Origin: Coriobacteriia bacterium | Lineage (GTDB): Bacteria; Actinomycetota; Coriobacteriia; Coriobacteriales; Atopobiaceae | DNA length: 64,000 nt | Assembly: GCA_030530145.1 (NCBI GenBank) | Contig: JAUMVN010000001.1 | Span: 124,001 to 188,000, forward strand | Direction of reading: 5' to 3' | Shown: one piece after another, positions 1 through 64,000 of the stretch | Position numbering within the stretch: the stretch's first letter is position 1 | Layout: the number at the start of each line of letters is the position of its first letter | Notes under the pieces: model-generated | What the model was told of the DNA's origin: nothing | The model's database searches: none | What the model saw: the letters and a program-made list of their open reading frames with translations, nothing else | Translations under genes and position numbers: made by a program

Positions 1-1073
1 AACCCCTCGGCGCGCGCGGCGGCGGCGTAGACGGCCTCGACGAGCTCAGGCTTGCGCAGGCCGACGTACTCGACCCCGAGCTCGGCGGCCTTCGACCGAA
101 GGTCGGCGACCTTCATCTCGGCGACCTCCTCGAGCGAGAGGGACGGCTCGGAGACGACCTCGCGGTTGCGCTTGTTGCGGTTCTTGCGGCCGTTGCGGCC
201 GTTGCCCTGCGCGTTCTGGTTGCCGCCCTGGGCGCCCTGGCCGTTGCCCTGTGCGTTTTGGTTGCCGCCCTGGCCCTGCTGCCTCGCGTCGTCGGAACCC
301 TCTCGGTCGAACTTGTTGCGCCGGTTCCGGCGGGCCCGGCGGCCGCCCTGCTCGGCCTCTTGGGCGCGCGGGACCTCATGCGCCTCGGCGGCCTCGGCGG
401 CCGCGGCGTCCGGAGCAGCGCCCTCGGCGGCGGGCTGGCTGCCGCGGGCGGCGGCATCGGCGTCGGCGACGGTCGACGCGGGCGGGTCGGTCGGCTCGGA
501 GCTCGCCGACGTCGCCTCGCGGGCGATGCGGTTCAGCTCCTCCACATCGTGGGCGGCGGATTCCTCGACGGCGGAGCTTTCCTTGGCCTTCCGCGGGCGC
601 CCGGGACGGCGCTTGGGCTTCTCGGCCGCGGGCTCGGCGGGGTCCCCCGCCGCGACGGGAGCCTCGCTCGCGGCGGCATGCTCGGCCTCGGGCGCGGCTG
701 CCTGCGCCTGCTCGGGGTCGTCCGTCGCCTTGGGCTTGCGGGCGCGCGCCGGGCGGCGCTTGGGCTTCTCCGCCCCCGCCTCAGCGACAGGCTCGGCGGC
801 GTTGCCCGAGGAGGCGGCGTCGGCGGCCGCCGGCACGTCCGCCACGGCCTCCTCAGTCGCCTTCGCTTTGCGCGGGCGGCCGGGACGGCGCTTCGGTTTC
901 TCCTCGGGAGCGGGCTGCTCGGCCGCCTCCCCGCCGCGATCTTCCGCGGGGACGGCGTCCACAGCAGCCTCGGGCGCCGCCTTCTTCACGCTGCGGCGGA
1001 CCCGCTTCTTCGGCGCGGGCTTCTCGTCTGCGGGCGCGCTCGCCTCGGCGACGATGGGATTTTCTTCAGTCAT
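1..1073 (-). CDS. rho: Transcription termination factor Rho, N-terminal part (runs off left edge)
   Basis: First 357 codons of Rho, the hexameric RNA-dependent ATPase that ends transcripts; the helicase half lies outside the window. The ATG at 1073 follows GAGAGG; the ATG at 1077 hits a stop after three codons and is excluded. Residues ~310-357 show the Rho N-terminal SAP-like domain (EVAEMKVADLRSKAAELG). Ahead of it lies a ~305-residue Ala/Pro/Glu/Arg-rich, probably disordered extension that E. coli Rho lacks. It holds three basic AT-hook-like motifs of the form EKPKRRPGRPRKAK (residues 58-71, 102-115, 151-164) and a Gln/Asn/Gly tract (~265-292) containing GGNQNAQGNG twice. Long N-terminal extensions are known in high-GC actinobacterial Rho; the specific repeats are what is seen here. 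Confidence 0.93.
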   Translation of the reverse strand, partial: MTEENPIVAEASAPADEKPAPKKRVRRSVKKAAPEAAVDAVPAEDRGGEAAEQPAPEEKPKRRPGRPRKAKATEEAVADVPAAADAASSGNAAEPVAEAGAEKPKRRPARARKPKATDDPEQAQAAAPEAEHAAASEAPVAAGDPAEPAAEKPKRRPGRPRKAKESSAVEESAAHDVEELNRIAREATSASSEPTDPPASTVADADAAARGSQPAAEGAAPDAAAAEAAEAHEVPRAQEAEQGGRRARRNRRNKFDREGSDDARQQGQGGNQNAQGNGQGAQGGNQNAQGNGRNGRKNRNKRNREVVSEPSLSLEEVAEMKVADLRSKAAELGVEYVGLRKPELVEAVYAAAARAEG

Positions 1074-1236
1074 CCATGACCTCTCTGTATGCGCGGCCGG
1101 TATGGCTGGCCGCAAAGCCGTTGAACGTGCTTTTCCTATCCCACACGAAATAAGCGATATGTAAGGTGGGAGAACACGGGCGGACTTAAGCGCCCCGTAA
1201 TGAGCCAAACTATAGCAGCTAGAACGGGCGTGCGCA

Positions 1237-1265
1237 AACAAAACCCCGCATCGCTGCGGGGTTTC
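1237..1265 (-). terminator. Rho-independent terminator of the double-MarR gene
   Basis: Stem CCCCGCA/TGCGGGG around a short loop (1244-1261), followed in the minus direction by a T-rich tract (TTTTGTTTG). It lies 50 bp past the stop of the gene ending at 1315. Confidence 0.75.
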
Positions 1266-1314
1266 GCAAAAATCGTTTGATATCTCCGGCGTGGAAAGAA
1301 ACCCGTCGGGCAGG

Positions 1315-1995
1315 CTAATCGCGGGGCTTGCGCAGCTTGCGGCGAACGACCACCGACTGGATGGTGCCCGCGAGCGACTCGGCGCGGGCGCGCCCCGTGT
1401 CGGTCAGGCGAACGCAGGTCGTGTGCTGCCCGCCGGTCTCGCGCTCGCGCTCGACGAGCCCGAGGTCGGCCAGGGAGGCGACGCTCATCGAGACGGTGGG
1501 CTGCAGGAGGCCGAGGACGTCGACGAGCTTCATGATGGTGAGGCTCTCCTCGTCGCTGGTGTAGATGCCCAGAAGAACGAGGTCGCCGGCCTTGCAGAAG
1601 ACCGAGCCCATGGCGTCGACGTACTTGCAGATGCGGTCGGCGGACGTGCGGGAAAGGGCCTTGCCGTTGGGGATCTGCGCCCGCGTGAGCGCGGAGAGGT
1701 TCGCGACGGCCTCGCGGCCGGAATCGGAGATGCTGCACACGACGTTGCGGCGGTCGGTCGAGCCCTCGCCGCGCTCGATGTAGCCGAGACCGGCCAGGTG
1801 GTTCGTGCGGTGCGTCATGGTGGGGCGGAGGGCTCCCTGGTACTCGGCGATGGCCGACGTCTTTATGGGGGCGTCTGCGACGTCGAGCCTGCAGAGAATC
1901 GCGTATTCCTCGAACGTGAGGCGCTCGTCCGAGCTGACCTTTTGACGGACGATGTTGTAAGCCCTTCTTACCGACATGTACTCGCGAAGATCCAT
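1315..1995 (-). CDS. Tandem (double) MarR-type winged-helix regulator
   Basis: 226-residue probable transcription factor with two MarR-like winged-helix domains in one chain. The first (~residues 20-110) has AIAEYQGALRPTMTHRTNHL as recognition helix and a wing ending STDRRNVVCSISDSG. The second (~145-215) has LQPTVSMSVASLADLGLVE and then TGGQHTTCVRLTDTGR. The usual MarR protein is ~140-160 residues and dimerises, so this may act as a built-in dimer. The ATG at 1995 follows AGGGG at 8-12 bases. It is a single-gene unit with its own -10 and terminator. Ligand and targets cannot be read from sequence. Confidence 0.82.
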   Translation of the reverse strand: MDLREYMSVRRAYNIVRQKVSSDERLTFEEYAILCRLDVADAPIKTSAIAEYQGALRPTMTHRTNHLAGLGYIERGEGSTDRRNVVCSISDSGREAVANLSALTRAQIPNGKALSRTSADRICKYVDAMGSVFCKAGDLVLLGIYTSDEESLTIMKLVDVLGLLQPTVSMSVASLADLGLVERERETGGQHTTCVRLTDTGRARAESLAGTIQSVVVRRKLRKPRD

Positions 1996-2067
1996 GCTCT
2001 ACCCCTGATGATCGAACAACTTTGCCATGCACAAGGTACCTGGGATTCGGCGCCTCGTCGCGTCGTG

Positions 2068-2073
2068 ATTATA
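2068..2073 (-). promoter_or_regulatory. Candidate -10 box for the double-MarR gene
   Basis: Perfect TATAAT on the minus strand, 73 bp before the ATG at 1995. No good -35 is visible at 16-18 bp, because that region is the GC-rich hairpin at 2080-2111, so activity may need an activator. Confidence 0.4.
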
Positions 2074-2079
2074 CGCAAC

Positions 2080-2111
2080 GTGCGCGGGGGAAGCCCCTCC
2101 CCCCCGCGCAC
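2080..2111 (-). terminator. GC-rich hairpin after argS
   Basis: GTGCGCGGGGG pairs with CCCCCGCGCAC around an 8-9 base loop, 49 bp past the argS stop. The following minus-strand tract (GTTGCGTATAAT) is poor in T, so this is an imperfect intrinsic terminator that also occupies the -35 region of the next gene. Confidence 0.5.
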
Positions 2112-2159
2112 GGTACATAAAATTGAAATATAAAAAGTGACGAAGGTCAGCAACGCTGC

Positions 2160-4001
2160 CTACATGGCCTGCGGCGCGGAGACCCCGATGAGGCCCAGGG
2201 TGAGCGCGAGCACGCGGCGCGTCGCGTCGATGGCGGCGAGCCTCGCCTCCGAGAGGCCCTCGGGGAGCGGGTGCCCCTCGCTCGGCAGGACCTGGCAGGC
2301 GGCGTAGAACGAGTGGAAGTGCGCGGCAAGCTCCTCGGCGTAGTGGGTGAGCCTGAAGGGCGCGCGGTCGCGCGCGCAGGACTCCACGAGGCCCGGGAAC
2401 TCACCGAGCTTGCGGGCGAGGGCAGCCTCTGCGGGGTCGGCGAGAAGCCCGAGGTCGCAGTTGTCGCCGGCGGCGCGCCCGGCCACGGCGTCCATGCCGA
2501 GCTCGGCCGCCTCCTCGACGCTCACGCCCGCGGCGCGGCGCAGGATGGAGCAGATGCGCGCGTGCGCGTACTGGACGTAATAGACCGGGTTCGTGTTGTC
2601 CTGGCGCTTAACGGCCTCGATGTCGAAGTCGATCATCTGGTTGTTGGACTTGGCGACGAGCGTGTAGCGCGTGGCGTCGGAGCCGACCTCCTCCAGCAGC
2701 TCGTCGAAGGCTACCATGGTGCCCTTGCGCTTGGACATGCGCACCGGCACGCCGTCGCGCAGGAGATTGACCAGCTGGCCGAGGACGACCTCGAACTGAT
2801 CGGGATAGCCGAGCGCCTCGCAGACCGACTGGATGCGCTTGATGTAGCCGTGGTGGTCGGCGCCCCACAGGTCGATGACGTGGTCGACGCGGTGGAACTT
2901 GTTCCAGTGGTAGGCGACGTCGGAGGCGAAGTAGGTGTACTCGCCGTTCGTCTTGATGAGGACGCGGTCCTTGTCGTCGCCGAAGGTGGTGGAGCGGAAC
3001 CACAGCGCGCCGCCCTCGTCGCGGTACAGGTGGCCGAGGCCCTCGAGCTTGTCGAGCGCGCGGTCGACGGCGGAGGTGCCGTCCTCCCCCTTCTCGTAGA
3101 GGCTGCGCTCGGAGAACCAGACGTCGAAGTCGCAGTTGGCCTTATGGCAGGTCTCGCGGATGGAGTCGAGCATCATCAGGTAGCCGCGCTCGCGGAAAGA
3201 GGCGCAGCGCTCGTCCTCGTCCGCGCCCTCCAGGGCGTCGCCGTCCCCGGCGACGAAGCGAGCCGCGAGGTCGACGATGTAGTCGCCCGCGTAGGCGTTG
3301 CCGCCGAGGGCCTCGTTGAAGGCGTCGGTGTAGGGATGGAGCTCGGGATGGGCGTCCTGCTCATCGGCCACGTACGCCTCGCGGTCGGCGAGAAGCGCCG
3401 CCACGGCCTCATCGCGGGACTTGCCCTCCCCCATGAGCTCAAGGAGCTGCAGGTAGCGCTTGGAGATGGAGTGGCCGAAGACGTCCATCTGGGAGCCGTG
3501 GTCGTTGATGTAGTACTCGCGCTCGACCTCGTAGCCGGCGTGCTCGAGCACGTTCGAGAGCGAGTCTCCCAGGGCGGCCCAGCGGCCATGGCCGATGTGC
3601 AGGGGGCCGACGGGGTTCGCGGAGACGAACTCCACCTGGACCTTCTTGCCGGCCCCGGCGTCGGAGCGGCCGAAGTCGGCGCCCTGCTCGCGGATGCGGC
3701 GGAAGACGTCGTTTGCCGACGCGGCGTTCAGGTAGAAGTTGATGAATCCGGGGCCCGCGACCTCGACCTTGGCTACGGCGGGGTCCCCAGGCATGCGGGA
3801 GACGATGGCCGCGGCGATCTTCGCGGGGGCGCAGTGAGCGAGGTGCGCGGAGCGCATGGCGACGGTGGAGGACCAATCGCCGTTGGCGGAGTCGGCCGGT
3901 CGCTCGAAGCCCATGTCGGCCACCTCGAATTCAGGCAGGTCGCCGGCGGACTGGGCGGCGGCAAGGGCGGCGCGGACGAGTTCCTCGAGCTTCTCGGGCA
4001 T
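2160..4001 (-). CDS. argS: Arginyl-tRNA synthetase
   Basis: 613-residue cytoplasmic class I aminoacyl-tRNA synthetase charging tRNA-Arg. An N-terminal ArgRS-specific domain is followed by the HIGH signature (HIGHGRWAA, residues 135-138) after VEFVSANPVGPL, a KMSKS-like loop RMSKRKG (~421-427), and a C-terminal DALR anticodon-binding domain with DNTNPVYYVQYAHAR. Length matches the family (~550-600). ATG at 4001 follows GGGGAG. It is downstream of pncB but separated from it by a strong terminator, so it is probably transcribed alone. Confidence 0.97.
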   Translation of the reverse strand: MPEKLEELVRAALAAAQSAGDLPEFEVADMGFERPADSANGDWSSTVAMRSAHLAHCAPAKIAAAIVSRMPGDPAVAKVEVAGPGFINFYLNAASANDVFRRIREQGADFGRSDAGAGKKVQVEFVSANPVGPLHIGHGRWAALGDSLSNVLEHAGYEVEREYYINDHGSQMDVFGHSISKRYLQLLELMGEGKSRDEAVAALLADREAYVADEQDAHPELHPYTDAFNEALGGNAYAGDYIVDLAARFVAGDGDALEGADEDERCASFRERGYLMMLDSIRETCHKANCDFDVWFSERSLYEKGEDGTSAVDRALDKLEGLGHLYRDEGGALWFRSTTFGDDKDRVLIKTNGEYTYFASDVAYHWNKFHRVDHVIDLWGADHHGYIKRIQSVCEALGYPDQFEVVLGQLVNLLRDGVPVRMSKRKGTMVAFDELLEEVGSDATRYTLVAKSNNQMIDFDIEAVKRQDNTNPVYYVQYAHARICSILRRAAGVSVEEAAELGMDAVAGRAAGDNCDLGLLADPAEAALARKLGEFPGLVESCARDRAPFRLTHYAEELAAHFHSFYAACQVLPSEGHPLPEGLSEARLAAIDATRRVLALTLGLIGVSAPQAM

Positions 4002-4044
4002 GGTTTCTCCCCTTTTGGGTCAACAAAAAGACGATTTCAGAGTG

Positions 4045-4088
4045 TATCAAAAAGAACGCGGGGCGCCACGGAACCGAGGCGCCCCGCG
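4045..4088 (-). terminator. Strong terminator after pncB
   Basis: 11-bp perfect stem CGCGGGGCGCC/GGCGCCCCGCG (4057-4088) with a minus-strand tail TTCTTTTTGAT, 22 bp past the pncB stop. Confidence 0.88.
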
Positions 4089-4109
4089 AGCAGCCGGAAA
4101 GCGGCCGGG

Positions 4110-5597
4110 TCAGTCGATGAGGGCCCTCCCGGAGCTGCGGCGCTCCTCGGCCGAGAGGTCGTGGCGCAGCTTGGCGAGCCCGAGCTCGAGCCCGACGGGA
4201 TAGGTCTGGGGGTTCAGGAAGCGCGTGATGGCGGGATCCAGGTGCATGATCGCCGTCTTGCAGCGCTCGCGCGCCTCCTCGATGGTGTTGCGCCCCGCCT
4301 CGGTGCCGCGCCCATGCTCGACGACGCGGCGCAGGAGTTCCTGCGGGGAGCCGGAGAGGCGGTAGGACTGGTAGGTGTCGAGGATGTCGACCATCTCGTC
4401 GAGGCGCGGCTCCTGCCCTTCTTGGCAGATCATGTCCCCCACGGGGCAGCCGGCCTCGTCGTAGAAGCGCAGGACGTGCTGGATGCCCGGTATCGTGCGC
4501 TTGTAGGCCTGCTCCGAGAGCTTGATGACGGGGCTCCAGGGCTCGTCGGCCCCGCGACGGATGGCGGAGAGCTTGTAGACGCCGCCGAGGCTCGGCTGCG
4601 GGTCGCAGGTGGCGAGCTTCGTTCCGACCCCGAAGGAGTCGATGGGAGCCCCCTGGGCGAAGAGCGACTGGATGGTGTACTCGTCGAGGTCGTTGGAGAC
4701 GGAAATCTTCACATAGGGCAGCCCCGCCTCGTCGAAAGCGGCGCGGGCGTCCTTGGAGAGCTTAGCGAGGTCGCCCGAGTCGATGCGCACCGCGGCGAGG
4801 CGCTCGCCGGCCTCCTCCATCTGTTTCGCGCACGCGATCGCGTTGCGGATGCCCTGGTGCACGTCGTAGGTGTCCAGGAGCAGGCAACAGTTCTTGGGGC
4901 TCGACTTCGCGAAGGCGCTGAAGGCCTCGAGCTCGGTCGGGAACGCCATGACCCAGGAGTGCGCGTGCGTGCCGAACACGGGGATGCCGTAAATCTTGCC
5001 GGCGAGGACGTTGGAGGTAGACGAGGCGCCCGCGATGTAGGAGGCGCGCGCCACGGCGAGGCCGCCGTCGGGCCCCTGGGCCCTGCGCAGGCCGAAGTCG
5101 GAAACCGGGTGCCCCTCGGCGGCCTTGACCACACGGGCGGTCTTCGTCGCCACGAGCGTCTGGAAGTTCACGAGGTTGAGCAGGGCGGTCTCGATGAGCT
5201 GGCAGTCGATGATCGGCCCCATGACGCGGACCATGGGCTCGCGAGGGAAGACGACCTCGCCCTCGGGCACGGCGTCGATGGTGAGGTCGAGCCGGTGGCC
5301 GCGCAGGAACTCGAGGAAACCTTCCTTGAAAAGCGGGCCGCCGCCCGGGGCCGTTATGCCGGCGAGGTACTCGATGTCCTCGTCGTCGAAGACGAAGTTG
5401 TCCACGAGGTCGGCGATCTGCCCCGTGCCGCACGCCACGCCGTAGCCGCCCCCGAAGGGGTTCTCGCGGAAGAAGGCGTTGAAGCAGGCCTCCGAGGAGG
5501 CGAGGCCCGACTCCCAGAACCCCTGAGCCATGGTCAGCTCGTACAGGTCGGTGTTCAGCGAGACGTCGGTGGGCTTGGTGCGGTCGGTGAGAGACAT
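4110..5597 (-). CDS. pncB: Nicotinate phosphoribosyltransferase
   Basis: 495-residue cytoplasmic enzyme converting nicotinate and PRPP to nicotinate mononucleotide, the entry step of the Preiss-Handler NAD salvage route. Family hallmarks are LNTDLYELTMAQGFW at the N-terminus, the FGLRRAQGPDGG segment around the catalytic His/Arg region, IAGASSTSNVLAGKIYGIP, GTHAHSWVM, and the phosphate-binding RIDSGDLA and FGVGTKLAT near residue ~300. Length fits the long actinobacterial/Firmicute type. ATG at 5597 has GGAGG ahead. The small membrane-anchored gene just upstream ends 12 bp before this start, so the two probably share a transcript. Confidence 0.95.
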   Translation of the reverse strand: MSLTDRTKPTDVSLNTDLYELTMAQGFWESGLASSEACFNAFFRENPFGGGYGVACGTGQIADLVDNFVFDDEDIEYLAGITAPGGGPLFKEGFLEFLRGHRLDLTIDAVPEGEVVFPREPMVRVMGPIIDCQLIETALLNLVNFQTLVATKTARVVKAAEGHPVSDFGLRRAQGPDGGLAVARASYIAGASSTSNVLAGKIYGIPVFGTHAHSWVMAFPTELEAFSAFAKSSPKNCCLLLDTYDVHQGIRNAIACAKQMEEAGERLAAVRIDSGDLAKLSKDARAAFDEAGLPYVKISVSNDLDEYTIQSLFAQGAPIDSFGVGTKLATCDPQPSLGGVYKLSAIRRGADEPWSPVIKLSEQAYKRTIPGIQHVLRFYDEAGCPVGDMICQEGQEPRLDEMVDILDTYQSYRLSGSPQELLRRVVEHGRGTEAGRNTIEEARERCKTAIMHLDPAITRFLNPQTYPVGLELGLAKLRHDLSAEERRSSGRALID

Positions 5598-5609
5598 GCT
5601 GCTTCCTCC

Positions 5610-5942
5610 TTACCCGAAGACCGTGAGAAGGAGCCAGAGCAAGGCGATTCCCACGACGACGAGAATGACGATCTTCTGCCCAGGGGCCATCTTGAGGTCG
5701 TCCTCATCGGGCTCCATGAGCCGACGGGCGCGCTCGCGGTCGGCGGCGTCCTGCGCCTGGCGGGCGCGGTCGCGCTCCTGCTCCTCGGCGGCGCGGCGGG
5801 CGCGCTCCTTCTCGGCGCGCAGGCCCTCGAGCTCGGCGCGCTCGGCCGCGGCCCGCTCGGCCTCTTCGCGCGCGGCCTTCTCGGCGCGCAGCTGCTCGAG
5901 CTCGGCGCGCTCGGCGTCCGAAAGGACCTCGTTTTCTGCCAT
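5610..5942 (-). CDS. Small tail-anchored coiled-coil protein
   Basis: 110 residues, unrecognised. Residues 1-80 are a highly charged Ala/Glu/Arg helix (repeats such as AELEQLRAEKAAREEAERAAAERAEL in outline) predicted to form a coiled coil. Residues ~90-109 (KIVILVVVGIALLWLLLTVFG) are one membrane segment at the extreme C-terminus, so it is likely a tail-anchored inner-membrane protein facing the cytoplasm. ATG at 5942 follows GGAGG. It sits 12 bp upstream of pncB. No enzymatic motif is visible and the role is unknown. Confidence 0.75.
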   Translation of the reverse strand: MAENEVLSDAERAELEQLRAEKAAREEAERAAAERAELEGLRAEKERARRAAEEQERDRARQAQDAADRERARRLMEPDEDDLKMAPGQKIVILVVVGIALLWLLLTVFG

Positions 5943-5978
5943 CGTTCCTCCGTAAGCTGTGACGTGACGCTGTGAAGA

Positions 5979-6968
5979 CTATACAACTTGGCCGCTCGGC
6001 CGGGCGGCCGCGGGCCCCGCGACGCCGGTCGCGTCGAAGGCGGGCACGAAGCTCTCCGAGACCGTCCCGCCCTCCTGCCACCAGATCCTCTCGAAGCCGA
6101 GATCGTCGGCATGGCACAGCGCGATCTCGTACTCGTCGTCGCTCACCGCGCGCGAGAGGTCGCCCCCCGCCTCGCGGCACGCCTCGTTGGGCGTGTACTG
6201 GTTCATGAGCGAGAGATCGGCGTCGTTGCCCGCGATCCCCCAGATGCGGTCGAGGGCGTCGAGCGTGTTCCGCAGATACCCGGGCAGCAGCAGGTGCCGC
6301 ACGATGACGCCGCGCTTCATGAGGCCCGTCTCGGGGTCCACCCGCCTTCCGCCCGCCCGCGCCACGCACTCGAGCATGGCGGCGAGCGCTCGGGCGGCCA
6401 CCTCGGGGTAATCGGCAGCGCACGAGAGCTCGCGGGCGGCCGCGGCGTCGGCGTACTTGAAATCGGGAAGCCACACGTCGACGACGTCGGACATCGCGCG
6501 CACGGTGCTCTCGAGCTCGTAGCCGCCCGTGTTGCAGACGATCGGGAGGCGCAGCCCCTCCTCGCGGGCAAGAAGCACGGCGTCGCGCACCGTCGGGGCG
6601 AAATGCAGCGCGGTCACGAGGTTGATGTTCGCGGCGCCCTGGCCCTGGAGCTCGAGCATCATCTGCGCGAGACGGCCTGTGGTGACCTCGAGCCCGAATC
6701 CGCCGGTCGAGATCTCGTGGTTCTGGCAGAAGACGCAGCGCAGGGTGCAGCCCGAGAAGAAGACGGCGCCCGAACCGCACTCGCCCGAGATGGGCGGCTC
6801 CTCCCAGAAATGGAGCGCCGAGCGCGCCGCCAGCGGGCGGGCGCCCATGCCGCAGAAGCCCTTCTTGCCATGGGCGCGATCGGCGCCGCAGCGCCTCGGG
6901 CAGAGCGCGCAGGCGTCGTAGGGGGCGTCCACGAACCCGGCGGAGCAGAAGGGGCTTATAGCGGCCAC
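5979..6968 (-). CDS. PflX-type radical SAM protein (COG1313-like)
   Basis: About 329-residue radical SAM enzyme resembling pyruvate formate-lyase-activating proteins. The cluster-binding CxxxCxxC is GCTLRCVFCQNHE (~residues 70-82). A second Cys-rich stretch, CALCPRRCGADRAHGKKGFCG, precedes it, as in the PflX family. Later parts (NTGGYELES, VWLPDFKYAD, HLLLPGYLRNT, SLMNQYTPN) fit the family barrel. No ATG is available. The best start is GTG at 6968, which shares its G with the TAG stop of the upstream transferase gene (TAGTG), so translational coupling is likely. The target substrate is unknown for this family. Confidence 0.85.
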   Translation of the reverse strand: MAAISPFCSAGFVDAPYDACALCPRRCGADRAHGKKGFCGMGARPLAARSALHFWEEPPISGECGSGAVFFSGCTLRCVFCQNHEISTGGFGLEVTTGRLAQMMLELQGQGAANINLVTALHFAPTVRDAVLLAREEGLRLPIVCNTGGYELESTVRAMSDVVDVWLPDFKYADAAAARELSCAADYPEVAARALAAMLECVARAGGRRVDPETGLMKRGVIVRHLLLPGYLRNTLDALDRIWGIAGNDADLSLMNQYTPNEACREAGGDLSRAVSDDEYEIALCHADDLGFERIWWQEGGTVSESFVPAFDATGVAGPAAARPSGQVV

Positions 6969-8167
6969 TATTTGTCGCGCTCCCACCAGTGCTGCTCGGC
7001 GCGCTTCTCGGCCTCCGCCTCGAAAGCGTCGTCGGCGGGGGTGATCAGCTCGTCCTCGCCCGTGCGGGGGTTGTAGTGGTGCAGGAGCACGGGCTCGAAG
7101 AGCCTGAGCTTCTTCGCGAAGAAGAACGAGGCGGCGGCGAGCGCGGCAAAGATCAGCACGCGGGGCAGGGTCCCCACCTGCGTCATGACGACCGAGCCGA
7201 GGCACAGCAGCAGCGTCCAGGCGTACATGACGAGCACGGCCTGCCGCTGATCGAAGCCCTCGTCCATGAGCCGGTGATGGATATGGCCGCGGTCGGCCTG
7301 CCCGATGCTCACGTGGGCACGGGTGCGCCGCACGATGGCCGAGAGCGTGTCGAGGATGGGGACCGCCGCAATGACGAGCGGCACGATGATCGTGGTCAGG
7401 CCGGCGAAGCGCGTGACGGAGAGGAGAGAGGCGCAGCCGAGCGCGAAGCCGAGGGTAAGGGAGCCGGAATCGCCCATGAAGATGGAGGCCGGGTGGAAGT
7501 TGTAGCGGAGAAAACCGAGCGCCGAGCCCGTGACCGCGATGGAGAGAGCCGCCGCGTCGAGCCGGCCCGCGAGCACCGAGAGGACGAACATCGTGAAGCT
7601 CGCGATGGCCGAGATGCCCGAGGCGAGACCGTCGAGGCCGTCGATAAGGTTGATGATGTTCACGTAGGCGACCAGGTACACGACGGTGACCGGGTACGCG
7701 AACCACCCGAGGCTCACGAAGCCGGGGCCGAGCGGGTTCGAGATGTCGCCGATGACGAGCCCGCCCGCGACCGCGATGACCGCGGCGGCGACCTGGCCCG
7801 CGAGCTTCTGCTTCGGCTTGAGCGAGAACTTGTCGTCGAGAAGCCCCGTGACAAAGATGACCGAGAACGCGAGGACGAGCATCCAGTAGTTGACGTTCAT
7901 CCGCGGTGAGGGGACGAGCACGACCGGCCACCCCAGGTACATCGTGCCGACGTACTGAACGGCGAAGGCGGCGGCGATTCCCGCGAAGATGGCGATGCCG
8001 CCCATGCGCGGCACAGGTACCTTGTTCACGCGGCGCCCCGTAGGCTTGTCGATGGCGCCGAGACGGACCGCGACCCGGCGCGCCAGGGGCGTGGCCGCGA
8101 GCGTGGTCGCCAGGGCGGCGACGAACAGGCATGTGAACGGTATCCAATCGGGAACGTGCCCGCTCAA
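6968..8167 (-). CDS. Polyprenyl-phosphate GlcNAc-1-phosphate transferase (TagO/WecA/MraY family)
   Basis: About 399-residue multipass membrane enzyme moving a phospho-sugar from a UDP-sugar onto undecaprenyl/decaprenyl phosphate, the first step of wall teichoic acid or other surface polysaccharide synthesis. Visible signatures are VPRMGGIAIF, the Asp-Asp pair in GLLDDKFSLKPKQK, NIINLIDGLDGLA, MGDSGSLTLGF and the cytoplasmic HIHHRL. A ~60-residue C-terminal tail is acidic. TTG at 8167 is preferred because GGAGAGG lies 5 bases upstream; the ATG at 8221 has no SD. It is coupled to the radical SAM gene. Whether the product is teichoic acid or another glycan cannot be told. Confidence 0.88.
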   Translation of the reverse strand: MSGHVPDWIPFTCLFVAALATTLAATPLARRVAVRLGAIDKPTGRRVNKVPVPRMGGIAIFAGIAAAFAVQYVGTMYLGWPVVLVPSPRMNVNYWMLVLAFSVIFVTGLLDDKFSLKPKQKLAGQVAAAVIAVAGGLVIGDISNPLGPGFVSLGWFAYPVTVVYLVAYVNIINLIDGLDGLASGISAIASFTMFVLSVLAGRLDAAALSIAVTGSALGFLRYNFHPASIFMGDSGSLTLGFALGCASLLSVTRFAGLTTIIVPLVIAAVPILDTLSAIVRRTRAHVSIGQADRGHIHHRLMDEGFDQRQAVLVMYAWTLLLCLGSVVMTQVGTLPRVLIFAALAAASFFFAKKLRLFEPVLLHHYNPRTGEDELITPADDAFEAEAEKRAEQHWWERDK

Positions 8168-8318
8168 GCGCCTCTCCCCTCTTTGTTCGCGGCAGATAAG
8201 CGCCCGGGTCCCCAGGCGCATAGCTTATTAAGTTTACAAGAACCGGGAGGGCGGGGCCATCGGCAAGCCCGGACGGTCTCGAGCACTCCACACACGGAAA
8301 AATGGCCGAAGTCAAGTC

Positions 8319-8346
8319 TTTACCTGGCACACCGCACGTTTATATT
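8319..8346 (+). promoter_or_regulatory. Candidate promoter of the 6S RNA
   Basis: TTTACC (8319-8324), a 16-bp spacer and TATATT (8341-8346) sit 5-10 bp before the 5' end of the predicted 6S closing stem. Confidence 0.5.
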
Positions 8347-8350
8347 TGAG

Positions 8351-8516
8351 TTGTCGCCTCCCTGCGCCATTAACTGGGTGAACCGACAAGCGTTACTTGG
8401 GAGTCCTAAATCTCGTGTTCAGTACGGGAATTCCCCGTTGCTGGGAAAGCCGGAACGCGCGATGCGGACGCCCACCTTTTGAAGGTGGGTTCATGAATCG
8501 GCGCAGGGGGCGACTT
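8351..8516 (+). ncRNA. ssrS: Probable 6S RNA
   Basis: A ~165-nt rod-like RNA. The ends pair: GTCGCC-T-CCCTGCGCC (8353-8368) with GGCGCAGGGGGCGAC (8500-8514), one bulge, followed by TTTTT (8515-8519). Internally GCGT/ACGC and CGTGTTC/GAACGCG pair, leaving a large central bubble. On the 3' side of the bubble is a small hairpin CCCACCTT-TTG-AAGGTGGG (8471-8489), the position where E. coli 6S has its own small hairpin. This open-promoter-mimic architecture is the hallmark of 6S RNA, which binds sigma70-type RNA polymerase holoenzyme. The identification rests on structure read by eye; a covariance-model search was not possible. Confidence 0.65.
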
Positions 8517-8530
8517 TTTCATGCCGGCGC

Positions 8531-8657
8531 TTCTGGCACCGGGCCCCGCGCCTCTCCTAAAAATACGGACAGTCCTGACTCGCACGAAGGCCACATTAAG
8601 TGGCCTTCGGCTCATGCGGAACTATTTTTAGGAGAGGCGCGGGGCCCGGTGCCAGAA
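8531..8657. repeat. 127-bp element with perfect 35-bp inverted arms and nested hairpin
   Basis: Arms 8531-8565 and 8623-8657 are perfect reverse complements over 35 bp (TTCTGGCACCGGGCCCCGCG and on). Inside is a second hairpin, CGAAGGCCAC-ATTAA-GTGGCCTTCG (8585-8609). It lies between the convergent 6S RNA and ilvA, so it may end transcription from both sides, but the T-runs are in the arms rather than after a stem. It could instead be a remnant of a miniature inverted-repeat element. No coding potential. Confidence 0.85.
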
Positions 8658-8700
8658 ACTCACGTGAACAAAGGCCCGCGTGCCGCCTCGGGCGAAACGC

Positions 8701-9957
8701 CTACGCCCGCTCGGGCTTGAGACCCATGGCGTTGAGGGACTCGCGGCCGGAGGGAAGCTCGGGCTTGAAGCCGGCGGCGGAGAGCGCGTCGATGATCTGC
8801 TGGCGGTGCTCGGGGCCGTAGGCCTCGATGGTCACGCGGAGCTCGACCGCGGCGTTGCGGTTGGTGGTCACGAACTGGTTGTGCTTGAGCTTGATCACGT
8901 TGCCGTTCTGCTCTGCGATGACGCTCGCCACGCGCACAAGGCTGCCGGGGCGGTCCGGGAGCAGCACGCTCACGGTGAAGACGCGCGAGCGCTGGATCAG
9001 GCCGTGCTGGACGACCGAGCTCATGGTGATGACGTCCATGTTGCCGCCGGACAGCACGCAGGCCACGCGCTTGCCGTCGGCGGGCAGGTGCTTGGCGGCG
9101 GCCACAGTGAGCAGGCCCGAGTTCTCCACGATCATCTTGTGGCTCTCGACCATGTCGAGGAAGCTCACCACGAGCTCGTCGTCCTCGACGGTCATGACGT
9201 CGTCGAGGTTCTCCTTGAGGTACGGGAAGACGCGGTCGCCGACCTCGAGGACGGCGGTGCCGTCGGCGATGGTGTCGGCCGAGGGGATCTTGACGGCGCG
9301 GCCCGCCTCGAGCGCCGCGGTCAGGCTCGCCGCGCCCGCCGGCTCGACTCCGATGACGCGGATCTTCGGGTTGTAGAGCTTGGCGAAGGTTGCGACGCCG
9401 CAGGCGAGCCCGCCGCCGCCCACGGGGACGAGGATGGTGTCAACGAGCGGGAGCTCCTGGACGATCTCCATGCCGATCGTGCCCTGGCCGGTCGCGACCG
9501 TGGTGTCGTTGAAGGGCGGGATATAGGTCAGGCCCTGCTCCTCGGCGATCTCGACGGCCTTGTTCTTGGCGTCGTCGAAGACGTCGCCGTAGAGGATGAC
9601 CTCGGCGCCGTAGTCCTTGGTGCGCTCGACCTTGATGAGGGGCGTGGTCGTCGGCATGACGACGACGGAGCGGGCGCCCGCGTGGGTCGCGGCATAGGCG
9701 ACGCCCTGGGCGTGGTTGCCGGCGCTCGCGGTGATGACGCCGCGGTCGAGCTCCTCTTGGCTGAGCTTCGAGATCTTGTAATAGGCGCCGCGGAGCTTGT
9801 AGGCGCCGGTGCGCTGCAGGTTCTCGGGCTTGAGCCAGACGCGGTTGCCGGTGGCGGAGGAAAGATAAGGGCTCTCGACGAGCTTGGTCTCGAGCGTGAC
9901 CTCCTTGACCTTCTCGGAAGCCTCTTCGAACGCCTCGAGGGTGAGCATGTCGGCCAT
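8701..9957 (-). CDS. ilvA: Threonine ammonia-lyase (threonine dehydratase) with ACT domain
   Basis: 418-residue PLP enzyme deaminating threonine to 2-oxobutanoate, the first step to isoleucine. The PLP lysine is K54 in RTGAYKLRGAYYK; SAGNHAQG binds the substrate carboxylate, VGGGGLACG is the phosphate loop, and SGGNMD closes the fold. A single ACT-type domain (~residues 335-405) indicates allosteric control. The length is that of the short single-ACT form rather than the E. coli two-ACT IlvA. ATG at 9957 follows GGAAAGAGG; the in-frame ATG at 9981 has no SD. It is physically apart from the ilvDBHC operon. Confidence 0.94.
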   Translation of the reverse strand: MADMLTLEAFEEASEKVKEVTLETKLVESPYLSSATGNRVWLKPENLQRTGAYKLRGAYYKISKLSQEELDRGVITASAGNHAQGVAYAATHAGARSVVVMPTTTPLIKVERTKDYGAEVILYGDVFDDAKNKAVEIAEEQGLTYIPPFNDTTVATGQGTIGMEIVQELPLVDTILVPVGGGGLACGVATFAKLYNPKIRVIGVEPAGAASLTAALEAGRAVKIPSADTIADGTAVLEVGDRVFPYLKENLDDVMTVEDDELVVSFLDMVESHKMIVENSGLLTVAAAKHLPADGKRVACVLSGGNMDVITMSSVVQHGLIQRSRVFTVSVLLPDRPGSLVRVASVIAEQNGNVIKLKHNQFVTTNRNAAVELRVTIEAYGPEHRQQIIDALSAAGFKPELPSGRESLNAMGLKPERA

Positions 9958-9994
9958 GGCGCGCCTCTTTCCAAATCTCAAGCAGACGATAGAT

Positions 9995-10029
9995 ACAAAG
10001 AAAGCCTAGACGCCGTCTGACGTCCAGGC
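9995..10029 (-). terminator. Terminator of tRNA-Ala
   Basis: Minus-strand stem GCCTGGACG/CGTCTAGGC (with G-T pairs) followed by TTTCTTTG, 15 bp past the tRNA 3' end. Confidence 0.75.
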
Positions 10030-10043
10030 CTTAAAGTTCCTGG

Positions 10044-10116
10044 TGGAGATGAAGGGATTCGAACCCTCGGCCTCTGCCTTGCGAAGGCAGCGCTCTCCCA
10101 GCTGAGCTACATCCCC
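10044..10116 (-). tRNA. tRNA-Ala (anticodon CGC)
   Basis: 73-nt cloverleaf. Acceptor GGGGATG/CATCTCC carries the G3-U70 alanine identity pair; D-arm TAGCTCAGCTGGGAGAGC; anticodon arm CTGCC-TTCGCAA-GGCAG reads GCG codons; T-arm GGGTTCGAATCCC. Discriminator A; CCA is not encoded. The CGC anticodon suits the heavy use of GCG. Confidence 0.96.
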
Positions 10117-10206
10117 AGGCGCTGTTGCGCGTTGGTTATTGTGGCAGGCCGGCCGGCGCGTGTCAACCCACGATTTCAAGGAAATTGAGGGCCCGTGCCC
10201 GCTCCG

Positions 10207-11001
10207 TCAATACCTGCCGCGCAGCGAGTACCAGCCGTCGCGCTCCCCCACCGCCAGCGGCACGTCGAAGAGGCCGGAGAGAACGTCGTCGCGGAGCAGG
10301 TCGCCCTTCTTGCCGTCCGCGAAGACGGAGGCGTCCTTGATGAGGAGGACGCGGTCGATGGCGGGAATGATGTCCTCGGGGTAATGCGTGACGAGGATGA
10401 TGGAGCGCCCCTCCTCGGCGAGCGTCCGCATGGTGTCGCGCACGTGGTACATGCCCTCGGGGTCGAGCCCCGTGCAGGGCTCGTCGAAGACGAGGACCTG
10501 GGGGTCGCGGACGAGCTCGCGCGCCACGAGCACGCGGCGGACCTGTCCTGTGGACATGGTCATGATGTCCTGCCCGGCGATCTCGGGGATGCCCAGGCGC
10601 TCCAGTGCGTCGAGGGCGAGCGCGCGGTGCGCGTCGGTGACCTCGCCTCGCATGGGCAGGCCGAGCGTCCCGAAGATCCCACCTACGACGATGTCGATGG
10701 CCGGCAGGTGGACGCGGACCTGGTCGTGCATGGTGGAGCTCACCACGCCGAGCGTGGAGCGGATATCGGAGAGCAGCGGGCGCGCCGCGCCGCGGAAACG
10801 CACCGGGGGCTCGTCTCGGTAAAGCGGGAACACCTCGCGCGTGAGCAGCTGGATGAAGGTCGACTTTCCGGCCCCGTTCGGGCCGAGAAGCGCCACGTGC
10901 TCGCCGGCGGCCAGCGAGAAGTCGTCGACGCGAAGGATCGTCTTCGACCCTCGCACGACCTCCGCGTCGTGGATCCGGAACAGGGGCGTCGCATCGTTCA
11001 C
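10207..11001 (-). CDS. ABC transporter ATP-binding protein, ModF/YlmA-like
   Basis: 264-residue single nucleotide-binding domain. Walker A is GPNGAGKST (~residues 40-48), the Q-loop region is VSSTMHDQVR, the signature is the variant MSTGQVRR in place of LSGGQ, Walker B is VLVFDEP, the D-loop follows in TGLDPEG, and the H-loop is VTHYPED. It resembles the ModF/YlmA group (COG1119), sometimes tied to molybdate or of unknown role. No permease gene is adjacent; the upstream neighbour is a glycosyltransferase-GtrA fusion 56 bp away. It acts at the cytoplasmic membrane face or as a soluble ABC-F-like ATPase. Substrate not inferable. Confidence 0.82.
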   Translation of the reverse strand: MNDATPLFRIHDAEVVRGSKTILRVDDFSLAAGEHVALLGPNGAGKSTFIQLLTREVFPLYRDEPPVRFRGAARPLLSDIRSTLGVVSSTMHDQVRVHLPAIDIVVGGIFGTLGLPMRGEVTDAHRALALDALERLGIPEIAGQDIMTMSTGQVRRVLVARELVRDPQVLVFDEPCTGLDPEGMYHVRDTMRTLAEEGRSIILVTHYPEDIIPAIDRVLLIKDASVFADGKKGDLLRDDVLSGLFDVPLAVGERDGWYSLRGRY

Positions 11002-11057
11002 GGGAATTGCCTTTCATGCGTGTCCGGGGGCTTCCCGGCGAAGACGCGCAGCGAGCC

Positions 11058-12119
11058 CTAGGCAAATACCCAGAGCTGCTGCGCCTTATAGTTGACGAAG
11101 AAGAGCAGGAAATCGACGAGCGGCTTCACGACGACCGCGGGAACGCCCGTCGCGGGCGCGATCCACCCGACGGCGAGCGCGCTCGCCGCCATGATGCCCG
11201 CGCTCAGCGCGACGTAGCGCGCGATCCTCTTGCCCGAGACCCCGCCGCCGAAGACCTTTCGCCGGTTGACGGCGAAGTTCGTGCCCGCCGAGACCACGCG
11301 CGCTGCGACCGTGGCCGCATAGACCCCCCAGGCCCCGGCGCCCGAGCCGATGAGCGCCATGAGCGCGCCGAAGAGCACGAGGTCAAGCGCATAGCAGAAG
11401 ACCGAGGAGAGCGCGTACTTGGCGAAGAGCTCGAGCATGACCGCGAGGATGCGGGCCGTGTCGACGAAGGGCCTGAAGTCCGAGCCGGGCGCGGCCGGGT
11501 CGCTCACGTAGGAGATCGGGGCCTCGGCGAAGGGGACGCCGCCGCGCTCGGCCTCGGCGAGCATAGCGGCCTCGAACTCGAACCCGCCGCGCTCCTCCTC
11601 GCACATGCGAAGCGCGAAGCCGGTGGGAAGGCCGCGAAGACCGCTCTGGGTGTCGGAGACCGAAACGCCGCAGAACAGGCGGACCGCGACGCGCGTGCAC
11701 AGGTTCGCGAAATGCGTCAGGGGAGCGACCTGCGGCGAGCGGAAGTCGCGGCAGCCCAGTACGAGCGCGCCCGGCCGCTCGGCGAGGAGCTCGGCCACCG
11801 TGACGACGTCGGCGGGCAGGTGCCTGCAGTCGTCGTCCGCGCACACGATGCCCCACGGGCGCGGGTCCATCCCGGCGACGGCGGCGAACCCCGTCTTGAG
11901 GGCCTCCCCCTTGCCGCCGCGCTCGCCGCGCGGCACCACCAGGGCGCCGAGCGCCGAGCAGCGCCGGAACACGCGGGCATACGGCTCGCCGCTCCCGTCG
12001 TCAACGACGACCACCGGGCCGCCCCACCGGCCGGAGAGCCCGACGAGCAGCTCCACGAGGCGCGCGTCGGGGCGATAGGCGGGGACGACGAGCGCGATGC
12101 CGGGATCGGTTGTGCGCAC
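11058..12119 (-). CDS. Fusion of family-2 glycosyltransferase and GtrA-like membrane domain
   Basis: 353 residues. The N-terminal ~225 are a GT2 (dolichyl-phosphate-mannose-synthase-like) domain with VVPAYRP, the DDGS nucleotide site (residues 39-42), KGEALKTGF, the metal-binding ADDD and the acceptor-side SDTQSGLRG. The C-terminal ~120 form a GtrA-type domain with four membrane segments (KYALSSVFCYALDL at its start, NFAVNRRKVF between helices). Such proteins make polyprenyl-phosphate sugars and flip or present them for surface glycan modification; that role is family knowledge, and the sugar is unknown. ATG at 12119 has GAGGGG upstream. It may be cotranscribed with the ABC ATPase downstream. 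Confidence 0.86.
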   Translation of the reverse strand: MRTTDPGIALVVPAYRPDARLVELLVGLSGRWGGPVVVVDDGSGEPYARVFRRCSALGALVVPRGERGGKGEALKTGFAAVAGMDPRPWGIVCADDDCRHLPADVVTVAELLAERPGALVLGCRDFRSPQVAPLTHFANLCTRVAVRLFCGVSVSDTQSGLRGLPTGFALRMCEEERGGFEFEAAMLAEAERGGVPFAEAPISYVSDPAAPGSDFRPFVDTARILAVMLELFAKYALSSVFCYALDLVLFGALMALIGSGAGAWGVYAATVAARVVSAGTNFAVNRRKVFGGGVSGKRIARYVALSAGIMAASALAVGWIAPATGVPAVVVKPLVDFLLFFVNYKAQQLWVFA

Positions 12120-12180
12120 AGCCCCTCCTCTCGTCGGTGTGCTTCAAGGGACCTAAGGATACAACCGGGCAGGCGCCCGA

Positions 12181-12220
12181 AAAAGGCCTTGCCGCGAGAG
12201 TCCCGGCGGCAAGGCCTTTA
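12181..12220 (-). terminator. Terminator of the ilv operon
   Basis: Minus-strand stem AAAGGCCTTGCCGC/GCGGCAAGGCCTTT with tail TTTTTCGGG, 41 bp past the ilvC stop. Confidence 0.9.
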
Positions 12221-12260
12221 GCTCAAGCAAGTGCCCGGATGGGGCCCGAAACGGCCTTGG

Positions 12261-13256
12261 CTACTTCTTGATCCAGGAGAACATGGAGCGGATCTTCTCG
12301 CCGGTGACCTCGATGGGGTGCGTGTTGATGGCCTCGCGCTGCTCGAGGAGCCACTTGTGGTCGTTGTTGCAGTCGTCGACGAACTCCTGCGCGAACTCGC
12401 CGTTCTGGATGCGCTTAAGGATGAGCTTCATGGCCTCGCGGGACTGCTCGTTGATGACCTTCGGCCCGGCGTAGTACTCGCCGTACTCGGCGGTGTTCGA
12501 GATGGAGTAGTTCATGAAGTGGATGCCGGACTCGTACATGAGGTCGACGATCATCTTCATCTCGTGGTAGCACTCGAAGTAGGCGAGCTCCTCGGGATAG
12601 CCGGCCTCGGTCAGGGTCTCGAAGCCCGCCTTGACGAGCTCGACGAGGCCGCCGCAGAGAACGGCCTGCTCGCCGAAGAGGTCCTCCTCGGTCTCCTGGG
12701 CGAAGGTCGCCTTGATGATGCCGGAGCGGGCGCCGCCGACGCCCCAGCAGTAGGCCAGCGCGATGTCCCAGGCGTCGCCGGTGGCGTCCTGCGCGACGCA
12801 GGCCAGGTCGGGCACGCCGGAGCCCTCGGTGAACTGACGGCGGACGATGTGGCCCGGGCCCTTGGGGGCGCACATGATGACGTTGACGTCCTCGGGGGCC
12901 TTGATGTAGCCGTAGTGGATGTTGAAGCCGTGGGCGAAGGCGAGGGTGTCGCCAGCCTTCAGGTGGTCCTTGATGTGCTCCTCGTAGACCTTGGGCTGGG
13001 TCTCGTCGGGGGTGAGGATCATGATGACGTCGGCTTCCTCGGCCGCGGTGTCCATGTCGACGACCTTGAGGCCGGCCTCGGCGGCCTTCTGGGCGGACGC
13101 GGAGCCCTCGCGCAGGCCGACGCGGACGTCGCAGCCGGAGTCCATGAGGTTCAGCGCGTGGGCGTGGCCCTGGGAGCCGTAGCCGATGATGGCGATCTTC
13201 TTGCCCTGGATGACCTCGGGCTTGCAGTCGTTCTCGTAGTAGATGGTGACGGCCAT
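12261..13256 (-). CDS. ilvC: Ketol-acid reductoisomerase, class I
   Basis: 331-residue NADPH-dependent enzyme turning acetolactate or acetohydroxybutyrate into dihydroxy acids in Val/Leu/Ile synthesis. The Rossmann dinucleotide motif [14 protein letters not shown] lies near residue 25-38. The helical C-terminal domain holds Mg-binding acids ([18 protein letters not shown]) and the [16 protein letters not shown] segment. Length is that of the short class I form (~330). ATG at 13256 follows AAGGAG. It is the last gene of the operon, 113 bp after ilvH. Confidence 0.97.
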
Positions 13257-13369
13257 GCTTAAAACTCCTTAGTCTTGTGGTGCATCTTGCAGTGCGTATT
13301 CCAACCGCCTGGCCTGGCGGGAGAAACCGATCTTCGGGCGCAGAGGGGCCCGGGCGCTCGGCGGCGTCC

Positions 13370-13870
13370 TTAAGCGTCGTGGCCGCGGCCCATCGCGATC
13401 TTGCCGGTGCGCGTGAGCTGGCGGATGCCGTAGCCGCGGAACAGGTCCTCCATGGCGTCGAGCTTGGACTCGTTGCCGGTGGCCTCGATGGTGAGGGTGT
13501 TCTTGCCGACGTCGACGACCTTGGCGCGGAAGACGTTCGCGATCTCGATGATCTCGTGCCTGCGGTCCGGCGAGGCCTGGACCTTGAAGAGCACGAGCTC
13601 TCGCTCGACGGCGTCCTCCTCGGTGAGGTCGCTGATGTGGTAGACGCTCACCAGCTTGTGGAGCTGCTTGGTGATCTGCTCGAAGCCGAGCTCGTCGGCC
13701 TCGACGATGATGGTCATGCGCGAGAGGCTCTCGTCCTCGGTGGGGGCCACCGTGAGCGAGTCGATGTTGAAGCCGCGCCGAGAGATCATGCCCGTGACGC
13801 GCGAGAGCACGCCGGACTTGTTCTCGACGGTCACGCTCAGGATATGCTTGGAGGCGTAGGAGTCGGCCAT
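13370..13870 (-). CDS. ilvH: Acetolactate synthase small (regulatory) subunit
   Basis: 166-residue regulatory partner of IlvB conferring feedback sensitivity to valine. The N-terminal ACT domain (HILSVTVENKSGVLSRVTGMISRRGFNIDSLTV) and the C-terminal ACT-like domain (~85-160) are both present, and the length is typical (~160). It starts with ATG at 13870, 1 bp after the ilvB stop, which implies coupled translation and 1:1 expression. Confidence 0.96.
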   Translation of the reverse strand: MADSYASKHILSVTVENKSGVLSRVTGMISRRGFNIDSLTVAPTEDESLSRMTIIVEADELGFEQITKQLHKLVSVYHISDLTEEDAVERELVLFKVQASPDRRHEIIEIANVFRAKVVDVGKNTLTIEATGNESKLDAMEDLFRGYGIRQLTRTGKIAMGRGHDA

Positions 13871-13871
13871 G

Positions 13872-15770
13872 CTACTCCCCTCCCTTCGTATCGTCGCCGT
13901 CCTCGAAGTCGGCCGCGTGGCCGCCCTTGCGGTGGAGCTTGCCGAAGCCCTTCTCGGACACGCGCACGCCGCCCAGGGTGACGTCGAGCGCGCCGATGAT
14001 GTCGTCGATGGGCGCGCCGGGGGCTACCATCGGGTAGACCGTCTGGTCGCGCGGGATCATGACGTCGAGCAGGTACGGGACCTCGGAGGCAAGCATCTCG
14101 TCGAGGGCCTCGTCGACCTGCTCCGGCTTGGTGATGCGCCTGGCGCGCCAGCCGTATGCGTCGGCGAGCTTGACGAAGTCGGGGTTGTCGGCGAGCTCGG
14201 TGAAGCTGTAGCGCTTGTTGTAGAAGAGGCTCTGCCACTGGTGGACCATGCCGAGCGCGCGGTTGTCGATGACCATGACCTTGACGTTGGCGCCGTTGAT
14301 GGCGGCGGTTGCCATCTCCTGGGTGTTCATCTGGAAGGAGCCGTCGCCCGCCACGCACACGACCTCGCAGTCGGGGCAACCGAACTTGGCGCCGATGGCC
14401 GCGGGGAAGCCGAAGCCCATGGTTCCGAGGCCGCCGGAGCTGATAAAGGTGCGCGCGTGCTCGCGGTGGATGTTCTGGTGCGCCCACATCTGGTGCTGGC
14501 CGACCTCGGTCGTGACGATGGACGCCTCGGGGTCGAGCTTCTCCGAGAGCCTGTGGAGCACGACCTCGGGGGCGATGGCGTCGGGATAGTCGGCGAAGTC
14601 GCTCGTGTAGAAGGGCCAGCGGTCGCGCCAGGTGAAGACGTCCTTGACCCACTGCTCGTCGATGGGCTGCGCCTCTTTCCTGGTCAGGCGGTCGTTCAGG
14701 GCCCCGAGAACCACCTTCGCGTCGCCGACGATGGGCACGTCGGGGTTGATGATCTTGCCGATCTCGGCAGGGTCGATATCGATGTGGATGACCTTGGCGT
14801 GGGGCGCGAACTCGGAGACCTTGCCGGTCACGCGATCGGAGAAGCGGGCGCCCACGGCGATGAGGAGGTCGCACTCCGTCACGGCCATGTTCGCGTACTT
14901 GGAGCCGTGCATGCCCACGGGGCCGAGGTTCAGGGGGTTCGAGCAGCGCATGGCGCCCTTGCCCATGAGGGAGGTGACCACAGGGATCTGCATGCGCTCG
15001 GAGATCGCGGTGAGCTCGCCGCAGGCGTGGCTCGTCACGATGCCGCCGCCGGCGTAGATGAGCGGCTTCTTCGCCTGGCAGATAAGGTCGGCCGCGGCCT
15101 TGACCTGGCGCGCGTTGCCGCGATAGGTCGGCTTATAGCTCGCGATGCTGATCTTGTCGGGATAATGGAAGACCATCTCGGAGCCGGAGATGTCGCTCGG
15201 GATGTCGATGAGGACGGGGCCGGGGCGGCCGGTGCTCGCGATGTAGAAGGCCTCGCGGAACGTGCGCGTGAGCTCGTCGGTGGACTGGAGCAGGAAGCTG
15301 TGCTTGACCACCGGCATCGTGATGCCCACGATATCGGACTCCTGGAACGCGTCCGTGCCGATGACGCCGCGGGTGACCTGGCCGGTGATGACGACCATGG
15401 GAACCGAGTCCATGAAGGCCGTGGCGATGCCCGTGACGGTGTTCGTGGCGCCGGGGCCCGAGGTGACGAGCACGACGCCGACCTTGCCCGTCGCGCGCGC
15501 ATAGCCGTCCGCCATGTGGGTGGCGCCCTGCTCGTGGCGGGCGAGCACGTGGTGGATCTTCTTGCTGTCGTAGAGCGCGTCGTAGATCTTGATGGCCTGG
15601 CCGCCGGGATAGCCGAAGATGGTGTCGACCCCCTCGGCCTCGAGGCTCGCGATGATGGCCTGCGCGCCGGTCATGGTCATGCCCTCGTGCTCGGTCTGGC
15701 TACCGGGCCCGAACGGCCTGCCCTCGATCGCGCGCCGGCGCATGGCGAGCTTTTCGTCGAGCGTGATCAT
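13872..15770 (-). CDS. ilvB: Acetolactate synthase large (catalytic) subunit
   Basis: 632-residue thiamine-diphosphate enzyme condensing pyruvate with pyruvate or 2-oxobutanoate. Seen are [23 protein letters not shown], the catalytic Glu region [20 protein letters not shown], the central FAD-binding domain, and the TPP motif [16 protein letters not shown] ending with the metal-ligand Asn in VIDNRALGM. An N-terminal ~30-residue extension precedes the usual start. ATG at 15770 overlaps the ilvD stop (ATGA) and follows GGGGG. The C-terminal ~25 residues are an acidic tail. It is the second gene of the operon. Confidence 0.96.
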
Positions 15771-17443
15771 GCGAGATATGCCCCCTTGTCTGCGCTGGAA
15801 ACGAGCTTCGCGTACTTGGCGAGGACGCCGTGGTTGTGCTTGGGCTCCGGCGCGACGAAGGCCGCGCGGCGAGCCGCCAGCTCCTCGTCGGACACCTCGA
15901 GCTCGAGCTTGCCGCCCTCGATGTCGACGGTGATGAGGTCCCCGTCCTGGATGAGCGCGATCGGCCCGCCATGGGCGGCCTCGGGGCTCACGTGGCCGAT
16001 GCAGGGGCCCTTGGAGGCGCCGGAGAAGCGCCCGTCGGTGATAAGGGCCACCGAGGTAGAGAGGCCCATGCCGCAGATAGCGGAGGTCGGGGTGAGCATC
16101 TCGCGCATGCCGGGGCCGCCGGCGGGGCCCTCGTAGCGGATGACGACGACGTCGCCGGGGTTGATCTTCCCGCCGAAGATGGCCTCGCAGGCCTCCTCCT
16201 CGGAGTTGAAGCAGCGCGCGGGGCCCGTGTGGGTCATCATCGAGGGGTCGACCGCGGCCTTCTTGACGATGCCTCCGTCGGGGGCGATGTTGCCGTGCAG
16301 GACGCGCAGGGCGCCGACCTTGGAGAAGGGGTTGTCGTGCGTGCGGCAGACCTCCCCGTCCGCGGGCTTGGCGCACTTCTCGAGATATTCCGGGATCGTC
16401 CCCATGCAGGTCAGCGCCGACTCGTCGAGAAGCCCGAGCTCGTGCAGCTCGTGCATGACCACGGGCACGCCGCCCACGGCGTAGAGGTCCAGGAGCGGGC
16501 GCGGCCCGGACGGCTGCAGCTTCACGAGGTGCGGGGTGCGGGCAGAGGCGGCGTCCCAGTCGTCCATGGTGATGGGATGGCCCGCCTCCATGGCGATGGC
16601 CGTCAGGTGCAGCACCGTGTTCGTGGAGCCGCCGAACGCCATGTCGCACTCCATGGCGTTGTGGATGGCGGCCTCGGAGATAAGGTCGCGGAAGTTGACG
16701 CCCTTCTCGAGAAGCTCCATGACCTTCATGCCGGCATGCTTGGCCAGGCGCAGGCGCTCGGAGTAGACGGCGGGGATGGTGCCGTTGCCCGGCAGGGCGA
16801 TGCCCAGCGCCTCGCAGAGGCAGTTCATGGAGTTCGCGGTGAACATGCCGGAGCAGGAGCCGCAGGTGGGGCAGGCGGTGTTCTCGAGGTAAAGGAGCTC
16901 CTCGTCGGTCATGGTGCCCGCCTGGACCTGGCCCGCGCCGTCGAAGAGGGAGTTCAGGTCGGTGGTGGGGCCGCAGGTCTTTCCCGGCTGGTGGCCGGGC
17001 AGCATCGGGCCGCCCGAGACGAAAACCGTGGGGATGTTCACGCGCAGGGCGCCCAAGATCATGCCCGGGACGATCTTGTCGCAGTTGGGTATGCAGACGG
17101 CGGCGTCGAAGGCGTGGCCCTGGACGGCGCACTCGAAGCTGTCGGCGATCGTCTCGCGCGAGACGAGGCTGTAGTGCATTCCGTCGTGGTTCATCGCGAT
17201 GCCGTCGCACACGCCGATGGTCGAGATCTCGAAGGGCACGCCGCCGGCGAGATAGATGCCGGCCTTGACGGCCTCGGCGATCTTGTCGAGGTTGTTGTGC
17301 CCGGGGATGATGTCGTTGCGTGAGTTGAAGACCGCCACGAGCGGCCTGTCCATCTCCTCATCGGTGATACCGTCGGCCTTGAGCAGGCTTCGGTGCGGGG
17401 CGCGCGCCAGGCCCTTCTTGATGGCATCGCTTCTAAGCTGCAT
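15767..17443 (-). CDS. ilvD: Dihydroxy-acid dehydratase
   Basis: 558-residue Fe-S dehydratase of the common Val/Leu/Ile pathway. Cluster-ligand contexts CIPNCDK and TCGSCSGMF, substrate/metal motif GSTNTVLHL, and the C-terminal [20 protein letters not shown] plus [11 protein letters not shown] are present. Length is the family norm. ATG at 17443 has an A/G-rich region (GAGGAAGCGAGAAGGA) just upstream. It is the first structural gene of ilvDBHC and is preceded by a ~260-nt untranslated leader with T-box-like features. Confidence 0.97.
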
Positions 17444-17586
17444 GTCCTTCTCGCTTCCTCTCCAAAACGTGTGAGAAATGCGAGACGGCGCTCTGCAACC
17501 GCTCGATGCCCGTAACGGAGGGTCCCGGCCCGGCGTACTGGCCCGCGCTCCATAAGGTGGTGTCCTCAGGGAGAAGGGCGTTCGGT

Positions 17587-17700
17587 CGAGCTGCTCGAGG
17601 GTGTGTTCGTCGCCGTCCGCCGCGGGGTCTCACGTGGTTCCCGCTCGCTGTGGGACGGATGAGGCGCTTACTTGCCCTGTCGTCGCATTTGCTCAATGGG
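17587..17700 (-). promoter_or_regulatory. Candidate T-box-like Stem I in the ilv operon leader
   Basis: Minus-strand RNA 144-257 nt before ilvD. CCGTCC (17653-17658) pairs with GGACGG (17613-17618), enclosing AGCGAGC (17643-17649) and GTGAGA (17628-17633), which look like the AG-bulge and distal-loop motifs of T-box Stem I. AAGTA at the base of the 5' side and GAAC at 17605-17608 on the 3' side resemble the specifier loop. Against it, GAA is followed by CAC (His), not a branched-chain codon, and no clean TGGNACCGCG antiterminator core was found before ilvD. The leader is strongly structured either way. Confidence 0.4.
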
Positions 17701-17745
17701 TACACACTACCATATCGGTCGCGTCGAAATCGGCTCGGGCGGCAT

Positions 17746-17775
17746 AAAAAAGCGAGGAGCCCGAAGGCTCCCCGC
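17746..17775 (-). terminator. Intrinsic terminator or attenuator upstream of the ilv leader
   Basis: Minus-strand stem GGAGCC-TTCG-GGCTCC, extended by GCG pairs, followed by six T. It ends any transcript coming from the promoter at 18038-18067, about 300 bp before ilvD. Confidence 0.85.
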
Positions 17776-17924
17776 GTTGCTTTGTACTTTGGAATCGCCG
17801 TCTTTCGCTGAATCGAAGGTGTAGGACTATCGATTAACGAATGGGCCCGTCGATCGCTTCCCTTCTGCGGCCTATGTCCGAGATGTCGTCGATGGGAGTT
17901 GGCGAGTTCGCTCGCCGGTGAGTG

Positions 17925-17978
17925 TTAGACCTCGGTGGCGTCGGCGGGCCCAAACGATGCTGAATCTTCTGTGTTCAC
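17925..17978 (-). CDS. Candidate 17-residue small ORF in the ilv upstream region
   Basis: GTG at 17978 is preceded by GGAGG with an ideal 8-nt gap and reads (M)NTEDSASFGPADATEV then TAA. It lies between a plausible promoter (18038-18067) and the terminator at 17746-17775, so the unit looks like either a leader-peptide attenuator for the ilv operon or an independent small-protein gene. It is not rich in Ile, Leu or Val codons, so classical branched-chain attenuation is not supported. After the stop the RNA can form GGCGAG-CGAA-CTCGCC. Other than these elements, 17781-18090 holds nothing recognisable. Confidence 0.4.
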   Translation of the reverse strand: MNTEDSASFGPADATEV

Positions 17979-18037
17979 TGGACTCGCCTCCTTCGTCGGT
18001 CGCTTTGTGGGTAGCGACGATTTTCTTTGTTGATTCG

Positions 18038-18067
18038 AGTATCCCCACAGCCGAGCGGCTTAATCAA
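18038..18067 (-). promoter_or_regulatory. Candidate promoter upstream of the small ORF
   Basis: Minus-strand TTGATT (18062-18067), an 18-bp spacer and GATACT (18038-18043). It sits directly after the rplT terminator, as expected for a new transcription unit; the 5' UTR can form GTCGCT/AGCGAC. Confidence 0.45.
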
Positions 18068-18095
18068 TTGATTCAAAGACAGCCGCGAACGGCAT

Positions 18096-18134
18096 GAAAA
18101 AGCCCCCGAGCGGCTGTGTCGTTCGGGGGCTTTA
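18096..18134 (-). terminator. Terminator of infC-rpmI-rplT
   Basis: Minus-strand stem AGCCCCCGAACG/CGCTCGGGGGCT with a TTTTTCATG tail, 21 bp after the rplT stop. Confidence 0.9.
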
Positions 18135-18154
18135 AATAAAAGCGACTATCTCGC

Positions 18155-18514
18155 TTAAGCCTCGAGGGCCTTCTTGGCCTCGGCGGCGATGTCGGCGAAG
18201 GTGTCGGCATCGGAGTAAGCGATCTCGGCGAGGACCTTGCGGTCGAGCTCGATGCCGGCGACCTTGAGGCCGTGCATCAGGGTGCTGTAGGAAAGGCCGT
18301 TCTGGCGGGCGGCGGCGTTGATGCGCTGGATCCAGAGGCTGCGGAACTCGCGCTTCTTGGCGCGACGGTCGCGGTACTGGTACTGACCGGAGTGACGGTC
18401 CTGCTCCATCATGCCGCGGAGGGTGCGGGAGGAAGTTCCGTAATAACCCTTGGTGCGCTCCTGGAGAGTACGGCGCTTCTTCTTGGAATTCACTGCGCGC
18501 TTAACACGTGCCAT
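18155..18514 (-). CDS. rplT: 50S ribosomal protein L20
   Basis: 119 residues, basic, matching L20 end to end (MARVKRAVNSKKKRRTLQ at the start, then KGYYGTSSRTLR and DRRAKKREFRSLWIQRINAA). It binds 23S rRNA early in assembly and in many bacteria represses its own operon. Last gene of infC-rpmI-rplT, 47 bp after rpmI. Confidence 0.98.
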   Translation of the reverse strand: MARVKRAVNSKKKRRTLQERTKGYYGTSSRTLRGMMEQDRHSGQYQYRDRRAKKREFRSLWIQRINAAARQNGLSYSTLMHGLKVAGIELDRKVLAEIAYSDADTFADIAAEAKKALEA

Positions 18515-18561
18515 TGATGATCAACTCCTTGGGATAAGAATCTCGGGGACGCGTGGGCGCC

Positions 18562-18756
18562 TTACTTGCCCATGCGGACGGAAACGGTCTTGGCCTGAGC
18601 GCCGGTGAGCTCGGTCTCCTGGCGGAAGCCGCGGATGCGCTTCGGGGACTTCTTGGTGAGGATGTGGCTCTTGAAAGCCTTGGCGCGCATGATCTTGCCG
18701 GTACCGGTCTTGCGGAAGCGCTTGGCGGTACCCTTGTGCGTCTTCATCTTGGGCAT
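18562..18756 (-). CDS. rpmI: 50S ribosomal protein L35
   Basis: 64 residues starting [18 protein letters not shown], typical L35. The ATG at 18756 lies 1 bp after the infC stop and follows AAGGAGAAC at the end of infC, so it is translationally coupled. Confidence 0.98.
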
Positions 18757-18757
18757 G

Positions 18758-19333
18758 CTAGTTCTCCTTCTGGCTCTTGTCATCGTCAGAGGCCTTCTCG
18801 TCGAAGGCGCCCTTGATGGGGACGATGAGCATGTGCATGTTGCGGCCTTCCATCTGAGGCTTCGACTCGACCGTCGCCACGTCCTTGAGGTCCTCTGCGA
18901 GGCGGTCGAGCACATTCCGACCCTGCTCCGGGTGGGCCATCTCGCGCCCGCGGAACATGATGGTGATCTTGACACGGGCGCCCTTCTTGAGGAAACGCAC
19001 CACGTGGGCCTTCTTGGTCTCGTAATCGCCGACGTCGATCTTGGGACGGAACTTCATCTCCTTGATCTCGACCTTGGCCTGGTTCTTACGGGCCGCCTTG
19101 GCCTTACGGTCCTGCTCGTACTTGTACTTGCGGTAATCGAGCACCTTGCAGACCGGGGGCTCGGCGTTGGGGGCGATCTCAACGAGGTCGAGACCCTGGT
19201 CGTTGGCGATGCGCAGGGCGTCGCGAACGCCGAAGAGGCCGAGCTGGGAACCGTCGACGCCGATGAGTCGGCACGTGCGAGAAGTGATCTCCCCGTTAAT
19301 GCGAGGACCGTCGTTTCTGGCTATCGTACACAC
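18758..19333 (-). CDS. infC: Translation initiation factor IF-3
   Basis: About 190 residues. The N domain ([22 protein letters not shown]...[18 protein letters not shown]) and C domain ([17 protein letters not shown]...[19 protein letters not shown]) are complete; IF-3 proofreads initiator tRNA and start codons on the 30S subunit. A ~15-residue acidic/Lys C-tail is added. There is no ATG at the right place. GTG at 19333 touches the SD (AAAGGAAG-GTG), which is too close. ATA at 19324 lies 9 nt past the SD and gives (M)[12 protein letters not shown], the usual N-terminus. Rare AUU/AUC/AUA starts are known for infC autoregulation, so ATA may be the real start. Confidence 0.95.
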
Positions 19334-19365
19334 CTTCCTTTCGTGGAGGCCCCGAGGGCCGCCAT

Positions 19366-19401
19366 AGAAAATCTCCCGGCGCCAAGACAGCATCCGGGAG
19401 A
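19366..19401 (-). terminator. Attenuator-type hairpin in the infC leader
   Basis: Minus-strand TCTCCCGG (19394-19401) pairs with CCGGGAGA (19372-19379) and is followed by TTTTCT, 33 bp before the infC start. This is the position where L20-responsive leaders of infC-rpmI-rplT carry a regulated terminator in Firmicutes; that regulation is inferred here. Confidence 0.65.
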
Positions 19402-19588
19402 CAATAACCCCGCAGTGACCGCGAGGAAGCATTCTTTGTCTGACCAGACAGCTGCCCGAAAGGCGCCGTGTAGGTGGGGCCGTTCCGGCCCGCTTTTCCA
19501 ACCGAGGATTCTAGAGCAAGAAGCGCCCGCGGGCAAGGGGCAAAATCCGCGAGCCGCGGACGCTTCCATAATTGCTCCAAGAAACGCG

Positions 19589-20098
19589 CTACATCGGCAT
19601 CGTGGGGGCGACGAAGACGCGCGTCTGGTACTCGCGGTCGAGGTCGTAGAGGCCCTTGGGGTCGCTGCCGAAGAGCTGCATGTTCTTGATCATGTCGGAG
19701 GCGTTCGTCTCCTCCTCGCCCTGCTCCTTGACGAACCAGTCGAGCATCTGCATCGCGCGGAAATCGTGGACCTCGCTCGCCGCCGCGTAGCAGCGGTTGA
19801 TGCACTCGGTGATGTGCTTCTCGTGCGCCATGCCCGCCTCGAGGGGCTCGAGGTCGCTCGAGAAGGTCTTGTCCGGCTCGGCGATCGCGGCCATCTTGGG
19901 CGCGACGTCGTTGTCGAGCAGGTAGCGGCGCAGGATCTTCGCGTGGGCCACCTCCTCCTGGACCTGGATCATGTACCAGTTGGCGAAGCCCTTGAGGCCG
20001 CGGTCCTCGTAGTAGTCGGCGAAGGTGAGGTAGAGATAGGCGGAATAGAGCTCCTCGTTGATCTGGTGGTTGAGAAGCTCGGCAAGCTTGGCGTCCAT
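19589..20098 (-). CDS. ftnA: Bacterial non-haem ferritin
   Basis: 169-residue four-helix iron-storage protein, expected to form a 24-mer that oxidises and stores Fe in the cytoplasm. Ferroxidase-centre acids appear in HQINEELYSAYLYL (helix A Glu), QVQEEVAHAKI (Glu-Glu/His on helix B), CINRCYAAASEVHD and WFVKEQGEEE. ATG at 20098 follows AAAGGAACC. The 3' end has a short extension, VFVAPTMPM. Monocistronic, divergent from tRNA-Leu. Confidence 0.95.
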   Translation of the reverse strand: MDAKLAELLNHQINEELYSAYLYLTFADYYEDRGLKGFANWYMIQVQEEVAHAKILRRYLLDNDVAPKMAAIAEPDKTFSSDLEPLEAGMAHEKHITECINRCYAAASEVHDFRAMQMLDWFVKEQGEEETNASDMIKNMQLFGSDPKGLYDLDREYQTRVFVAPTMPM

Positions 20099-20193
20099 GG
20101 CGGTTCCTTTCTTTGTCGTTGTGTTGCCTTTTGTACGGTTCTATACCCGCGGCGAGCGATTCTTATCTGTTACACTGAATCGGCGCAGAGCGC

Positions 20194-20275
20194 GCCCGAG
20201 TGGCGGAATGGCAGACGCGGCGGTCTCAAAAACCGCTGGGAGACCGTGTGGGTTCGAGTCCCACCTCGGGCACCA
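20194..20275 (+). tRNA. tRNA-Leu (anticodon CAA)
   Basis: 82 nt including an encoded CCA (20273-20275). Acceptor GCCCGAG/CTCGGGC, anticodon arm GCGGT-CTCAAAA-ACCGC, long class II variable arm (TGGGAGACCGT) and T-arm GTGGGTTCGAGTCCCAC. Reads TTG. A -10-like TACACT lies at 20171-20176. Confidence 0.96.
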
Positions 20276-20286
20276 GAGAGCAGCAG

Positions 20287-20312
20287 GGCCCCTCACCAGA
20301 AGGGGCCTTTTT
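20287..20312 (+). terminator. Terminator of tRNA-Leu
   Basis: GGCCCCT/AGGGGCC stem and TTTTT, 11 bp past the tRNA. Confidence 0.9.
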
Positions 20313-20428
20313 CATGCCGTTCGCCCGTCTCCCCCGCACCTCCGCAAGTTCGGAAGGCTTCCAAACTCTCAAATGAGCCGATCGATTGTGCGTGCAAGCC
20401 ATTTACCTGCGAAAACACAGGATTAGGA

Positions 20429-20473
20429 ACAAGTTCGGAAGGCTTCCGAAGTTTGGAAGCCTTCCGAACTTGT
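20429..20473. repeat. 19-bp inverted repeat after the MBL gene, with an extra direct copy
   Basis: ACAAGTTCGGAAGGCTTCC (20429-20447), a 7-nt loop and its exact complement (20455-20473). An 18-bp direct copy, CAAGTTCGGAAGGCTTCC, stands alone at 20345-20362. The hairpin follows the stop at 20482 and probably acts as a terminator, though no T-run follows. The rest of 20313-20428 holds nothing recognisable. Confidence 0.8.
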
Positions 20474-20481
20474 GAGAAGGG

Positions 20482-21114
20482 CTAGAGGAAGGGGTTGCGG
20501 GCGAGCTCGGCGGCCATGGTGGTCGAGGGACCGTGCCCGCAGAAGAGGGTGGTCTGCGCAGGAATAAGCCCGGCCAGCCTGTGGAGCGTGGCCAGGATAG
20601 TCGCCTCGTCGCCGCCGTCGAGGTCCGTGCGGCCATGGCTGCCCGGGAAGATCGTGTCGCCGACGAAGGCGACGCCCTCAGCCGACCCGCCGCCGAGAAG
20701 GACGACACCGCCGGGGGTGTGCCCCGGGGCCTCGACGGCCTCGAAGGAAGCAGTCCCCACGCGGAGCACGTCGCCCTCGCGGATCTCGCGGTCGGGAAGG
20801 GGCGCGTCGTCATCGTAGGCGATGCCGATCTCCGAGACCTCGCCCGCGTGGGTCGCGCGCTCCGCGTCCGCAGGGTGTATCGCGTAGGGCGCGCCGGTCG
20901 CCTCCTTGAGCTTGAGCACGCCGCCGACGTGGTCGCCGTGGCCGTGGGTCGCGACGATCAGCCCCACGCTCACGTCGCCGAGCGCAGAGGCGACCTCGGC
21001 GCCCTGGCCGCCGGGGTCGACGACCATGCACGACCCGTCGCTGATGTAGGCGTAGCAGTTCGTCTGGAGCGGCCCAACCGCGAAGCAGCGCAGCTCGTCT
21101 TTTCCGGTCGGCAT
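20482..21114 (-). CDS. Metallo-beta-lactamase-fold hydrolase (glyoxalase II-like)
   Basis: 210-residue MBL hydrolase. Metal ligands are visible: THGHGDHVGG (HxHxDH, ~residues 57-66), VEAPGHTPGG (second His), FVGDTIFPGSHGRTD (bridging Asp) and LFCGHGPSTTM (last His). Length and motifs suit the small YcbL/GloB-like group hydrolysing thioesters; in many actinobacteria it follows rel, as here (9-bp gap), which is a positional and not a functional clue. ATG at 21114 follows GGAGGG. Confidence 0.87.
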   Translation of the reverse strand: MPTGKDELRCFAVGPLQTNCYAYISDGSCMVVDPGGQGAEVASALGDVSVGLIVATHGHGDHVGGVLKLKEATGAPYAIHPADAERATHAGEVSEIGIAYDDDAPLPDREIREGDVLRVGTASFEAVEAPGHTPGGVVLLGGGSAEGVAFVGDTIFPGSHGRTDLDGGDEATILATLHRLAGLIPAQTTLFCGHGPSTTMAAELARNPFL

Positions 21115-21123
21115 ATGCCCTCC

Positions 21124-23514
21124 CTAGCGCTTCTTGCCGAGCTGCTGGGCGCCCTCGCCGGGCATGAGGCGTCGCGCGTCGTAGACGGAGGGCACGCGGC
21201 TCACGATGGCGAGAAGGGAGTCGAGCAGGCTCGCGTCGGATATGGACACCAGGAAGCGAAGGCGCGCGATGCCCTGGCTCGAGGTGGTGGTGGCGGCCGA
21301 GAGGATGTTGCCCCCCGCGTCGCCGATGGCGATGGTCACGTCCTTGAGCAGGCCCATGCGGTCGGTCGCCTCGACGACGATCTCCACGCGGAACTCGGTG
21401 GCGCCGGAGGTGTCCCACGCGACGTCGATCATGCGCTCCGGGTGCACCATGAGGCTCGTGACGTTCGGGCAGCTCGCGCGGTGCACCGAGACCCCGCGGC
21501 CCCGGGTGATGAAGCCGACGATCTCGTCGCCGGCGACCGGGTTGCAGCAGTGCGCGAGATGCACCAGCAGGTCCGCGTCGCCCTTGACGACGACGCCGCA
21601 GTTCGAGCGCTTCTTCTTGCCCTTGGCCGTCTGGGTGATGGCGTAGGACTTCATGACGGGCTTGTCGCCGGCGAGCGCGCGGGCGCGGGCCGCCTTGGCC
21701 TCGGCCTCCTTCGCCGCGGCGGCGAGCTGCTCGGGAGAGCCCTCGTTAAGGATCTCCTCGATGCGGTTGGCCGCCAGGTTGGCGGTGACCTTGCCGGTGT
21801 AGACGCCCGCGAAGAGGTCGTCGGCGTCCTTGAAGTTGAGCGCCTCGCAGGCGCGCTCGACGGCCTTGACGGTCCTCTTCGCCCCGATGCCGTACCCGCG
21901 GCGCCGCAGCTCTCGGGCAAGAAGGACGCGCCCCTGCTCGGCGTCGTCCGACTTGGTCTCCGTCGAGAAGTACTTGCGGATCTTCGCGCGGGCCGACGGC
22001 GTGACCACGATGCTCATCCAGTCGTGGCTGGGCTTGGCGTTCTTGTTCGTCAGGATCTCGACGCGGTCGCCCATCCCGAGCTTGTAGGTGAGCGGGACGA
22101 CCGAGCCGTTGACCTTGGCGCCGACGCAGTGGTTGCCAACCTCGGTGTGGACCGCGTACGCGAAGTCGAGCGGCGTGGAGTCGCGGCGCAGGCTCATGAC
22201 CTCGCCCTTGGGGGTGAACACGAATATCTCGTGCTCGAAGAGGTCGACGCGGAGATTGTCCAGGAACTCGTGAGCGTCGTCGACGTCGTCCTCGACGGCC
22301 CAGTCCAGGCTGCGGCGGATCCAGTTGATGGTCGAGTCGATTGAGCGGTCCTCGGCGCTCATCTTTCCGCGGGAGTTGCCGGACTTCTTGTAGAGCCAGT
22401 GGGCGGCGATGCCGTACTCGGAGGCCTCGTGCATCTCGACGGTGCGGATCTGGATCTCGATGGGACGGCCGTCGGGGCCGACCACGGTGGTGTGGAGCGA
22501 CTGGTAGAGGTTGGCCTTAGGCGTGGCGATGTAGTCCTTGAAGCGGCCGGGCAGCGGGTGCCACAGCGTGTGGACGGCGCCCAGGGCCGAGTAGCAGTCC
22601 CCCACCGTCTGCGTGATCACGCGCAGCGCGATGAGGTCGTAGATCTCGGAGAACTCGCGGCCCTTGCGGGTCATCTTCTGGTAGATGGACCACAGGTGCT
22701 TGGGGCGCCCCGTGATCTGGAAATCCTTGAGGCCCACGCGCTTGAGCTCGTCCGAGAGGGTCTTCATGGCGACCTCGGCGTCGTCCTCGCGCTGGGCGCG
22801 CGAGTCCTGCACCATGCGGGCGACGCGCTGGTACTCCTCCGGCTCGAGCCAGAAGAAGGCGAGGTCCTCGAGCTCCCACTTGACGGAGCTCATGCCCAGG
22901 CGGTCCGCGAGGGGCGCGTAGACGTCCATCGTCTCGCGCGCCTTGAAGACGCGGCGGTCGGGCGGCAGCGCCGCGAGGGTGCGCATGTTGTGCAGGCGGT
23001 CGGCGAGCTTGATGATGACGACGCGGATGTCGTGGCTCATGGCGAGGAACATCTTGCGCAGGTTCCAGGCCTGCTTCTCGTCCATGGAGGCGACCTTGAC
23101 GCTCGTGAGCTTGGTCACGCCGTCGACGAGGTCGGCAACGGTCTCGCCGTACAGGCCCTTGAGCTGGTCCAAGGTGGCGGAGGTGTCCTCGACGGTGTCG
23201 TGGAGAAGGGCCGCGCAGATGGTGTCCTCGTCCATGCGCAGGTCCTTAGCGAGGATGAGGGCGACCTCGACCGGGTGGTTGATGTAGGGCTCGCCCGACC
23301 GGCGGCGCTGGTCGCGGTGATAGTCGGCCGCGAAGCGGTACGCGCTCTCGACCTTCTCGAGGGAGTCCTCGTCCATGTAGGAGCGGCAGGCCTGCTCAAG
23401 GAGCCGGAAGTTCGCGGCGGCAGGCGGCTGCTTGATGGTCGGCTTGTGCTTGGCCGCAGGCGTCTCCCCGACGGCGGGCGCGCCGCCCTCGGCGGGCACA
23501 GGCTTTGGTTGCAT
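21124..23514 (-). CDS. rel: Bifunctional (p)ppGpp synthetase/hydrolase
   Basis: 796-residue stringent-response enzyme of the RelA/SpoT (RSH) family. The HD hydrolase (HD at residues 105-106 in LLHDTVEDT, then KLADRLHNMRTL) is intact. The synthetase domain has KMTRKGREFSEIYDLIALRVI, YIATPKANLYQSLHT and IQIRT. TGS (VFTPKGEVMSL), helical, CHC zinc-finger (HCCNPVAGDEI) and ACT domains follow. A ~35-residue Ala/Pro-rich N-tail is extra. ATG at 23514 follows GGAGGG, 2 bp after the recJ stop, so coupling to the DNA-repair gene upstream is likely. Confidence 0.96.
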   Translation of the reverse strand: MQPKPVPAEGGAPAVGETPAAKHKPTIKQPPAAANFRLLEQACRSYMDEDSLEKVESAYRFAADYHRDQRRRSGEPYINHPVEVALILAKDLRMDEDTICAALLHDTVEDTSATLDQLKGLYGETVADLVDGVTKLTSVKVASMDEKQAWNLRKMFLAMSHDIRVVIIKLADRLHNMRTLAALPPDRRVFKARETMDVYAPLADRLGMSSVKWELEDLAFFWLEPEEYQRVARMVQDSRAQREDDAEVAMKTLSDELKRVGLKDFQITGRPKHLWSIYQKMTRKGREFSEIYDLIALRVITQTVGDCYSALGAVHTLWHPLPGRFKDYIATPKANLYQSLHTTVVGPDGRPIEIQIRTVEMHEASEYGIAAHWLYKKSGNSRGKMSAEDRSIDSTINWIRRSLDWAVEDDVDDAHEFLDNLRVDLFEHEIFVFTPKGEVMSLRRDSTPLDFAYAVHTEVGNHCVGAKVNGSVVPLTYKLGMGDRVEILTNKNAKPSHDWMSIVVTPSARAKIRKYFSTETKSDDAEQGRVLLARELRRRGYGIGAKRTVKAVERACEALNFKDADDLFAGVYTGKVTANLAANRIEEILNEGSPEQLAAAAKEAEAKAARARALAGDKPVMKSYAITQTAKGKKKRSNCGVVVKGDADLLVHLAHCCNPVAGDEIVGFITRGRGVSVHRASCPNVTSLMVHPERMIDVAWDTSGATEFRVEIVVEATDRMGLLKDVTIAIGDAGGNILSAATTTSSQGIARLRFLVSISDASLLDSLLAIVSRVPSVYDARRLMPGEGAQQLGKKR

Positions 23515-23516
23515 GG

Positions 23517-26500
23517 CTATCCCTCCCCCACGACGGCCCCGAAGCTCGGGGCGATCGGCCTCACGATATGGGCGCGAAGCTCTTCCTCGGGACAATGTAG
23601 CACCCAGTCGCAGAAGTCCTCGAACTCGTCTTTGCCTTGTAACCCCTCAAGATAGCGGACGGAACGCTCGAGGTCCATGCGCGCGGGCGCGGGGTTCATG
23701 CGGACGCGGCGGGCGTCGCCGAAGCCCTCGACGGAGAGAAACCCCAGCTCGGCGAAGACCCCGACGCCGCTCTCGACCTCAGCGGCGTCGATGGGCCCCG
23801 TGGGGTCGCAGGCCGCGGCGATCGAGAGGATCCTCTCCATGTCCATGGGGAAGCCCTCCTCGCCCGCCTCGCCGGCGAGCGTCCTCAAGGCGCGGTACAG
23901 GGCCACGAGGTCGCGGCGCTCCGGGGCGGCAGACGAGAGGATCCGGGCGTTCAGCCTGACGTCGCGGCCGCCGAAGAGCAGGTGGATGCTCGAGCGGGCG
24001 CCGTCGCGGCCCGCGCGCCCGCTCATCTGGTTGAACTCGACGCGCCCGAACGGCAGCGTGTAGAGGACGACGTCGCGTACGTCGGGGAGGTTCACGCCCT
24101 CGCCGAACGCGCTCGTCGAGACGATGCAGCAGAGGTCGCCGGCCCGGAAGGCCCGCTCGACGCGGCCGCGGACGTCCCTGGGGAGCCCCGCGTTGTAGAA
24201 CGCGATGCGGGGCGCGAGGTCGGGGAGCCGGTGCCGGAGCAGGCGGACGACCTCGACCGACTGCTGCCGGGAGGTGACGTAGACGATGCACTTCTCGCCC
24301 GACGAGACCAGGCTCACGAGCGCGCTCTCGCGGTCGTGGAGGTTGCGGTGGTCGACGATGGCGAGGTTCTCGCGCGCAGCGTCGTCGACGACGACGTCGG
24401 CCTCCCGTATGCCCAGGAGCCGGCAGATCTCGGCGCTCGACGCGTCGTCGGAGGTGGCGGTGACGCCCAGGCAGACGGGCTCGCCGAGCTCGCGGCGGAC
24501 GAGGGGCAGCTCGGCGTAGGCGCTGCGGTGCCCGGACCTCGACTCGCCCGCATGGTGGGCCTCGTCGACCACGAGGAACCGGACGCGGCCCGAGCGGGAG
24601 AAGCGGCCCGAGTGGATGGCGAGGAACTCCGGCGTCGTCAGGACGACGTCGAGCGAGCCGTCGCCGAGCGCCGCGAAAGCCGCCTTCCGGCCCTCCTCGG
24701 GCGTCTCGCCGGTGAGCACGGCGCAGGAGAGCCCCAGCGCGCCGAGGGAGCCCTGCATGTGATACGCCTGGTCGGCCACGAGCGCGCGCAGCGGGTAGAC
24801 GAAGACAGACGCCCCGCCTCCCTGCAGGGCCGTGCGCGCGGCGTGCAGGTGGAAGATGAGCGACTTGCCGCGGCCGGTCGCCATGACGGCGAGCGACGAG
24901 CGCCCCGCCGCGAGGATGTCGAGGGCCCGTTTCTGCGCGGGAAGAAGGCCGTGCCCGCCGATGAGCCTGCGCGCGAGCTCGGCCGTGAGCTCGTCTTCCC
25001 CCATGGAGCCGAGAAGGGCGGCGTCCGCCGGCGCGGGCACGCGCGCGACCGCGGCTGCGTCCGGGGAGGGGTCGCCCTCGAGGCACGCGTCCTCCAGGCG
25101 GCCCGTCTCCAGCCCGCAGGGTTCCTCGGGAGCGTCCTCGGCGCCGGTTCTCACCAGGACGTCCTTTACCATGAGCTTGGCCTTGGTCCTCCCCTGCCAG
25201 GTCTCGTTGACCGCCTCGAACACGATGTCGACCGCGCCGTCGCACTCGACGAGCCTCTCGGGCTCGGGGGCGCGGAACATGATCGCGGGCACGCATCCGA
25301 CGCCGTCCGTGGCAAAGAAGCGCAGGTGGGCGCCCTCGGCGCCGACGCGGGAGCGGTTGCGCATGCTGACGCCGCGCGCGGCCAGCAACGGCTTCTTGTT
25401 CCCTTGGCCGAAGGGCTGCAGGGCCTCGAGGGAGGCGACGGTCTGGACGTCGACCTCGCCCAGGCCGACGACCGCCGCGACCTCCTCGGTGCTCTCGAAC
25501 TGCTCGTCGGGCAGCTCCCTCAGCACGGCGTCGAGGCGCTCCCGGAACTCGTCGAGGCGGCCCGCGTCGCAGGTGACGCCGACGGCCCCGGCATGCCCGC
25601 CGAAGCGCACGAGGCAGTCGGAGCACTGCTCGACGGCGTGGAAGAGGTCGACGTCGCCCACCGAGCGGCCGCTGCCGCGGGCGACCCCGTCGGTTATCGA
25701 GAAGAGGATCGCGGGCACGTGGTAGCGGTTGACGATCCGGGAGGCGACGATGCCCTTGACGCCCTCGTGCCAGCCCTCGCCGCCCACGACGACGCAGCGC
25801 GCGCCGGCGCGGCCCTCGGCCTCGATCTTCGCCATGGCGTCCTCGGTCAGCCGCGACTCGATGGCGCGGCGCTCGGCGTTCGTCTCCTCGAGCTGCGTCG
25901 CCAGCAGCCCGGCCTCGCGTTCGTCGGAGGCCATGAGCAGGTCGAACGCCACGTCGGTGGTCCCCATGCGGCCGGCGGCGTTCAGGCGCGGGATGATGGA
26001 GAAGGGCAGCGAGTCCGAGGTCGCCTCGGAGAGCTGGATGTTGGCCGTTGCCGCCAGGGCCGCGATGCCGGGGCGCGGCCGCGCCTTCATGCGCTCGAGG
26101 CCGTCCGCGACGAGCGCGCGGTTCTCCCCCTGCAGCAGCATCATGTCCGAGAGGGTGCCGAGCATGGCGACGTCGGTGTACTCGCGCCACAGGTCCGGGC
26201 AGCCGAGCCTCTGCCCGAGCACCTGGACGAGCTTGAGCGCCACGCCGGCTCCCGCGAGCTCCCTCGAGGGGCAGTCGGCCGAGAGCTTGGGGTCGGTCAC
26301 CGGCACGCCCCTCGGGACGAGGTCGGCGGGCTCGTGGTGGTCGGTGACCACCACGTCGATGCCGCGCTCGAGGAGCTTCTCGACCTCCGAGGCGGCCGCG
26401 ATGCCGTTGTCGACGGTGACGACGAGCGAGGGCGAGCACGACGAGAGGACCCTGCGCATGGCCTCGTCGGAGATGCCGTAGCCCTCGCCGAAGCGGTGCG

Positions 26501-26855
26501 GTATGAAGGGGTGGACCTCGGCGCCGAGCCTGCGCAGCGCGAGGGTGAGCAGGCAGGTCGAGCTCATGCCGTCGACGTCGAAGTCGCCGAAGACCGCGAT
26601 GGCCTCGCGGCCCGAGACGGCCTGCTCGACGCGGTCCGCGACCTCGCGCATGCCGGGGATGGCCAGCGGGTCCGCCCAGTCGCGCTCGAGGGACGGAGAG
26701 AGGAACGCGCGCGCGTCCTCCACGTCGACGAGCCCGCGCGCCGCGAGCACCCGCGCCACAAGGGGCGTGACGCCCAGCCCGCGCCTGAGCTCGACCTCGG
26801 CCGCGGGGTTCGGCGCGAGGACCGACCAGCGCCGGCTCCCCGCGAGGCTCGCCAT
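23517..26855 (-). CDS. recJ: RecJ exonuclease fused to a RecQ-like superfamily 2 helicase
   Basis: 1112 residues, twice the size of RecJ. Residues ~1-580 are RecJ: FGDFDVDGMSS (motif I), VTVDNG, VTDHHEP (DHH), a DHHA1 domain with FGGHAGAVGV, and an OB-like end. Residues ~640-1000 are a RecQ-like helicase: Walker A variant MATGRGKS, TTPEFL, DEAH box VVDEAHHA, motif III TATS, motif V VSTSAFGEGVNLPD and motif VI QMSGRAGRDG. A ~100-residue C-tail lacks the RQC zinc site. All catalytic residues appear intact. In other bacteria RecQ unwinds and RecJ degrades ssDNA in the RecF pathway, so the fusion would do both in one chain. Starts 1 bp after secD. Confidence 0.93.
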   Translation of the reverse strand: MASLAGSRRWSVLAPNPAAEVELRRGLGVTPLVARVLAARGLVDVEDARAFLSPSLERDWADPLAIPGMREVADRVEQAVSGREAIAVFGDFDVDGMSSTCLLTLALRRLGAEVHPFIPHRFGEGYGISDEAMRRVLSSCSPSLVVTVDNGIAAASEVEKLLERGIDVVVTDHHEPADLVPRGVPVTDPKLSADCPSRELAGAGVALKLVQVLGQRLGCPDLWREYTDVAMLGTLSDMMLLQGENRALVADGLERMKARPRPGIAALAATANIQLSEATSDSLPFSIIPRLNAAGRMGTTDVAFDLLMASDEREAGLLATQLEETNAERRAIESRLTEDAMAKIEAEGRAGARCVVVGGEGWHEGVKGIVASRIVNRYHVPAILFSITDGVARGSGRSVGDVDLFHAVEQCSDCLVRFGGHAGAVGVTCDAGRLDEFRERLDAVLRELPDEQFESTEEVAAVVGLGEVDVQTVASLEALQPFGQGNKKPLLAARGVSMRNRSRVGAEGAHLRFFATDGVGCVPAIMFRAPEPERLVECDGAVDIVFEAVNETWQGRTKAKLMVKDVLVRTGAEDAPEEPCGLETGRLEDACLEGDPSPDAAAVARVPAPADAALLGSMGEDELTAELARRLIGGHGLLPAQKRALDILAAGRSSLAVMATGRGKSLIFHLHAARTALQGGGASVFVYPLRALVADQAYHMQGSLGALGLSCAVLTGETPEEGRKAAFAALGDGSLDVVLTTPEFLAIHSGRFSRSGRVRFLVVDEAHHAGESRSGHRSAYAELPLVRRELGEPVCLGVTATSDDASSAEICRLLGIREADVVVDDAARENLAIVDHRNLHDRESALVSLVSSGEKCIVYVTSRQQSVEVVRLLRHRLPDLAPRIAFYNAGLPRDVRGRVERAFRAGDLCCIVSTSAFGEGVNLPDVRDVVLYTLPFGRVEFNQMSGRAGRDGARSSIHLLFGGRDVRLNARILSSAAPERRDLVALYRALRTLAGEAGEEGFPMDMERILSIAAACDPTGPIDAAEVESGVGVFAELGFLSVEGFGDARRVRMNPAPARMDLERSVRYLEGLQGKDEFEDFCDWVLHCPEEELRAHIVRPIAPSFGAVVGEG

Positions 26856-26856
26856 G

Positions 26857-28359
26857 CTACTCCCCGTCCTCGGCGGGCTCGTCGCCGTCGCCCGAGATGG
26901 AGGGGGCGCTCGCGGAGGGGGCGCCGGCGACGCCCCAGAGGGCGGGGCTCTTCTTGGCGGCGCCCGCGCCGGCGAGGCGCAGGAAGGGGACGCACACGAG
27001 CAGGGTCGAGCCGGCGGCGCACGCGACGCCGAGGCTCAGCGCGATGGCGATGCTCTGGAAATCGCCCGCGCCGGCGAAGACGAGGACGACCGCCACGACG
27101 CCCCCCACGGCGATGGCCGCGCCGCACGGGCCGCCGACGGAGGAGCAGGCCGCGACCGACGCGCTCCTGATGGACGTGCCCGAGCGAACGGCGCGCCGGA
27201 ACGAGCCGAAGAGAGCGAAGGAGCCGCCGGCGGACAGGGCGACGGAGATCCCGAGTCCCGCGAGCGAGAAGAGCGTGAAGCCGAACGAGGCGCCCGCGGC
27301 CGAGAGCACCGCGAGGCAGCCGAAGGCGAGGGCCCCGGTCAGCGCGGAGGCGAGCGCGGCGGCGAGGCCGAGGAGCCTGAAGGCGACGATGCCGACAACG
27401 GCGACCAGCGCGACGAGGGCGCCGAACGCGATGAGCGCGCGCCGCACGCCGAGGACGGGGACGAGGTCGCGCACCTCCTCGTAGGTGAGGTTGACGGGGA
27501 GCGTGCCCGAGTCGAGGCTGCTCTTGAGCTGCAGGGCCTCGTCGAGGGTGAAGTTCCCGGAGATCGAGACCGTGCCGCCGTCGATCTCCGAGCTCACCGA
27601 CGGGGCGGACTTGACGACGCCGTCGACGACGATGGCGATCTGGCCGCTCGTCTCGGCGAGCTCCTTGGTGACCTCGGCGAAGGTCTCGGCCCCCTCCGAG
27701 TCGAAGGTGACCACGACAGCGTAGGACGTCGACGAAGAGCTGCTCGAGGAGGAGCTGCTCGCCAGCTGCACCTGCGCCTTGGTCACGTGAGAGCCGTCCA
27801 GGAAGGCGGTGTAGACATCGCTCTCGAGCTCGACGTCCTCCGTGCCGTTCTGGAGCTTGGCCATGGCCTCGGCGTCGCCGATCTCGTCGACGCGCACGAA
27901 CTCGAGCTTGCCCGTCTCGCCGATGGTGGACGCCAGGGCGTCGGGGTCGTCGGTGGCGGGGACGTTGACGAGAAGGCCCGTGTCGCCGTCGACCTTGACC
28001 GATCCGCCCGAGATGCCCTGGGAGACGAGGCGGGAGCGCAGGACGTCGGCCGCCTCGGACATCTCGTCCTGCGAGGGGCCGTCGCCCTCCTGCCAGGCGG
28101 TGAAGACGAGCTGCTGGCCGCCGCTCACGTCAACGCCGATAGAAAGGCTGCCGAAGAAGCCGATGCCGCAGGCGACGGCGACGGCGCACAGGACGGCGGC
28201 CCAGGCGAGCGTGGCGCGGCTACCGCGCACGGCGGCGCTCGCGCGCTTCTTGCCGCGCGAGCGGTCGGACTTGGGGTTGGGGGTTGCCTCGGTATGGGTG
28301 GCCTCGCGCCACCTGTCGACGCCGGTCTTGGGCGCGTCGGTCTCGACCTTCTTGGCCAT
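26857..28359 (-). CDS. secD: Protein translocase subunit SecD (without SecF)
   Basis: 500-residue membrane protein assisting Sec export using proton motive force. TM1 (~49-66) is followed by the SecD hallmark GVDVSGGQQLVF, the periplasmic P1 head/base domains, then SGTLPVNL and five C-terminal membrane helices. A run of ten Ser (~206-215) interrupts P1. SecD normally pairs with SecF, either fused or downstream; here recJ follows instead and no SecF is in the window. The N-tail (~45 residues) is charged and Lys/Arg-rich. ATG at 28359. It heads the secD-recJ-rel-MBL unit. Confidence 0.88.
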   Translation of the reverse strand: MAKKVETDAPKTGVDRWREATHTEATPNPKSDRSRGKKRASAAVRGSRATLAWAAVLCAVAVACGIGFFGSLSIGVDVSGGQQLVFTAWQEGDGPSQDEMSEAADVLRSRLVSQGISGGSVKVDGDTGLLVNVPATDDPDALASTIGETGKLEFVRVDEIGDAEAMAKLQNGTEDVELESDVYTAFLDGSHVTKAQVQLASSSSSSSSSSTSYAVVVTFDSEGAETFAEVTKELAETSGQIAIVVDGVVKSAPSVSSEIDGGTVSISGNFTLDEALQLKSSLDSGTLPVNLTYEEVRDLVPVLGVRRALIAFGALVALVAVVGIVAFRLLGLAAALASALTGALAFGCLAVLSAAGASFGFTLFSLAGLGISVALSAGGSFALFGSFRRAVRSGTSIRSASVAACSSVGGPCGAAIAVGGVVAVVLVFAGAGDFQSIAIALSLGVACAAGSTLLVCVPFLRLAGAGAAKKSPALWGVAGAPSASAPSISGDGDEPAEDGE

Positions 28360-28415
28360 GGTTGAACCTCGTCAGTTGTAATGGGGCGAAGCGCCCCCGC
28401 TGTTTGAACTTAACG

Positions 28416-28421
28416 ATTATA
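28416..28421 (-). promoter_or_regulatory. Candidate -10 (TATAAT) for the secD-recJ-rel unit
   Basis: Perfect TATAAT on the minus strand 57 bp upstream of secD. It lies in the loop of a 12-bp GC hairpin (GCGCCCCCGCTG/CAGCGGGGGCGC, 28391-28437), so promoter DNA is bracketed by inverted arms. Confidence 0.45.
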
Positions 28422-28536
28422 AACCAGCGGGGGCGCCGAACCGCCGAAGAAGGGCGTTCGTCACCAGCGGCGGACGAGCGGGCGGCCCGGCCGAGCCCCC
28501 TCGCCGATGGCCACGACGCCTCGCCCCGCGGAGGGA

Positions 28537-29724
28537 CTACCAGTCCCTCGAGGCCGGCGAGGCCATCCAGGCGTCGACGAACTCGCCGTAGGCCCCCTGG
28601 ACGACCGCCTCGCGCGCGCGGCGCATGAGGTCGAGCAGGTACCAGATGTTGTGCTGGGAGATGAGGATGGAGCCGAGCATCTCCTTCTGGCGGACAAGGT
28701 GATGGATATAGGCCCTCGTGAAGCCGGCGGCGCAGGAAGGGCAGCCGCAGCCCTCGTCCAGGGGCCGGTCATCCTCGCGGAAACGTGCGTTCTTGAGGTT
28801 GATGCGCCCCTCGTTGGAGAAGGCGGTGCCGGTGCGCGCGGTCCTCGTGGGAAGGACGCAGTCGAACATGTCGATGCCGGCGGCGACGCCGCGCACGAGT
28901 GTCGTCGGGTTGCCGACGCCCATGAGGTAGCGGGGCTTGTTCCTCGGCATGTGCTCGGCACAGAGGGGCTCGAGGCTCTCGAACATGGTGTCGTGGTCCT
29001 CCCCCACCGAGTAGCCGCCGATGCCGTAGCCGGGGAAATCGCCCGCGTCCTCGAGGTGACGGATGCTCCGGACGCGAAGGTCGAGGTGCATGCCGCCCTG
29101 GACGATGCCGAAGAGGGCCTGGTCCTCGCGGGTATGTGCCGCGAAGCAGCGGTCGGCCCACATGCTGGAGAGCTCGACGGAGCGCTCGACCTTCTTCCTG
29201 CTCGCCGGGTAGCCCACGCACTGGTCGAGCTGCATCGTGATGTCGGCCCCGAGCTTCTGCGCGATGGCCATGTTCTCCTCGGGGGACCACTCCTGCCAGC
29301 GGCCGTCGTAGTCCACCGCGCGGAACCTGATTCCGTCGTCGGAGAGCTTGACGAACTCCTCGTGGGAGAAGACCTGGAAACCGCCGGAGTCGGTGAGGAT
29401 GGGGCCGCCCCAGCGCATGAACTCGTGGACGCCGCCCATGCGCTCGACGAGGTCGGCGCCCGGGCGCTGGGACAGGTGGTAGAGGTTGTTGAGGAGGATC
29501 TTCGTGCCCATCTGCTCGAGGGTCGCCGGCAGGATGCCCTTGACCGTCGACTTCGTGCCGACCGGCATGAAGATTGGCGTCGGGATGTCGCCGTGCGGCG
29601 TGTGGAAGACGCCCGCGCGCGCATGCGTCGAGGGGTCCTCAGCCACGACGTCGTAGGTGAACCACTTCTCCCGCGGCACGGCCTCCCCCGCGCCCGCCAT
29701 CCTCTGCTGCTCATGCTCGCACAT
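28537..29724 (-). CDS. tgt: tRNA-guanine transglycosylase
   Basis: 395-residue enzyme exchanging G34 for preQ1 in GUN-anticodon tRNAs (queuosine pathway). Catalytic Asp contexts DSGGFQVFS and DMFDCVLPTRTAR, the substrate loop FGIVQGGMHLDLR, and the Zn site GCGCPSC...H (CxCxxC plus His) near the C-terminus are present. Start chosen at ATG 29724 (GAGAGG 12 nt upstream); the internal ATG at 29700 is possible but has no spaced SD. queA is 2.4 kb and queH 4.7 kb away on the same strand. Confidence 0.95.
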   Translation of the reverse strand: MCEHEQQRMAGAGEAVPREKWFTYDVVAEDPSTHARAGVFHTPHGDIPTPIFMPVGTKSTVKGILPATLEQMGTKILLNNLYHLSQRPGADLVERMGGVHEFMRWGGPILTDSGGFQVFSHEEFVKLSDDGIRFRAVDYDGRWQEWSPEENMAIAQKLGADITMQLDQCVGYPASRKKVERSVELSSMWADRCFAAHTREDQALFGIVQGGMHLDLRVRSIRHLEDAGDFPGYGIGGYSVGEDHDTMFESLEPLCAEHMPRNKPRYLMGVGNPTTLVRGVAAGIDMFDCVLPTRTARTGTAFSNEGRINLKNARFREDDRPLDEGCGCPSCAAGFTRAYIHHLVRQKEMLGSILISQHNIWYLLDLMRRAREAVVQGAYGEFVDAWMASPASRDW

Positions 29725-29774
29725 GGGAACCAACGCCTCTCGTGTCGGGCGGCGAGAAACGCCGCCGTTCCGGA

Positions 29775-29807
29775 CAAAGAAAGCCCGGCACCGCGAGGGC
29801 GCCGGGC
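29775..29807 (-). terminator. Terminator of ptsH
   Basis: Minus-strand stem GCCCGGC/GCCGGGC followed by TTTCTTTG, 31 bp past the ptsH stop. Confidence 0.85.
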
Positions 29808-29837
29808 CAACCAGTTTAGCTCTAAAGGAGATGCTCG

Positions 29838-30110
29838 CTACTCGCCGAAACGGGAATCGATGAGAGCGATGAGGGCATCGAGGGCGGCCTGCTCGTCCTC
29901 GCCGTCGCAAGCGACCTCGACGGTGGTGCCGGTGCCGAGGCCGGCGGCCAGGATCATCATGATGGACTTGGCGTTGACGGGCGCGGAGTCCTTGTCGACG
30001 TTCTTGATGGTGACGTTGGACTGGTACTTCTTGGCCTCGGTCACGAAGAGCGACGCGGGACGCGCGTGAAGGCCGGTGGCGTTGGTGATGCTGGTCTGCT
30101 TAGAAACCAT
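29838..30110 (-). CDS. ptsH: PTS phosphocarrier protein HPr
   Basis: 90-residue phosphocarrier between Enzyme I and sugar-specific EIIA. The phospho-histidine is H15 in NATGLHARPAS. The regulatory serine equivalent to Ser46 is S49 in VNAKSIMM, so HPr-kinase-type control is possible. ATG at 30110 follows GGGAG at 9 nt. ptsI is not adjacent. The 5' UTR can form GGGGGGA/TCCCCC, and TACTAT lies ~65 nt upstream as a possible -10. Confidence 0.95.
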   Translation of the reverse strand: MVSKQTSITNATGLHARPASLFVTEAKKYQSNVTIKNVDKDSAPVNAKSIMMILAAGLGTGTTVEVACDGEDEQAALDALIALIDSRFGE

Positions 30111-30373
30111 GATGGGGACTCCCTTTCCGATAGTTCTGACGATGGGGGAAGGATGTCCCCCCAACCTGTGGATATAGTAGCAAAGGTTAGGAAAAAGAAA
30201 ACCGGCGATGTTCACAAGGGCGCAAAGTAAGGCGTTCGCCGCCGCGTCGGGCGCGCTCGCCCCCGCTTGCGTCAAAATGAGGTGATCGACCGAACCGGGG
30301 CCGGCGAGAAGGGCGCTTCTCGCCGACACCCCGGCAAGCGACGAGACCGCCGAGAAGAGAAGCGAGGGAACCG

Positions 30374-31732
30374 ATGGACGACACGACCCAGAGAGCCGAG
30401 CGCGAGGAAGCAGCCGAGACGCCGGCCGGATCCGGCGCCCAGGATCCCGAGGGGCGTGCCGCCGTCGAAGGGGACGCGGCAGCCGAAGGCGTCTCCGAGG
30501 ACGCCGCTACGCAGGCGCAGGAGACGTTCGACGGCAGCGGCGAAGGCAACGAGAAGGCCATCTCCATCCCCGAGCCCGCCGCCAAGGCGGCCGGAGCCGC
30601 GGCACGCGCCGCCATGGGGGCGGCCTCGACCTTGCGGGCCGGCGCGTTCGCGATGCGCGACGTGCGCAACGCGAGCCGCCAGAGCGCGAGCGCCCGCTCC
30701 CAGGCCAGGACCATCGAGGACGCGCTCGAGACCGACCGCGCCACGCTCGCGCACCGCAACGAGGTCGAGTCGGGCTATGACCGAATCGTCGAGGAGCAGT
30801 CGCGCATCGTCCGCGAATCCCAGGCCAGGATATCCGCCGCCCAGCAGAAGACGGCGGCGCTCGACGAGGAGCACTCCGCCCTCGTCGCCGACCTCGACGA
30901 GCTCAAGGCCTCTAACGCGAGCGAGCTGCGCCCCTACAAGCGCCTGGTCGAGACCTCCAAGGGCGGCCTCGACGACGCCAACAGGACGCTCACCGAGGCC
31001 AAGCGCGCGCTGAAGGTCGCCGAGACCCAGGCAAAGGAGGCGAGCGAGCGGCGCGACTCCCAGGTCAACTCCGCGAGCCGCTCGCTCGACAACGCTCAGG
31101 CCCGTCAGCGCAAGGTGCAGGACGAGCTCAAGCATGCCCAGGCCACGGGCTCGCCCTCGGTGGGTAAGCTCCAGTCCGAAAACGTGGCGGCGCTCGCAGC
31201 CGTGACGAACGCGAAGGCTGAGGTCGACAAAGCGATGAAAGACGGCCAGAACGCCGTCGAGAACGCGCAGACGCACCTTTGGACCCAGAACCAGTCCGTC
31301 GACGGCGCCAAGCGCGCCGCGCAGGACGCTCAGGGGCGCTACGCGGCGCACAAGGAGGACTACGACAGGCGCCATGCCGCCGCGCAGGCGAAGGAGGCCG
31401 AGCTGCAGGAGCGAATCGACGAGAAGAAGCGCGCCATCGACGCCCTCGCGAACGAGCTCGACGAGGCGCAGGCGGCGCTCGACGAGGCGCAGGGTCTCCT
31501 GGACGAGGCGAACCTCATCCATTCCACGCCCGAGGAGACCGAGCGCCTCGTGCGCTCAATCGCGGGGCAGCAGGTCGACCTCGACGAGGCGAACGCCGAG
31601 ATCGAGCACCTGGCCGAGAGCGAGAAGCAGCTCCGCCTGGCGACGCGCGGGTCACGGCTCGCGCTCGCGGCCGCGGCGATCATCGCGCTGGCCGTGGTGG
31701 TCCTTCTCGTCATCAGCTGCACGGCGAGGTAG
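30374..31732 (+). CDS. Long coiled-coil protein with C-terminal membrane anchor
   Basis: 452 residues, unrecognised. Residues 1-60 are acidic and disordered. An Ala-rich linker (KAAGAAARAAMGAASTL) follows, then ~300 residues of near-continuous heptad-like helix rich in Ala, Glu, Gln, Lys and Arg (three stretches, ~105-215, 240-330, 335-420). One membrane segment (LALAAAAIIALAVVVLLVISC, ~430-449) closes the chain. Probably a tail-anchored cytoplasmic rod, a scaffold or spacer. ATG at 30374 follows GAGGG. Single gene with its own terminator. It could be a cell-shape or division factor, but nothing proves that. Confidence 0.8.
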   Translation: MDDTTQRAEREEAAETPAGSGAQDPEGRAAVEGDAAAEGVSEDAATQAQETFDGSGEGNEKAISIPEPAAKAAGAAARAAMGAASTLRAGAFAMRDVRNASRQSASARSQARTIEDALETDRATLAHRNEVESGYDRIVEEQSRIVRESQARISAAQQKTAALDEEHSALVADLDELKASNASELRPYKRLVETSKGGLDDANRTLTEAKRALKVAETQAKEASERRDSQVNSASRSLDNAQARQRKVQDELKHAQATGSPSVGKLQSENVAALAAVTNAKAEVDKAMKDGQNAVENAQTHLWTQNQSVDGAKRAAQDAQGRYAAHKEDYDRRHAAAQAKEAELQERIDEKKRAIDALANELDEAQAALDEAQGLLDEANLIHSTPEETERLVRSIAGQQVDLDEANAEIEHLAESEKQLRLATRGSRLALAAAAIIALAVVVLLVISCTAR

Positions 31733-31763
31733 CCGGCGCCCGGAGCGAATCCCTCACATTGTG

Positions 31764-31797
31764 GGCGGGCCCCTTGAGCAGGCCCGCCTTTATTCTT
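31764..31797 (+). terminator. Terminator after the coiled-coil gene
   Basis: GGCGGGCC/GGCCCGCC stem with TTTATTCTT, 32 bp past the stop. Confidence 0.9.
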
Positions 31798-31826
31798 GGC
31801 GCTGTCAGGATCGGGCACGCATATTG

Positions 31827-32049
31827 CGCCCCGTAAATCACGGTTGCAGCAACCGGCGCGGCGAGACCGCCCCGTAAATCACGGTTGCAGCAACGATGGG
31901 GAAGAAATCGCCCCTCAAACGACGGTTACAGCAATCGTTTGATGCTGCAACCGGCGTTTAGGGGGCGAATCTTTAGCGACGATTGCTGTAACCGCGATCT
32001 CGGGGGCGCCCGGCGCTGTCTGCTTGCTGCAACCGGGCTTTAGGGGGTG
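31827..32049. repeat. Palindromic six-unit cassette A (223 bp)
   Basis: Three direct 26-bp units at 31827, 31868 and 31909 and three inverted units at 31942, 31983 and 32024. Each unit is CGCCCC, about eight variable bases, then CGGTTGCAGCAA (one base variable). Spacers are 15 bp, the centre 7 bp, the period exactly 41 bp. It occupies the gap between the terminator at 31764-31797 and the queA stop (20 bp away). No coding sequence. Same geometry as the cassettes at 48923 and 50440. Confidence 0.95.
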
Positions 32050-32069
32050 GGGCGCGGTGTGAGAAGCGC

Positions 32070-33230
32070 TTACTTGATGAGCATGGCGTCGCCGAAGCTG
32101 AGGAATCGGTAGCGCTCGTCGATGGCGGCCTGGTAGGCGCCCATGACCTGCTCTCGCGTGGCGAAGGCCGAGACGAGCATCATGAGCGTGCTCCTCGGCA
32201 CGTGGAAGTTCGTGATCATGGCGTCGGCCACATGGAAAGAGGAGCCCGGCATGAGGTAGAGGTTCGTGGTGGCGTTCTCTCGGGCAACGATATCGCCCGG
32301 CTCCGGCCCGAAACGTCGCGCGGAGACTCCGCAGGGCTCCCCCGCGGCGCCCGCCTCCCACGCGCTCTCGAGCGAGCGGACCGAGGTCGTGCCCACGGCG
32401 ACGACGCGGTGCCCAGCCGCTTTCGTGGCGTGAACAGCGTCGACGACCTCCTGCGAGACGTGGTAGCGCTCGGTGTGCATGACGTGGTCGGTCGGGTCGT
32501 CCTCCGTCACGAGGCGGAACGTGTCGATGCCCACCTCGAGCTCGACGCAGGCCCACTGCACGCCCTTCTCGCGGATTCGCTCGATGAGCCCCGGCGTGAA
32601 GTGGAGCCCGGCCGTGGGGGCCGCCGCGGAGTGCTCCTCGCGCATGGCGTAGACGGTCTGGTACTTCTCGGGGTCGCCCTCGTACTCGGTGATGTAGGGC
32701 GGCAGCGGCACATGGCCCGCCGCGTGGATGGCCTCGTCGAGCGTCATCGGCGTGCCGTCGGCGCGCGTGCCCGCGGCGTCGAAGCGCACGAGCCGGCCGC
32801 CCTTGGAGTCCTCGACGAAGTCGACGATGGTGCCCGTGAGCACGACCGGGGCCGAGTCGGGCGCGTGCAGGCCGCCCGCACGGTACTCGATGACGATGCC
32901 CGGCTGCTTCAGGCGCTTGCCGGGGTTGACCAAACATTCCCACACATGGCCCATGGCGTCCACGTCCTCACGGCGCTTGAGCAGCAGCGTCTCGCAGACG
33001 CCGCCGGTGCCGCGCTTCTTGCCAACGAGGCGGGCGGGCAGGACGCGGGTCTTGTTGGCCACGACAAGGTCGCCCGGCTCGAGGAAGTCGGTGATGTCCG
33101 AGAAGGCCTTGTGCTCCACGTGGCCGTCCTCGCGGTCGAGGACGAGCAGGCGGCAAGAGTCGCGGGGCTCCGCAGGGGCCTGCGCGATGAGCTCGTCGGG
33201 CAGCGGGTAATCGAAATCGTCGGTGCGCAT
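32070..33230 (-). CDS. queA: S-adenosylmethionine:tRNA ribosyltransferase-isomerase
   Basis: 386-residue enzyme making epoxyqueuosine in tRNA from preQ1 and the ribosyl part of SAM. Characteristic DFDYPLPDELIAQAPAEPRD at the start, VVANKTRVLPARL, LPPYI, PTAGLHFT, and FHVPRSTLMMLVSAFA near the end. Family length is ~340-360; an inserted ~30-residue loop lies around GAAGEPCGVSARRFGPEPGD. ATG at 33230 has GAGAGGA ahead. It ends against cassette A. Confidence 0.96.
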   Translation of the reverse strand: MRTDDFDYPLPDELIAQAPAEPRDSCRLLVLDREDGHVEHKAFSDITDFLEPGDLVVANKTRVLPARLVGKKRGTGGVCETLLLKRREDVDAMGHVWECLVNPGKRLKQPGIVIEYRAGGLHAPDSAPVVLTGTIVDFVEDSKGGRLVRFDAAGTRADGTPMTLDEAIHAAGHVPLPPYITEYEGDPEKYQTVYAMREEHSAAAPTAGLHFTPGLIERIREKGVQWACVELEVGIDTFRLVTEDDPTDHVMHTERYHVSQEVVDAVHATKAAGHRVVAVGTTSVRSLESAWEAGAAGEPCGVSARRFGPEPGDIVARENATTNLYLMPGSSFHVADAMITNFHVPRSTLMMLVSAFATREQVMGAYQAAIDERYRFLSFGDAMLIK

Positions 33231-33365
33231 AGTAATCCTCTCGTCGTTTTCCGCGAACCAGTGTAGCGCGGCGAGAAGAACGCGGCGCGGCGCGCGCCCG
33301 AATGTGCCGCCTTGCTGGAAAGAAAGGCGGCACCAGCGGCCGCACCCCCGAGCCGAAGCAACTCG

Positions 33366-33413
33366 ACAAGAAAGGAGCAGGTCATAGACCTTGTGGGTCA
33401 TGACCTGCTCCTT
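33366..33413 (-). terminator. Terminator of the SDR gene
   Basis: Perfect 14-bp stem AAGGAGCAGGTCAT/ATGACCTGCTCCTT with minus-strand tail TTTCTTG, 27 bp past the SDR stop. Confidence 0.88.
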
Positions 33414-33439
33414 GAATGGCGAAATACCCAGCCCAGGGG

Positions 33440-34240
33440 CTACGGCCGCTGGCCCATGCCGCCCTCGAGGGTGACGGTTTCGCCGTTCATGTACTTGAAG
33501 TCAGGGCCGCAGAGCTGGACGACCACGCGGCCGATCTCCTTCTCGACGTCGCCGTAGTGGCCGGCAGGCGGCATGTGGACGTTGGCCTTGAAGGCGTCGG
33601 GGTAGGCGGCCTCGAAGTTCTCGAGCTGCGCGGTCCAGGCGAGCGGGCAGACGACGTTGACGTTGATGCCGTCCTTGCCCCACTCGTTGGCGGCCACGCG
33701 GGAAAGGCCGCGGATGCCCTCCTTGGCGGCGGCGTAGGAGCACTGGCCGTAGTTGCCGAAGAGGCCGGCGCCGGAGGCGAAGTTGACCACGGAGCCCTGG
33801 GTCTCCTTGAGGTAGGGGTAGGCCTTCTGCATGTAGAGGAACGCGGCGTAGAGGCCCGAGTAGATGGCCAGGTTGAACTGGTCCATGGTGTGGTCGGCGA
33901 TGGTCACGCCCGAGGCGCTGGCCTGCGCGTTGTTGACCACGGCGTCGATGCGCCCGAACTTCTCGATAGCCTTGTCGATGACGTTCTGGACGACGGCCTC
34001 GTTGTCCGCGCCGGCCGAGACGTCTGCCTGCACGGGCAGGACCTCGATGCCGTAGTCGGCCTCGAGCGACTCCTTGGCGGCCTCGAGCTTGGCCACGTTG
34101 CGGCCGGTGATGACGAGGTTCGCGCCCTCCTTGGCGAAGGCGATGTCGATGCCGTAACCGATGGAGCCGGCGCTGCCGTCCTTGAGCGTCGCCTTGCCGC
34201 CGCCGGTGACGATGACGGTCTTCCCAGTGAACAGGCCCAT
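33440..34240 (-). CDS. Short-chain dehydrogenase/reductase, hydroxysteroid-dehydrogenase-like
   Basis: 266-residue classical SDR. The cofactor motif is TGGG, then a ~10-residue insertion (KATLKDGSAG), then SIGYGI. ITGRN after beta2 (Arg) suggests NADP(H). The usual NNAG is NNAQ. The catalytic Ser is in NFASGAG, followed by SYAAAKEGI (Tyr/Lys). The insertion plus GLFGNYGQCSYAAAKEG and NVVCPLAWTAQLE recall gut-bacterial 12-alpha-hydroxysteroid dehydrogenases as I remember them; this is a family-level impression, not a database result. ATG at 34240, GGAGGC ahead. Single gene with a strong terminator. Confidence 0.85.
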   Translation of the reverse strand: MGLFTGKTVIVTGGGKATLKDGSAGSIGYGIDIAFAKEGANLVITGRNVAKLEAAKESLEADYGIEVLPVQADVSAGADNEAVVQNVIDKAIEKFGRIDAVVNNAQASASGVTIADHTMDQFNLAIYSGLYAAFLYMQKAYPYLKETQGSVVNFASGAGLFGNYGQCSYAAAKEGIRGLSRVAANEWGKDGINVNVVCPLAWTAQLENFEAAYPDAFKANVHMPPAGHYGDVEKEIGRVVVQLCGPDFKYMNGETVTLEGGMGQRP

Positions 34241-34397
34241 TATGTGCCTCCTTGTTTCGTCGGCTCCGAGCGCGGGCGCGCGGGCAAGCCGAATTTAGTG
34301 CGACACACCATAAAACGTGGGGGCGAATTGGGGAAGGGCCTCTCGGCAATCGGCCCAAACGGACGCGTCGGACGGCGATAGCGCAGGCGATCGCCCT

Positions 34398-35081
34398 CTA
34401 AGCGCCCGTATCTCCCCCGCCCTTCCGCGCGCGCTCCTCGGCCTTGCGGCGCTTGCGCTCGTCGCGCGCCTCATGCCGCTCCATGGCGGCCTCGGCCGCG
34501 GAGAAGCGGCAACCGCAGTAGTTCTGCCGGTACATGCCGAGCTCGCGGCTCTCGCGAGTTGCCTCCGGGTAGAAGGGCCGGAAGTCTTGCCAGACGGCCT
34601 CGAGCCCCTGCGCGGCGGCAGTCTTGGCAAGAAGCTCGCCGCAGTCGTCGAAGAGCTGGTAGGGCGAGACGGCGAGCGTGGTCGAGACGTGCGCGAAGCC
34701 CCGCTCGCGCGCGACCCGGCACGCCTCGGCGAGCCGCAGCGCGTAGCAGGCGCGGCACCGCGCGCGCCGGTCGAACCCGCGCGGCGAGACCGCGCGCTCC
34801 CAGGCCCCGCGGTCGTCGCCCGCAACCACAACGTCGACGTGGGCGACGTCGGCCGCCCACGCGCGGAGCGTCGAGAGGCGCAGCTCGTGCTCGGACACCG
34901 GCTGGATGTTCGGGTTCGTCCAGATGATCGTCGGCTCGAAGCCCTGCTCGCGCAGGAGCTTGACCGGCTCGAGCGAGCACGGCCCGCAGCAGGCGTGAAG
35001 AGCCAGGGGCACGCGGCCGCCCGCATGCCCCTGGCACTCGCTTACGTTAAATGAACCGCAGCTCACGGACCTATTACTCAC
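34398..35081 (-). CDS. queH: Epoxyqueuosine reductase QueH
   Basis: 227-residue Fe-S enzyme performing the last queuosine step, the non-cobalamin replacement for QueG (COG1636). Cys motifs HACCGPCS (N-terminal CC and C), CRACY in the middle, and YRQNYCGC towards the end are the expected cluster and metal ligands. The C-tail (RDERKRRKAEERARKGG) is basic. GTG at 35081 overlaps the SPFH gene stop by 8 bp; its SD is weak and later GTG codons (35066 or 35009 region) are possible. With tgt and queA it completes tRNA queuosine modification from salvaged preQ1. Confidence 0.9.
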   Translation of the reverse strand: MSNRSVSCGSFNVSECQGHAGGRVPLALHACCGPCSLEPVKLLREQGFEPTIIWTNPNIQPVSEHELRLSTLRAWAADVAHVDVVVAGDDRGAWERAVSPRGFDRRARCRACYALRLAEACRVARERGFAHVSTTLAVSPYQLFDDCGELLAKTAAAQGLEAVWQDFRPFYPEATRESRELGMYRQNYCGCRFSAAEAAMERHEARDERKRRKAEERARKGGGDTGA

Positions 35082-35982
35082 CGCCCTGCGGGTTCGGCGT
35101 CACGTGCGCGGCCACCTGCTGCTTATAGAAGTCGGCCGACGCGGCGAAGTCGCCCGGCAGCACGACAGACGAGGAACCCTTCGCGGCGAACGCCTCCATC
35201 ATGGACACCCACTGCGTGTACTCGAAGAGCCGGTTCGCCTCGGCGCTTGAGAGCTCGGAACCCTTGATGGTGTCGATGGACTCCTTGATGCCGCGGGCGA
35301 TGGCGATGCGCTGGTCCGCGATGCCCTTGCCCTCGGCGGCCATGGCCTCGGCCTTGGCCTGCGCGGCGATGACGGTCTTCGCGCGGGCGGCGTTGGCGTC
35401 GTTCTGCGCGGAGGCGAGGTTGTTCTTCGACGCGACGATGCGGTTCATCGACTCCTGGACCTCCTTCGGCAGGCGGATCGAGGTGATGAGGGTGGTCACG
35501 AGCACGTAGCCGTAATCGAGCATCTTCTTTGCCACGACCTCGTCGATGGAGGTGGCGATGGCGTCCTTCTCGGAGAAGACCTCGTCGAGCGTGCGGTTCG
35601 GAATCTGGCTGCGCAGGGCGTCGGCCAGGTAGTCCTTCATCTGCGCGACGGGGTCGGTGAGCGTATAGAAGCTCTTCCAGATGCCCGACTCCTCGCCGCC
35701 GTGGATGTTCGTCTGGTCCACGTGGTACTGGATGGACACGTCGAGCTCGATGGTCACGTTGTCGGAGGTCTTCGCGTCGAAGGTCATGTGCTCGTCCTCG
35801 GTCATGAGGTCGACGTCGTGGGTCATATCGACGAACGGCACCTTGACGTGGAAGCCGGGTCCGGCGATCCCCGCGAAGCGGCCCAGGCGCTCGATGATGG
35901 CCACGTGCTGCTGGCGCACGACGTAGCCGGTGGACAGGACGGTCGCGGCGACGACCACCGCGAGGACGATCAAGAGAATCAT
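35074..35982 (-). CDS. SPFH/band-7 membrane protein (HflC/paraslipin-like)
   Basis: 302 residues. One N-terminal membrane helix (residues 2-20) is followed by the SPFH domain (QQHVAIIERLGRFAGIAGPGFHVKVPFVD, ~25-185, ending LVTTLITSIRLPKEVQESMNRI), then an Ala/Lys/Glu coiled region (~195-245) for oligomerisation. Such proteins form membrane rings tied to lipid domains and protease control. ATG at 35982 follows AAGGAG at 10 nt; the longer N-terminus back to 36036 has no SD. No NfeD-type partner is adjacent; queH overlaps its stop, probably only by compaction. Confidence 0.9.
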   Translation of the reverse strand: MILLIVLAVVVAATVLSTGYVVRQQHVAIIERLGRFAGIAGPGFHVKVPFVDMTHDVDLMTEDEHMTFDAKTSDNVTIELDVSIQYHVDQTNIHGGEESGIWKSFYTLTDPVAQMKDYLADALRSQIPNRTLDEVFSEKDAIATSIDEVVAKKMLDYGYVLVTTLITSIRLPKEVQESMNRIVASKNNLASAQNDANAARAKTVIAAQAKAEAMAAEGKGIADQRIAIARGIKESIDTIKGSELSSAEANRLFEYTQWVSMMEAFAAKGSSSVVLPGDFAASADFYKQQVAAHVTPNPQGGE

Positions 35983-36089
35983 TGCGATTACGCTCCTTCG
36001 CATAGGGGACGGCGCGGGCAGCGCGCCTGGTTGCACCTAACTATACGGTGACGCCGTGCCGAATCCGTGACCGAATCCGTGACCTAGGC

Positions 36090-36626
36090 CTACGATTCCG
36101 TATCAGAGAGGAGCACGATGCCGAACTCCGCGTCGGCAACGTGCGTGCACGTCGGCTCGCGGACGATCTCGGCGGCCATGAGAAGGTCGCCGGCGCACCC
36201 CGACAGATGGGTCGCCGCGAGCGCGACGGCGAGCGCGGGGCGCCCGGCCGCCACGGCCAGCGCGGCGAGCGCCGCCGTCACCAGCACCGAGGGGGCGAGC
36301 AGCACGCAGACCTCCGCCGCCCTTCTCGCCACCGCGCCGTTCGCGCTCGTGTACAGGAAGGCGTCCTTGACGCCGAACGTCACGTGGGCGCCGGGCACGA
36401 GCAGCTTGAACGCCGCCGCGTGAACGAGTTCGTGGACGGGCAGCGCCGCGAGCGACCCCGCAACCAGCCAGATCGCCCACCGAAGCCCGAACGCCTCGGC
36501 GGCGCCCGCCGCGAACATGAGCGCGCAAGCAGCGGCGCCGGCGACCAGAAACGCCAGCGACCAGGCGACCATCCGGCCCCGCAGCGCCTCATCCGCGAGG
36601 ATGTCTATGTCGGCGATTTTTCTCAT
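36090..36626 (-). CDS. DUF3267-type putative membrane zinc metalloprotease
   Basis: 178 residues with four predicted membrane helices (~30-50, 55-78, 115-138, 140-160). The HExxH-like motif is PVHELVHAAAF (~77-87), with a possible third ligand in ATHLSGCAGDLLMAAEI, as in DUF3267 proteins (SpoIVFB/site-2-protease-like architecture). ATG at 36626 follows GGGTGG; it is divergent from metG, with 87 bp between starts. Substrate unknown. Confidence 0.78.
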   Translation of the reverse strand: MRKIADIDILADEALRGRMVAWSLAFLVAGAAACALMFAAGAAEAFGLRWAIWLVAGSLAALPVHELVHAAAFKLLVPGAHVTFGVKDAFLYTSANGAVARRAAEVCVLLAPSVLVTAALAALAVAAGRPALAVALAATHLSGCAGDLLMAAEIVREPTCTHVADAEFGIVLLSDTES

Positions 36627-36713
36627 GCCACCCAGATTACTCCGGCCGCCGCCCAATGTGGGATACTAAGCAGGTTGAAACCCGATTCAGGCGCAACGCA
36701 AAGGAGCAACGCG

Positions 36714-38747
36714 ATGCCCGAGACCCGCCCGACCTTCCCCAAGCGCGCCGTCGTCACCGGCGGCATGCCCTACGGCAACAAGAACCTGCACTTCGGCCAC
36801 ATCGGCGGCGTCTTCGTGCCCGCCGACTTCTTCGCCCGGTTCCTCCGCGACCGCATCGGCAAGAAGAACGTCCTGTTCGTCTCCGGCACCGACTGCTACG
36901 GCTCCCCCATCATGGAGGGCTACCGCAAGAAGGTTGAGAACGAGGGCTACGAGGGCACCATCTACGACTACGTGGGCGCCAACCACGCCGCCCAGAAGGC
37001 CGCGCTCGACGCCTACGAGATCAGCCTCGATATCTTCGAGGGCTCCGGCCTCGAGCCCGCGCGCACCTATCACCACAACCTGACCGACGACCTGCTGCGG
37101 CGCCTCCACGAGCGCGGCTACCTCACCAAGCGCTCCACGCGCCAGTTCTACGACGCGCAGGCCGGCACCTTCCTCAACGGGCGCCAGGTCATCGGCCGCT
37201 GCCCCGTGCGCGGCTGCAAGTCCGAGAAGGCCTACGCCGACGAGTGCGACCTCGGCCACCAGTTCGACCCCGAGGAGCTCATCGCCCCCGTCTCGCAGCT
37301 CACCGGCACCACGCCGGAGCTCCGCCCCGTCGACAACTGGTACTTCGACCTGCCGACGTTCCGCCCCGAGCTCGAGGCCCTCATGGACGAGTGGGACGCC
37401 GACCCGCAGGTCCGCGCCATCGTGACCAAGACCGTCCGCGAGTCGCTCGTCGACCCCGTCATCTACGTGCAGACCAAGTTCCGCGAGGCCTTCGACGCCG
37501 TCGAGGAGAAGCTCCCCGCCCACAGCCTCACCGAGGCCGAGGGCAACCAGCAGTCCTTCTCCGTGACCTTCGCCGACTGGGAGGCCCGCGACGAGGCGCG
37601 CGAGGTGCTCGACGCCGGCGGCGTGCGCTTCCGCACCGGCAAGTGCCTGCTGCCGTTCCGCATCACCGGCAATATCGAATGGGGCGTGCCCGCGCCCGAG
37701 CTCGAGGGCACGAAGGACCTCACCGTTTGGTGCTGGCCCGAGAGCCTCTGGGCCCCGATCAGCTTCACGCAGACGGCCCTCGGCGAGGACGAGAAGGCCG
37801 GCGGCGAGCGCTACTCGAGCTACGACTGGCGCGACTGGTGGTGCGCCGACGACGCGCGCGTCTACCAGTTCATCGGCCAGGACAACATCTACTTCTACTG
37901 CGTGGCGCAGCCGGCCCTCTGGGACGCGCTCGACTGGGGCCTCTTCCAGGACACGCCCATCGCCAACTACCACATCCTCTTTATGAACAAGAAGGCCTCG
38001 AGCTCCGGCGCCATCAAGCCGCCGATGGCCGCCGAGCTGCTGGACGTCTACACGCCCGAGCAGCTGCGCGCCCACTGGCTCTCGCTCGGGCTCGACCAGA
38101 AGGCCGTGAGCTTCAACCCCAAGCCCTTCGACACGAGCGTCTCGCACAAGGACAAGAAGACCGGCGAGGAGGTCCTCGTCAAGGACGACCCGCGCATCGT
38201 GGACCCGGCGCTCAAGGAGTCGGCGTTCCTCACGAACATCTTCAACCGCCTCGCTCGCAGCTGCTTCTACGGCGCGAACAACGTCTGCGGTGCCAAGCTC
38301 CCCGCGGCCGCGCCGCACGCCGAGGTCGTCGAAGCCTGCCGCAAGGCGACGCTCGACTTCGAGGCCGCGGCCCACGCCTTCGACGCCCACGGCGCCCTCG
38401 GCATCGCAGAGGAGCTAGCCCGCGCCGAGAACAAGCGCTGGGACGACGCGAGCAAGGCGGCCAAGGGCGACGACGAGGCCTACGCGCAGGCCCTCGCCGA
38501 CGCGTTCTGCGCGCTGCGCACGGTCACGCTGCTCATGCACCCCGCGGTCCCCGGCGGCTGCGAGAAGATCTGCGAGCACATGGGCTTTGACGCGGACATC
38601 TTCTTTAGCTGGGAGCACGCCTTCGAGGGCCCGGCCGAGCTCGCCGCGCTCGCAGGCGAGAAGCTTGAAGAGCACGCCATCGTGCCGCTGCCGCCTCGCT
38701 TCGACTTCTTCGAGAAGCACCCGAGCCAGGTGAAGAAGGGCAAGTAG
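36714..38747 (+). CDS. metG: Methionyl-tRNA synthetase-like class I tRNA ligase, divergent
   Basis: 677 residues. The HIGH signature is HFGHIGG (residues 22-28) after TGGMPYGNKNL; MetRS features include FVSGTDCYGSP and a Zn knuckle CPVRGC...CDLGH. The anticodon-binding helical domain (~430-640) follows, with FNRLARSCFYGANN. The KMSKS position reads FMNKKASSSGA (~425), lacking the usual second Lys-Ser order. No C-terminal tRNA-binding (TRBD) domain is present. ATG at 36714 follows AAAGGAG. If the window's organism has no other MetRS, this is the housekeeping enzyme; otherwise it is a paralogue with altered specificity. Confidence 0.85.
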   Translation: MPETRPTFPKRAVVTGGMPYGNKNLHFGHIGGVFVPADFFARFLRDRIGKKNVLFVSGTDCYGSPIMEGYRKKVENEGYEGTIYDYVGANHAAQKAALDAYEISLDIFEGSGLEPARTYHHNLTDDLLRRLHERGYLTKRSTRQFYDAQAGTFLNGRQVIGRCPVRGCKSEKAYADECDLGHQFDPEELIAPVSQLTGTTPELRPVDNWYFDLPTFRPELEALMDEWDADPQVRAIVTKTVRESLVDPVIYVQTKFREAFDAVEEKLPAHSLTEAEGNQQSFSVTFADWEARDEAREVLDAGGVRFRTGKCLLPFRITGNIEWGVPAPELEGTKDLTVWCWPESLWAPISFTQTALGEDEKAGGERYSSYDWRDWWCADDARVYQFIGQDNIYFYCVAQPALWDALDWGLFQDTPIANYHILFMNKKASSSGAIKPPMAAELLDVYTPEQLRAHWLSLGLDQKAVSFNPKPFDTSVSHKDKKTGEEVLVKDDPRIVDPALKESAFLTNIFNRLARSCFYGANNVCGAKLPAAAPHAEVVEACRKATLDFEAAAHAFDAHGALGIAEELARAENKRWDDASKAAKGDDEAYAQALADAFCALRTVTLLMHPAVPGGCEKICEHMGFDADIFFSWEHAFEGPAELAALAGEKLEEHAIVPLPPRFDFFEKHPSQVKKGK

Positions 38748-38765
38748 CCCCCAAGTCGCCTCATC

Positions 38766-38803
38766 GGCCGCCCGGAACCCACGTCCGGGCGGCCTTCTTC
38801 TTT
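38766..38803 (+). terminator. Terminator of metG
   Basis: GGCCGCCCGGA/TCCGGGCGGCC stem with TTCTTCTTT, 19 bp past the stop. Confidence 0.92.
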
Positions 38804-38895
38804 GCCCAGCGAACCTGACGGCGCCCGACCCGTTCGATTCGGCACCGTGATCCCCAAGCCAGCGCAACAATCGCAACCCCTCAGAAGGAGCCCCC

Positions 38896-40353
38896 ATGCC
38901 CGTCACTCCCCCGCCCGTCCACGTCCCGAGCCCCTACGAGCGCCCGAAGTCCAACCTCGTCGCCCGCGTCGACGTCCCCACAGAGGACGGCGCGCGCATC
39001 GCGGCCTTCGTCTACGCGCCGCACGGCGTCCGCGACGAGCCTGGGCGCCCCTTCGGCATCTCCGGCGAGGTCCCGCCCGTGCTCATGCTCCACGGCAACG
39101 GAGAGGAGCACGGTATCTTCGGCCCTGTCATCGACGCGGTCGTAGCCACCGGCCGCCCGGTCATTGCCGTCGATTCCCGCAGCCAGGGCGAGTCGACCCG
39201 CGGCGAGGCGCCCCTCGCCTACGAGCTCATGGCCGCCGACGCCGTCGAGGTCATGAACCGCCTCGGCGTCTGGGACTGCCACGTGCTCGGCTTCTCAGAC
39301 GGCGGCATCCTGGGCCTTATCCTCGCCCGCGACTGGGGCGACCACGTGCTCTCGCTCACCGCGTCCGGCGCGAACCTCACACCCGCGGGCCTTCCGGAGG
39401 AGGACCAGCGCTTTATGGCGGAGGCCGCCGAGGCTAACGCCGCCTGGGCCGCCGAGGGCTGGGAAGGCGAGCGCGACGAGGAGGGCAACGAGGTCCCCTC
39501 GCCCGCCGAGGCCGGGCGCATCGCCGAGCTCCTGCAGCTCATGGTCGACCAGCCGCAGATCGACGCCGAGAGCCTCGGCTCCATCCGCTGCCCCGTCACC
39601 GTGATGGCCGGCGAGTTCGACGTCATCCTGCCCGAGGAGACCGAGCGCATCGCGGCGGCGATCCCGAGCGCCGAGACCTATATCGTCCCCGGCGCGGGTC
39701 ACACCCTGCCTAAAGAGACCCCCGGCATCATGGCCGAGGTGCTGCTCGAGACCATCGCGCAAAACGACGCGCGCCACCCCGCTCTCGACCTCGACGCCCC
39801 CTCCGACGTGCTCGTCGTTCCCATCGACGAATCCTGGGCCGACGCCGTGGACGAGATGTACGCCCACGTGACGGACGCCCCCGGCACGAGCGGCTGGGTC
39901 GAGGGCATCTGGCCGCCGGCCGGCCTCGCGCGCGAGCTGCTTTGCGCCGGCAAGACGCTCGCCGCGCTCGACCCCGCGACGGCCGAGCTGCTGGGCGCGG
40001 TCTCGGTGGACTTCGACGCCGACATGGGCGACGGCTGGGAGGCCGGGCACGGCCGCGGCCAAGGCGGCGCCGATTGGGAACCGCTGCCCGAGGGAACCGT
40101 CGCCTGCTACCACCTGCTCGCCGTCGACCCCGCGGCGCACGGTCGCCACGTGGCGAGCGCGCTTCTCGCCGCCGCGGCCGAGCGCGCCCGGGACCTCGGC
40201 GCGAGCATCGTGCGCATCAACACGAGCGTGGCCAACGTCGAGGCGAACAACCTCTATGCGCGCGAAGGCTTCACGCGCCACAAGCCCATCTGGCTCCCCT
40301 ACCCGGGCCTTCCGCTACCGGGCTACACAAACCTCTGGGAGAAGGAGCTCTAG
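38896..40353 (+). CDS. Alpha/beta hydrolase fused to GNAT acetyltransferase
   Basis: 485 residues. Residues ~20-290 are an alpha/beta hydrolase: oxyanion region MLHGNGEEH, DSRSQGES, nucleophile elbow GFSDGG (Ser ~135), acid in AGEFDVILP, and His in PGAGHTLPKE. Residues ~300-485 are a GNAT domain: VVPIDESWADAVDEMY at its start, acetyl-CoA motif A HLLAVDPAAHGRHVASALL, and NTSVANVEANNLYAREGF at the end. A hydrolase and an N- or O-acetyltransferase in one chain suggests sequential processing of one small molecule; the substrate is unknown. ATG at 38896 follows AGAAGGAG. Confidence 0.88.
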   Translation: MPVTPPPVHVPSPYERPKSNLVARVDVPTEDGARIAAFVYAPHGVRDEPGRPFGISGEVPPVLMLHGNGEEHGIFGPVIDAVVATGRPVIAVDSRSQGESTRGEAPLAYELMAADAVEVMNRLGVWDCHVLGFSDGGILGLILARDWGDHVLSLTASGANLTPAGLPEEDQRFMAEAAEANAAWAAEGWEGERDEEGNEVPSPAEAGRIAELLQLMVDQPQIDAESLGSIRCPVTVMAGEFDVILPEETERIAAAIPSAETYIVPGAGHTLPKETPGIMAEVLLETIAQNDARHPALDLDAPSDVLVVPIDESWADAVDEMYAHVTDAPGTSGWVEGIWPPAGLARELLCAGKTLAALDPATAELLGAVSVDFDADMGDGWEAGHGRGQGGADWEPLPEGTVACYHLLAVDPAAHGRHVASALLAAAAERARDLGASIVRINTSVANVEANNLYAREGFTRHKPIWLPYPGLPLPGYTNLWEKEL

Positions 40354-40405
40354 CCGCCCTCCCTGGCAAGAGGCACGGCTCTTCCTTTGGCCCTTACGCG
40401 AACAA

Positions 40406-40447
40406 AGCGCCGCGGACACGCTGGTCCGCGGCGCTTCTCGCTTCTTT
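40406..40447 (+). terminator. Terminator of the hydrolase-GNAT gene
   Basis: AGCGCCGCGGA/TCCGCGGCGCT stem (40406-40435) followed by TCTCGCTTCTTTT. It lies before the convergent cyclase gene. Confidence 0.85.
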
Positions 40448-40460
40448 TACATCCCCGTCG

Positions 40461-41213
40461 CTACTCGAACACTGCGACGACGCGCGCGGGAAGCCCCGTC
40501 GCGCCCTCGATCCGCGGCCAGCTCACGAACACGATGGCGCCCGTGGCCGGCACCTGGTCCAGGCTTGCCATGACCTCGACCTGGATGTGCCCCTGGTCGA
40601 GGACCCATCGCTCGCAGGCGAGGTCGTCGGCCTCGACCGCGAGGAAGCTGGCGTCGGTGTCGAAGGTCTCGTGACCGTTCACCTTGATGCCGCGCTCGTT
40701 GTAGAGGAACTGAAGCGCCGGCAGCGACCAACCGGGCGCGTGCTCGCCGCCCTCCTCGTCGAAGTTGTTGAGCGCGTCGTTGTCCGGCCAGCGCTTCGAC
40801 CAGTCGGTGCGCAGCGCGACGAACGACCCCTCGGGGATGCGCCCGTGCTCGGCCTCCCAGGCCTCGATGTCGGCGACCGTCACGGCGGTGTCGGGGCCCT
40901 CGGCCGCCACCTTCGCGGTGAGGTCGATCACCACGAGCGGCAGCGCTAGGTACTCGGGGCCGAACGCCTCGGAGCCGGCCTTGCCGGCCGTGAAGTGGCT
41001 CGGGAAGTCGACGTGCGTGCCGAACTGGCCGGGGAATTTGTATGTCTGGATGCGGCAGGAGAGGATCTCCTCGTCGTAGTCGAACACCGTGTTGCAGAGC
41101 TCGACCACGCCGTCGGGCATGCCTCCCCAGTAGGGGCTATCGTTGGTCAGCGGATGGGAAAGCTCCACCCACGTGCATTGCTTCAGCTTGTCGAGGTCTG
41201 CCCAGAGGCTCAT
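40461..41213 (-). CDS. Cyclase-family metal hydrolase (kynurenine-formamidase-like)
   Basis: 250 residues. The family metal motif HxGTHxDxPxHF reads QFGTHVDFPSHF (~residues 70-80). LSHPLTNDSPYW near the start, GSFVALRTDWSKRW in the middle and HETFDTDAS later fit the COG1878 cyclase fold. Members hydrolyse formylkynurenine, isatin or other amides and lactones; the substrate here cannot be chosen. ATG at 41213 follows GGAAGCG. Monocistronic between the kinase gene and a convergent neighbour. Confidence 0.85.
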   Translation of the reverse strand: MSLWADLDKLKQCTWVELSHPLTNDSPYWGGMPDGVVELCNTVFDYDEEILSCRIQTYKFPGQFGTHVDFPSHFTAGKAGSEAFGPEYLALPLVVIDLTAKVAAEGPDTAVTVADIEAWEAEHGRIPEGSFVALRTDWSKRWPDNDALNNFDEEGGEHAPGWSLPALQFLYNERGIKVNGHETFDTDASFLAVEADDLACERWVLDQGHIQVEVMASLDQVPATGAIVFVSWPRIEGATGLPARVVAVFE

Positions 41214-41338
41214 GGTCGCTTCCTTTCGACGGCGTGGCACTTAGCTTATGGAAAGGATAACGGCAATAAACCCCCGGTCACGCACGGCATTTGCTGCAAC
41301 TGGCTATCGGAGAAGCCGGGAGCCAGTTGCAGGGGGCC

Positions 41339-42739
41339 TCAGAAGGAGACGGTGATGCTGGTCCCCTTGCCGAGGTCGCTCTCGAGCCTGATGTCGGCAT
41401 CGTGGAACGCGGCGGCGTGCTTGACGATGGCCAGGCCCAGGCCCGTGCCGCCCATATCGCGGCTGCGGCCCTTGTCCACGCGGTAGAAGCGCTCGAAGAC
41501 CTTCTGCTGCGCCTCCTCGGGGATGCCGATTCCCGTGTCGCTCACCCGCAGCGTCGGCCTCCCGTCGACGGGGAGCACCCATACGAAGACCCGGCCGCCC
41601 TCCCGGTTGTAGCGGATGGCGTTCTCGACGAGGTTCTTGACGAGCTCGTCGAGCAGGCGCGCATTGCCCTCGATGCAGGTCGAGACGCCCTCGCACTTAA
41701 GGCGCACGCCCGCCTTCTTCGCGCGGCGCTCGAGTCGGCTGCAGACGTCGCGGGCCACCCCGAGCAGGTCGACCCGCTCGCTCGGCCCGAAGAGCGAGTC
41801 GCGCTCGCCGGCGCGCTCCGTCTCGTCGAGCTTCGAGAGCATGAGGATGTCGTTCACGAGGCTCGACAGCCGGCGCGCATCCTTGTAGATGCGGTCGGCG
41901 AAGTCCTGGACGTCCTCGGGGCGGCAGATGCCGTCGCGTATGAGCTCGGCCGCGCCGCTGATGCTCGCGATGGGCGTCTTCAGCTCGTGCGTCACGTTGC
42001 TCGTGAACTCGCGGCGCATGTCGTTGGCGTCCTGGATGGCGCTCATGCGACTGATGAGCTGCTTATGCTGCTCGTTCAGGCGGCAGACCAGGGGGCCGAG
42101 CTCCTCATAGGGCGCGCTCGTTTCCTCGGCGGCCGGGTCGATCTCGAGGATGGGGCGCACGATGCCCGCCGAGAGCCGGCGCGCGACGAACCAGCTCACG
42201 CCCACGACGGCGCACGCGAGCGCGATGAGCAGCATCATGTCGTTGGAGAGAAACGCCACGACGCTCGCGCGCTCGACCGAGATGCGCAGCACGTCGCCCG
42301 ACTCGAGCCGCTGCGCGTTGTAGAGGCTCACGTAGCCCACCGTCTGTGAGCTGCGGTCGGATTGCCCGCGGCCGTCGGCCAGCGCCGCCGCGACCTCGGG
42401 GCGGTCGGCATGGTTCGGCAGCGTCGAGGCCTCCGCGGAGCTGTCGTAGAGCACCTGACCGTCGGGCGCGACGAGCGTCGCGCGCAGGTTGCCGAGGGAA
42501 AGCGAGGCGAGCACCGAGGGGTCGTCCTCGGTCTGGTCGAGCAGCGAGCACAGCGTCTCGCACTCTCCGGCCAGCTGCTCGTGCTCATCGGCGAGGAAGG
42601 CGTTCTGGAAGACGAACGCGGAGGCCGCCGTGACCACGACGGCCACGGCGGCGCAAGCGGTGACGAGCGCCAAGAAGACCTGGCTCGAGAGCGAGGTCTT
42701 CTTGGCGCCGCCGGATGTATTGAACGGACCCCAGGTCAA
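41339..42739 (-). CDS. phoR: Phosphate-type sensor histidine kinase (PhoR-like)
   Basis: 466-residue membrane sensor. TM1 is ~21-45, the extracytoplasmic domain ~46-165, and TM2 ~166-186. A HAMP-like linker leads to HisKA with the phospho-His H241 in VTHELKTPIASISG. The ATPase domain has N box NLVENAIRYN, G1 DTGIGI, F and G2 GGTGLGLAIVKHAA. It lies 9 bp after the response-regulator gene at the end of the pst run, so it is inferred to sense Pi status through PstSCAB-PhoU. Confidence 0.92.
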   Translation of the reverse strand: MTWGPFNTSGGAKKTSLSSQVFLALVTACAAVAVVVTAASAFVFQNAFLADEHEQLAGECETLCSLLDQTEDDPSVLASLSLGNLRATLVAPDGQVLYDSSAEASTLPNHADRPEVAAALADGRGQSDRSSQTVGYVSLYNAQRLESGDVLRISVERASVVAFLSNDMMLLIALACAVVGVSWFVARRLSAGIVRPILEIDPAAEETSAPYEELGPLVCRLNEQHKQLISRMSAIQDANDMRREFTSNVTHELKTPIASISGAAELIRDGICRPEDVQDFADRIYKDARRLSSLVNDILMLSKLDETERAGERDSLFGPSERVDLLGVARDVCSRLERRAKKAGVRLKCEGVSTCIEGNARLLDELVKNLVENAIRYNREGGRVFVWVLPVDGRPTLRVSDTGIGIPEEAQQKVFERFYRVDKGRSRDMGGTGLGLAIVKHAAAFHDADIRLESDLGKGTSITVSF

Positions 42740-42748
42740 AGGCGCTCC

Positions 42749-43441
42749 TTAGCCGTGGACGCGGTAGCCGACGCCGCGAACCGTCTCGATGAGGTCGCTC
42801 GCGTCGCCGAGCTTGGCGCGGATCTGCTGGACATGGACGTCGACCGTGCGGGAGCCGCCGTCGAAGTCCCAGCCCCACACGCGCTGGAGCAGGGTCTCGC
42901 GCGAGAAGACGACACCCGGGGACTTCATGAGGAAGCTCAGGAGGTCGAACTCGCGCATCGTGAGCTGCAGCTCGCGCCCGTCGAGCGTCGCCTCGCGCCG
43001 GTCGGGCCACACCGAGACCGGCCCGACGGTCAGGCACTCGGACTCGGCCTGCGCAGGCTCGCGCCCCGCGCGGCGCAGCAGCGCGCGCGTGCGGCTCACC
43101 ATCTCCATCATCCCGAAAGGCTTGGAGAGGTAGTCGTCGGCGCCCCCGTCGAGGGCGCGGACCTTATCGAGCTCGGTGTCCTTGGCCGTGAGCATCATCA
43201 CGGGGACGTTGGCGAGCCCGGGCATCTTGCGGATACGCGCCAGGATGTCGAGGCCGTCGGCGTCCGGGAGCATGATGTCGAGAAGCACGGCGTCGGGCGT
43301 CCGCTCGGCGCACGCGCGCCGGAACTCGGCGTCGTTCGCGCAGCCCACGGCCTCGATGCCGCCCTGTCCTAAGGCGTAGACCGTAAGCTCGCGGATGTTC
43401 TTGTCGTCCTCGACGTAATAGACCACGTTCGATGCTCCCAT
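42749..43441 (-). CDS. phoP: OmpR/PhoB-family response regulator
   Basis: 230 residues. The receiver domain (VVYYVEDDKNIREL, phospho-acceptor Asp in AVLLDIMLPDADG, Lys in DDYLSKPF) is followed by a winged-helix output domain (REFDLLSFLMKSPGVVFSRETLLQRVWGWD...RTVDVHVQQIRAKL). ATG at 43441 is used; GTG at 43450 would add three residues. Placement between phoU and the kinase gene makes it the likely PhoB/PhoP of the phosphate regulon. Confidence 0.93.
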   Translation of the reverse strand: MGASNVVYYVEDDKNIRELTVYALGQGGIEAVGCANDAEFRRACAERTPDAVLLDIMLPDADGLDILARIRKMPGLANVPVMMLTAKDTELDKVRALDGGADDYLSKPFGMMEMVSRTRALLRRAGREPAQAESECLTVGPVSVWPDRREATLDGRELQLTMREFDLLSFLMKSPGVVFSRETLLQRVWGWDFDGGSRTVDVHVQQIRAKLGDASDLIETVRGVGYRVHG

Positions 43442-43456
43442 CGTGTGCACGCTTCC

Positions 43457-44149
43457 TTACTGCTCGAGCGTGTCCGGCTGGCTTGCCTTCGGCGCGACGG
43501 TGTGCTCGCCGGTCACGCGGAAGATGGCCCACGCGGCCACGCGCTTGGCCAAATCGCCGATGCGCTCGAAGTACTTGGCGACCATCAGCAGCTCGGGCAG
43601 GTACTGGGCGGAGGACTTGCCGTCGCGGATGAGCTTGACGAGCTTCGCGTGGACCTCCCAGTACACCGAGTTTACATTCTCGTCGGCCTCGATGACGCTC
43701 TGGGCGAGCTCGACGTCGGAATTGATGAAGGCGTCCACCGCGTCGCCGACCATCTTCGCGCACATCTCGCTCATGGAGCCGACCTCGGCCGAGACCTTGG
43801 AGGCGGCCTTCTCGGGGAGCTCCTCGACGAGGAAGGCGACGTCGCGCGTCATCCCGTCGATGTGCGAGAGGTCGGAGACGATGCGGAACGCGCCCGAGAC
43901 GAGGCGCAGGTCGTCGCCGATGAGGGGCTGCTGGAGCAGCATCGCGTCGAGGCAGCTGTCCTCGATCGCCGAGCGCAGGCGGTCCTCGTCCTTACGGCCT
44001 CCGGCCACGCCCTCCTTGGCGCCCTCGTCGCCCCTCGCGGCGAGGCCCGCCGCGAGGATGTCGGAGACGCACTTCTCCTTGAGGCGGTCGATGAGCTCCT
44101 TGATGCCGCCGAGCTGGCTGGTGAACTTGGTGCGGGTCTGCATAACCAT
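43457..44149 (-). CDS. phoU: Phosphate signalling protein PhoU
   Basis: 230 residues in two three-helix repeats, the PhoU fold. It links the PstSCAB transporter to the histidine kinase and keeps the response off in high phosphate. An ~18-residue insertion (LAARGDEGAKEGVAGGRKDEDRLR in part, ~35-58) lies in the first repeat. Starts 1 bp after the pstB stop. Confidence 0.93.
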   Translation of the reverse strand: MVMQTRTKFTSQLGGIKELIDRLKEKCVSDILAAGLAARGDEGAKEGVAGGRKDEDRLRSAIEDSCLDAMLLQQPLIGDDLRLVSGAFRIVSDLSHIDGMTRDVAFLVEELPEKAASKVSAEVGSMSEMCAKMVGDAVDAFINSDVELAQSVIEADENVNSVYWEVHAKLVKLIRDGKSSAQYLPELLMVAKYFERIGDLAKRVAAWAIFRVTGEHTVAPKASQPDTLEQ

Positions 44150-44150
44150 A

Positions 44151-44957
44151 TCAGCTGAACCTTCCTGAGAGATATTCCTGCGTGCGGGTCTGCTTGGGGT
44201 TTCCGAACAGCTCCTTCGTGGGGCCGCTCTCGATGAGCTCGCCCAGGTAGAAGAAGCAGGTCTTGTCGGCCACGCGCGCGGCCTGCTGCATGTTGTGGGT
44301 CACGACGACCACGGTGTGGTCGCAGGCGAGCTCGCCCATGAGCTGTTCCACCTGCAGGGTCGAGATCGGGTCGAGCGCCGAGGTGGGCTCGTCCATGAGG
44401 AGCACCTCGGGGTTCGTGGCGAGGGCGCGCGCGATGCACAGGCGCTGCTGCTGGCCGCCCGAGAGCCCGAGGCCTGACTGGTCGAGCTTGTCCTTGACCT
44501 CGTCCCAGAGCGCGGCGCGCGTGAGGCAGCGCTCCACGATCTCGTCGCCCTCGGACCGCGTGAGGCGCTTCATGCGGGCGGGTCCGTAGAGGATGTTGTC
44601 GCGGATGCTCATCGGGAAGGGGTTCGGGTGCTGGAACACCATGCCGACGTGCACGCGCAGGGCGTTCGCGTCCATCTTGAAGATATCGGAGCCGCGGAAC
44701 TCGATCGTCCCCTCGGTGCGCACTCCCTCGACGAAGTCGCACATGCGGTTGAAGGTGCGCAGGAGCGTGGACTTGCCGCAGCCGGACGGACCGATGAAGG
44801 CGGTCGCACGCTTCTCCGGGATCTCCAGGTCGATCTTTTTCAGGGCCTGGAAGTCCGAATACCAGAGGTCGAAGCCGCGGATGCCGAGAGCGACGTCGGC
44901 GCCGTCGATCCCGCGGTGGTCGGCCTGGGTGAACTCTTTCTGCATTGTCTTCTCCAT
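44151..44957 (-). CDS. pstB: Phosphate ABC transporter ATP-binding protein (second pstB)
   Basis: 268-residue PstB ATPase powering PstCA. Walker A GPSGCGKST, LSGGQQQR signature, Walker B VLLMDEP and H-loop VVVTHNMQQ are all intact. It overlaps the stop of the first pstB by 1 nt (TGATG). Compared with the first copy it keeps the common N-terminus (FDLWYSDFQALKKIDLEIP). Confidence 0.95.
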   Translation of the reverse strand: MEKTMQKEFTQADHRGIDGADVALGIRGFDLWYSDFQALKKIDLEIPEKRATAFIGPSGCGKSTLLRTFNRMCDFVEGVRTEGTIEFRGSDIFKMDANALRVHVGMVFQHPNPFPMSIRDNILYGPARMKRLTRSEGDEIVERCLTRAALWDEVKDKLDQSGLGLSGGQQQRLCIARALATNPEVLLMDEPTSALDPISTLQVEQLMGELACDHTVVVVTHNMQQAARVADKTCFFYLGELIESGPTKELFGNPKQTRTQEYLSGRFS

Positions 44958-45781
44958 CAGCCGAACCTGCCGGTCAGGTAGTCGACGAGCTTCTGGTCCT
45001 TAGGGGCCAAGAAGATCTGGCGCGTCTCGCCGAACTCGATCATGTCGCCCATATAGAAGAAGGCGGTCCGGTCGGAGACGCGGGTGGCCTGCTCCATGTT
45101 GTGCGTGACGATGGCGACGCAGATCCCCGAGTCGGCGATGTCGCGGATCGTCTCCTCGACCGCGAAGGTCGAGATCGGGTCGAGCGCCGAGCAGGGCTCG
45201 TCGAAGAGCACCACGTCGGGCTTCATGGCCAGGGTGCGCGCGATGCACAGGCGCTGCTGCTGGCCGCCCGAGAGCGCGAGGGCGCTCTGGTCGAGCTTGT
45301 CCTTGACCTCGTCCCAGAGGGCCGCCTGCGAGAGGCTCTTCTCGACGAGCTCGTCCGCGGACGCCTTGTCGGCCACGCGGCCATGGCGCTTGGGCGCGAA
45401 GAGGATGTTCTCGCGGATCGACTTGCGGAAGGGCGTCGGCTGCTGGAAGACCATGCCGATGGACTTGCGCAGCTCGAAGAGGTTCTCATCCTTGGTGTTG
45501 ATGTCGTGGTCGTGGTAGATGATCTGCCCACCGACGACGCACTTGGGGATCTCGCGGTTCATGAGGTTCAGGCAGCGCAGGAAGGTCGACTTGCCGCAGC
45601 CCGAGGGCCCGATAAGGGCCGTGACGGTGCCCTTGTCGAAGGAGAGGCTCGTCGGGTGCAGCGACTCCTTCGTGTAGTTGTACTTGACGGTGACGTCGTT
45701 GGTCTCGAGCAGGTGCGCCGAGGTGACCGTGGGGGCGGCGGGCGTGCCGGCGGGGGTCTGGTTTCTCATGGTCTCGCTCAT
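44957..45781 (-). CDS. pstB: Phosphate ABC transporter ATP-binding protein (first pstB)
   Basis: 274 residues with intact GPSGCGKST, LSGGQQQR, VVLFDEPCSALDPIST and VTHNMEQATR. Clearly a paralogue of the following gene, not a recent copy: the N-terminal beta strands differ (LETNDVTVKYNYTKESLHPTSLSF), and so do the middle segments (PKRHGRVADKASADELVEK). ATG at 45781 overlaps pstA (ATGA). Tandem pstB pairs occur in several Gram-positives; different expression or heterodimers are possible. Confidence 0.95.
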   Translation of the reverse strand: MSETMRNQTPAGTPAAPTVTSAHLLETNDVTVKYNYTKESLHPTSLSFDKGTVTALIGPSGCGKSTFLRCLNLMNREIPKCVVGGQIIYHDHDINTKDENLFELRKSIGMVFQQPTPFRKSIRENILFAPKRHGRVADKASADELVEKSLSQAALWDEVKDKLDQSALALSGGQQQRLCIARTLAMKPDVVLFDEPCSALDPISTFAVEETIRDIADSGICVAIVTHNMEQATRVSDRTAFFYMGDMIEFGETRQIFLAPKDQKLVDYLTGRFG

Positions 45782-46734
45782 TCGCTCGTCATCTTCTTTG
45801 CCAGGAACTTGCCGAGGACGCGCGCCAGCACGTTGAACAGCAGCACGCAGATGATAAGGACCGCGGCCGTGCCCCAGACGATCTCGTCGTTGCCGGGAGA
45901 GGGCTCCATCTTCAGCTTCCAGATATGGACCGCGAGGGTCTCGGCAGGGCGGAAGATGTTCCAGGGGTTGCGCGGGCTCGCGAGGTTCAGGCTCGCGAAG
46001 TTGATGTTCACGGCGGCGGAGCCGGACGTGAAGATAAGGGCCGCGGCCTCGCCGAACACGCGGCCGGCCGAGATCACGACGCCCGTGACGATGGCGGGCA
46101 TGGCCGCGGGGAGAAGCACGTGCAGGGTCGTCTCCCAGCGCGTGAGGCCCATGGCGAGGCCTGCGTCGCGCTGGCTGCGCGGGACGTCCTCGAGCGCCCG
46201 CTGGATCACGCGGACGAGGATGGGGATGTTGAACATCGTGAGCGCCATCGCGCCGGCGAGAATCGAGATGCCCCAGCCGAGCGTGACCACGAAGAAGAGC
46301 GAGCCGAACATGCCGACGACGATGGAGGGCAGGCTCGAGAGCGTCTCGATGGCGGTGGAGGCCGCCTTGGTCACCCAGTTGTCGGGCGCGTACTCGACGA
46401 GGAAGATGGCCGCCCCGAGGCTGATCGGCACGCTGATGAGCAGCGTGATGATCAGCATGTAGAAGCTGTCGAAGAGCTCCGAGCTGATGCCGGGGTTCTC
46501 CGCGGCGGTCGGCGCCGTGGTGAGGAAGCCCGGCGCGAGCGCCTTGCCGAGGCCCTTGACGAGGATGAACGCGACGATGGCGCCCAGGAGGAAGAGCACG
46601 AACGCCACGATGACGGTGAGGATGCCCGTCGCAACGCGGTCCTGCTTGCCGATCCGCCTGGCGTGCGCGTCGAGGTCGACGCCCAGGCCGCCGGACTCGA
46701 CGGAGGCCGCCTTCGAGGTGGTGATGCTAGCCAC
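45778..46734 (-). CDS. pstA: Phosphate ABC transporter permease PstA
   Basis: 318 residues, six membrane helices. The EAA-like loop is DAGLAMGLTRWETTLHVLLPAAMPAIVTG. GTG at 46734 overlaps the pstC stop by 8 bp. A charged ~35-residue N-tail precedes TM1. Confidence 0.95.
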   Translation of the reverse strand: MASITTSKAASVESGGLGVDLDAHARRIGKQDRVATGILTVIVAFVLFLLGAIVAFILVKGLGKALAPGFLTTAPTAAENPGISSELFDSFYMLIITLLISVPISLGAAIFLVEYAPDNWVTKAASTAIETLSSLPSIVVGMFGSLFFVVTLGWGISILAGAMALTMFNIPILVRVIQRALEDVPRSQRDAGLAMGLTRWETTLHVLLPAAMPAIVTGVVISAGRVFGEAAALIFTSGSAAVNINFASLNLASPRNPWNIFRPAETLAVHIWKLKMEPSPGNDEIVWGTAAVLIICVLLFNVLARVLGKFLAKKMTSE

Positions 46735-47629
46735 GGTCCTTCGCCCCCTTGCTGCCGATGAGGTGGATGATCAGGATGAAGAAGAGCGACATGCCCATGA
46801 GCAGCAGGCCGAGCGCCCACAGCGCGTGGTACTGCACCGAGCCGGTGGTGGCGTTCGCGAAGCCCGAGGTCAGCGCCGTCGTGAGCGTGGCCGCCGGGGA
46901 AAGAAGCCCGGCAGGCATGATCTTCTCGACGCCGCCGATGACCATCTGGACGGCGAGGGTCTCGCCGAAGGCGCGCGTCATGCCGAGGATGACCGCGGTC
47001 ATGAGGGAGGGCAGCGCGGACTTGAGGACCACGTGCCAGACGGTCTGCCAGCGGGTGCAGCCGAGGGCATAGGAGCCCTCGCGGTACTGGTTCGGCACCG
47101 CGGCGAGCGCGTCGATGGAGAGCGTGGTCACGGTCGGCAGGATCATGACGGCCAGGACGATGGCGCCCGAGAGGATGCCCGCGCCCGTGCCGGCCGCGTC
47201 GCCGAAGACCGCTCGCATCGCAGCGTTGACGACGGTGAGGCCGATGAGGCCGTAGACGACCGAGGGGATGCCGACGAGCAGCTCGACGAGGGGCTGGAAG
47301 ACCTTCCGGCCGAAGCCCGGGCGCACCTCCACGACGAAGATGGCGGAGCCGAGCGCGACCGGCAGCGTGAAGAGCGTGGAGAGCACCATGACGCCGAAGG
47401 AGGTGACGATCAGGGGCAGCGCGCCGTACTTGCCGTCGGAGGGGACCCAGCTCGTCCCGGTGATGAAGGCCCCGAAGTCGATGCCGTCGACGAAGAACGC
47501 CGAGAGGCCCTGCTGGGCGACCATCACGATGAGGGTCACGACGATGACGGCCACGAGGGCGACGCACGCCCCGGTGAGGCCCAGGCCCACGTTCTCCAGG
47601 CGGCGCTTCGGCAGCAGTTGCTTAGCCAT
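46727..47629 (-). CDS. pstC: Phosphate ABC transporter permease PstC
   Basis: 300 residues, six membrane helices. The cytoplasmic coupling loop is EGSYALGCTRWQTVWHVVLKSALPSLMTA. ATG at 47629 follows AAAGG at 7 nt. It forms the channel with PstA. Confidence 0.95.
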   Translation of the reverse strand: MAKQLLPKRRLENVGLGLTGACVALVAVIVVTLIVMVAQQGLSAFFVDGIDFGAFITGTSWVPSDGKYGALPLIVTSFGVMVLSTLFTLPVALGSAIFVVEVRPGFGRKVFQPLVELLVGIPSVVYGLIGLTVVNAAMRAVFGDAAGTGAGILSGAIVLAVMILPTVTTLSIDALAAVPNQYREGSYALGCTRWQTVWHVVLKSALPSLMTAVILGMTRAFGETLAVQMVIGGVEKIMPAGLLSPAATLTTALTSGFANATTGSVQYHALWALGLLLMGMSLFFILIIHLIGSKGAKDRG

Positions 47630-47654
47630 TAAGCGACCTTTCTGTCTAGGGACA

Positions 47655-47698
47655 TAAAACGAGGTGCCGCCCGAAACGTAAGCTCCGGGCGCCACCTC
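47655..47698 (-). terminator. Partial terminator between pstS and pstC
   Basis: Minus-strand stem GAGGTGGCGCCCG/CGGGCGGCACCTC followed by GTTTTATG, placed so that pstS mRNA would exceed pstCAB mRNA. Confidence 0.7.
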
Positions 47699-47712
47699 GA
47701 GGGAAGGGAAGG

Positions 47713-48648
47713 CTACTTGGAAGAGACCTTGCCGTCGGCGTCCTTGGACACCTTCATGTCGGAGACGGGGATGAAGCCCTCCTCCTCGACGAGCGAGCCC
47801 TGGACCTCATCGGAGAGCATGAAGTCGATGAACGCCTGGGTGGCCTCGTCGGCGTCGGCGGCGGTGTACATGTGCTCGTAGGCCCAGATGTTGAAGTCGC
47901 CGCTGCAGACGTTCTCGGCGGTCGGCTCGACGCCGTCGACCTTGAGGGCCTTGAACTTGGTGTCGTCGAAGTAGGAGAAGGCGAGGTAGGAGATGGAGCC
48001 CTCGGTGGCCTGGATCTTCTCGACGACGGTGCCGGAGGAGTCCTCCTCGGCCACAGGGGCGAAGGTGTCCGGGGCCTTCTCGCCGGCCAGGACGGCGGCC
48101 TCGAAGGTGGCGCGGGTGCCGGAACCGGCCTTGCGCTCGATGACCTGGATCTTGCCGGCGGTGCCGCCGACCTCGGACCAGTCGGTGATGGCGCCGGTGA
48201 AGATGCCCTTGAGCTGCTCGGTCGTGAGGCCGTCGACGTCGACGGAGGAGTTCACGATCGGGCCCATGCCGACGACCGCGACGGTGTTGTCGGTGAGCTT
48301 GGCGGCGTCCGCGGCCTCGAGCTTCTCCTCAGCGAACACGTCGGAGCGGCCGATCTGGGCCTTGCCGTCCTTGACGTCCGAGAGGCCCTGGCCGGAGCCG
48401 CCGCCGGTGATGGCGACGGTCACGTCGGGGTAGGCGTCCTCGAACTTGGTCGCGGCGGACTCGACGAGCTTCTGGAAAGAAGTGGCGCCGGAGCAGTTGA
48501 CGGTGCCGGAGACGGAAGCGGCGTCGGAGCCGGACTCGGAGTTGCCGGAGCCTCCGCAGCCGACGAGGCCGAGGCCGGCGACCGCGGCGAGCGTGCCGCC
48601 GAAGCCGGCGACGAACTGACGACGAGAGAGGCTATCGAGCTTGGACAT
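47713..48648 (-). CDS. pstS: Phosphate-binding lipoprotein PstS
   Basis: 311-residue solute-binding protein. The signal has a twin-arginine-like SRRQFVAGFGG and lipobox GLGLVGC, so it is probably exported (perhaps by Tat) and lipid-anchored at Cys32 or nearby. The mature part has phosphate-contact motifs GATSFQKL, GGGSGQG and RKAGSGTRATFE. ATG at 48648 follows GGAAGGAG. First gene of the pst run. Confidence 0.95.
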   Translation of the reverse strand: MSKLDSLSRRQFVAGFGGTLAAVAGLGLVGCGGSGNSESGSDAASVSGTVNCSGATSFQKLVESAATKFEDAYPDVTVAITGGGSGQGLSDVKDGKAQIGRSDVFAEEKLEAADAAKLTDNTVAVVGMGPIVNSSVDVDGLTTEQLKGIFTGAITDWSEVGGTAGKIQVIERKAGSGTRATFEAAVLAGEKAPDTFAPVAEEDSSGTVVEKIQATEGSISYLAFSYFDDTKFKALKVDGVEPTAENVCSGDFNIWAYEHMYTAADADEATQAFIDFMLSDEVQGSLVEEEGFIPVSDMKVSKDADGKVSSK

Positions 48649-48713
48649 GGATCTCCTTCCAATGGATTGCCGGCGCCCCGCACGCATGCTGGCTTCCGGC
48701 CGTGTCAAGGAGC

Positions 48714-48719
48714 ATCCTA
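48714..48719 (-). promoter_or_regulatory. Candidate -10 of the pst operon
   Basis: Minus-strand TAGGAT 66 bp before the pstS ATG. No -35 hexamer is seen; instead TTGTAAGC motifs begin 15 bp upstream, as for an activator-dependent promoter. Confidence 0.4.
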
Positions 48720-48733
48720 TGGCCCGCCCCGAG

Positions 48734-48893
48734 CTTACAAAGCGACATTCGTCGACGCTTACGGACGCCTGATTGCGGCTTACATTGGCTTAACATTCGC
48801 GCCGATTTCGATTACCGCGCGGTTACGTCAGGCGCTCTACCTGCTGGCTTACAAAGCGACGGGCATTCCATCGGCTTTGTAAGCCGCCTTACG
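48734..48893 (-). promoter_or_regulatory. Pho-box-like repeat cluster upstream of pstS
   Basis: CTTAC (GTAAG on the operon strand) recurs at plus-strand positions 48734, 48758, 48779, 48848 and 48888, plus CTTAAC at 48789. The core, TTACATTGGCTTAACATT (48780-48797), repeats ACATT with an 11-bp period, the spacing of PhoB/PhoP boxes. GCTTACAAAGCGAC occurs twice. Inferred binding site of the regulator encoded at 42749-43441. Confidence 0.5.
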
Positions 48894-48922
48894 TTCGGCG
48901 CCCGCCCCGCAGCGCCGCACCC

Positions 48923-49145
48923 CGCCCCTCAATGTGCGGCTGCAGCAATGGAACGTGTCTTGCCGCCCCTCAGATGACGGTTGCAGCAACACGGCGCCTC
49001 TTGCCGCCCCTCAGATGACGGTTGCAGCAATCCAACGTTGCTGCAACCGTCTTTTAGGGGGCGAGAAGCCCCGCTCTGCAGCTGCAGCCGCGCTCAAAGG
49101 GGCGGCATGACGGGCCCTATTGCTGCAACCGTTATTAAGAGGGCG
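48923..49145. repeat. Palindromic six-unit cassette B (223 bp)
   Basis: Direct units at 48923, 48964 and 49005; inverted units at 49038, 49079 and 49120. Same 26-bp unit, 15-bp spacers, 7-bp centre (TCCAACG) and exact 41-bp period as cassette A. The two middle direct units are identical to each other. It ends 9 bp from the stop codon of the frameshifted nuclease-like gene. Confidence 0.95.
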
Positions 49146-49154
49146 AGCGCTCGG

Positions 49155-50158
49155 CTAGACTACATTTCCGGCTCGCTCGAGCTCCCGGTAAAGCTCGATA
49201 TGCCTCAGCTTCTGACGGTACTCATACTCGGGGGAGCGATGGCGCCGAGGATAGCCCGCCTCAGCACGGGCAGCAGCGACGATATCCTCCATGTAGTTGA
49301 TGTTGCGATACAGCTCTCGGTTGATGCGGTACTCGGAGATGCCCATGGCCTTGAGCTCGTTTCCACGCACGGTGTCGGAAAGAACGCCTTCGCGCGTCAT
49401 GTGCGTCTCTTCGCCGTCGTACTCGAAGGCGACGGGGTTGGCCCCTGACCCCTCGTACGGGGCAATAAGGATATCCGGTTTGCGCAGGACCTTATTGCCA
49501 GAGCCGAGCCGACCAACCGCAAGAGGCTCGTTCATGGAAAGAAGCTTGAGGCCGTAACCTTTCTTCTTCGCGGGCAGGCAAAGCCTGAGCGCGAGCTTGG
49601 TCTCACGCGGAGAGGCCGAGCCGGGAAGGACAAGCGCCGCCGCGCGCCTCAGGGCCTTAACGCCATCGGCGCCCTTAAGCTCCCCAAGAAACGCCTTGAG
49701 CCGATCGGGATCCGTCAACGGGCGCGAACGTTGGACCAGGCCTCCATCGCGACCCGGCGCCAAGGAATAGGTGCCCATGAATTCGCACAGCACAGCACAA
49801 CAACGAGCTCAAGCTCGGAAAGGCACGTGGCGAGCTGGAGCGCCGTCAGTTCGGGGCCGCAGCACCACAGGCCTCTCCTCAACTGAAAGACGGATCCGAC
49901 AGGCAGCGACGAACCGAACACATGAGAAATGTAAGAGGCCTGATGGCGGGCCCCGCCGTGGTCAGAAGTAACGAACTCAAGAGGCTCCCCGGCGCGGCGC
50001 AGCGCCGAGCTCTCGCACATAAGCTCGCGAACCGTGAGCGCGTCGACCGGACGCCCCGGCGCGCAGAGCGCCGTCGTGTTCGTCGGTCGCTCAACGAGCT
50101 CAAGCTCCGGGTGGCGAAGCAGGCGCAGCGCTGTTTTATGTGAGAGCAGGTTATCCAT
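49155..50158 (-). pseudogene. Frameshifted AbiEi/DUF559-like nuclease-fold gene
   Basis: Two frames make one ~332-residue protein. The first (from ATG 50158, MDNLLSHKTALRLL) runs to ~49790. The second continues with LCEFMGTYSLAPGRDGG to TAG at 49155. The break sits in three tandem pentamers, GTGCT-GTGCT-GTGCG (49784-49798); removing one pentamer gives 999 nt, a clean open frame. The N part resembles the AbiEi-like middle region of actinobacterial proteins. The C part (KPDILIAPYEG...VAFEYDGEETH...RGNELKAMGI) resembles a DUF559/PD-(D/E)xK endonuclease core. No SD precedes the ATG; CAGACA-17-TAGTTA lies 12 bp upstream, so a leaderless mRNA is possible. May be dead or phase-variable. Confidence 0.8.
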
Positions 50159-50439
50159 AGGCAGACGATAACTAATCGGGAGCTCCTATGGTGTCTGACA
50201 TGCGATTTCTCTAGAGTTGTCTAACCGAATTCTGCCGGAATTCTTCCCGAGTTTTCAACATTGCCAGGTAGTTGCTCCGAGGAAGAAGCCTGATAAGAAG
50301 TCCGTCCGCGAGCCGCGAGGCCGCTCACCCTCCGAACCGCAACCGTTCAACCGACGCCCTCCACAGCCCCGCCACAAACGAACACCCTGCAAGGAATTCT
50401 TACAAAGAGGCCTGAACGAATGCGTCGGAAATTCGTCGT

Positions 50440-50662
50440 CGCCCCTCTGATGACGGTTGCAGCAACCCGCGTCCTCTACCCGCCCATCAGATGACGGTTG
50501 CAGCAAAGCGACAGTTCTTGTTGCCCCCTAAAGTGCGATTGCAGCAGTCCATCGTTGCTGCAACCGTCGTTTAGGGGGCAAGAAGCCCCGCCCTGCAGCT
50601 GCAACCGAGCTCAAAGGGGCAACTCAGCGGGACCAATTGCTGCAACCGTCACTAAGAGGGCG
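50440..50662. repeat. Palindromic six-unit cassette C (223 bp)
   Basis: Direct units at 50440, 50481 and 50522; inverted units at 50555, 50596 and 50637; identical geometry to A and B. The spacer between inverted units 1 and 2 (AGAAGCCCCGCCCTG) differs from that of B by one base, so B and C are closer relatives. It lies between the divergent nuclease-like gene and the marR gene. The preceding 50159-50439 holds only a GAATTC-NNNN-GGAATTC palindrome (around 50227) and the putative promoter of the nuclease-like gene. Confidence 0.95.
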
Positions 50663-50705
50663 CGACCGAACATCCCCCGGCCCTCCGCAATTGTAGAGAT
50701 TGTTC

Positions 50706-50732
50706 GGCACCGAACGAAATTCGTTTGGTACC
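50706..50732 (+). promoter_or_regulatory. 27-bp palindromic operator for the MarR-ABC operon
   Basis: GGCACCGAACGAA-A-TTCGTTTGGTACC, 11 of 13 pairs symmetric, centred at 50719, 89 bp before the marR start and just after a TTGTTC (-35-like) at 50700-50705. Position and symmetry fit autoregulation by the MarR dimer encoded next. Confidence 0.7.
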
Positions 50733-50807
50733 TTGCAATCATCGCTTCACAGCCGTAAGGTAACCCAGACAAAAACACTTCCAAACATCGAGAAAGGAGG
50801 TCGAACG

Positions 50808-51296
50808 ATGAGGATTTCTGACGAGAAGCTCGCGGAATGTCGCGCGAACGAGACCGTTGACCAGCGCATTCTTCACGCATTCGGTTACTTCGGCCACTAC
50901 ATGTTCGTCAAGCGCGGCGGGCTCGGCGGCAAGCAGCATGTGCTCAAGACGCTTCTGGGCTCCGGCGGCGAGATGACCCAGCGGGAGCTGCTCGAGGAGA
51001 TGAGCATCAGCTCGGCGTCGCTCTCCGAGGTGCTCGGCAAGCTCGAGCGCGCGGGCCTTATCCGCCGCGAGCGCTCCGAGGCCGATAAGCGCCAGCTCGA
51101 GATCGTGCTCACCGAAACGGGCACCGGCCTCGCCCGCACCATGGTGGAGAACGAGCGCGAGTTCGAGGCCAACGCCCTCTCTATCCTCTCGGACGACGAG
51201 AAGCGCGACCTGCTCGCGACGCTCGACCGCATCTTCGACTACTGGAGAGAACACGAGAAACTAGACAAGGAGGCTTGCCCGTGCAGCAAGAACTAG
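50808..51296 (+). CDS. MarR-family transcriptional regulator
   Basis: 162 residues. The winged helix spans ~45-110 (MTQRELLEEMSISSASLSEVLGKLERAGLIRRERSEADKRQLE in outline), followed by dimerisation helices. The C-terminus CPCSKN is Cys-bearing. ATG at 50808 has GGAGGT at 7 nt. Its 3' end overlaps the first ABC gene. It probably represses the exporter operon through the palindrome at 50706-50732 and is relieved by a substrate. Confidence 0.93.
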   Translation: MRISDEKLAECRANETVDQRILHAFGYFGHYMFVKRGGLGGKQHVLKTLLGSGGEMTQRELLEEMSISSASLSEVLGKLERAGLIRRERSEADKRQLEIVLTETGTGLARTMVENEREFEANALSILSDDEKRDLLATLDRIFDYWREHEKLDKEACPCSKN

Positions 51297-53125
51297 ACGC
51301 CGAGAAGACCGAGAAGGTCAACTACGGCGCGATCATGAAGAACCTGATGAGGGGTCTCGGGGAATACACCACGGTCACCCGCGCCACTCCCCTGCTGGTG
51401 CTCGGCGAGGTCGTCTGCGAGATGGCGATCCCCTTCCTCACCGCCGCCCTCATCGACAACATCAAGGCCGGCGCGACCGTCGAGGAGCTCCTTCGCCCCT
51501 CCGGCATCCTCATCGCGCTCGCCCTGCTCTCGCTCGCGTTCGGCGCCGCCGCGGGCGTGACCTGCTCCTACGCGAGCTGCGGCTTCGCCAAGAACCTGCG
51601 CCGCGACATGTTCTACAACATCCAGCGCTTCAGCTTCGCCAACATCGACGAGTTCAGCTCCAGCTCGCTCGTCACGCGCCTCACCACGGACATCAACAAC
51701 GTCCAGCAGGCGTTCATGATGATCATCCGCATCGCCGTCCGCTCGCCCCTTTGCCTCGTCTTCGCCTTCATCATGGCGACGGTCATGGGCGGCCCGCTCG
51801 CGCTCGTCTACGTCGTGGTGATCCCGCTTCTGGCATTCGGCCTCTTCTTCATCATCAACAAGGTGCGCCCGATCTTCACGCGCGTCTTCCACAAGTACGA
51901 CGCGCTCAACGAGTCAATCGAGGAGAACGTCACCGGCATGCGCGTGGTCAAGAGCTACGTGCGCGAGGACTACGAGAAGGAGAAGTTCGCCCGCGCCGCC
52001 CAGGACGTCTGCGTCGACTTCACCCGCGCCGAGAAGCTCCTGGCCTTCAACACGCCGATGATGCAGCTCGCCATCGACATCACCTGGGTCGTCATCATCT
52101 ACTTCGGCTCCGAGGTCATCATCACCAGCCGCGGCACGCAGTTCGACGTGGGCCAGATGTCGGCCATCTTCACCTACGGCTTCCAGATCCTCATGAGCCT
52201 CATGCAGCTCTCCATGATCTTCGTCATGGTCACCATGGCCGACGAGTCAGCCCGACGCATCAACGAGGTGCTCACGGCCGAGCCGACCATCACGGCCCCC
52301 GAGACCGGCGCCGTGACCGAGGTCGCCGACGGCTCCATCGACTTCGACCACGTCGGCTTCAAGTACTCCGAGCGCGCCGAGCGCGAGGCCCTCTCCGACA
52401 TCGACCTGCACATCAAGAGCGGCGAGACGATCGGTGTCATCGGCGGCACCGGTTCGGCGAAGTCCACGCTGGTCAACCTGGTCGCCCGCCTCTACGACAC
52501 CACCTCCGGCTCCGTGCGCGTGGGCGGCGTCGACGTGCGCGACTACGACCTGGAGACCCTGCGCACGAACGTCGCCATGGTCCTGCAGAAGAACATCCTG
52601 TTCTCGGGCACCATCGCCGAGAACCTGCGCTGGGGCGACGAGGACGCCACCGACGAGGAGGTCCGCGAGGCCGCGCGCCTGGCCTGCGCCGACGAGTTCG
52701 TCGACGGCTTCCCCAAGGGCTACGACACCTGGATCGAGCAGGGCGGCTCCAACGTCTCCGGCGGCCAGAAGCAGCGCCTGTGCATCGCGCGCGCCCTTCT
52801 CCGCAAGCCCAAGGTCCTGATCCTCGACGACTCCACCTCCGCCGTCGACACCAAGACCGACGCGAAGATCCGCGAGGGCCTGGCCTCCTACCTGCCCGAC
52901 ACCACGAAGATCATCATCGCCCAGCGCACGGCCTCCGTTGAGGACGCCGACCGCATCGTCGTCATGGACGGCGGCCGCATCGCCGACGTGGGCAACCACG
53001 CCGAGCTCATGGGCCGCTGCGACATCTACCGCGAGACCTACACCTCGCAGAACAAGATGAGCGCCGAGGAGGCCGACGCGGCCGCGGACGCCGACGCGAA
53101 GAAGGGAGGCGAGGGCCTTGAGTAA
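51281..53125 (+). CDS. ABC exporter half-transporter with degenerate catalytic site
   Basis: 614 residues: six-helix membrane domain (~30-320) plus nucleotide-binding domain (~345-590). Walker A is GGTGSAKST (Ala for the usual Gly before Lys), the signature VSGGQKQR is intact, Walker B ends in ILDDST (Asp in place of the catalytic Glu) and the switch is IIAQRT (Gln for His). These changes mark the non-hydrolysing site of a heterodimeric exporter. The C-tail is acidic. GTG at 51281 is 7 nt past GGAGG; TTG at 51275 is too close. It overlaps marR by 16 bp and the partner by 8 bp. Confidence 0.95.
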   Translation: MQQELDAEKTEKVNYGAIMKNLMRGLGEYTTVTRATPLLVLGEVVCEMAIPFLTAALIDNIKAGATVEELLRPSGILIALALLSLAFGAAAGVTCSYASCGFAKNLRRDMFYNIQRFSFANIDEFSSSSLVTRLTTDINNVQQAFMMIIRIAVRSPLCLVFAFIMATVMGGPLALVYVVVIPLLAFGLFFIINKVRPIFTRVFHKYDALNESIEENVTGMRVVKSYVREDYEKEKFARAAQDVCVDFTRAEKLLAFNTPMMQLAIDITWVVIIYFGSEVIITSRGTQFDVGQMSAIFTYGFQILMSLMQLSMIFVMVTMADESARRINEVLTAEPTITAPETGAVTEVADGSIDFDHVGFKYSERAEREALSDIDLHIKSGETIGVIGGTGSAKSTLVNLVARLYDTTSGSVRVGGVDVRDYDLETLRTNVAMVLQKNILFSGTIAENLRWGDEDATDEEVREAARLACADEFVDGFPKGYDTWIEQGGSNVSGGQKQRLCIARALLRKPKVLILDDSTSAVDTKTDAKIREGLASYLPDTTKIIIAQRTASVEDADRIVVMDGGRIADVGNHAELMGRCDIYRETYTSQNKMSAEEADAAADADAKKGGEGLE

Positions 53126-55031
53126 CGCGAAGACCGCCCCGAAGAGGGCCCAGATCAACCCCAAGACCGCCGCTCGCCTCATCAAGGCCATCGGCTCGTT
53201 CTACCCGCACCTGCTGCCCGCCGTCGTGGTCTGCATCCTGCTCGGCGCTGTCCTGACCTCGTTCGGCACGATCTTCCTGCAGAACGCGCTCTCCCTCATC
53301 TCCGAGGTCTGGGAGACGGGCGACTGGGCCGCGGTCCAGCCCCGCGTCCTCACGCTCGTGATCCAGCTCGCCGGCGTCTACGCCGCCGGCCTCGCGGCGA
53401 CCTTCTTCTGGAACCGCTCGATGGCAACCATCACGCAGGGATCGCTCGAGCAGCTCCGCGAGAAGATGTTCAACCGCATGCAGGACCTGCCCATCAGCTA
53501 CTTCGACCGCAACCAGCGGGGCGACGTGATGAGCCACTACACCAACGACATCGACGCCCTGCGCCAGATGATCTCGCAGTCGCTGCCGAACCTGCTACAG
53601 ACGGTCGTCGTCCTCGTCACGGTGTTCATCATCATGATCTACTACTCGGTGTGGATGTGCGCCGTCATCGTCCTGGGCGTCCTCTTCATGTCGTTCCTCA
53701 CCAAGGTCCTCGGGTCGATGTCCGCCAAGTTCTTCGTCGCCCAGCAGCGCGAGCTCGGCGTCGTCGAGGGCAACATCGAGGAGATCATGAACGGCCAAAA
53801 GGTCGTCAAGGCCTTCTGCCACGAGCGCGCCGCCGAGAAGGACTTCGACGCCTTCAACGAGCACCTCTACGAGGTCTCCCAGAAGGCGAACATGTACGGC
53901 AACATCCTCATGCCGATCCTCATGAACGTCGGCAACCTCATCTACGTCATCGTGGCCCTGGCCGGCGGCGTTCTTCTTGCCAGCGGGACGCCCAACGTGT
54001 CGCTGTCCGGCATGGAGCTCTCCATCGCGGTCGTCGTGCCCTTCCTCAACATGACCAAGCAGTTCTGCGGACAGATCGGCCAGATCTCCATGCAGATCAA
54101 CGCCGTCGTCATGGGCCTCGCCGGCGCCGAGCGCATCTTCGAGCTCCTGGACGAGGAGCCTGAGGAGGACCACGGCTACGTCACGCTCGTGAACACCAAG
54201 TACGACCGCGAGGGCAACCTCGTCGAGTGCCCCGAGCGCACGAGCGACTGGGCCTGGAAGCACCCGCACGAGGACGGCAGCATCACCTACACCCCGCTCG
54301 CCGGCGACGTGCGCATGGAGGGCGTCGACTTCGGCTACACCCCCGACCACCAGGTGCTCTATGACGTCTCGGTCTATGCGAAGCCGGGCCAGAAGGTCGC
54401 CTTCGTCGGCGCCACGGGCGCGGGCAAGACCACGATCACGAACCTGATCAACCGCTTCTACGACATCGCCGACGGAAAGATCCGCTACGACGGCATCAAC
54501 ATCAACAAGATCCGCAAGTCGGACCTGCGCCGCTCCCTGGGCGTCGTCCTGCAGGACGTGAACCTCTTCACGGGCACCGTCATGGACAACATCCGCTACG
54601 GCAAGCTCGACGCGACCGACGAGGAGTGCATGGCCGCGGCCAAGCTCTCGGGCGCCGACGACTTCATCCGCCGCCTCCCCGACGGCTACCAGACGATGCT
54701 CTCCGGCAACGGCGCCCAGCTCTCCCAGGGCCAGCGCCAGCTCATCTCCATCGCCCGCGCGGCCGTCGCCGACCCGCCCGCGATGATCCTCGACGAGGCC
54801 ACGAGCTCCATCGACACCCGCACCGAGGCCATCGTCCAGCGCGGAATGGATGCCCTCATGACGGGCCGCACCACGTTCGTCATCGCGCACCGCCTCTCGA
54901 CCGTGCGCAACTCGGACGTGATCATCTGCCTCGACCACGGCCACGTGATCGAGCGCGGCAACCACGACGAGCTCATCGCCAAGAAGGGCTACTACTACCA
55001 GCTCTATACCGGCGCCTTCGAGCTCGAGTAG
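53118..55031 (+). CDS. ABC exporter half-transporter, catalytic partner
   Basis: 637 residues: membrane domain (~30-340) and NBD (~395-630). Walker A GATGAGKTT, signature LSQGQRQL (Gln for Gly), Walker B MILDEATSSID with catalytic Glu and H-loop VIAHRLST are present. A ~45-residue insertion (LVNTKYDREGNLVECPERTS...) lies between the membrane domain and the NBD, common in this TM288-like group. TTG at 53118, 8 nt past GGGAGG, overlaps the first half-transporter. The pair probably exports drugs or lipids. Confidence 0.95.
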   Translation: MSNAKTAPKRAQINPKTAARLIKAIGSFYPHLLPAVVVCILLGAVLTSFGTIFLQNALSLISEVWETGDWAAVQPRVLTLVIQLAGVYAAGLAATFFWNRSMATITQGSLEQLREKMFNRMQDLPISYFDRNQRGDVMSHYTNDIDALRQMISQSLPNLLQTVVVLVTVFIIMIYYSVWMCAVIVLGVLFMSFLTKVLGSMSAKFFVAQQRELGVVEGNIEEIMNGQKVVKAFCHERAAEKDFDAFNEHLYEVSQKANMYGNILMPILMNVGNLIYVIVALAGGVLLASGTPNVSLSGMELSIAVVVPFLNMTKQFCGQIGQISMQINAVVMGLAGAERIFELLDEEPEEDHGYVTLVNTKYDREGNLVECPERTSDWAWKHPHEDGSITYTPLAGDVRMEGVDFGYTPDHQVLYDVSVYAKPGQKVAFVGATGAGKTTITNLINRFYDIADGKIRYDGININKIRKSDLRRSLGVVLQDVNLFTGTVMDNIRYGKLDATDEECMAAAKLSGADDFIRRLPDGYQTMLSGNGAQLSQGQRQLISIARAAVADPPAMILDEATSSIDTRTEAIVQRGMDALMTGRTTFVIAHRLSTVRNSDVIICLDHGHVIERGNHDELIAKKGYYYQLYTGAFELE

Positions 55032-55054
55032 CGCGTTCGCGCAAGCGTCGCAGC

Positions 55055-55108
55055 GGGCGCGCCCCGGGAATCGGCCGAGTACCGTTTCCCGGGGCGCGCC
55101 CGTATTCT
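55055..55108 (+). terminator. Terminator of the MarR-ABC operon
   Basis: Perfect 16-bp stem GGGCGCGCCCCGGGAA/TTCCCGGGGCGCGCCC, then GTATTCTTAT, 24 bp past the stop. Confidence 0.88.
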
Positions 55109-55278
55109 TATCGGTCCGACAGCGAACGGCTTGGTCCGCGGAGCGCCGAGAGCGGTATTCGGGCCTATAAGCGAGCTGCCGCTCAAGGAAATTGGTACTC
55201 GGCGCCATCTGCAAGCAGCGGGCGCCCAGGCAATGGTATTCGAGCGAGAAACGAAGCGCTAAAGCGCCGCGCGACGGG

Positions 55279-57054
<1,776 letters not shown>

Positions 57055-57064
57055 GCTCTGGGCG

Positions 57065-57448
57065 CTACTCGGCGTCGTCGGGCTCGACGGCGTCCTCGGC
57101 GTCGGCGACGTCCTCGGAGGTCGCCTCGGCGGCCTCGGCCTTCTCGGCGTCGATGGCGGCGCTCATGTCGGCCACCTTCTGCGCGTACGCGGCGCGCTCC
57201 TCGGGCGTCATGCCCTCGAGCTTGGTGCGCAGGGCGGCGTCCGTGGCGCCGTTGACGGTGCTGTCGAACGCCTCCTTGGCCTTGCGCGTGAGCTCGGCGT
57301 TCAAGGCCTTGCCCTGCTCGACGGTGAGCTCGCCCTTCTTGACGAACTCGTCCACGACCTGCTGGGACTTCTCCGCGGTGAGGGCGACGGCGCCCACACC
57401 GGCGAGGAACGCCTTGCGGAGCCCGTCCGTCATATCGAATCCGGCCAT
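57065..57448 (-). CDS. Phasin-like helical protein
   Basis: 127 residues. MTDGLRKAFLAGVGAVALTAEKSQQVVDEFVKKGELTVEQGKALN fits the phasin-like (PhaF/I-type) family, here with an acidic Ala/Glu/Asp tail (~95-127). No PHA synthase is nearby; phasin-like genes next to ubiB are seen in other anaerobes, which suggests a shared membrane or lipid role. ATG at 57448 follows GAAGGGAG. Confidence 0.83.
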   Translation of the reverse strand: MAGFDMTDGLRKAFLAGVGAVALTAEKSQQVVDEFVKKGELTVEQGKALNAELTRKAKEAFDSTVNGATDAALRTKLEGMTPEERAAYAQKVADMSAAIDAEKAEAAEATSEDVADAEDAVEPDDAE

Positions 57449-57583
57449 GGTGTGCTCCCTTCTGGGAATGGTTGAATCGGCGGGCGGAAGCCCGCGCGTG
57501 GTCTCACTCTACCCCAACCCGGGCGCGCCCTATCGCGCGTATCCGGCAAAGGCGCGCGCCGGTCCGCCGAAGACGCGCGGTCG

Positions 57584-58261
57584 CTAGCCGAGAAGAACGC
57601 GACGCAGCTCGTCGACCGTGTCGACGATGACCGCGCAGCCGGCCTCCTCGAGCTCTGAGCGCGGCGCCGTCTCCGCGTAGAGGACCCCAACGCACTCGAC
57701 GCCCACCGTTGCGGCGGCCTCGGCGTCGTAGCGGCGGTCGCCCACCATCACGGCGTCGGAGGCGTCGACGCCGAGCGTGTTCAGGACGCGCGCGAGCGCC
57801 GCTTCCTTAGAGTCGCCGTGGTCGGCGAGCTTGGCCATCGGGCAGTCGAAGAGGTCGAGGACCCCGTTGGTGGAGAGGCCGCGCTCCAGCAGAAAGAGGC
57901 GCTTCGAGGAGGCCGTGCCCAAGAGCTTGCCGGCGGCCTTGAGGTCCCGCAGCAGGTCCTCGACCCCGTCGAAGAGCGGCCAGCCGTCGCGGCCGAGGTT
58001 CTGGTAGATGGCGCGGTACTCCTCGGTGACACGCTGGGCCTCCTCGGCGGAGAGCCCGTAGACCATCGAGAAGGCCTGGGGGAAGGGCGGTCCCACGAGC
58101 CGGCGCATGTCGCCGAGGGACTCGTCGTCCCACCCGTGGGCGTGCATGACGCGCCGCGCCGTGGCGACGATGCCGGGCATGGAGTCGACGAGCGTGCCGT
58201 CGAAATCGAACACGACGAGCTTCTTCGCGGCGATGCCGGCCGTTCCCTGAGCCTGTTCCAC
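57584..58261 (-). CDS. HAD-superfamily phosphatase, phosphoglycolate-phosphatase-like
   Basis: 225 residues. HAD motif I DFDGTLVDS (nucleophile Asp), motif II in GTASSKR (Ser/Lys), motif IV VMVGDRRYDAEAA. The cap domain (~25-90) is the four-helix C1 type. GTG at 58261 follows AAAGGAGAG. It could be a Gph/PpaX-like or a sugar-phosphate phosphatase. Confidence 0.86.
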   Translation of the reverse strand: MEQAQGTAGIAAKKLVVFDFDGTLVDSMPGIVATARRVMHAHGWDDESLGDMRRLVGPPFPQAFSMVYGLSAEEAQRVTEEYRAIYQNLGRDGWPLFDGVEDLLRDLKAAGKLLGTASSKRLFLLERGLSTNGVLDLFDCPMAKLADHGDSKEAALARVLNTLGVDASDAVMVGDRRYDAEAAATVGVECVGVLYAETAPRSELEEAGCAVIVDTVDELRRVLLG

Positions 58262-58382
58262 GTCCGCTCTCCTTTCCAGCGAGGTAACAAAGTGAGGATA
58301 CCAGAGGGCCGCCCGACCCGCGCAAGGTAAGATAAGTTCCCGTTAGAACGCACCCACGCCTCCACGCAAGGAGTGACCACAG

Positions 58383-59648
58383 ATGCACGCCCTCCCCTTC
58401 GCCTGCCTGCGCCCGACGCCGGACCACGCCGCCGAGTTCGCGGCCCTCCCCTACGACGTCTTCGACCGCCGGGAAGCCGCTGACTACGTCGCCTCCCACC
58501 CGAGGAGCTTCTTGGCCATCGACCGCCCCGAGACCGCCTTCGAGCCGGGGCACGACATGTACGCCCCCGAGGTCTACGCCGCCGCGCGCCGCATCCTCGA
58601 GGAGCGCGCCGCTGACGGCACCCTCATGCGCGACCCCAACAAATGCTACTACCTCTATCGCCTCGCCCAGGGCGGCCACAGCCAGACCGGCATCGTCGCG
58701 GCCTGCTCGCTCGACGACTACACCGGCGGCGCCATCAAGCGCCACGAGCTCACCCGTCGCGACAAGGAGGACGACCGCGTCCGCCACATCGAGGCGACCG
58801 GTTGCCAGACGGGCCCCATCTTCCTCGCCTACCGCGACGACCCGACGCTCGCCTTCCTCGTCGACGCCGCGAAGAAGGCCGAGCCGCTCTACGACTTCGA
58901 GGACGGGGAGGGAGTTCGCCAGACCGTGTGGCGCGTCGGCAGGCCCGAGGCCGTCGAGGCCCTGGAGCTCATGCTCGCGCGCATGGGCTGCGCCTACATC
59001 GCCGACGGGCACCACCGCGCGGCGTCCGCGGCGCGCGTCTGCGCGTCCATGCGCGAGGAGGCGGGCGCAACCCTCACCGGCGAGGAGCCCTTCAACCAGC
59101 TCCTGTGCGTGCTCTTCCCCGCGAGCGAGCTCACCGTGCTCCCCTACAACCGCGTGGTCGAGGACACGAACGGCCTTAGCCCGGAGGAGCTCGTCCAGGC
59201 GGTCGAGGCCGCCGGCTTCGAGGTAGGCGAGCCCACAGCCGAGCCGGTCGAGCCCGCGGAGAAGGGCGAGTTCGGCATGTACGCGGCCGGTGCCTGGCGG
59301 AAGCTGCGCTGGGCCGCCGGCGAGCTTCCCGGCGACGACCCGGTGACCTCGCTGGACACCTCGCGCCTGCAGGACAAGGTCCTCTCCCCCGTCCTCGGCA
59401 TCGGCGACCCGAGGCTCGACCCCCGCATCAGCTTCGTGGGCGGCAACGCGCCGCTCGCGGAGCTCGAGAGGCGCGCCGGCGAGAAGGGCGTCGCCTTCAG
59501 CCTGTTCGCGACCTCCGTCGGCGAGCTCATGCGCGTCGCCGACGCCGGCCTGCTCATGCCGCCCAAGTCCACCTGGTTCGAGCCCAAGCTCCGCAGCGGC
59601 CTCTTCATCCGCAAGATCGCCGAGCCCCGCACGGAGTTCCGCGCCTAG
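58383..59648 (+). CDS. DUF1015 family protein
   Basis: 421 residues matching the DUF1015 fold: ALPYDVFDRREA, NKCYYLYRL, RHELTRRDKEDDRVRHIEATGCQTGPIFLAY, YIADGHHRAASAARV, and FSLFATSVGELMRVADAGLLMPPKSTWFEPKLRSGLF at the end. It often sits near serine or aspartate metabolism genes in anaerobes; function not established. ATG at 58383 follows CAAGGAG. First of three plus-strand genes spaced 7-17 bp. Confidence 0.9.
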   Translation: MHALPFACLRPTPDHAAEFAALPYDVFDRREAADYVASHPRSFLAIDRPETAFEPGHDMYAPEVYAAARRILEERAADGTLMRDPNKCYYLYRLAQGGHSQTGIVAACSLDDYTGGAIKRHELTRRDKEDDRVRHIEATGCQTGPIFLAYRDDPTLAFLVDAAKKAEPLYDFEDGEGVRQTVWRVGRPEAVEALELMLARMGCAYIADGHHRAASAARVCASMREEAGATLTGEEPFNQLLCVLFPASELTVLPYNRVVEDTNGLSPEELVQAVEAAGFEVGEPTAEPVEPAEKGEFGMYAAGAWRKLRWAAGELPGDDPVTSLDTSRLQDKVLSPVLGIGDPRLDPRISFVGGNAPLAELERRAGEKGVAFSLFATSVGELMRVADAGLLMPPKSTWFEPKLRSGLFIRKIAEPRTEFRA

Positions 59649-59665
59649 GCGCGGGAAGGTCGGCC

Positions 59666-61831
59666 ATGGCACGGCATCCGGAGAACACGGGAGGGCGCGG
59701 GGACCTGGGGCGGCTCTTCGCCGCCCTGGTGGACAGCGTCGCCGAGACGGTCGCGCCGGCGCGGGAGGCCGCGCTCGACTTCGACGTCGACCGGCTCGGG
59801 CGAGAGCTCGCCTCGGCGAAGGACCCGATGGGGCTTCTCGCCGCGTTCGCCGCACAGGCAAAGGACGCCGACGGCGCGTCCGCCCTGGAGCTCCGGCTGG
59901 CCGAGCGGCTCGACGAGGCGGGCATCTTCGCCGAGGACGTCGAGCTCCCGGAGGTCCACGTGGTCCGGCCGAGGACGAGCGGCCTCTTCTACCTGCGCAT
60001 CGACGACCAACAGATACCCTATCTGGCCAAGCTGCGCGTCCTCGGCATCGAGGCGGCGCTGAACTCCGCGCTGCTGTGCTCGGCGCTGCTCAAGGACGGC
60101 GCCTCGGCCACGAGGGAGGACATCGTCAAGTTGGAGCAGCGCGTCGCGCGCTCCATCGCGCGGCAGGGGGCCGAGCCGCTCGCGGACCTCGAGGGCGAGC
60201 CGACCCGCGGCGAATGGCACGACCGCCACGCCATCGCGGCCGGCATCGAGTGCCTGCGGCTCCCTTATCGCCTGACGGCGCGCTTCCGCGTGAACGCCGC
60301 GGCGGGTTGCGCCGCCGTCGAATGCGACCTCGTCCTGCCACGCCTCATGCCGCGCGACGCCTATGTCGACGGCATCGGGGTGGTGCCCGCCACGGAGTCG
60401 ATGCGGCGCCGGGCGGCCACCGACTACAACCTGCGCCTGATCGTGCTCCTGGCCGCCTACGTCTTCGCGGCGACCGAGGACATCGAGCGCGTCTACGTAG
60501 CCGGCGTCGTCGACACCGCGGCGCGCCACGCGTGCTACGCCTCGGCCTGCGTCGAGCGCGAGGACCTCGAGGGCATCGACCTCGCCCGCCTCGAGCCCGT
60601 CTCGCTGCTCCGCTTCCTGTGCGCCGCCCTCGACGAGAGGGACGGCGAGCTCGCGCCCGTCCCGCAGGGCTTCTCGCTCGACGACCCGAGGTTCTGCCCC
60701 AAGGAGCGCTTCGCCAGGCCGGAGCTCTCGGACGGCAAGCTCTCCCCCGCCGCCGCGGCCGCGCTCGGGTGCGCGCGCCTGCAGGGCCTCTCCTGCGAGG
60801 AGGGCGCATTGCGCGCCGAGGCGGGCAGGGCCGCCGCGGCCGCGCTGGGCCCCACGACGGAGTCGAGCGTCCGCGCCGTCCTCGAGGTCGGGCGCTCGTT
60901 CGGCGACGAGGGCGTCGAGCAGGCCTCCAGGCGCGTGGCGCGCGCCCTCATCGACGGGGAGCTCGACGAGGGCGACCCGGAGGCCGTGGCCGAGGCGTTC
61001 GCCTCGCAGGGCGAGCTCGCCCGCGCGGCCGACCAGGCGACGTCCCAGCTGCTGCGCGGGGAAGTGTCCGAGGCGGCCGAGCGCCTTGCCCGCGCCCTCG
61101 CGCCGATCGAGGCGCAGGGCCTCTACCGGGACTCCGCGGGCGTCTCTTGGCGCGTCTTCGACGACTACGTGGAGCGGGTCCTGTACAACCGCCTCTTCTC
61201 GCAGGGGCGCGGCGAGGTCCGCCTGGCGCCCCGGGCCTACCTGGAGGCGCTCTCCACGCTCTCGCTCGCCGACCTGCTGCTGGGACGCACCGAGGCTGCG
61301 CTGGAGCTCGCGCGCCAGGCGGCGCGGCTCGCGCCCCTCTCCACGCAGGCGGCGCTCAACTACAGCCACTGCCTCGAGCAGGCGGGCGACCTCGAAGGCG
61401 CCGTCGCGGAGTGCTCCAGGATGCTCGCGTGCGCAGACGAGCCGCAGGGCATCGGCTTCGGCTACGTCCACATGGCGCAGCTGCAGTTCAGGGCCGGCCG
61501 CATGCAGGCGTCGCAGGCCTGCTACCAGCTCGCGGCGAAGGTCCTGCCGCCGGGCATCGTCGACGCGACGCGGCAGATAGCGGCGCTCCTCGGCGCGACG
61601 CCCCAGGAGTCGCTCTCCGACGAGCGCGCCCTGCAGGTGCTCAGGACCGAGGGGATCCCGGTCGCCCCCACCGAGGAGGTCTCCGAGGTCATCTACGAGG
61701 CGGCCGTCGCATCGACGGACGAGAACCTCTTCCGCGTGGCCCGCGAGTGCGTCTACCTGCTCGTCTCGCTCACCCGCGACGACATCTACCACGGCGTGCT
61801 CCGCTCCCTCGAGGACGAGCCGGATTATTAG
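59666..61831 (+). CDS. TPR-containing protein of unknown function
   Basis: 721 residues, no membrane segment or signal. The N-terminal ~300 residues are unrecognised (includes GLFYLRIDDQQIPYLAKLRVLG and a possible alpha/beta core, RLTARFRVNAAAGCAAVECDLV). The C-terminal half (~470-680) contains tetratricopeptide-like helix pairs, e.g. LLLGRTEAALELARQAARLAPLSTQAALNYSHCL. ATG at 59666 follows GGAAGG. Probably a cytoplasmic scaffold; no catalytic motif. Confidence 0.75.
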   Translation: MARHPENTGGRGDLGRLFAALVDSVAETVAPAREAALDFDVDRLGRELASAKDPMGLLAAFAAQAKDADGASALELRLAERLDEAGIFAEDVELPEVHVVRPRTSGLFYLRIDDQQIPYLAKLRVLGIEAALNSALLCSALLKDGASATREDIVKLEQRVARSIARQGAEPLADLEGEPTRGEWHDRHAIAAGIECLRLPYRLTARFRVNAAAGCAAVECDLVLPRLMPRDAYVDGIGVVPATESMRRRAATDYNLRLIVLLAAYVFAATEDIERVYVAGVVDTAARHACYASACVEREDLEGIDLARLEPVSLLRFLCAALDERDGELAPVPQGFSLDDPRFCPKERFARPELSDGKLSPAAAAALGCARLQGLSCEEGALRAEAGRAAAAALGPTTESSVRAVLEVGRSFGDEGVEQASRRVARALIDGELDEGDPEAVAEAFASQGELARAADQATSQLLRGEVSEAAERLARALAPIEAQGLYRDSAGVSWRVFDDYVERVLYNRLFSQGRGEVRLAPRAYLEALSTLSLADLLLGRTEAALELARQAARLAPLSTQAALNYSHCLEQAGDLEGAVAECSRMLACADEPQGIGFGYVHMAQLQFRAGRMQASQACYQLAAKVLPPGIVDATRQIAALLGATPQESLSDERALQVLRTEGIPVAPTEEVSEVIYEAAVASTDENLFRVARECVYLLVSLTRDDIYHGVLRSLEDEPDY

Positions 61832-61838
61832 GAGACAC

Positions 61839-62510
61839 ATGAATAAGCCCCCGGCCCTTTGGCCCGCGGACTTCGAGTTCGCCATCTTCGACTTCGACGG
61901 CACCCTCAGCGCCACCGAGGAGCTCTGGGAGAAGGTCGACCGCGCCTTCTTCGCCCAAAGGGGCATCGCCTACACGCCCGACGTGCACCAGACGCTCGCG
62001 ACCCTGGGCTTCACGGGCGGCGCGCACTGGGTCCGCGAGCGCTTCGGGGTGCGCGACAGCGTCGAGGACATCTGCGACGAGTGGAACCGCATGGGCGCCG
62101 CGCTCTACGCCTCGGAGGCGACCCTGCGCCCCGGGGCCGAGGACTACCTGGGCGCCCTCAAGCGGGCAGGCGTCCCGCTCGCCCTCGCCACGACCAACGA
62201 CCCGCAGGTCCTGGATTCAATGGCACCGCGCATCCGAGTCGGCGAGCTCTTCGACGCGGTGGTCTGCGGCAAGGAGGTCGGCGTGCCCAAAGACCGCCCC
62301 GATATCTACCTCGAGGCCGCGCGCCGCATCGGCGCCGACCCGGCGCGCACCGTCGTCTTCGAGGACATCCTCGCCGGGACGAGAAGCGCGAAGTCGGCCG
62401 GCTTCGCCGTCTGCGCCGTGGCTTGCACCGACCCTCTCCAGCCCCGCGCCAAGCTCCAACAGGCCGCCGACCTCTGGCTCGACGACTGGCGAGACATTCC
62501 CCTGGATTAA
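61839..62510 (+). CDS. HAD-superfamily hydrolase (beta-phosphoglucomutase/phosphatase-like)
   Basis: 223 residues. Motif I DFDGTLSATE, motif II LATTNDPQVL, motif III Lys in GKEVGVPKDRPDIYLEAA, motif IV VVFEDILAGTRSAKSAGF. All are intact. ATG at 61839 follows AGGAG, 7 bp after the TPR gene. Substrate not inferable. Confidence 0.88.
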   Translation: MNKPPALWPADFEFAIFDFDGTLSATEELWEKVDRAFFAQRGIAYTPDVHQTLATLGFTGGAHWVRERFGVRDSVEDICDEWNRMGAALYASEATLRPGAEDYLGALKRAGVPLALATTNDPQVLDSMAPRIRVGELFDAVVCGKEVGVPKDRPDIYLEAARRIGADPARTVVFEDILAGTRSAKSAGFAVCAVACTDPLQPRAKLQQAADLWLDDWRDIPLD

Positions 62511-62544
62511 CGCGCCTGCCCTCCAATCACCCATATGAGGGCCT

Positions 62545-62654
62545 GTGCCGCCTGCGGCTTGGCGCCGGGGCGCTTATGGAGCAGGGCATCCAAGCGAGCA
62601 AAGCGAGCGCAGCCCTGCGTAATAAGCGCCCCGGCGCCAAGCCGCAGGCGGCAC
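62545..62654. repeat. 110-bp convergent hairpin with perfect 33-bp arms
   Basis: Arms 62545-62577 and 62622-62654 (GTGCCGCCTGCGGCTTGGCG and on) are perfect complements; a second stem, GCAGGGC/GCCCTGC, is nested inside. It fills the gap between the convergent HAD and deacetylase genes, ending 3 bp before the latter's stop. Same layout, different sequence, as 8531-8657. Likely a two-way transcription stop. Confidence 0.88.
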
Positions 62655-62657
62655 CCT

Positions 62658-64000
62658 CTACTGTGCGATCTCCGTCGGCCAGACGCTGTCGGACGGCATC
62701 GGCGCGTAGCCGCTCGCGATGTCCTCCGGGATGGACGAGTCGCTTTTAAGCAGCTCGCCCACGGTGACGAAGGTGTAGCCCTCGGACTGAAGCGTCTCGA
62801 TGATCTGCGGGAGCGCCTCGACGTCCTGGCTCCTGTCGCCGCCGCCGTCGTGCATGAGGATGATCGACCCGGAGAACGCATTCTTCGTCGAGTTGCTCAC
62901 GATCGTCTCGACGCCCGGCATGCGCCAGTCCTCTGAGTCGAGGTTCCACAGGACCGAGAGGCTCGCGAGGCCGCCCGACTTGAGCCACGTAGATTCCAAG
63001 AAGTCGCCGTACGGGGGGCGGAAGCTCGTGGTCTGCACGCCCGCGACCTGCGAGATCGTGTCGAAGGCGGAGGAGAACTCGGACTGGAGCGCGGCGGACT
63101 CGAGCGTCGAGAGCTGCTGGTGCTGATAGGTGTGGCTCATGAGCTCGTTGCCGGACTCGACGATCTTCTTGCAGAGCTCGGGGTACTCCTCGATGTTCTG
63201 GCCGAGGTTGAAGAAGGTCGCGTGGATGCCGTACTGGTTGAGGATCTCGATGTACTTCTCGGTATAGGTGGCGGACGGGCCGTCGTCGAAGGTGAGGGCG
63301 ACGAGCTTCTTATCGTCGTCGGGCTTGATTTGGTGGACGGTGACCACGCAGTTCTTGGTCTCCTGGATCACGTCGCCGTCGGCCGTCTCGCCCGAGGTCT
63401 TGCCGCGCCTGATCTCCTTCTTCCCCACCTGCGGCCACTGCGAGATGTAGGTGATGTTGCCCCACGACTCGCCGCCCATCTCGAGCTTGGGCTGCTCCTC
63501 CTCGATCTGAACGTCATAGTCCTCGACCTTGTCCGCGCCGTCCCCGATGGTGAGGTCGTCGCCGTCGGCGGCCTTGTAGGCGTCGAGGTCGTCGATGGTG
63601 ATGTCGGACCCGTTGACGGAGGCGGAGAAGCTGTAGCCCTCGCCCTGCGAGAGCACGTTGCCGCCGACGGACACGAGGTCGCCGGCCTTCGGCGAGAGGC
63701 GCTTGGTCTTGATGATGTCCGCGAGCGAGCTGCCGACCCTCACGCTCATGGTCGAGCCGTTGAGCTTGATGTCGATCGACCTCGTGTTCCAGGCCACGAC
63801 GGCGGCGACCACGACAACGACCACGACGACGGCGCCGATGAGCGTCGAGAGGCTCGGCAGCTCGATGGCGGGGCCGCCGCGGCGCCCGCCGCGCGCAGGG
63901 CCGCGGCCGTACCCGCCGATGCCCTGCTGCGAGCGTCCCCGGGAAGAGGCGCCCTGGCGGCGCTGCCGGCCGGAATACGCGTCGACCCCCGCGGAACGGC
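62658..64000 (-). CDS. Membrane-anchored polysaccharide deacetylase (runs off right edge)
   Basis: At least 447 residues; the frame is still open at the right edge, so the true start lies outside. From the edge inward come a Gly/Arg/Gln-rich cytoplasmic stretch (RSQQGIGGYGRGPARGG), one membrane helix (GAVVVVVVVVAAVVAW), an extracellular ~150-residue region (possibly ubiquitin-like, KLNGSTMSVRVGSSLADII), then a NodB domain. NodB motifs: VALTFDDGPSATYT (catalytic Asp and metal Asp), SHTYQHQQL (metal His pair), RPPYG and ILMHDGGGDRSQ. Acts on N-acetylated wall glycan, perhaps conferring lysozyme resistance. Confidence 0.9.
   Translation of the reverse strand, partial: RSAGVDAYSGRQRRQGASSRGRSQQGIGGYGRGPARGGRRGGPAIELPSLSTLIGAVVVVVVVVAAVVAWNTRSIDIKLNGSTMSVRVGSSLADIIKTKRLSPKAGDLVSVGGNVLSQGEGYSFSASVNGSDITIDDLDAYKAADGDDLTIGDGADKVEDYDVQIEEEQPKLEMGGESWGNITYISQWPQVGKKEIRRGKTSGETADGDVIQETKNCVVTVHQIKPDDDKKLVALTFDDGPSATYTEKYIEILNQYGIHATFFNLGQNIEEYPELCKKIVESGNELMSHTYQHQQLSTLESAALQSEFSSAFDTISQVAGVQTTSFRPPYGDFLESTWLKSGGLASLSVLWNLDSEDWRMPGVETIVSNSTKNAFSGSIILMHDGGGDRSQDVEALPQIIETLQSEGYTFVTVGELLKSDSSIPEDIASGYAPMPSDSVWPTEIAQ

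Follow-up and report, generated by a model that had tools for sequence, protein, structure and literature searches.

Mirror-symmetric arrays of a 26-bp repeat with fixed 41-bp spacing in a Coriobacteriia genome: putative nucleoprotein-assembly sites at gene ends

The closest described systems are the BIME and REPIN clusters associated with RAYT transposases (PMC2817692, PMC3116915, PMC3733652), which are short, lineage-specific, dispersed extragenic mirror repeats, features that the cassettes reported here share. REP units are tagged at one end with GTAG or CGTC (PMC3733652). The cassettes also lie mostly behind genes and are able to fold into a long hairpin, and a RAYT-type gene is present in the genome. 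They differ from BIMEs and REPINs in several respects. The cassette unit is not itself an imperfect palindrome of 20–40 bp, and no GTAG or CGTC tag stands at its ends (the only CGTC seen by eye lies within the reverse-complemented consensus). The units run first direct and then inverted rather than alternating, with one fixed centre, an exact 41-bp period and no singlets, and the repeats beside the RAYT-type gene belong to another family. A second comparison is offered by multi-site partition or operator arrays, such as iteron-type parS/parC rows. They resemble the cassettes in having rows of sites for one protein at fixed helical spacing, the protein of the cassettes being putative, but the cassettes number about 18 on the chromosome, sit at gene ends and each have a single mirror axis. 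MITEs are likewise short intergenic inverted-repeat elements at dispersed loci, whereas the cassettes showed no consistent target duplication, had no autonomous relative with separated ends among the matches listed, and are highly diverged yet fixed in spacing.

The window, which is the whole stretch of 64,000 nucleotides that was analysed, contains three cassettes (Table 1). The 26-bp unit was searched as CGCCCC-N8-CGGTTGCAGCAA. The 18 window units differed from this pattern by 0–3 mismatches, the expected count was 0.14, and none of 100 shuffles reached 18. All 18 units that the initial annotation had reported in three cassettes were present. The steps from unit to unit were also as it described, being 41, 41, 33, 41 and 41 bp in every cassette, for a length of 223 bp each. 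The nearest relative of W3 is W2, with 76% identity over the spacer and centre columns.

Table 1. Cassettes, repeat units and neighbouring genes in the window (L, left half; R, right half).
Feature	Position	Strand	Composition or basis	Context
ORF	end 31732	+	weak SMC/coiled-coil-like similarity	flanks W1
Cassette W1	31827..32049		3+3 units	between convergent genes
W1 L3	31827..31852	+	pattern match	
W1 L2	31868..31893	+	pattern match	
W1 L1	31909..31934	+	pattern match	
W1 R1	31942..31967	-	pattern match	preceded by 7-bp centre
W1 R2	31983..32008	-	pattern match	
W1 R3	32024..32049	-	pattern match	
queA	end 32070	-		flanks W1
PBP-like gene	47713-48708	-		W2 lies upstream of it
Cassette W2	48923..49145		3+3 units	9 bp beyond stop of ORF 49155-49793
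W2 L3	48923..48948	+	pattern match	
W2 L2	48964..48989	+	pattern match	
W2 L1	49005..49030	+	pattern match	
W2 R1	49038..49063	-	pattern match	
W2 R2	49079..49104	-	pattern match	
W2 R3	49120..49145	-	pattern match	
ORF	49155-49793	-		
Cassette W3	50440..50662		3+3 units	upstream of MarR-family gene
W3 L3	50440..50465	+	pattern match	
W3 L2	50481..50506	+	pattern match	
W3 L1	50522..50547	+	pattern match	
W3 R1	50555..50580	-	pattern match	
W3 R2	50596..50621	-	pattern match	
W3 R3	50637..50662	-	pattern match	
MarR-family gene	start 50808	+		

The draft genome contains about 18 cassettes with about 100 units. Of 63 steps within a half, 62 measured 41 bp and one measured 40 bp; all 18 steps across the centre were 33 bp. 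Three of the 97 units used for these counts (cassette G1) were admitted solely for being in phase, and the 41-bp step was found in 59 of 60 cases without them. The 16 complete cassettes had six (nine cassettes), five (six cassettes) or four units (one cassette). Besides 3+3, the arrangements 4+2, 2+4, 2+3, 3+2 and 1+3 occurred, so that the halves were unequal in nine of the 16; the 4+2 and 2+4 cassettes, with a shifted dyad, still had six units and 223 bp. The identical six-unit, 223-bp geometry of the initial annotation is therefore the commonest form (9/16), but not universal. Free variation of both unit number and spacing would have counted against that description; the number does vary, from one to four per half, whereas the spacing is constant genome-wide. 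All 78 matches at ≤2 mismatches fell in cassettes or in contig-end half-cassettes (one match in the reversed control), and no lone units were seen in the draft genome at this threshold. When three mismatches were allowed, five of the 100 matches listed, from a total of 103, either belonged to no array or did not keep its phase, and the control gave 15 matches; three window units with three mismatches are not among these 100.

The consensus of the 97 units starts with C/T-GCCC and ends with CAGCAA. Positions 5, 16 and 23 were invariant (97/97), and positions 2, 3, 4 and 22 were identical in 96 units. The eight bases first described as variable proved partly conserved, with A at positions 9, 10 and 11 in 88, 84 and 80 units, respectively. 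The small palindrome TTGC-A-GCAA at the unit end, which the same description had stressed, is not conserved: it was intact in 36 of 97 units, and only one of the three double changes at its four pairs preserved the pair. Consensus folding gave only −0.9 kcal/mol for the 26-nt unit and −6.3 kcal/mol for the 41-nt consensus. The invariant bases are more in keeping with recognition of the sequence than with pairing alone.

The spacers have diverged while the geometry was kept, in agreement with the original proposal. The 37 spacer and centre columns of 16 aligned cassettes required at least 214 parsimony substitutions and a single indel, a 1-bp deletion; terminal branches carry 120 of the 214 changes. 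A ratio of one indel per 10 substitutions is a general assumption, not a value measured for this species. At this ratio, about 21 indels were expected versus one observed (P = 1 × 10−8), and 12 were expected on terminal branches only (P = 8 × 10−5). At a ratio of 1:30, the terminal-branch test fades (P = 0.09). Positional homology between spacers was 0.342 for the same position and side versus 0.318–0.326 otherwise, and 0.277 for shuffled letters. Because this homology is only slight, the spacers resemble decayed portions of a single 41-bp monomer. A tree of the cassettes contains the related pairs W2/W3 and G2/G3, and recent identical copies were not found, the best pairs reaching 76% in the spacers. 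Descent from one ancestral array could account for part of the preserved geometry. Constant spacing that is independent of spacer sequence is the mark of a phased protein-binding array, and it was found here.

We tentatively propose, with slightly less than even confidence, that each cassette is a symmetric array of sites for one putative sequence-specific DNA-binding protein, which would probably be lineage-specific. Copies of this protein would occupy a 26-bp unit every 41 bp. Since 41 bp is about four helical turns, the copies would lie on one face of the DNA. The two rows would meet head to head at the fixed 7-bp centre and build a single nucleoprotein complex at the gene end. We infer the protein ligand, its binding to double-stranded DNA, the cooperation of the rows and a role for the complex from the pattern of the sites; that it acts as a boundary or in DNA topology at the 3′ ends of genes is only our guess. 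Among the three options of the initial annotation, the nucleoprotein-assembly site is favoured by the invariant bases together with the fixed spacing. The likeness between L1 and R1, the innermost units, exceeds that of other pairs (p = 0.014; p = 0.028 when all mirror pairs were permuted within cassettes), which a pure protein-site model does not predict. Palindrome correction during replication could be the cause.

The excess identity of L1 and R1 also fits an RNA hairpin. A transcribed cassette would then form a long hairpin, whose internal loops are symmetric and which terminates, protects or processes the mRNA, and the location of 14 of 18 loci ≤45 bp from a stop codon (home-made gene calls) suits such a 3′-end element. 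The folding z-scores of the three window cassettes were −9.6 to −11.1, but good folding is expected of any inverted repeat. For the inner stem L1/R1, 89.7% of cells were paired and both sides had changed in 10 pairs; the outer stem paired in 82.0%, and two control pairings in 85.6% and 84.1%. Since the control pairings also exceeded shuffles, for paired cells as well as for those with both sides changed, most of the apparent covariation is likeness within a cassette. The RNA or cruciform option raised initially gains modest support from the excess match of the inner pair. The unequal halves argue against a hairpin, a loop does not require exactly 15 nt, and pairing does not explain the invariant unit bases. 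A U-rich tail (≥5 T of 8) followed the inner stem in only seven of 35 cases, and with TTTT in four of 35 inner-stem flanks the GC-rich stem plus U tract of an intrinsic terminator was not seen. We consider an RNA element unlikely.

By the same home-made gene calls, seven loci lie between convergent genes (two of them resting on inferred contig joins), ten between co-directional genes and one between divergent genes, and one array overlaps the last 26 bases of its gene. The cassettes are thus extragenic and mostly 3′ of coding regions, between convergent or co-directional genes, as is typical of REP, BIME and REPIN elements. The junction that holds W1 is 337 bp here versus 8–128 bp at the same gene junction in eight relatives measured (47 bp in genome G084), and W1 is therefore additional DNA relative to them. 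W1 alone gave clean empty sites, the gene neighbourhoods of cassettes K and H being too loosely conserved in four relatives. A conserved stretch beside cassette K is a hairpin element, in which ARAGORN found no tRNA.

Extra DNA at a conserved junction fits a mobile element, as do the lineage-specific, dispersed, intergenic occurrence and the tree with its related pairs. A REPIN- or BIME-like non-autonomous cassette would be copied whole, either by a RAYT-kind tyrosine (Y1) transposase that acts on the single strand once folded or by a different enzyme; the geometry would persist because copies with a wrong fold or spacing fail to multiply. The position between convergent or co-directional genes matches that given for REPs in PMC3733652. 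The genome encodes a single Y1 transposase, whose C-terminus is HTH-like and whose gene lies between inverted arrays of another short repeat. This transposase is the single PF01797 match, and its flanking repeats are of a different 35-bp family and not cassette units, so that it does not appear to be a cognate RAYT; the genome is estimated to be 97.5% complete, and a second RAYT gene could be missing. The centre step of the 35-bp family varies over six loci (60, 63, 88, 95, 99 and 331). Kinship between the two repeats was tempting by eye, but 188 of 2000 shuffles reached their similarity and it was rejected as not significant. No target-site duplication was consistent among the 16 complete cassettes; in cassettes E and N an 8-nt stretch is common to both flanks, at different offsets. 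An autonomous partner sharing the cassette ends was not seen among the matches at ≤3 mismatches in the draft assembly (100 of 103 listed). The lack of singlets and of recent identical copies also speaks against such mobility, and copies decaying freely once inserted should not be almost without indels on their terminal branches, as these are. The non-autonomous element considered in the initial annotation may be the origin of the cassettes, an explanation that we regard as rather unlikely.

In their mirror orientation and fixed spacing, the rows of long sites in the cassettes resemble multi-site transposon ends. Each half could be a row of sites bound by the transposase of a Mu/Tn7-like element, with the cassettes as miniature derivatives whose two ends have fused, a reading that we consider very improbable. 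No copy with separated halves flanking a gene was present among the listed matches at ≤3 mismatches in the draft genome, target duplications were not consistent, and relics would lose their spacing on terminal branches, yet it is kept there.

This genome is the only one in which the repeat family was seen. Searches of 140 genomes of the bacterial family, 395 of the order and 396 of the phylum (overlapping sets) gave no further match, and two weak model matches in other family genomes (E = 0.001 and 0.003) lacked the arrangement, looked coding-like by eye and were dropped. Rfam gave no RNA family in the whole window apart from two tRNAs, and only sub-threshold microRNA-type matches, taken as chance, in 701 bases around cassette K. 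The match to a described repeat family that the initial annotation had allowed for was not found in Rfam. Cassette W2, the sole cassette tried, matched nothing in phages and plasmids. The exact centre pattern was unmatched in IMG/VR, a weak test in that only two of this genome's own cassettes match the pattern without mismatch. A search of the open-licence literature showed no description of this repeat family. The arrays are best read, from their sequence, as a new, lineage-restricted variant of the extragenic repeat, a known kind of element.

Intergenic repeats of bacteria are usually identified from their sequence, and here the spacer length is conserved while the letters are not. This makes selection on helical phasing a concrete, testable claim. 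With more reserve than for the protein array itself, we speculate that one protein assembles two mirror rows on one DNA face, with a copy at every fourth helical turn, and does so at the ends of about 18 genes in one lineage. The cassettes would then be boundary or topology elements between transcription units, in which selection on spacing freezes the geometry while the spacers drift, and they may represent a putative undescribed bacterial nucleoprotein system. If the protein is found, the cassettes would offer a compact model of how proteins form ordered rows where genes end; if they are a mobile element instead, its replication would tolerate almost no indels.

When scanned for CGCCCC-N8-CGGTTGCAGCAA with no more than 3 mismatches, the window returned 18 sites against 0.14 expected, every one inside the mirror-symmetric cassettes W1, W2 and W3. 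Each of them carried its 26-bp units on strands + + + - - - with steps of 41, 41, 33, 41 and 41 bp, exactly as the initial annotation had described. The draft genome that holds the window (2.47 Mb, 57 contigs, estimated 97.5% complete) gave 49 + 54 unit matches at up to 3 mismatches and 8 + 7 for the reversed control; the window's three 3-mismatch units are absent from the best 100 of these 103 matches. At up to 2 mismatches the numbers were 43 + 35 and 0 + 1, and all 78 matches fell in cassettes or in half-cassettes truncated at a contig end.

Coordinates of the features in the window and in related sequences (C + number, contig; L + number, sequence stretch; G000, own genome; G001, congener; G084, relative of another genus)
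Feature	Location	Strand or remark
Cassette W1	window 31827-32049	
queA, beside W1	window, gene ending at 32070	-
Cassette W2	window 48923-49145	
Overlapping frames	window 49155-49793 and 49715-50158	-
Cassette W3	window 50440-50662	
RAYT-type Y1 transposase locus	G000 C52:19339-20552 (L163, L186-L188)	35-bp repeat also on C2, C33, C44 and others
Second element family	window 8531-8657; L224, L226-L229; L223 (G001); L225 (G084)	
Separate inverted repeat	window 62545-62654	

Fourteen stretches around the genome matches were taken, and their units were aligned in register. The centre was visible in 18 cassettes, and the step across it was 33 bp in all 18. The step within halves was 41 bp in 62 of 63 cases, the sole deviant being 40 bp at C54:15567; three units of cassette G1 with 4–5 mismatches were accepted solely for being in phase, and excluding them the count was 59 of 60. 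Six units, always spanning 223 bp, were present in 9 of the 16 cassettes wholly inside contigs (seven 3+3, one 4+2 and one 2+4), five units in 6 and four in 1, and the halves were unequal in 9/16. By eye, a decayed sixth unit in phase is possible in cassette G2. The fixed geometry first proposed from the window holds genome-wide in its 41/33 spacing, but its six units and 223 bp are only the commonest form; the spacing is the law and the six-unit form is the mode.

The arrays seem to interrupt the assembly, as contigs C8, C13, C20 and C50 each have an end inside a cassette. Contig pairs can be proposed from the 41-bp phase. A 9-nt overlap between the ends of C13 and C20 would unite them, in phase, as a single 3+3 cassette, and another is probably split between C8 and C50.

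Among 97 units, positions 5, 16 and 23 were invariant, positions 2, 3, 4 and 22 each changed once, A was retained at positions 9–11 in 80–88 units, and positions 7 and 8 were almost free. Conservation does not lie in the small 3′-terminal palindrome of the unit, to which the initial annotation had drawn attention: it was intact in 36/97 units, with a single compensated change. The inter-unit spacers showed a weak shared composition, some being GGCAAGAA-like by eye, and the array flanks had little in common except G at position -1 (24/35).

The 16 cassettes were aligned over 37 spacer/centre columns and 104 unit columns, and a tree was built by FastTree. The spacer/centre columns, with a between-cassette mean identity of 0.35, had undergone at least 214 changes on this tree, 120 of these on terminal branches, and the unit columns 197; the alignment contained one indel. 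With the neutral ratio taken as 1 indel per 10 substitutions, 21 indels would be expected on the whole tree and 12 on its terminal branches (P = 1e-8 and 8e-5, respectively); P was 3e-4 and 0.017 at 1:20, and 0.0065 and 0.09 at 1:30. The earlier view that geometry rather than sequence is selected agrees with this drift of the spacers, but its significance depends on the assumed ratio, a general value rather than this organism's own. A symmetric row of sites occupied by one protein would explain the invariant unit bases, the invariant spacing over drifting spacers and the lack of lone units or halves. As 41 bp is close to four turns, every site of a half would lie on one DNA face.

An RNA role of the cassettes was considered through folding and covariation. 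W1–W3 folded much more stably than their shuffled versions (z -9.6 to -11.1), an outcome to be expected of any such inverted repeat. With units numbered outward from the centre, the share of alignment cells that paired was 89.7% for the inner pairing L1/R1, 82.0% for the outer pairing, and 85.6% and 84.1% for two control pairings usable by no nested hairpin; two-sided changes were present in 24, 25, 21 and 20 cells, respectively. All four exceeded 500/500 column shuffles in both measures. When pairs rather than cells with two-sided changes were counted, the outer pairing and one control were not clearly above shuffles (104 and 40 of 500 reached them). Since the controls also beat the shuffles, most of the hairpin signal reflects how alike the units of one cassette are. 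The inner pair nevertheless stood out: its identity was above the mean of other pairs in 11/16 cassettes (Wilcoxon p = 0.014; p = 0.057 against L1/L2 only and 0.098 against R1/R2), and all mirror pairs gave p = 0.028 with R units permuted within cassettes. Hairpin selection or palindrome correction in replication could be the source of this excess. Standard terminators were ruled out, since a U-rich tail followed the inner stem in just 7/35 cases.

Genes were called with a simple script based on codon bias, and some calls were corrected from the open frames. Counting each of two inferred joins as one locus, 7 loci were convergent, 10 co-directional and 1 divergent (convergent against divergent, one-sided p = 0.035; 5 to 1 leaving out the joins). 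At 14/18 loci, a stop codon lay no more than 45 bp from the start of the array or was overlapped by it, the exceptions being W3 and cassettes C, G2 and M, and the array was closer to the stop than to the next start in 8/10 co-directional gaps (p = 0.055). An RNA role would account for this position and for the inner-pair excess, but it leaves the spacing and the invariant bases unexplained, and we consider it quite improbable.

The gene beside W1 was assigned as queA by NCBIfam, and its closest public records were from Atopobiaceae, Thermophilibacter and Olsenella (top identity 86%). The gap between the two genes on either side of W1 is 337 bp, compared with 8–128 bp in relatives (measurable in 8/10). 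The congener has a gap of 128 bp there, holding a different long palindrome (L155, between the upstream gene and queA; by eye 30 bp around a loop of some 26 nt). W2 and W3 form one of the two closest cassette pairs. Exactly between them sit the two overlapping frames, by eye one gene broken by a frameshift, for which neither Pfam nor NCBIfam gave a match at E 0.01.

No convincing cassette was found in related genomes. The two-unit pattern at 3 mismatches occurred in 1/140 family genomes, the own genome; a 141-position sequence model gave convincing matches in the own genome only among 140 family genomes (two weak matches in others were dropped) and in 1/395 genomes of the order at E 1e-4. The centre pattern at 2 mismatches occurred in 1/396 genomes drawn from the phylum; it matched the own genome 10 times on each strand, which limits its recovery to about 10 of the 18 cassettes at best. 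The three genome sets overlap, both model searches had stricter filters, and the same geometry with another sequence would escape all these searches. W2 had no match among phages and plasmids, and the exact centre pattern had none in IMG/VR.

A single Y1-family gene was present in the genome (PF01797, E 9e-12, HTH-like C-terminus), and on either side of it GTCCCCAAAGCTCTCAAAYGAGAG was repeated in inverted arrays at a 35-bp period; across the genome this repeat matched 18 times with no more than 3 mismatches. Inverted REPs on the flanks of RAYT genes are described in PMC2817692. Across six loci of the GTCCCCAAAGCTCTCAAAYGAGAG family, where some partners had 4–6 mismatches, the centre step was 60, 63, 88, 95, 99 and 331, whereas it is constant at 33 in the cassettes, and the likeness of the two consensus sequences was not significant (188/2000 shuffles). 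A REP-type system is thus present; the cassettes are not shown to be part of it. According to PMC3116915, the paired REPs of REPINs in P. fluorescens SBW25 prefer distances of 71 and 110 bp and occur in tandem clusters, with singlets making up 18% of the REPs there; in PMC3733652, the spacers of REP dimers are mostly variable, from 20 to 100 bp. Three features that define REPs are absent from the cassette family (a palindromic unit, the tag and a cognate RAYT), and one is present, the extragenic position behind genes. It seems to function like an extragenic repeat, with REP identity not shown. A REPIN-like element with no host function would explain the lineage restriction and the dispersal, and we regard it as somewhat unlikely.

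In a second element family, inverted arms of 21–47 nt with at most one mismatch enclose a core (AGTTCCGCATGAGCCGAAGG..CACTTAATGTG..CCTTCGTGCGA..GGACTG) that is conserved over about 50 bp. The arm sequence was different at each locus (7/7 copies), and the copies lay in 3/21 genomes (own genome 5, congener 1, another genus 1). One core with differing palindromic arms may merit separate study. The separate inverted repeat of the window has 43-nt arms, 93% complementary and 24 nt apart.

We tentatively propose, from sequence features, a protein array on putative binding sites as the present function of the cassettes. A mobile element may well be their origin, and the protein-array, mobile-element and RNA readings are not exclusive.

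Follow-up and report, generated by a model that had tools for sequence, protein, structure and literature searches.

The window analysed here comprises 64 kb of a single contig from a genome of 2.47 Mb in 57 contigs. Judged from matches to Collinsella, its genes appear to have their closest relatives among the Coriobacteriales. It contains a composite locus in which a gene for a putative nuclease lies between two palindromic arrays, cassette B (48923..49145) and cassette C (50440..50662), neither of which is assigned a strand. Each array consists of three inverted and three direct copies of the 26-bp unit TTGCTGCAACCGTCGTTTAAGGGGCG, spaced exactly 41 bp apart around a 7-bp centre, and cassette B scores 130.5 bits against model R1. 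The nuclease reading frame is located on the reverse strand; its stop at 49155 lies 9 bp from cassette B and its start at 50158 lies 281 bp from cassette C. The cassette positions and both gaps had been predicted correctly to the base. The composite is bordered on the left by pstS (47713..48708, reverse strand) and on the right by a gene for a MarR-like regulator (50811..51296, forward strand), which is followed by two ABC exporters. With these two genes as its neighbours, the nuclease gene has no AbiEii partner toxin gene beside it.

The nuclease gene of the window is not one open frame. An N-terminal frame (49715..50158, reverse strand), which matches the family profile with an E-value of 2e-17 and encodes a predicted AbiEi-like domain, overlaps in a different frame with a C-terminal frame (49155..49793, reverse strand), which encodes a predicted EDxHD/Vsr-like catalytic domain with the motif residues SPxE, PD, E, H, D and R. 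The two frames differ because of a triple GCACA tandem repeat at 49785..49799 (no strand), of which two copies would be in frame. Provided that the assembly is correct, this copy of the gene is frameshifted according to its sequence.

Cassettes B and C are 77% identical in direct register, whereas the identity of either to any other cassette is at most 66%, and judged from these sequences they are sister copies, as had been proposed. Their spacers, AGAAGCCCCGCTCTG and AGAAGCCCCGCCCTG, are as quoted in that proposal, but AGAA-type +1 spacers are also found in other cassettes.

The genome contains 18 cassettes of the window unit, B and C and 16 copies without a gene, namely cassette A (31827..32049, no strand), a solo array flanked by two convergent genes, and 15 others. 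One of the 18 is split across the ends of contigs C13 and C20 and was counted once. These contig ends overlap by CAAGAATTC inside the cassette; therefore, the two contigs are probably adjacent in the genome. The 16 solo cassettes are intergenic and are often found between convergent genes or genes of the same direction. At one place (L059, contig C27, 7030-7640), a palindrome of a different family, that of the L135 gene, but no gene lies between two window-type cassettes, forming a nested cluster of two cassette families. The arrays are far beyond chance expectation: a model of the inner four units found 18 places in the genome with E-values down to 1e-32, and in 60 relatives (E ≤ 0.001) a single weak match in G030 (E 4e-4). 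This match was rejected as a window-type cassette, since it belongs to a different, regularly repeated CRISPR-like array. The locus concerned (L093, contig C7 of G030) is a long regular array of palindromic repeats about 67 bp apart, probably a CRISPR, which weakly matches the cassette model. The sole outside match to the unit itself (L108) was taken as chance, as it lies in transporter-like coding sequence and is not picked up by the cassette model. The window unit was absent from all other species searched.

Within the unit, positions C4, C11 and G22 are identical in 93 of 93 copies and positions 14, 15, 19 and 20 are free. Units in mirror positions are no more alike (similarity 0.817) than neighbours on the same strand (0.816), and therefore stem pairing is not specifically selected. 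Cassettes A, B and C came nowhere near any Rfam gathering score for a known structured RNA, and a structured RNA or obligatory hairpin was rejected on both grounds. From their sequences, the units look like candidate protein-binding sites.

This property is also accommodated by the main rival to the interpretation developed below, autoregulation with a small regulon, to which we give roughly one chance in five. Here the cassettes would be operators: the AbiEi-like protein would repress its own gene via the upstream array, the downstream copy would insulate or terminate, and the solos would be regulon sites or terminators of host genes, all without mobility. AbiEi antitoxins do bind their own promoters at multiple inverted repeats (PMC7319586), the units resemble protein sites in their fixed and free positions and in stem partners that are not extra similar, and several of the solos are located where convergent genes end. 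However, a matching copy past the stop of the gene is left unexplained by regulation, as are the conserved nuclease motif residues of the protein.

These residues were identified in a family of homologous genes, of which 15 members were detected in the genome of the window and which is present in 44 of the 60 relatives. In an alignment of 21 members, E123, S180-P181-x-E183, G197-G198, N207, D228, E244, H250 and D259 are invariant, including the EDxHD residues E183, D228, H250 and D259. None of the Pfam, NCBIfam and PADLOC models matched the family convincingly, with weak matches to MTES_1575 and DUF559. The window gene reaches 14 bits against Pfam DUF559/MTES_1575, for which the cut-off is 38.2; the best of 21 homologues has an E-value of 4e-4, and none of the Coriobacteriales members tested reaches the cut-off. 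Pfam AbiEi_4 is touched by only one member (E 0.03), and no match to Y1 (PF01797) was found in the window gene or the 21 homologues. A collection of phages gave no match to one homologue, L133.

The predicted structure of a homologue is confident (pLDDT 90, pTM 0.90). Its second half was best matched by the catalytic domain of I-Bth0305I (3r3p; Z 7.9, 2.6 Å, 96 of 97 residues) and also matched Vsr (1vsr; Z 5.8). For the first half, modelled alone, the top row was AbiEi residues 67-195 (6y8q; Z 8.0, 118 residues aligned, 3.7 Å), and the match to 1zel had a Z of 5.0. The AbiEi match starts at residue 67, past the DNA-binding winged helix, which is absent from the modelled part; distant actinomycete homologues have a longer N-terminus than the Coriobacteriales members. 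With Foldseek on its own, no match to the PDB or the viral library had an E-value below 0.001, and all Z values are middling, so that the models indicate fold and not function. The protein is predicted to consist of an AbiEi-like domain and an EDxHD/Vsr-like nuclease domain. Of the original description as a DUF559-type or AbiEi-like gene, the AbiEi-like fold is upheld as a prediction and the DUF559 similarity as a weak one, but the gene is frameshifted and scores below the Pfam cut-off.

No other homologue carries the exact window unit (TTGCTGC) within about 1.5 kb, and a search for the exact unit apparently refuted a pairing of gene and cassette. This reading was overturned by a comparison of flanks that is independent of their sequence, since each gene has its own palindrome sequence. 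In the sister species G001, the homologue is bracketed by a different unit with the same 41-bp period; therefore, flanks were compared without assuming a sequence, by matching the 600 bp upstream of each homologue to its own 600 bp downstream (score ≥ 20). Matching own flanks were found for 28 of 49 homologues versus 6 of 2401 mismatched pairs. When family genes and controls of similar length were drawn from the same two genomes, 16 of 20 family genes (15 of 19 plus the window gene) passed versus 4 of 138 controls, and the four passing controls include the RAYT gene of the genome and the direct neighbour of a family gene. The difference between family and control genes has a Fisher p of about 6e-15, a loose value as the homologues are not fully independent, and the odds of matching flanks in the family are of the order of 100 over controls. 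A further sample gave matching flanks at 18 of 27 loci, and among additional Coriobacteriales loci 6 of 15 testable genes passed. Part of the flank match at L147 is a duplicated tRNA region, and a lag-41 signal at L134 was discarded because it came from a run of N. Local inverted repeats alone separated family (94 of 154) and control flanks (45 of 228) more weakly than flank matching, because terminators probably score too.

Outside the Coriobacteriales, clear palindromes beside both start and stop were observed in 4 of 9 distant actinobacterial homologues (L218, L219, L223 and L226), not counting a low-complexity flank match at L224; about half of the distant relatives sampled have no matching flanks. 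All three named examples, from Arthrobacter sp. StoSoilB13, Arthrobacter sp. ERGS1:01 (WP_054009319.1) and Tsukamurella tyrosinosolvens (WP_170181047.1), have palindromes, and that of StoSoilB13 measures 57 bp with copies 79% identical. One distant bracketed homologue carries a DUF559 annotation. The sequence comparisons thus support bracketing by gene-private palindromes as a characteristic of this gene family within the Coriobacteriales, one that recurs in other Actinomycetota. The proposal first made for the window locus, that palindromes and a DUF559-type nuclease gene are paired as in REP/RAYT, is in this way supported at many loci beyond it. With each gene compared to its own repeat, the pattern that the original proposal had named as speaking against it, homologues regularly lacking cassettes and cassettes regularly present in genomes lacking the gene, was not observed.

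A coincidence at the window locus, in which two ordinary interspersed repeats happen to flank an unrelated gene, is very improbable. The exact window unit does flank no other homologue, and by our own estimate about 18 copies in 2.47 Mb would give roughly 0.1-0.2 close pairs by chance; yet homologues have matching palindromes of their own, at odds of the order of 100 over controls and replicated at independent loci.

The palindromes follow their genes. Flanks of different genes do not match one another, genes at 80-95% identity have palindrome arms in common, and at genes of 60-70% identity at the same locus the arms are partly changed while neighbouring genes are 91-95% identical; the arms thus diverge more rapidly than the genes around them. 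Mapped onto the protein tree, the 41-bp layout is confined to one clade (L133_32, L022, L023, L024, L129 and the window gene), with one weak exception outside it, L032. The own unit of G001, TGCCAACGGCCGCA..., has the 41-bp period and brackets its homologue in the same layout, and two solos are also present. Family palindromes are 57-225 bp long and often form arrays; those of actinomycetes measure 57-64 bp. A centre motif, AAAACCGCAGGT or the near form AAAACCGCAGGTAG, occurs in palindromes with unrelated arms (e.g., L142, L143, L136 and L045) and was present in 19 of 100 family versus 9 of 228 control flanks; this is only suggestive of a common palindrome-centre motif across family flanks. 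For regulation by the encoded protein, a separate and unrelated unit for each paralogue is a further unexplained feature.

Copies without a gene, as originally proposed for cassette A, are not restricted to the 16 of the window unit; solos were also found in G001, Tsukamurella and Arthrobacter. In PLSDB, the Tsukamurella palindrome gave 20 matches in eight records, the StoSoilB13 palindrome 11 matches in two records and the ERGS1:01 palindrome 10 matches in one record; palindromes may count once per strand in these numbers, which would mean fewer sites. The three Tsukamurella solos examined all lie between convergent genes with no nuclease gene nearby. For the paralogues in the window's own genome (429 kb examined), two families have two extra places each and most have none.

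Comparison between species showed that whole elements are present or absent and change orientation. In G001, which is about 83% identical in neighbouring operons, a homologue lies at the same pst locus in reversed orientation with arrays on both sides, and in G020 pstS adjoins marR with neither nuclease gene nor array in between. Conversely, G001 has an element beyond tRNA-Gly/tRNA-Cys where the genome of the window has 149 bp and no element, and cassette A is absent from the corresponding intergenic interval of G001. After the tRNA-Cys element of G001 (L147, 5592-7590), a second tRNA-Gly with a similar promoter region is located, which is not there in the genome of the window. At a second reversed locus, the flanks are swapped in L165 compared to L183 and L185, and therefore the bracketed unit has the opposite orientation with respect to the genes beside it. 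Bracketed genes are thus reversed at two or more loci (L165 vs L183 and L185; the window at 48.9-50.7 kb vs L129), as if flipped between palindromes. Such presence, absence and reversal of whole units is another observation for which a regulon offers no explanation.

Both occupied and empty loci are seen, and whole palindromes lie on both sides of the gene, but the boundaries are not alignable. Intergenic divergence blocks base-exact boundaries; therefore, we infer insertion, loss and inversion. No target-site duplication is visible at the cassettes, the G001 site being too diverged to align, and no precise excision was seen. Comparison of related loci, which had been suggested as a check, consequently yielded elements present or absent between species but no clean empty site that could be aligned to show a target duplication. 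In many homologues the locus is conserved between species, so that there is no sign of recent movement. A circular Collinsella plasmid record of 1785 bp (L233, NZ_OY725722.1) was considered as an excised circle and rejected, as it contains no palindrome and looks like a chimera, possibly formed in assembly, of a family gene and transposase-like sequence.

Fast divergence at fixed loci, together with the many diverse paralogues per genome and the predicted AbiEi-like fold and restriction-like nuclease domain, would also suit a nuclease useful to the host, e.g., in anti-phage defence or as a toxin-antitoxin-like addiction gene, with the palindromes as hot spots of recombination through which loci gain and lose the gene. 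We consider this improbable, more so than a regulon: no PADLOC model matches the family at a meaningful score, the window locus has no AbiEii-type partner gene, and the cassettes without a gene would have no obvious role.

The explanation that we prefer, by a little over an even chance, is that the composite belongs, in decayed form, to a selfish system of genes and their cognate palindromes, similar to REP/RAYT but with an unrelated enzyme. Its observed basis is the bracketing, the gene-private sequence, the recurrence across species, the solos for several families, and the presence/absence and reversal of elements; recognition, cleavage and copying or movement by the nuclease are what we infer beyond this. 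In such a system, the nuclease gene would be enclosed by two copies of one palindromic cassette, and its product would recognise this cassette. The protein, probably in dimeric or multimeric form, would bind to the cassette units and would nick or cut at or beside them, and repair of the break could copy or rearrange cassette-gene-cassette units and solo cassettes. Gene and palindrome would then persist as a selfish pair, in a manner similar to RAYT transposases and their REPs. In the window, the gene would have been broken by the frameshift, leaving 18 cassettes of its unit in the genome.

Several results speak against this selfish-system reading. Most paralogues of the same genome have no dispersed copies in the 429 kb, the N-terminal domain of the Coriobacteriales members aligns in the models only past the AbiEi winged helix, neither target duplication nor precise excision was seen, many homologues stay at one locus across species, about half of the distant relatives sampled have no matching flanks, and the Z values are middling. 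The originally proposed interpretation as a REP/RAYT-like mobile system is supported in part. More tentatively, and with somewhat less than an even chance, AbiEi-domain nucleases of Actinomycetota may form a separate selfish class, in which an EDxHD/Vsr-type endonuclease and not a transposase maintains and spreads cognate palindromes, and in which specificities co-diverge so fast that each paralogue in the same genome has a private recognition sequence.

The nuclease-gene family is widespread in actinobacteria and unstudied, and its pairing with private palindromes was unreported in the open-licence literature searched. If the proposal is true, a large set of 'hypothetical' and DUF559 actinobacterial genes, including those of gut Coriobacteria, become one testable system, and REP/RAYT biology gains an independent counterpart built on a different enzyme. 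Moreover, many natural pairs of a nuclease and a private long recognition sequence would become available, in which each gene predicts its own binding site.

Among known proteins, DUF559 and REase_MTES_1575 of Actinomycetota share weak profile similarity and common motif residues with the family, and distant homologues of this group are bracketed too; however, the Coriobacteriales members tested stay below the Pfam cut-off, and these families have no assigned function. AbiEi antitoxins of type IV toxin-antitoxin systems (S. agalactiae AbiEi, Rv2827c) resemble the predicted N-terminal region in residues 67-195. Their own promoter contains paired inverted repeats of 23 bp to which they bind (PMC7319586), and these compare with the 26-bp units found here. 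Unlike AbiEi, the Coriobacteriales members begin past the winged helix and are fused to a predicted nuclease, no AbiEii gene is present at the window locus, and the repeats of the family are found on the downstream side as well, and also at loci far from the gene.

The EDxHD homing endonucleases and Vsr have the predicted catalytic fold, the order E, D, H, D and the multi-domain layout in common with the family. As a dimer, I-Bth0305I occupies a target of nearly 60 bp (PMC3943268), similar in length to the actinomycete palindromes of 57-64 bp. In contrast to homing endonuclease genes, those of the family are free-standing, outside introns and inteins, and are bracketed by whole palindromes instead of a split target.

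RAYT genes are always located between two inverted REPs, REPs are scattered, and the repeat class tracks the gene class (PMC2817692). The window system is not a RAYT, because its enzyme is not Y1. The only Y1 gene of the genome (L062, contig C52, 18377-21709; gene at 1066-1881) is RAYT-like and lies between inverted GGTTGCAACTCTCATTTGAGAGCTTTGGGGACG with a 35-bp period, at another locus and with a different repeat, the half-sites of which loosely resemble the window unit. A RAYT as mobiliser of the cassettes was rejected, since the Y1 loci of relatives have no such units. Compared with REP/BIME and RAYT (TnpA-REP), the enzyme of the family is not Y1/HUH, the palindromes have a greater length (57-225 bp) and often form arrays, and copy numbers range from a few to 18, whereas REPs usually exceed 100. 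What both have in common is a nuclease gene between two palindromes of its own class, with further repeats that are also intergenic and often form inverted clusters.
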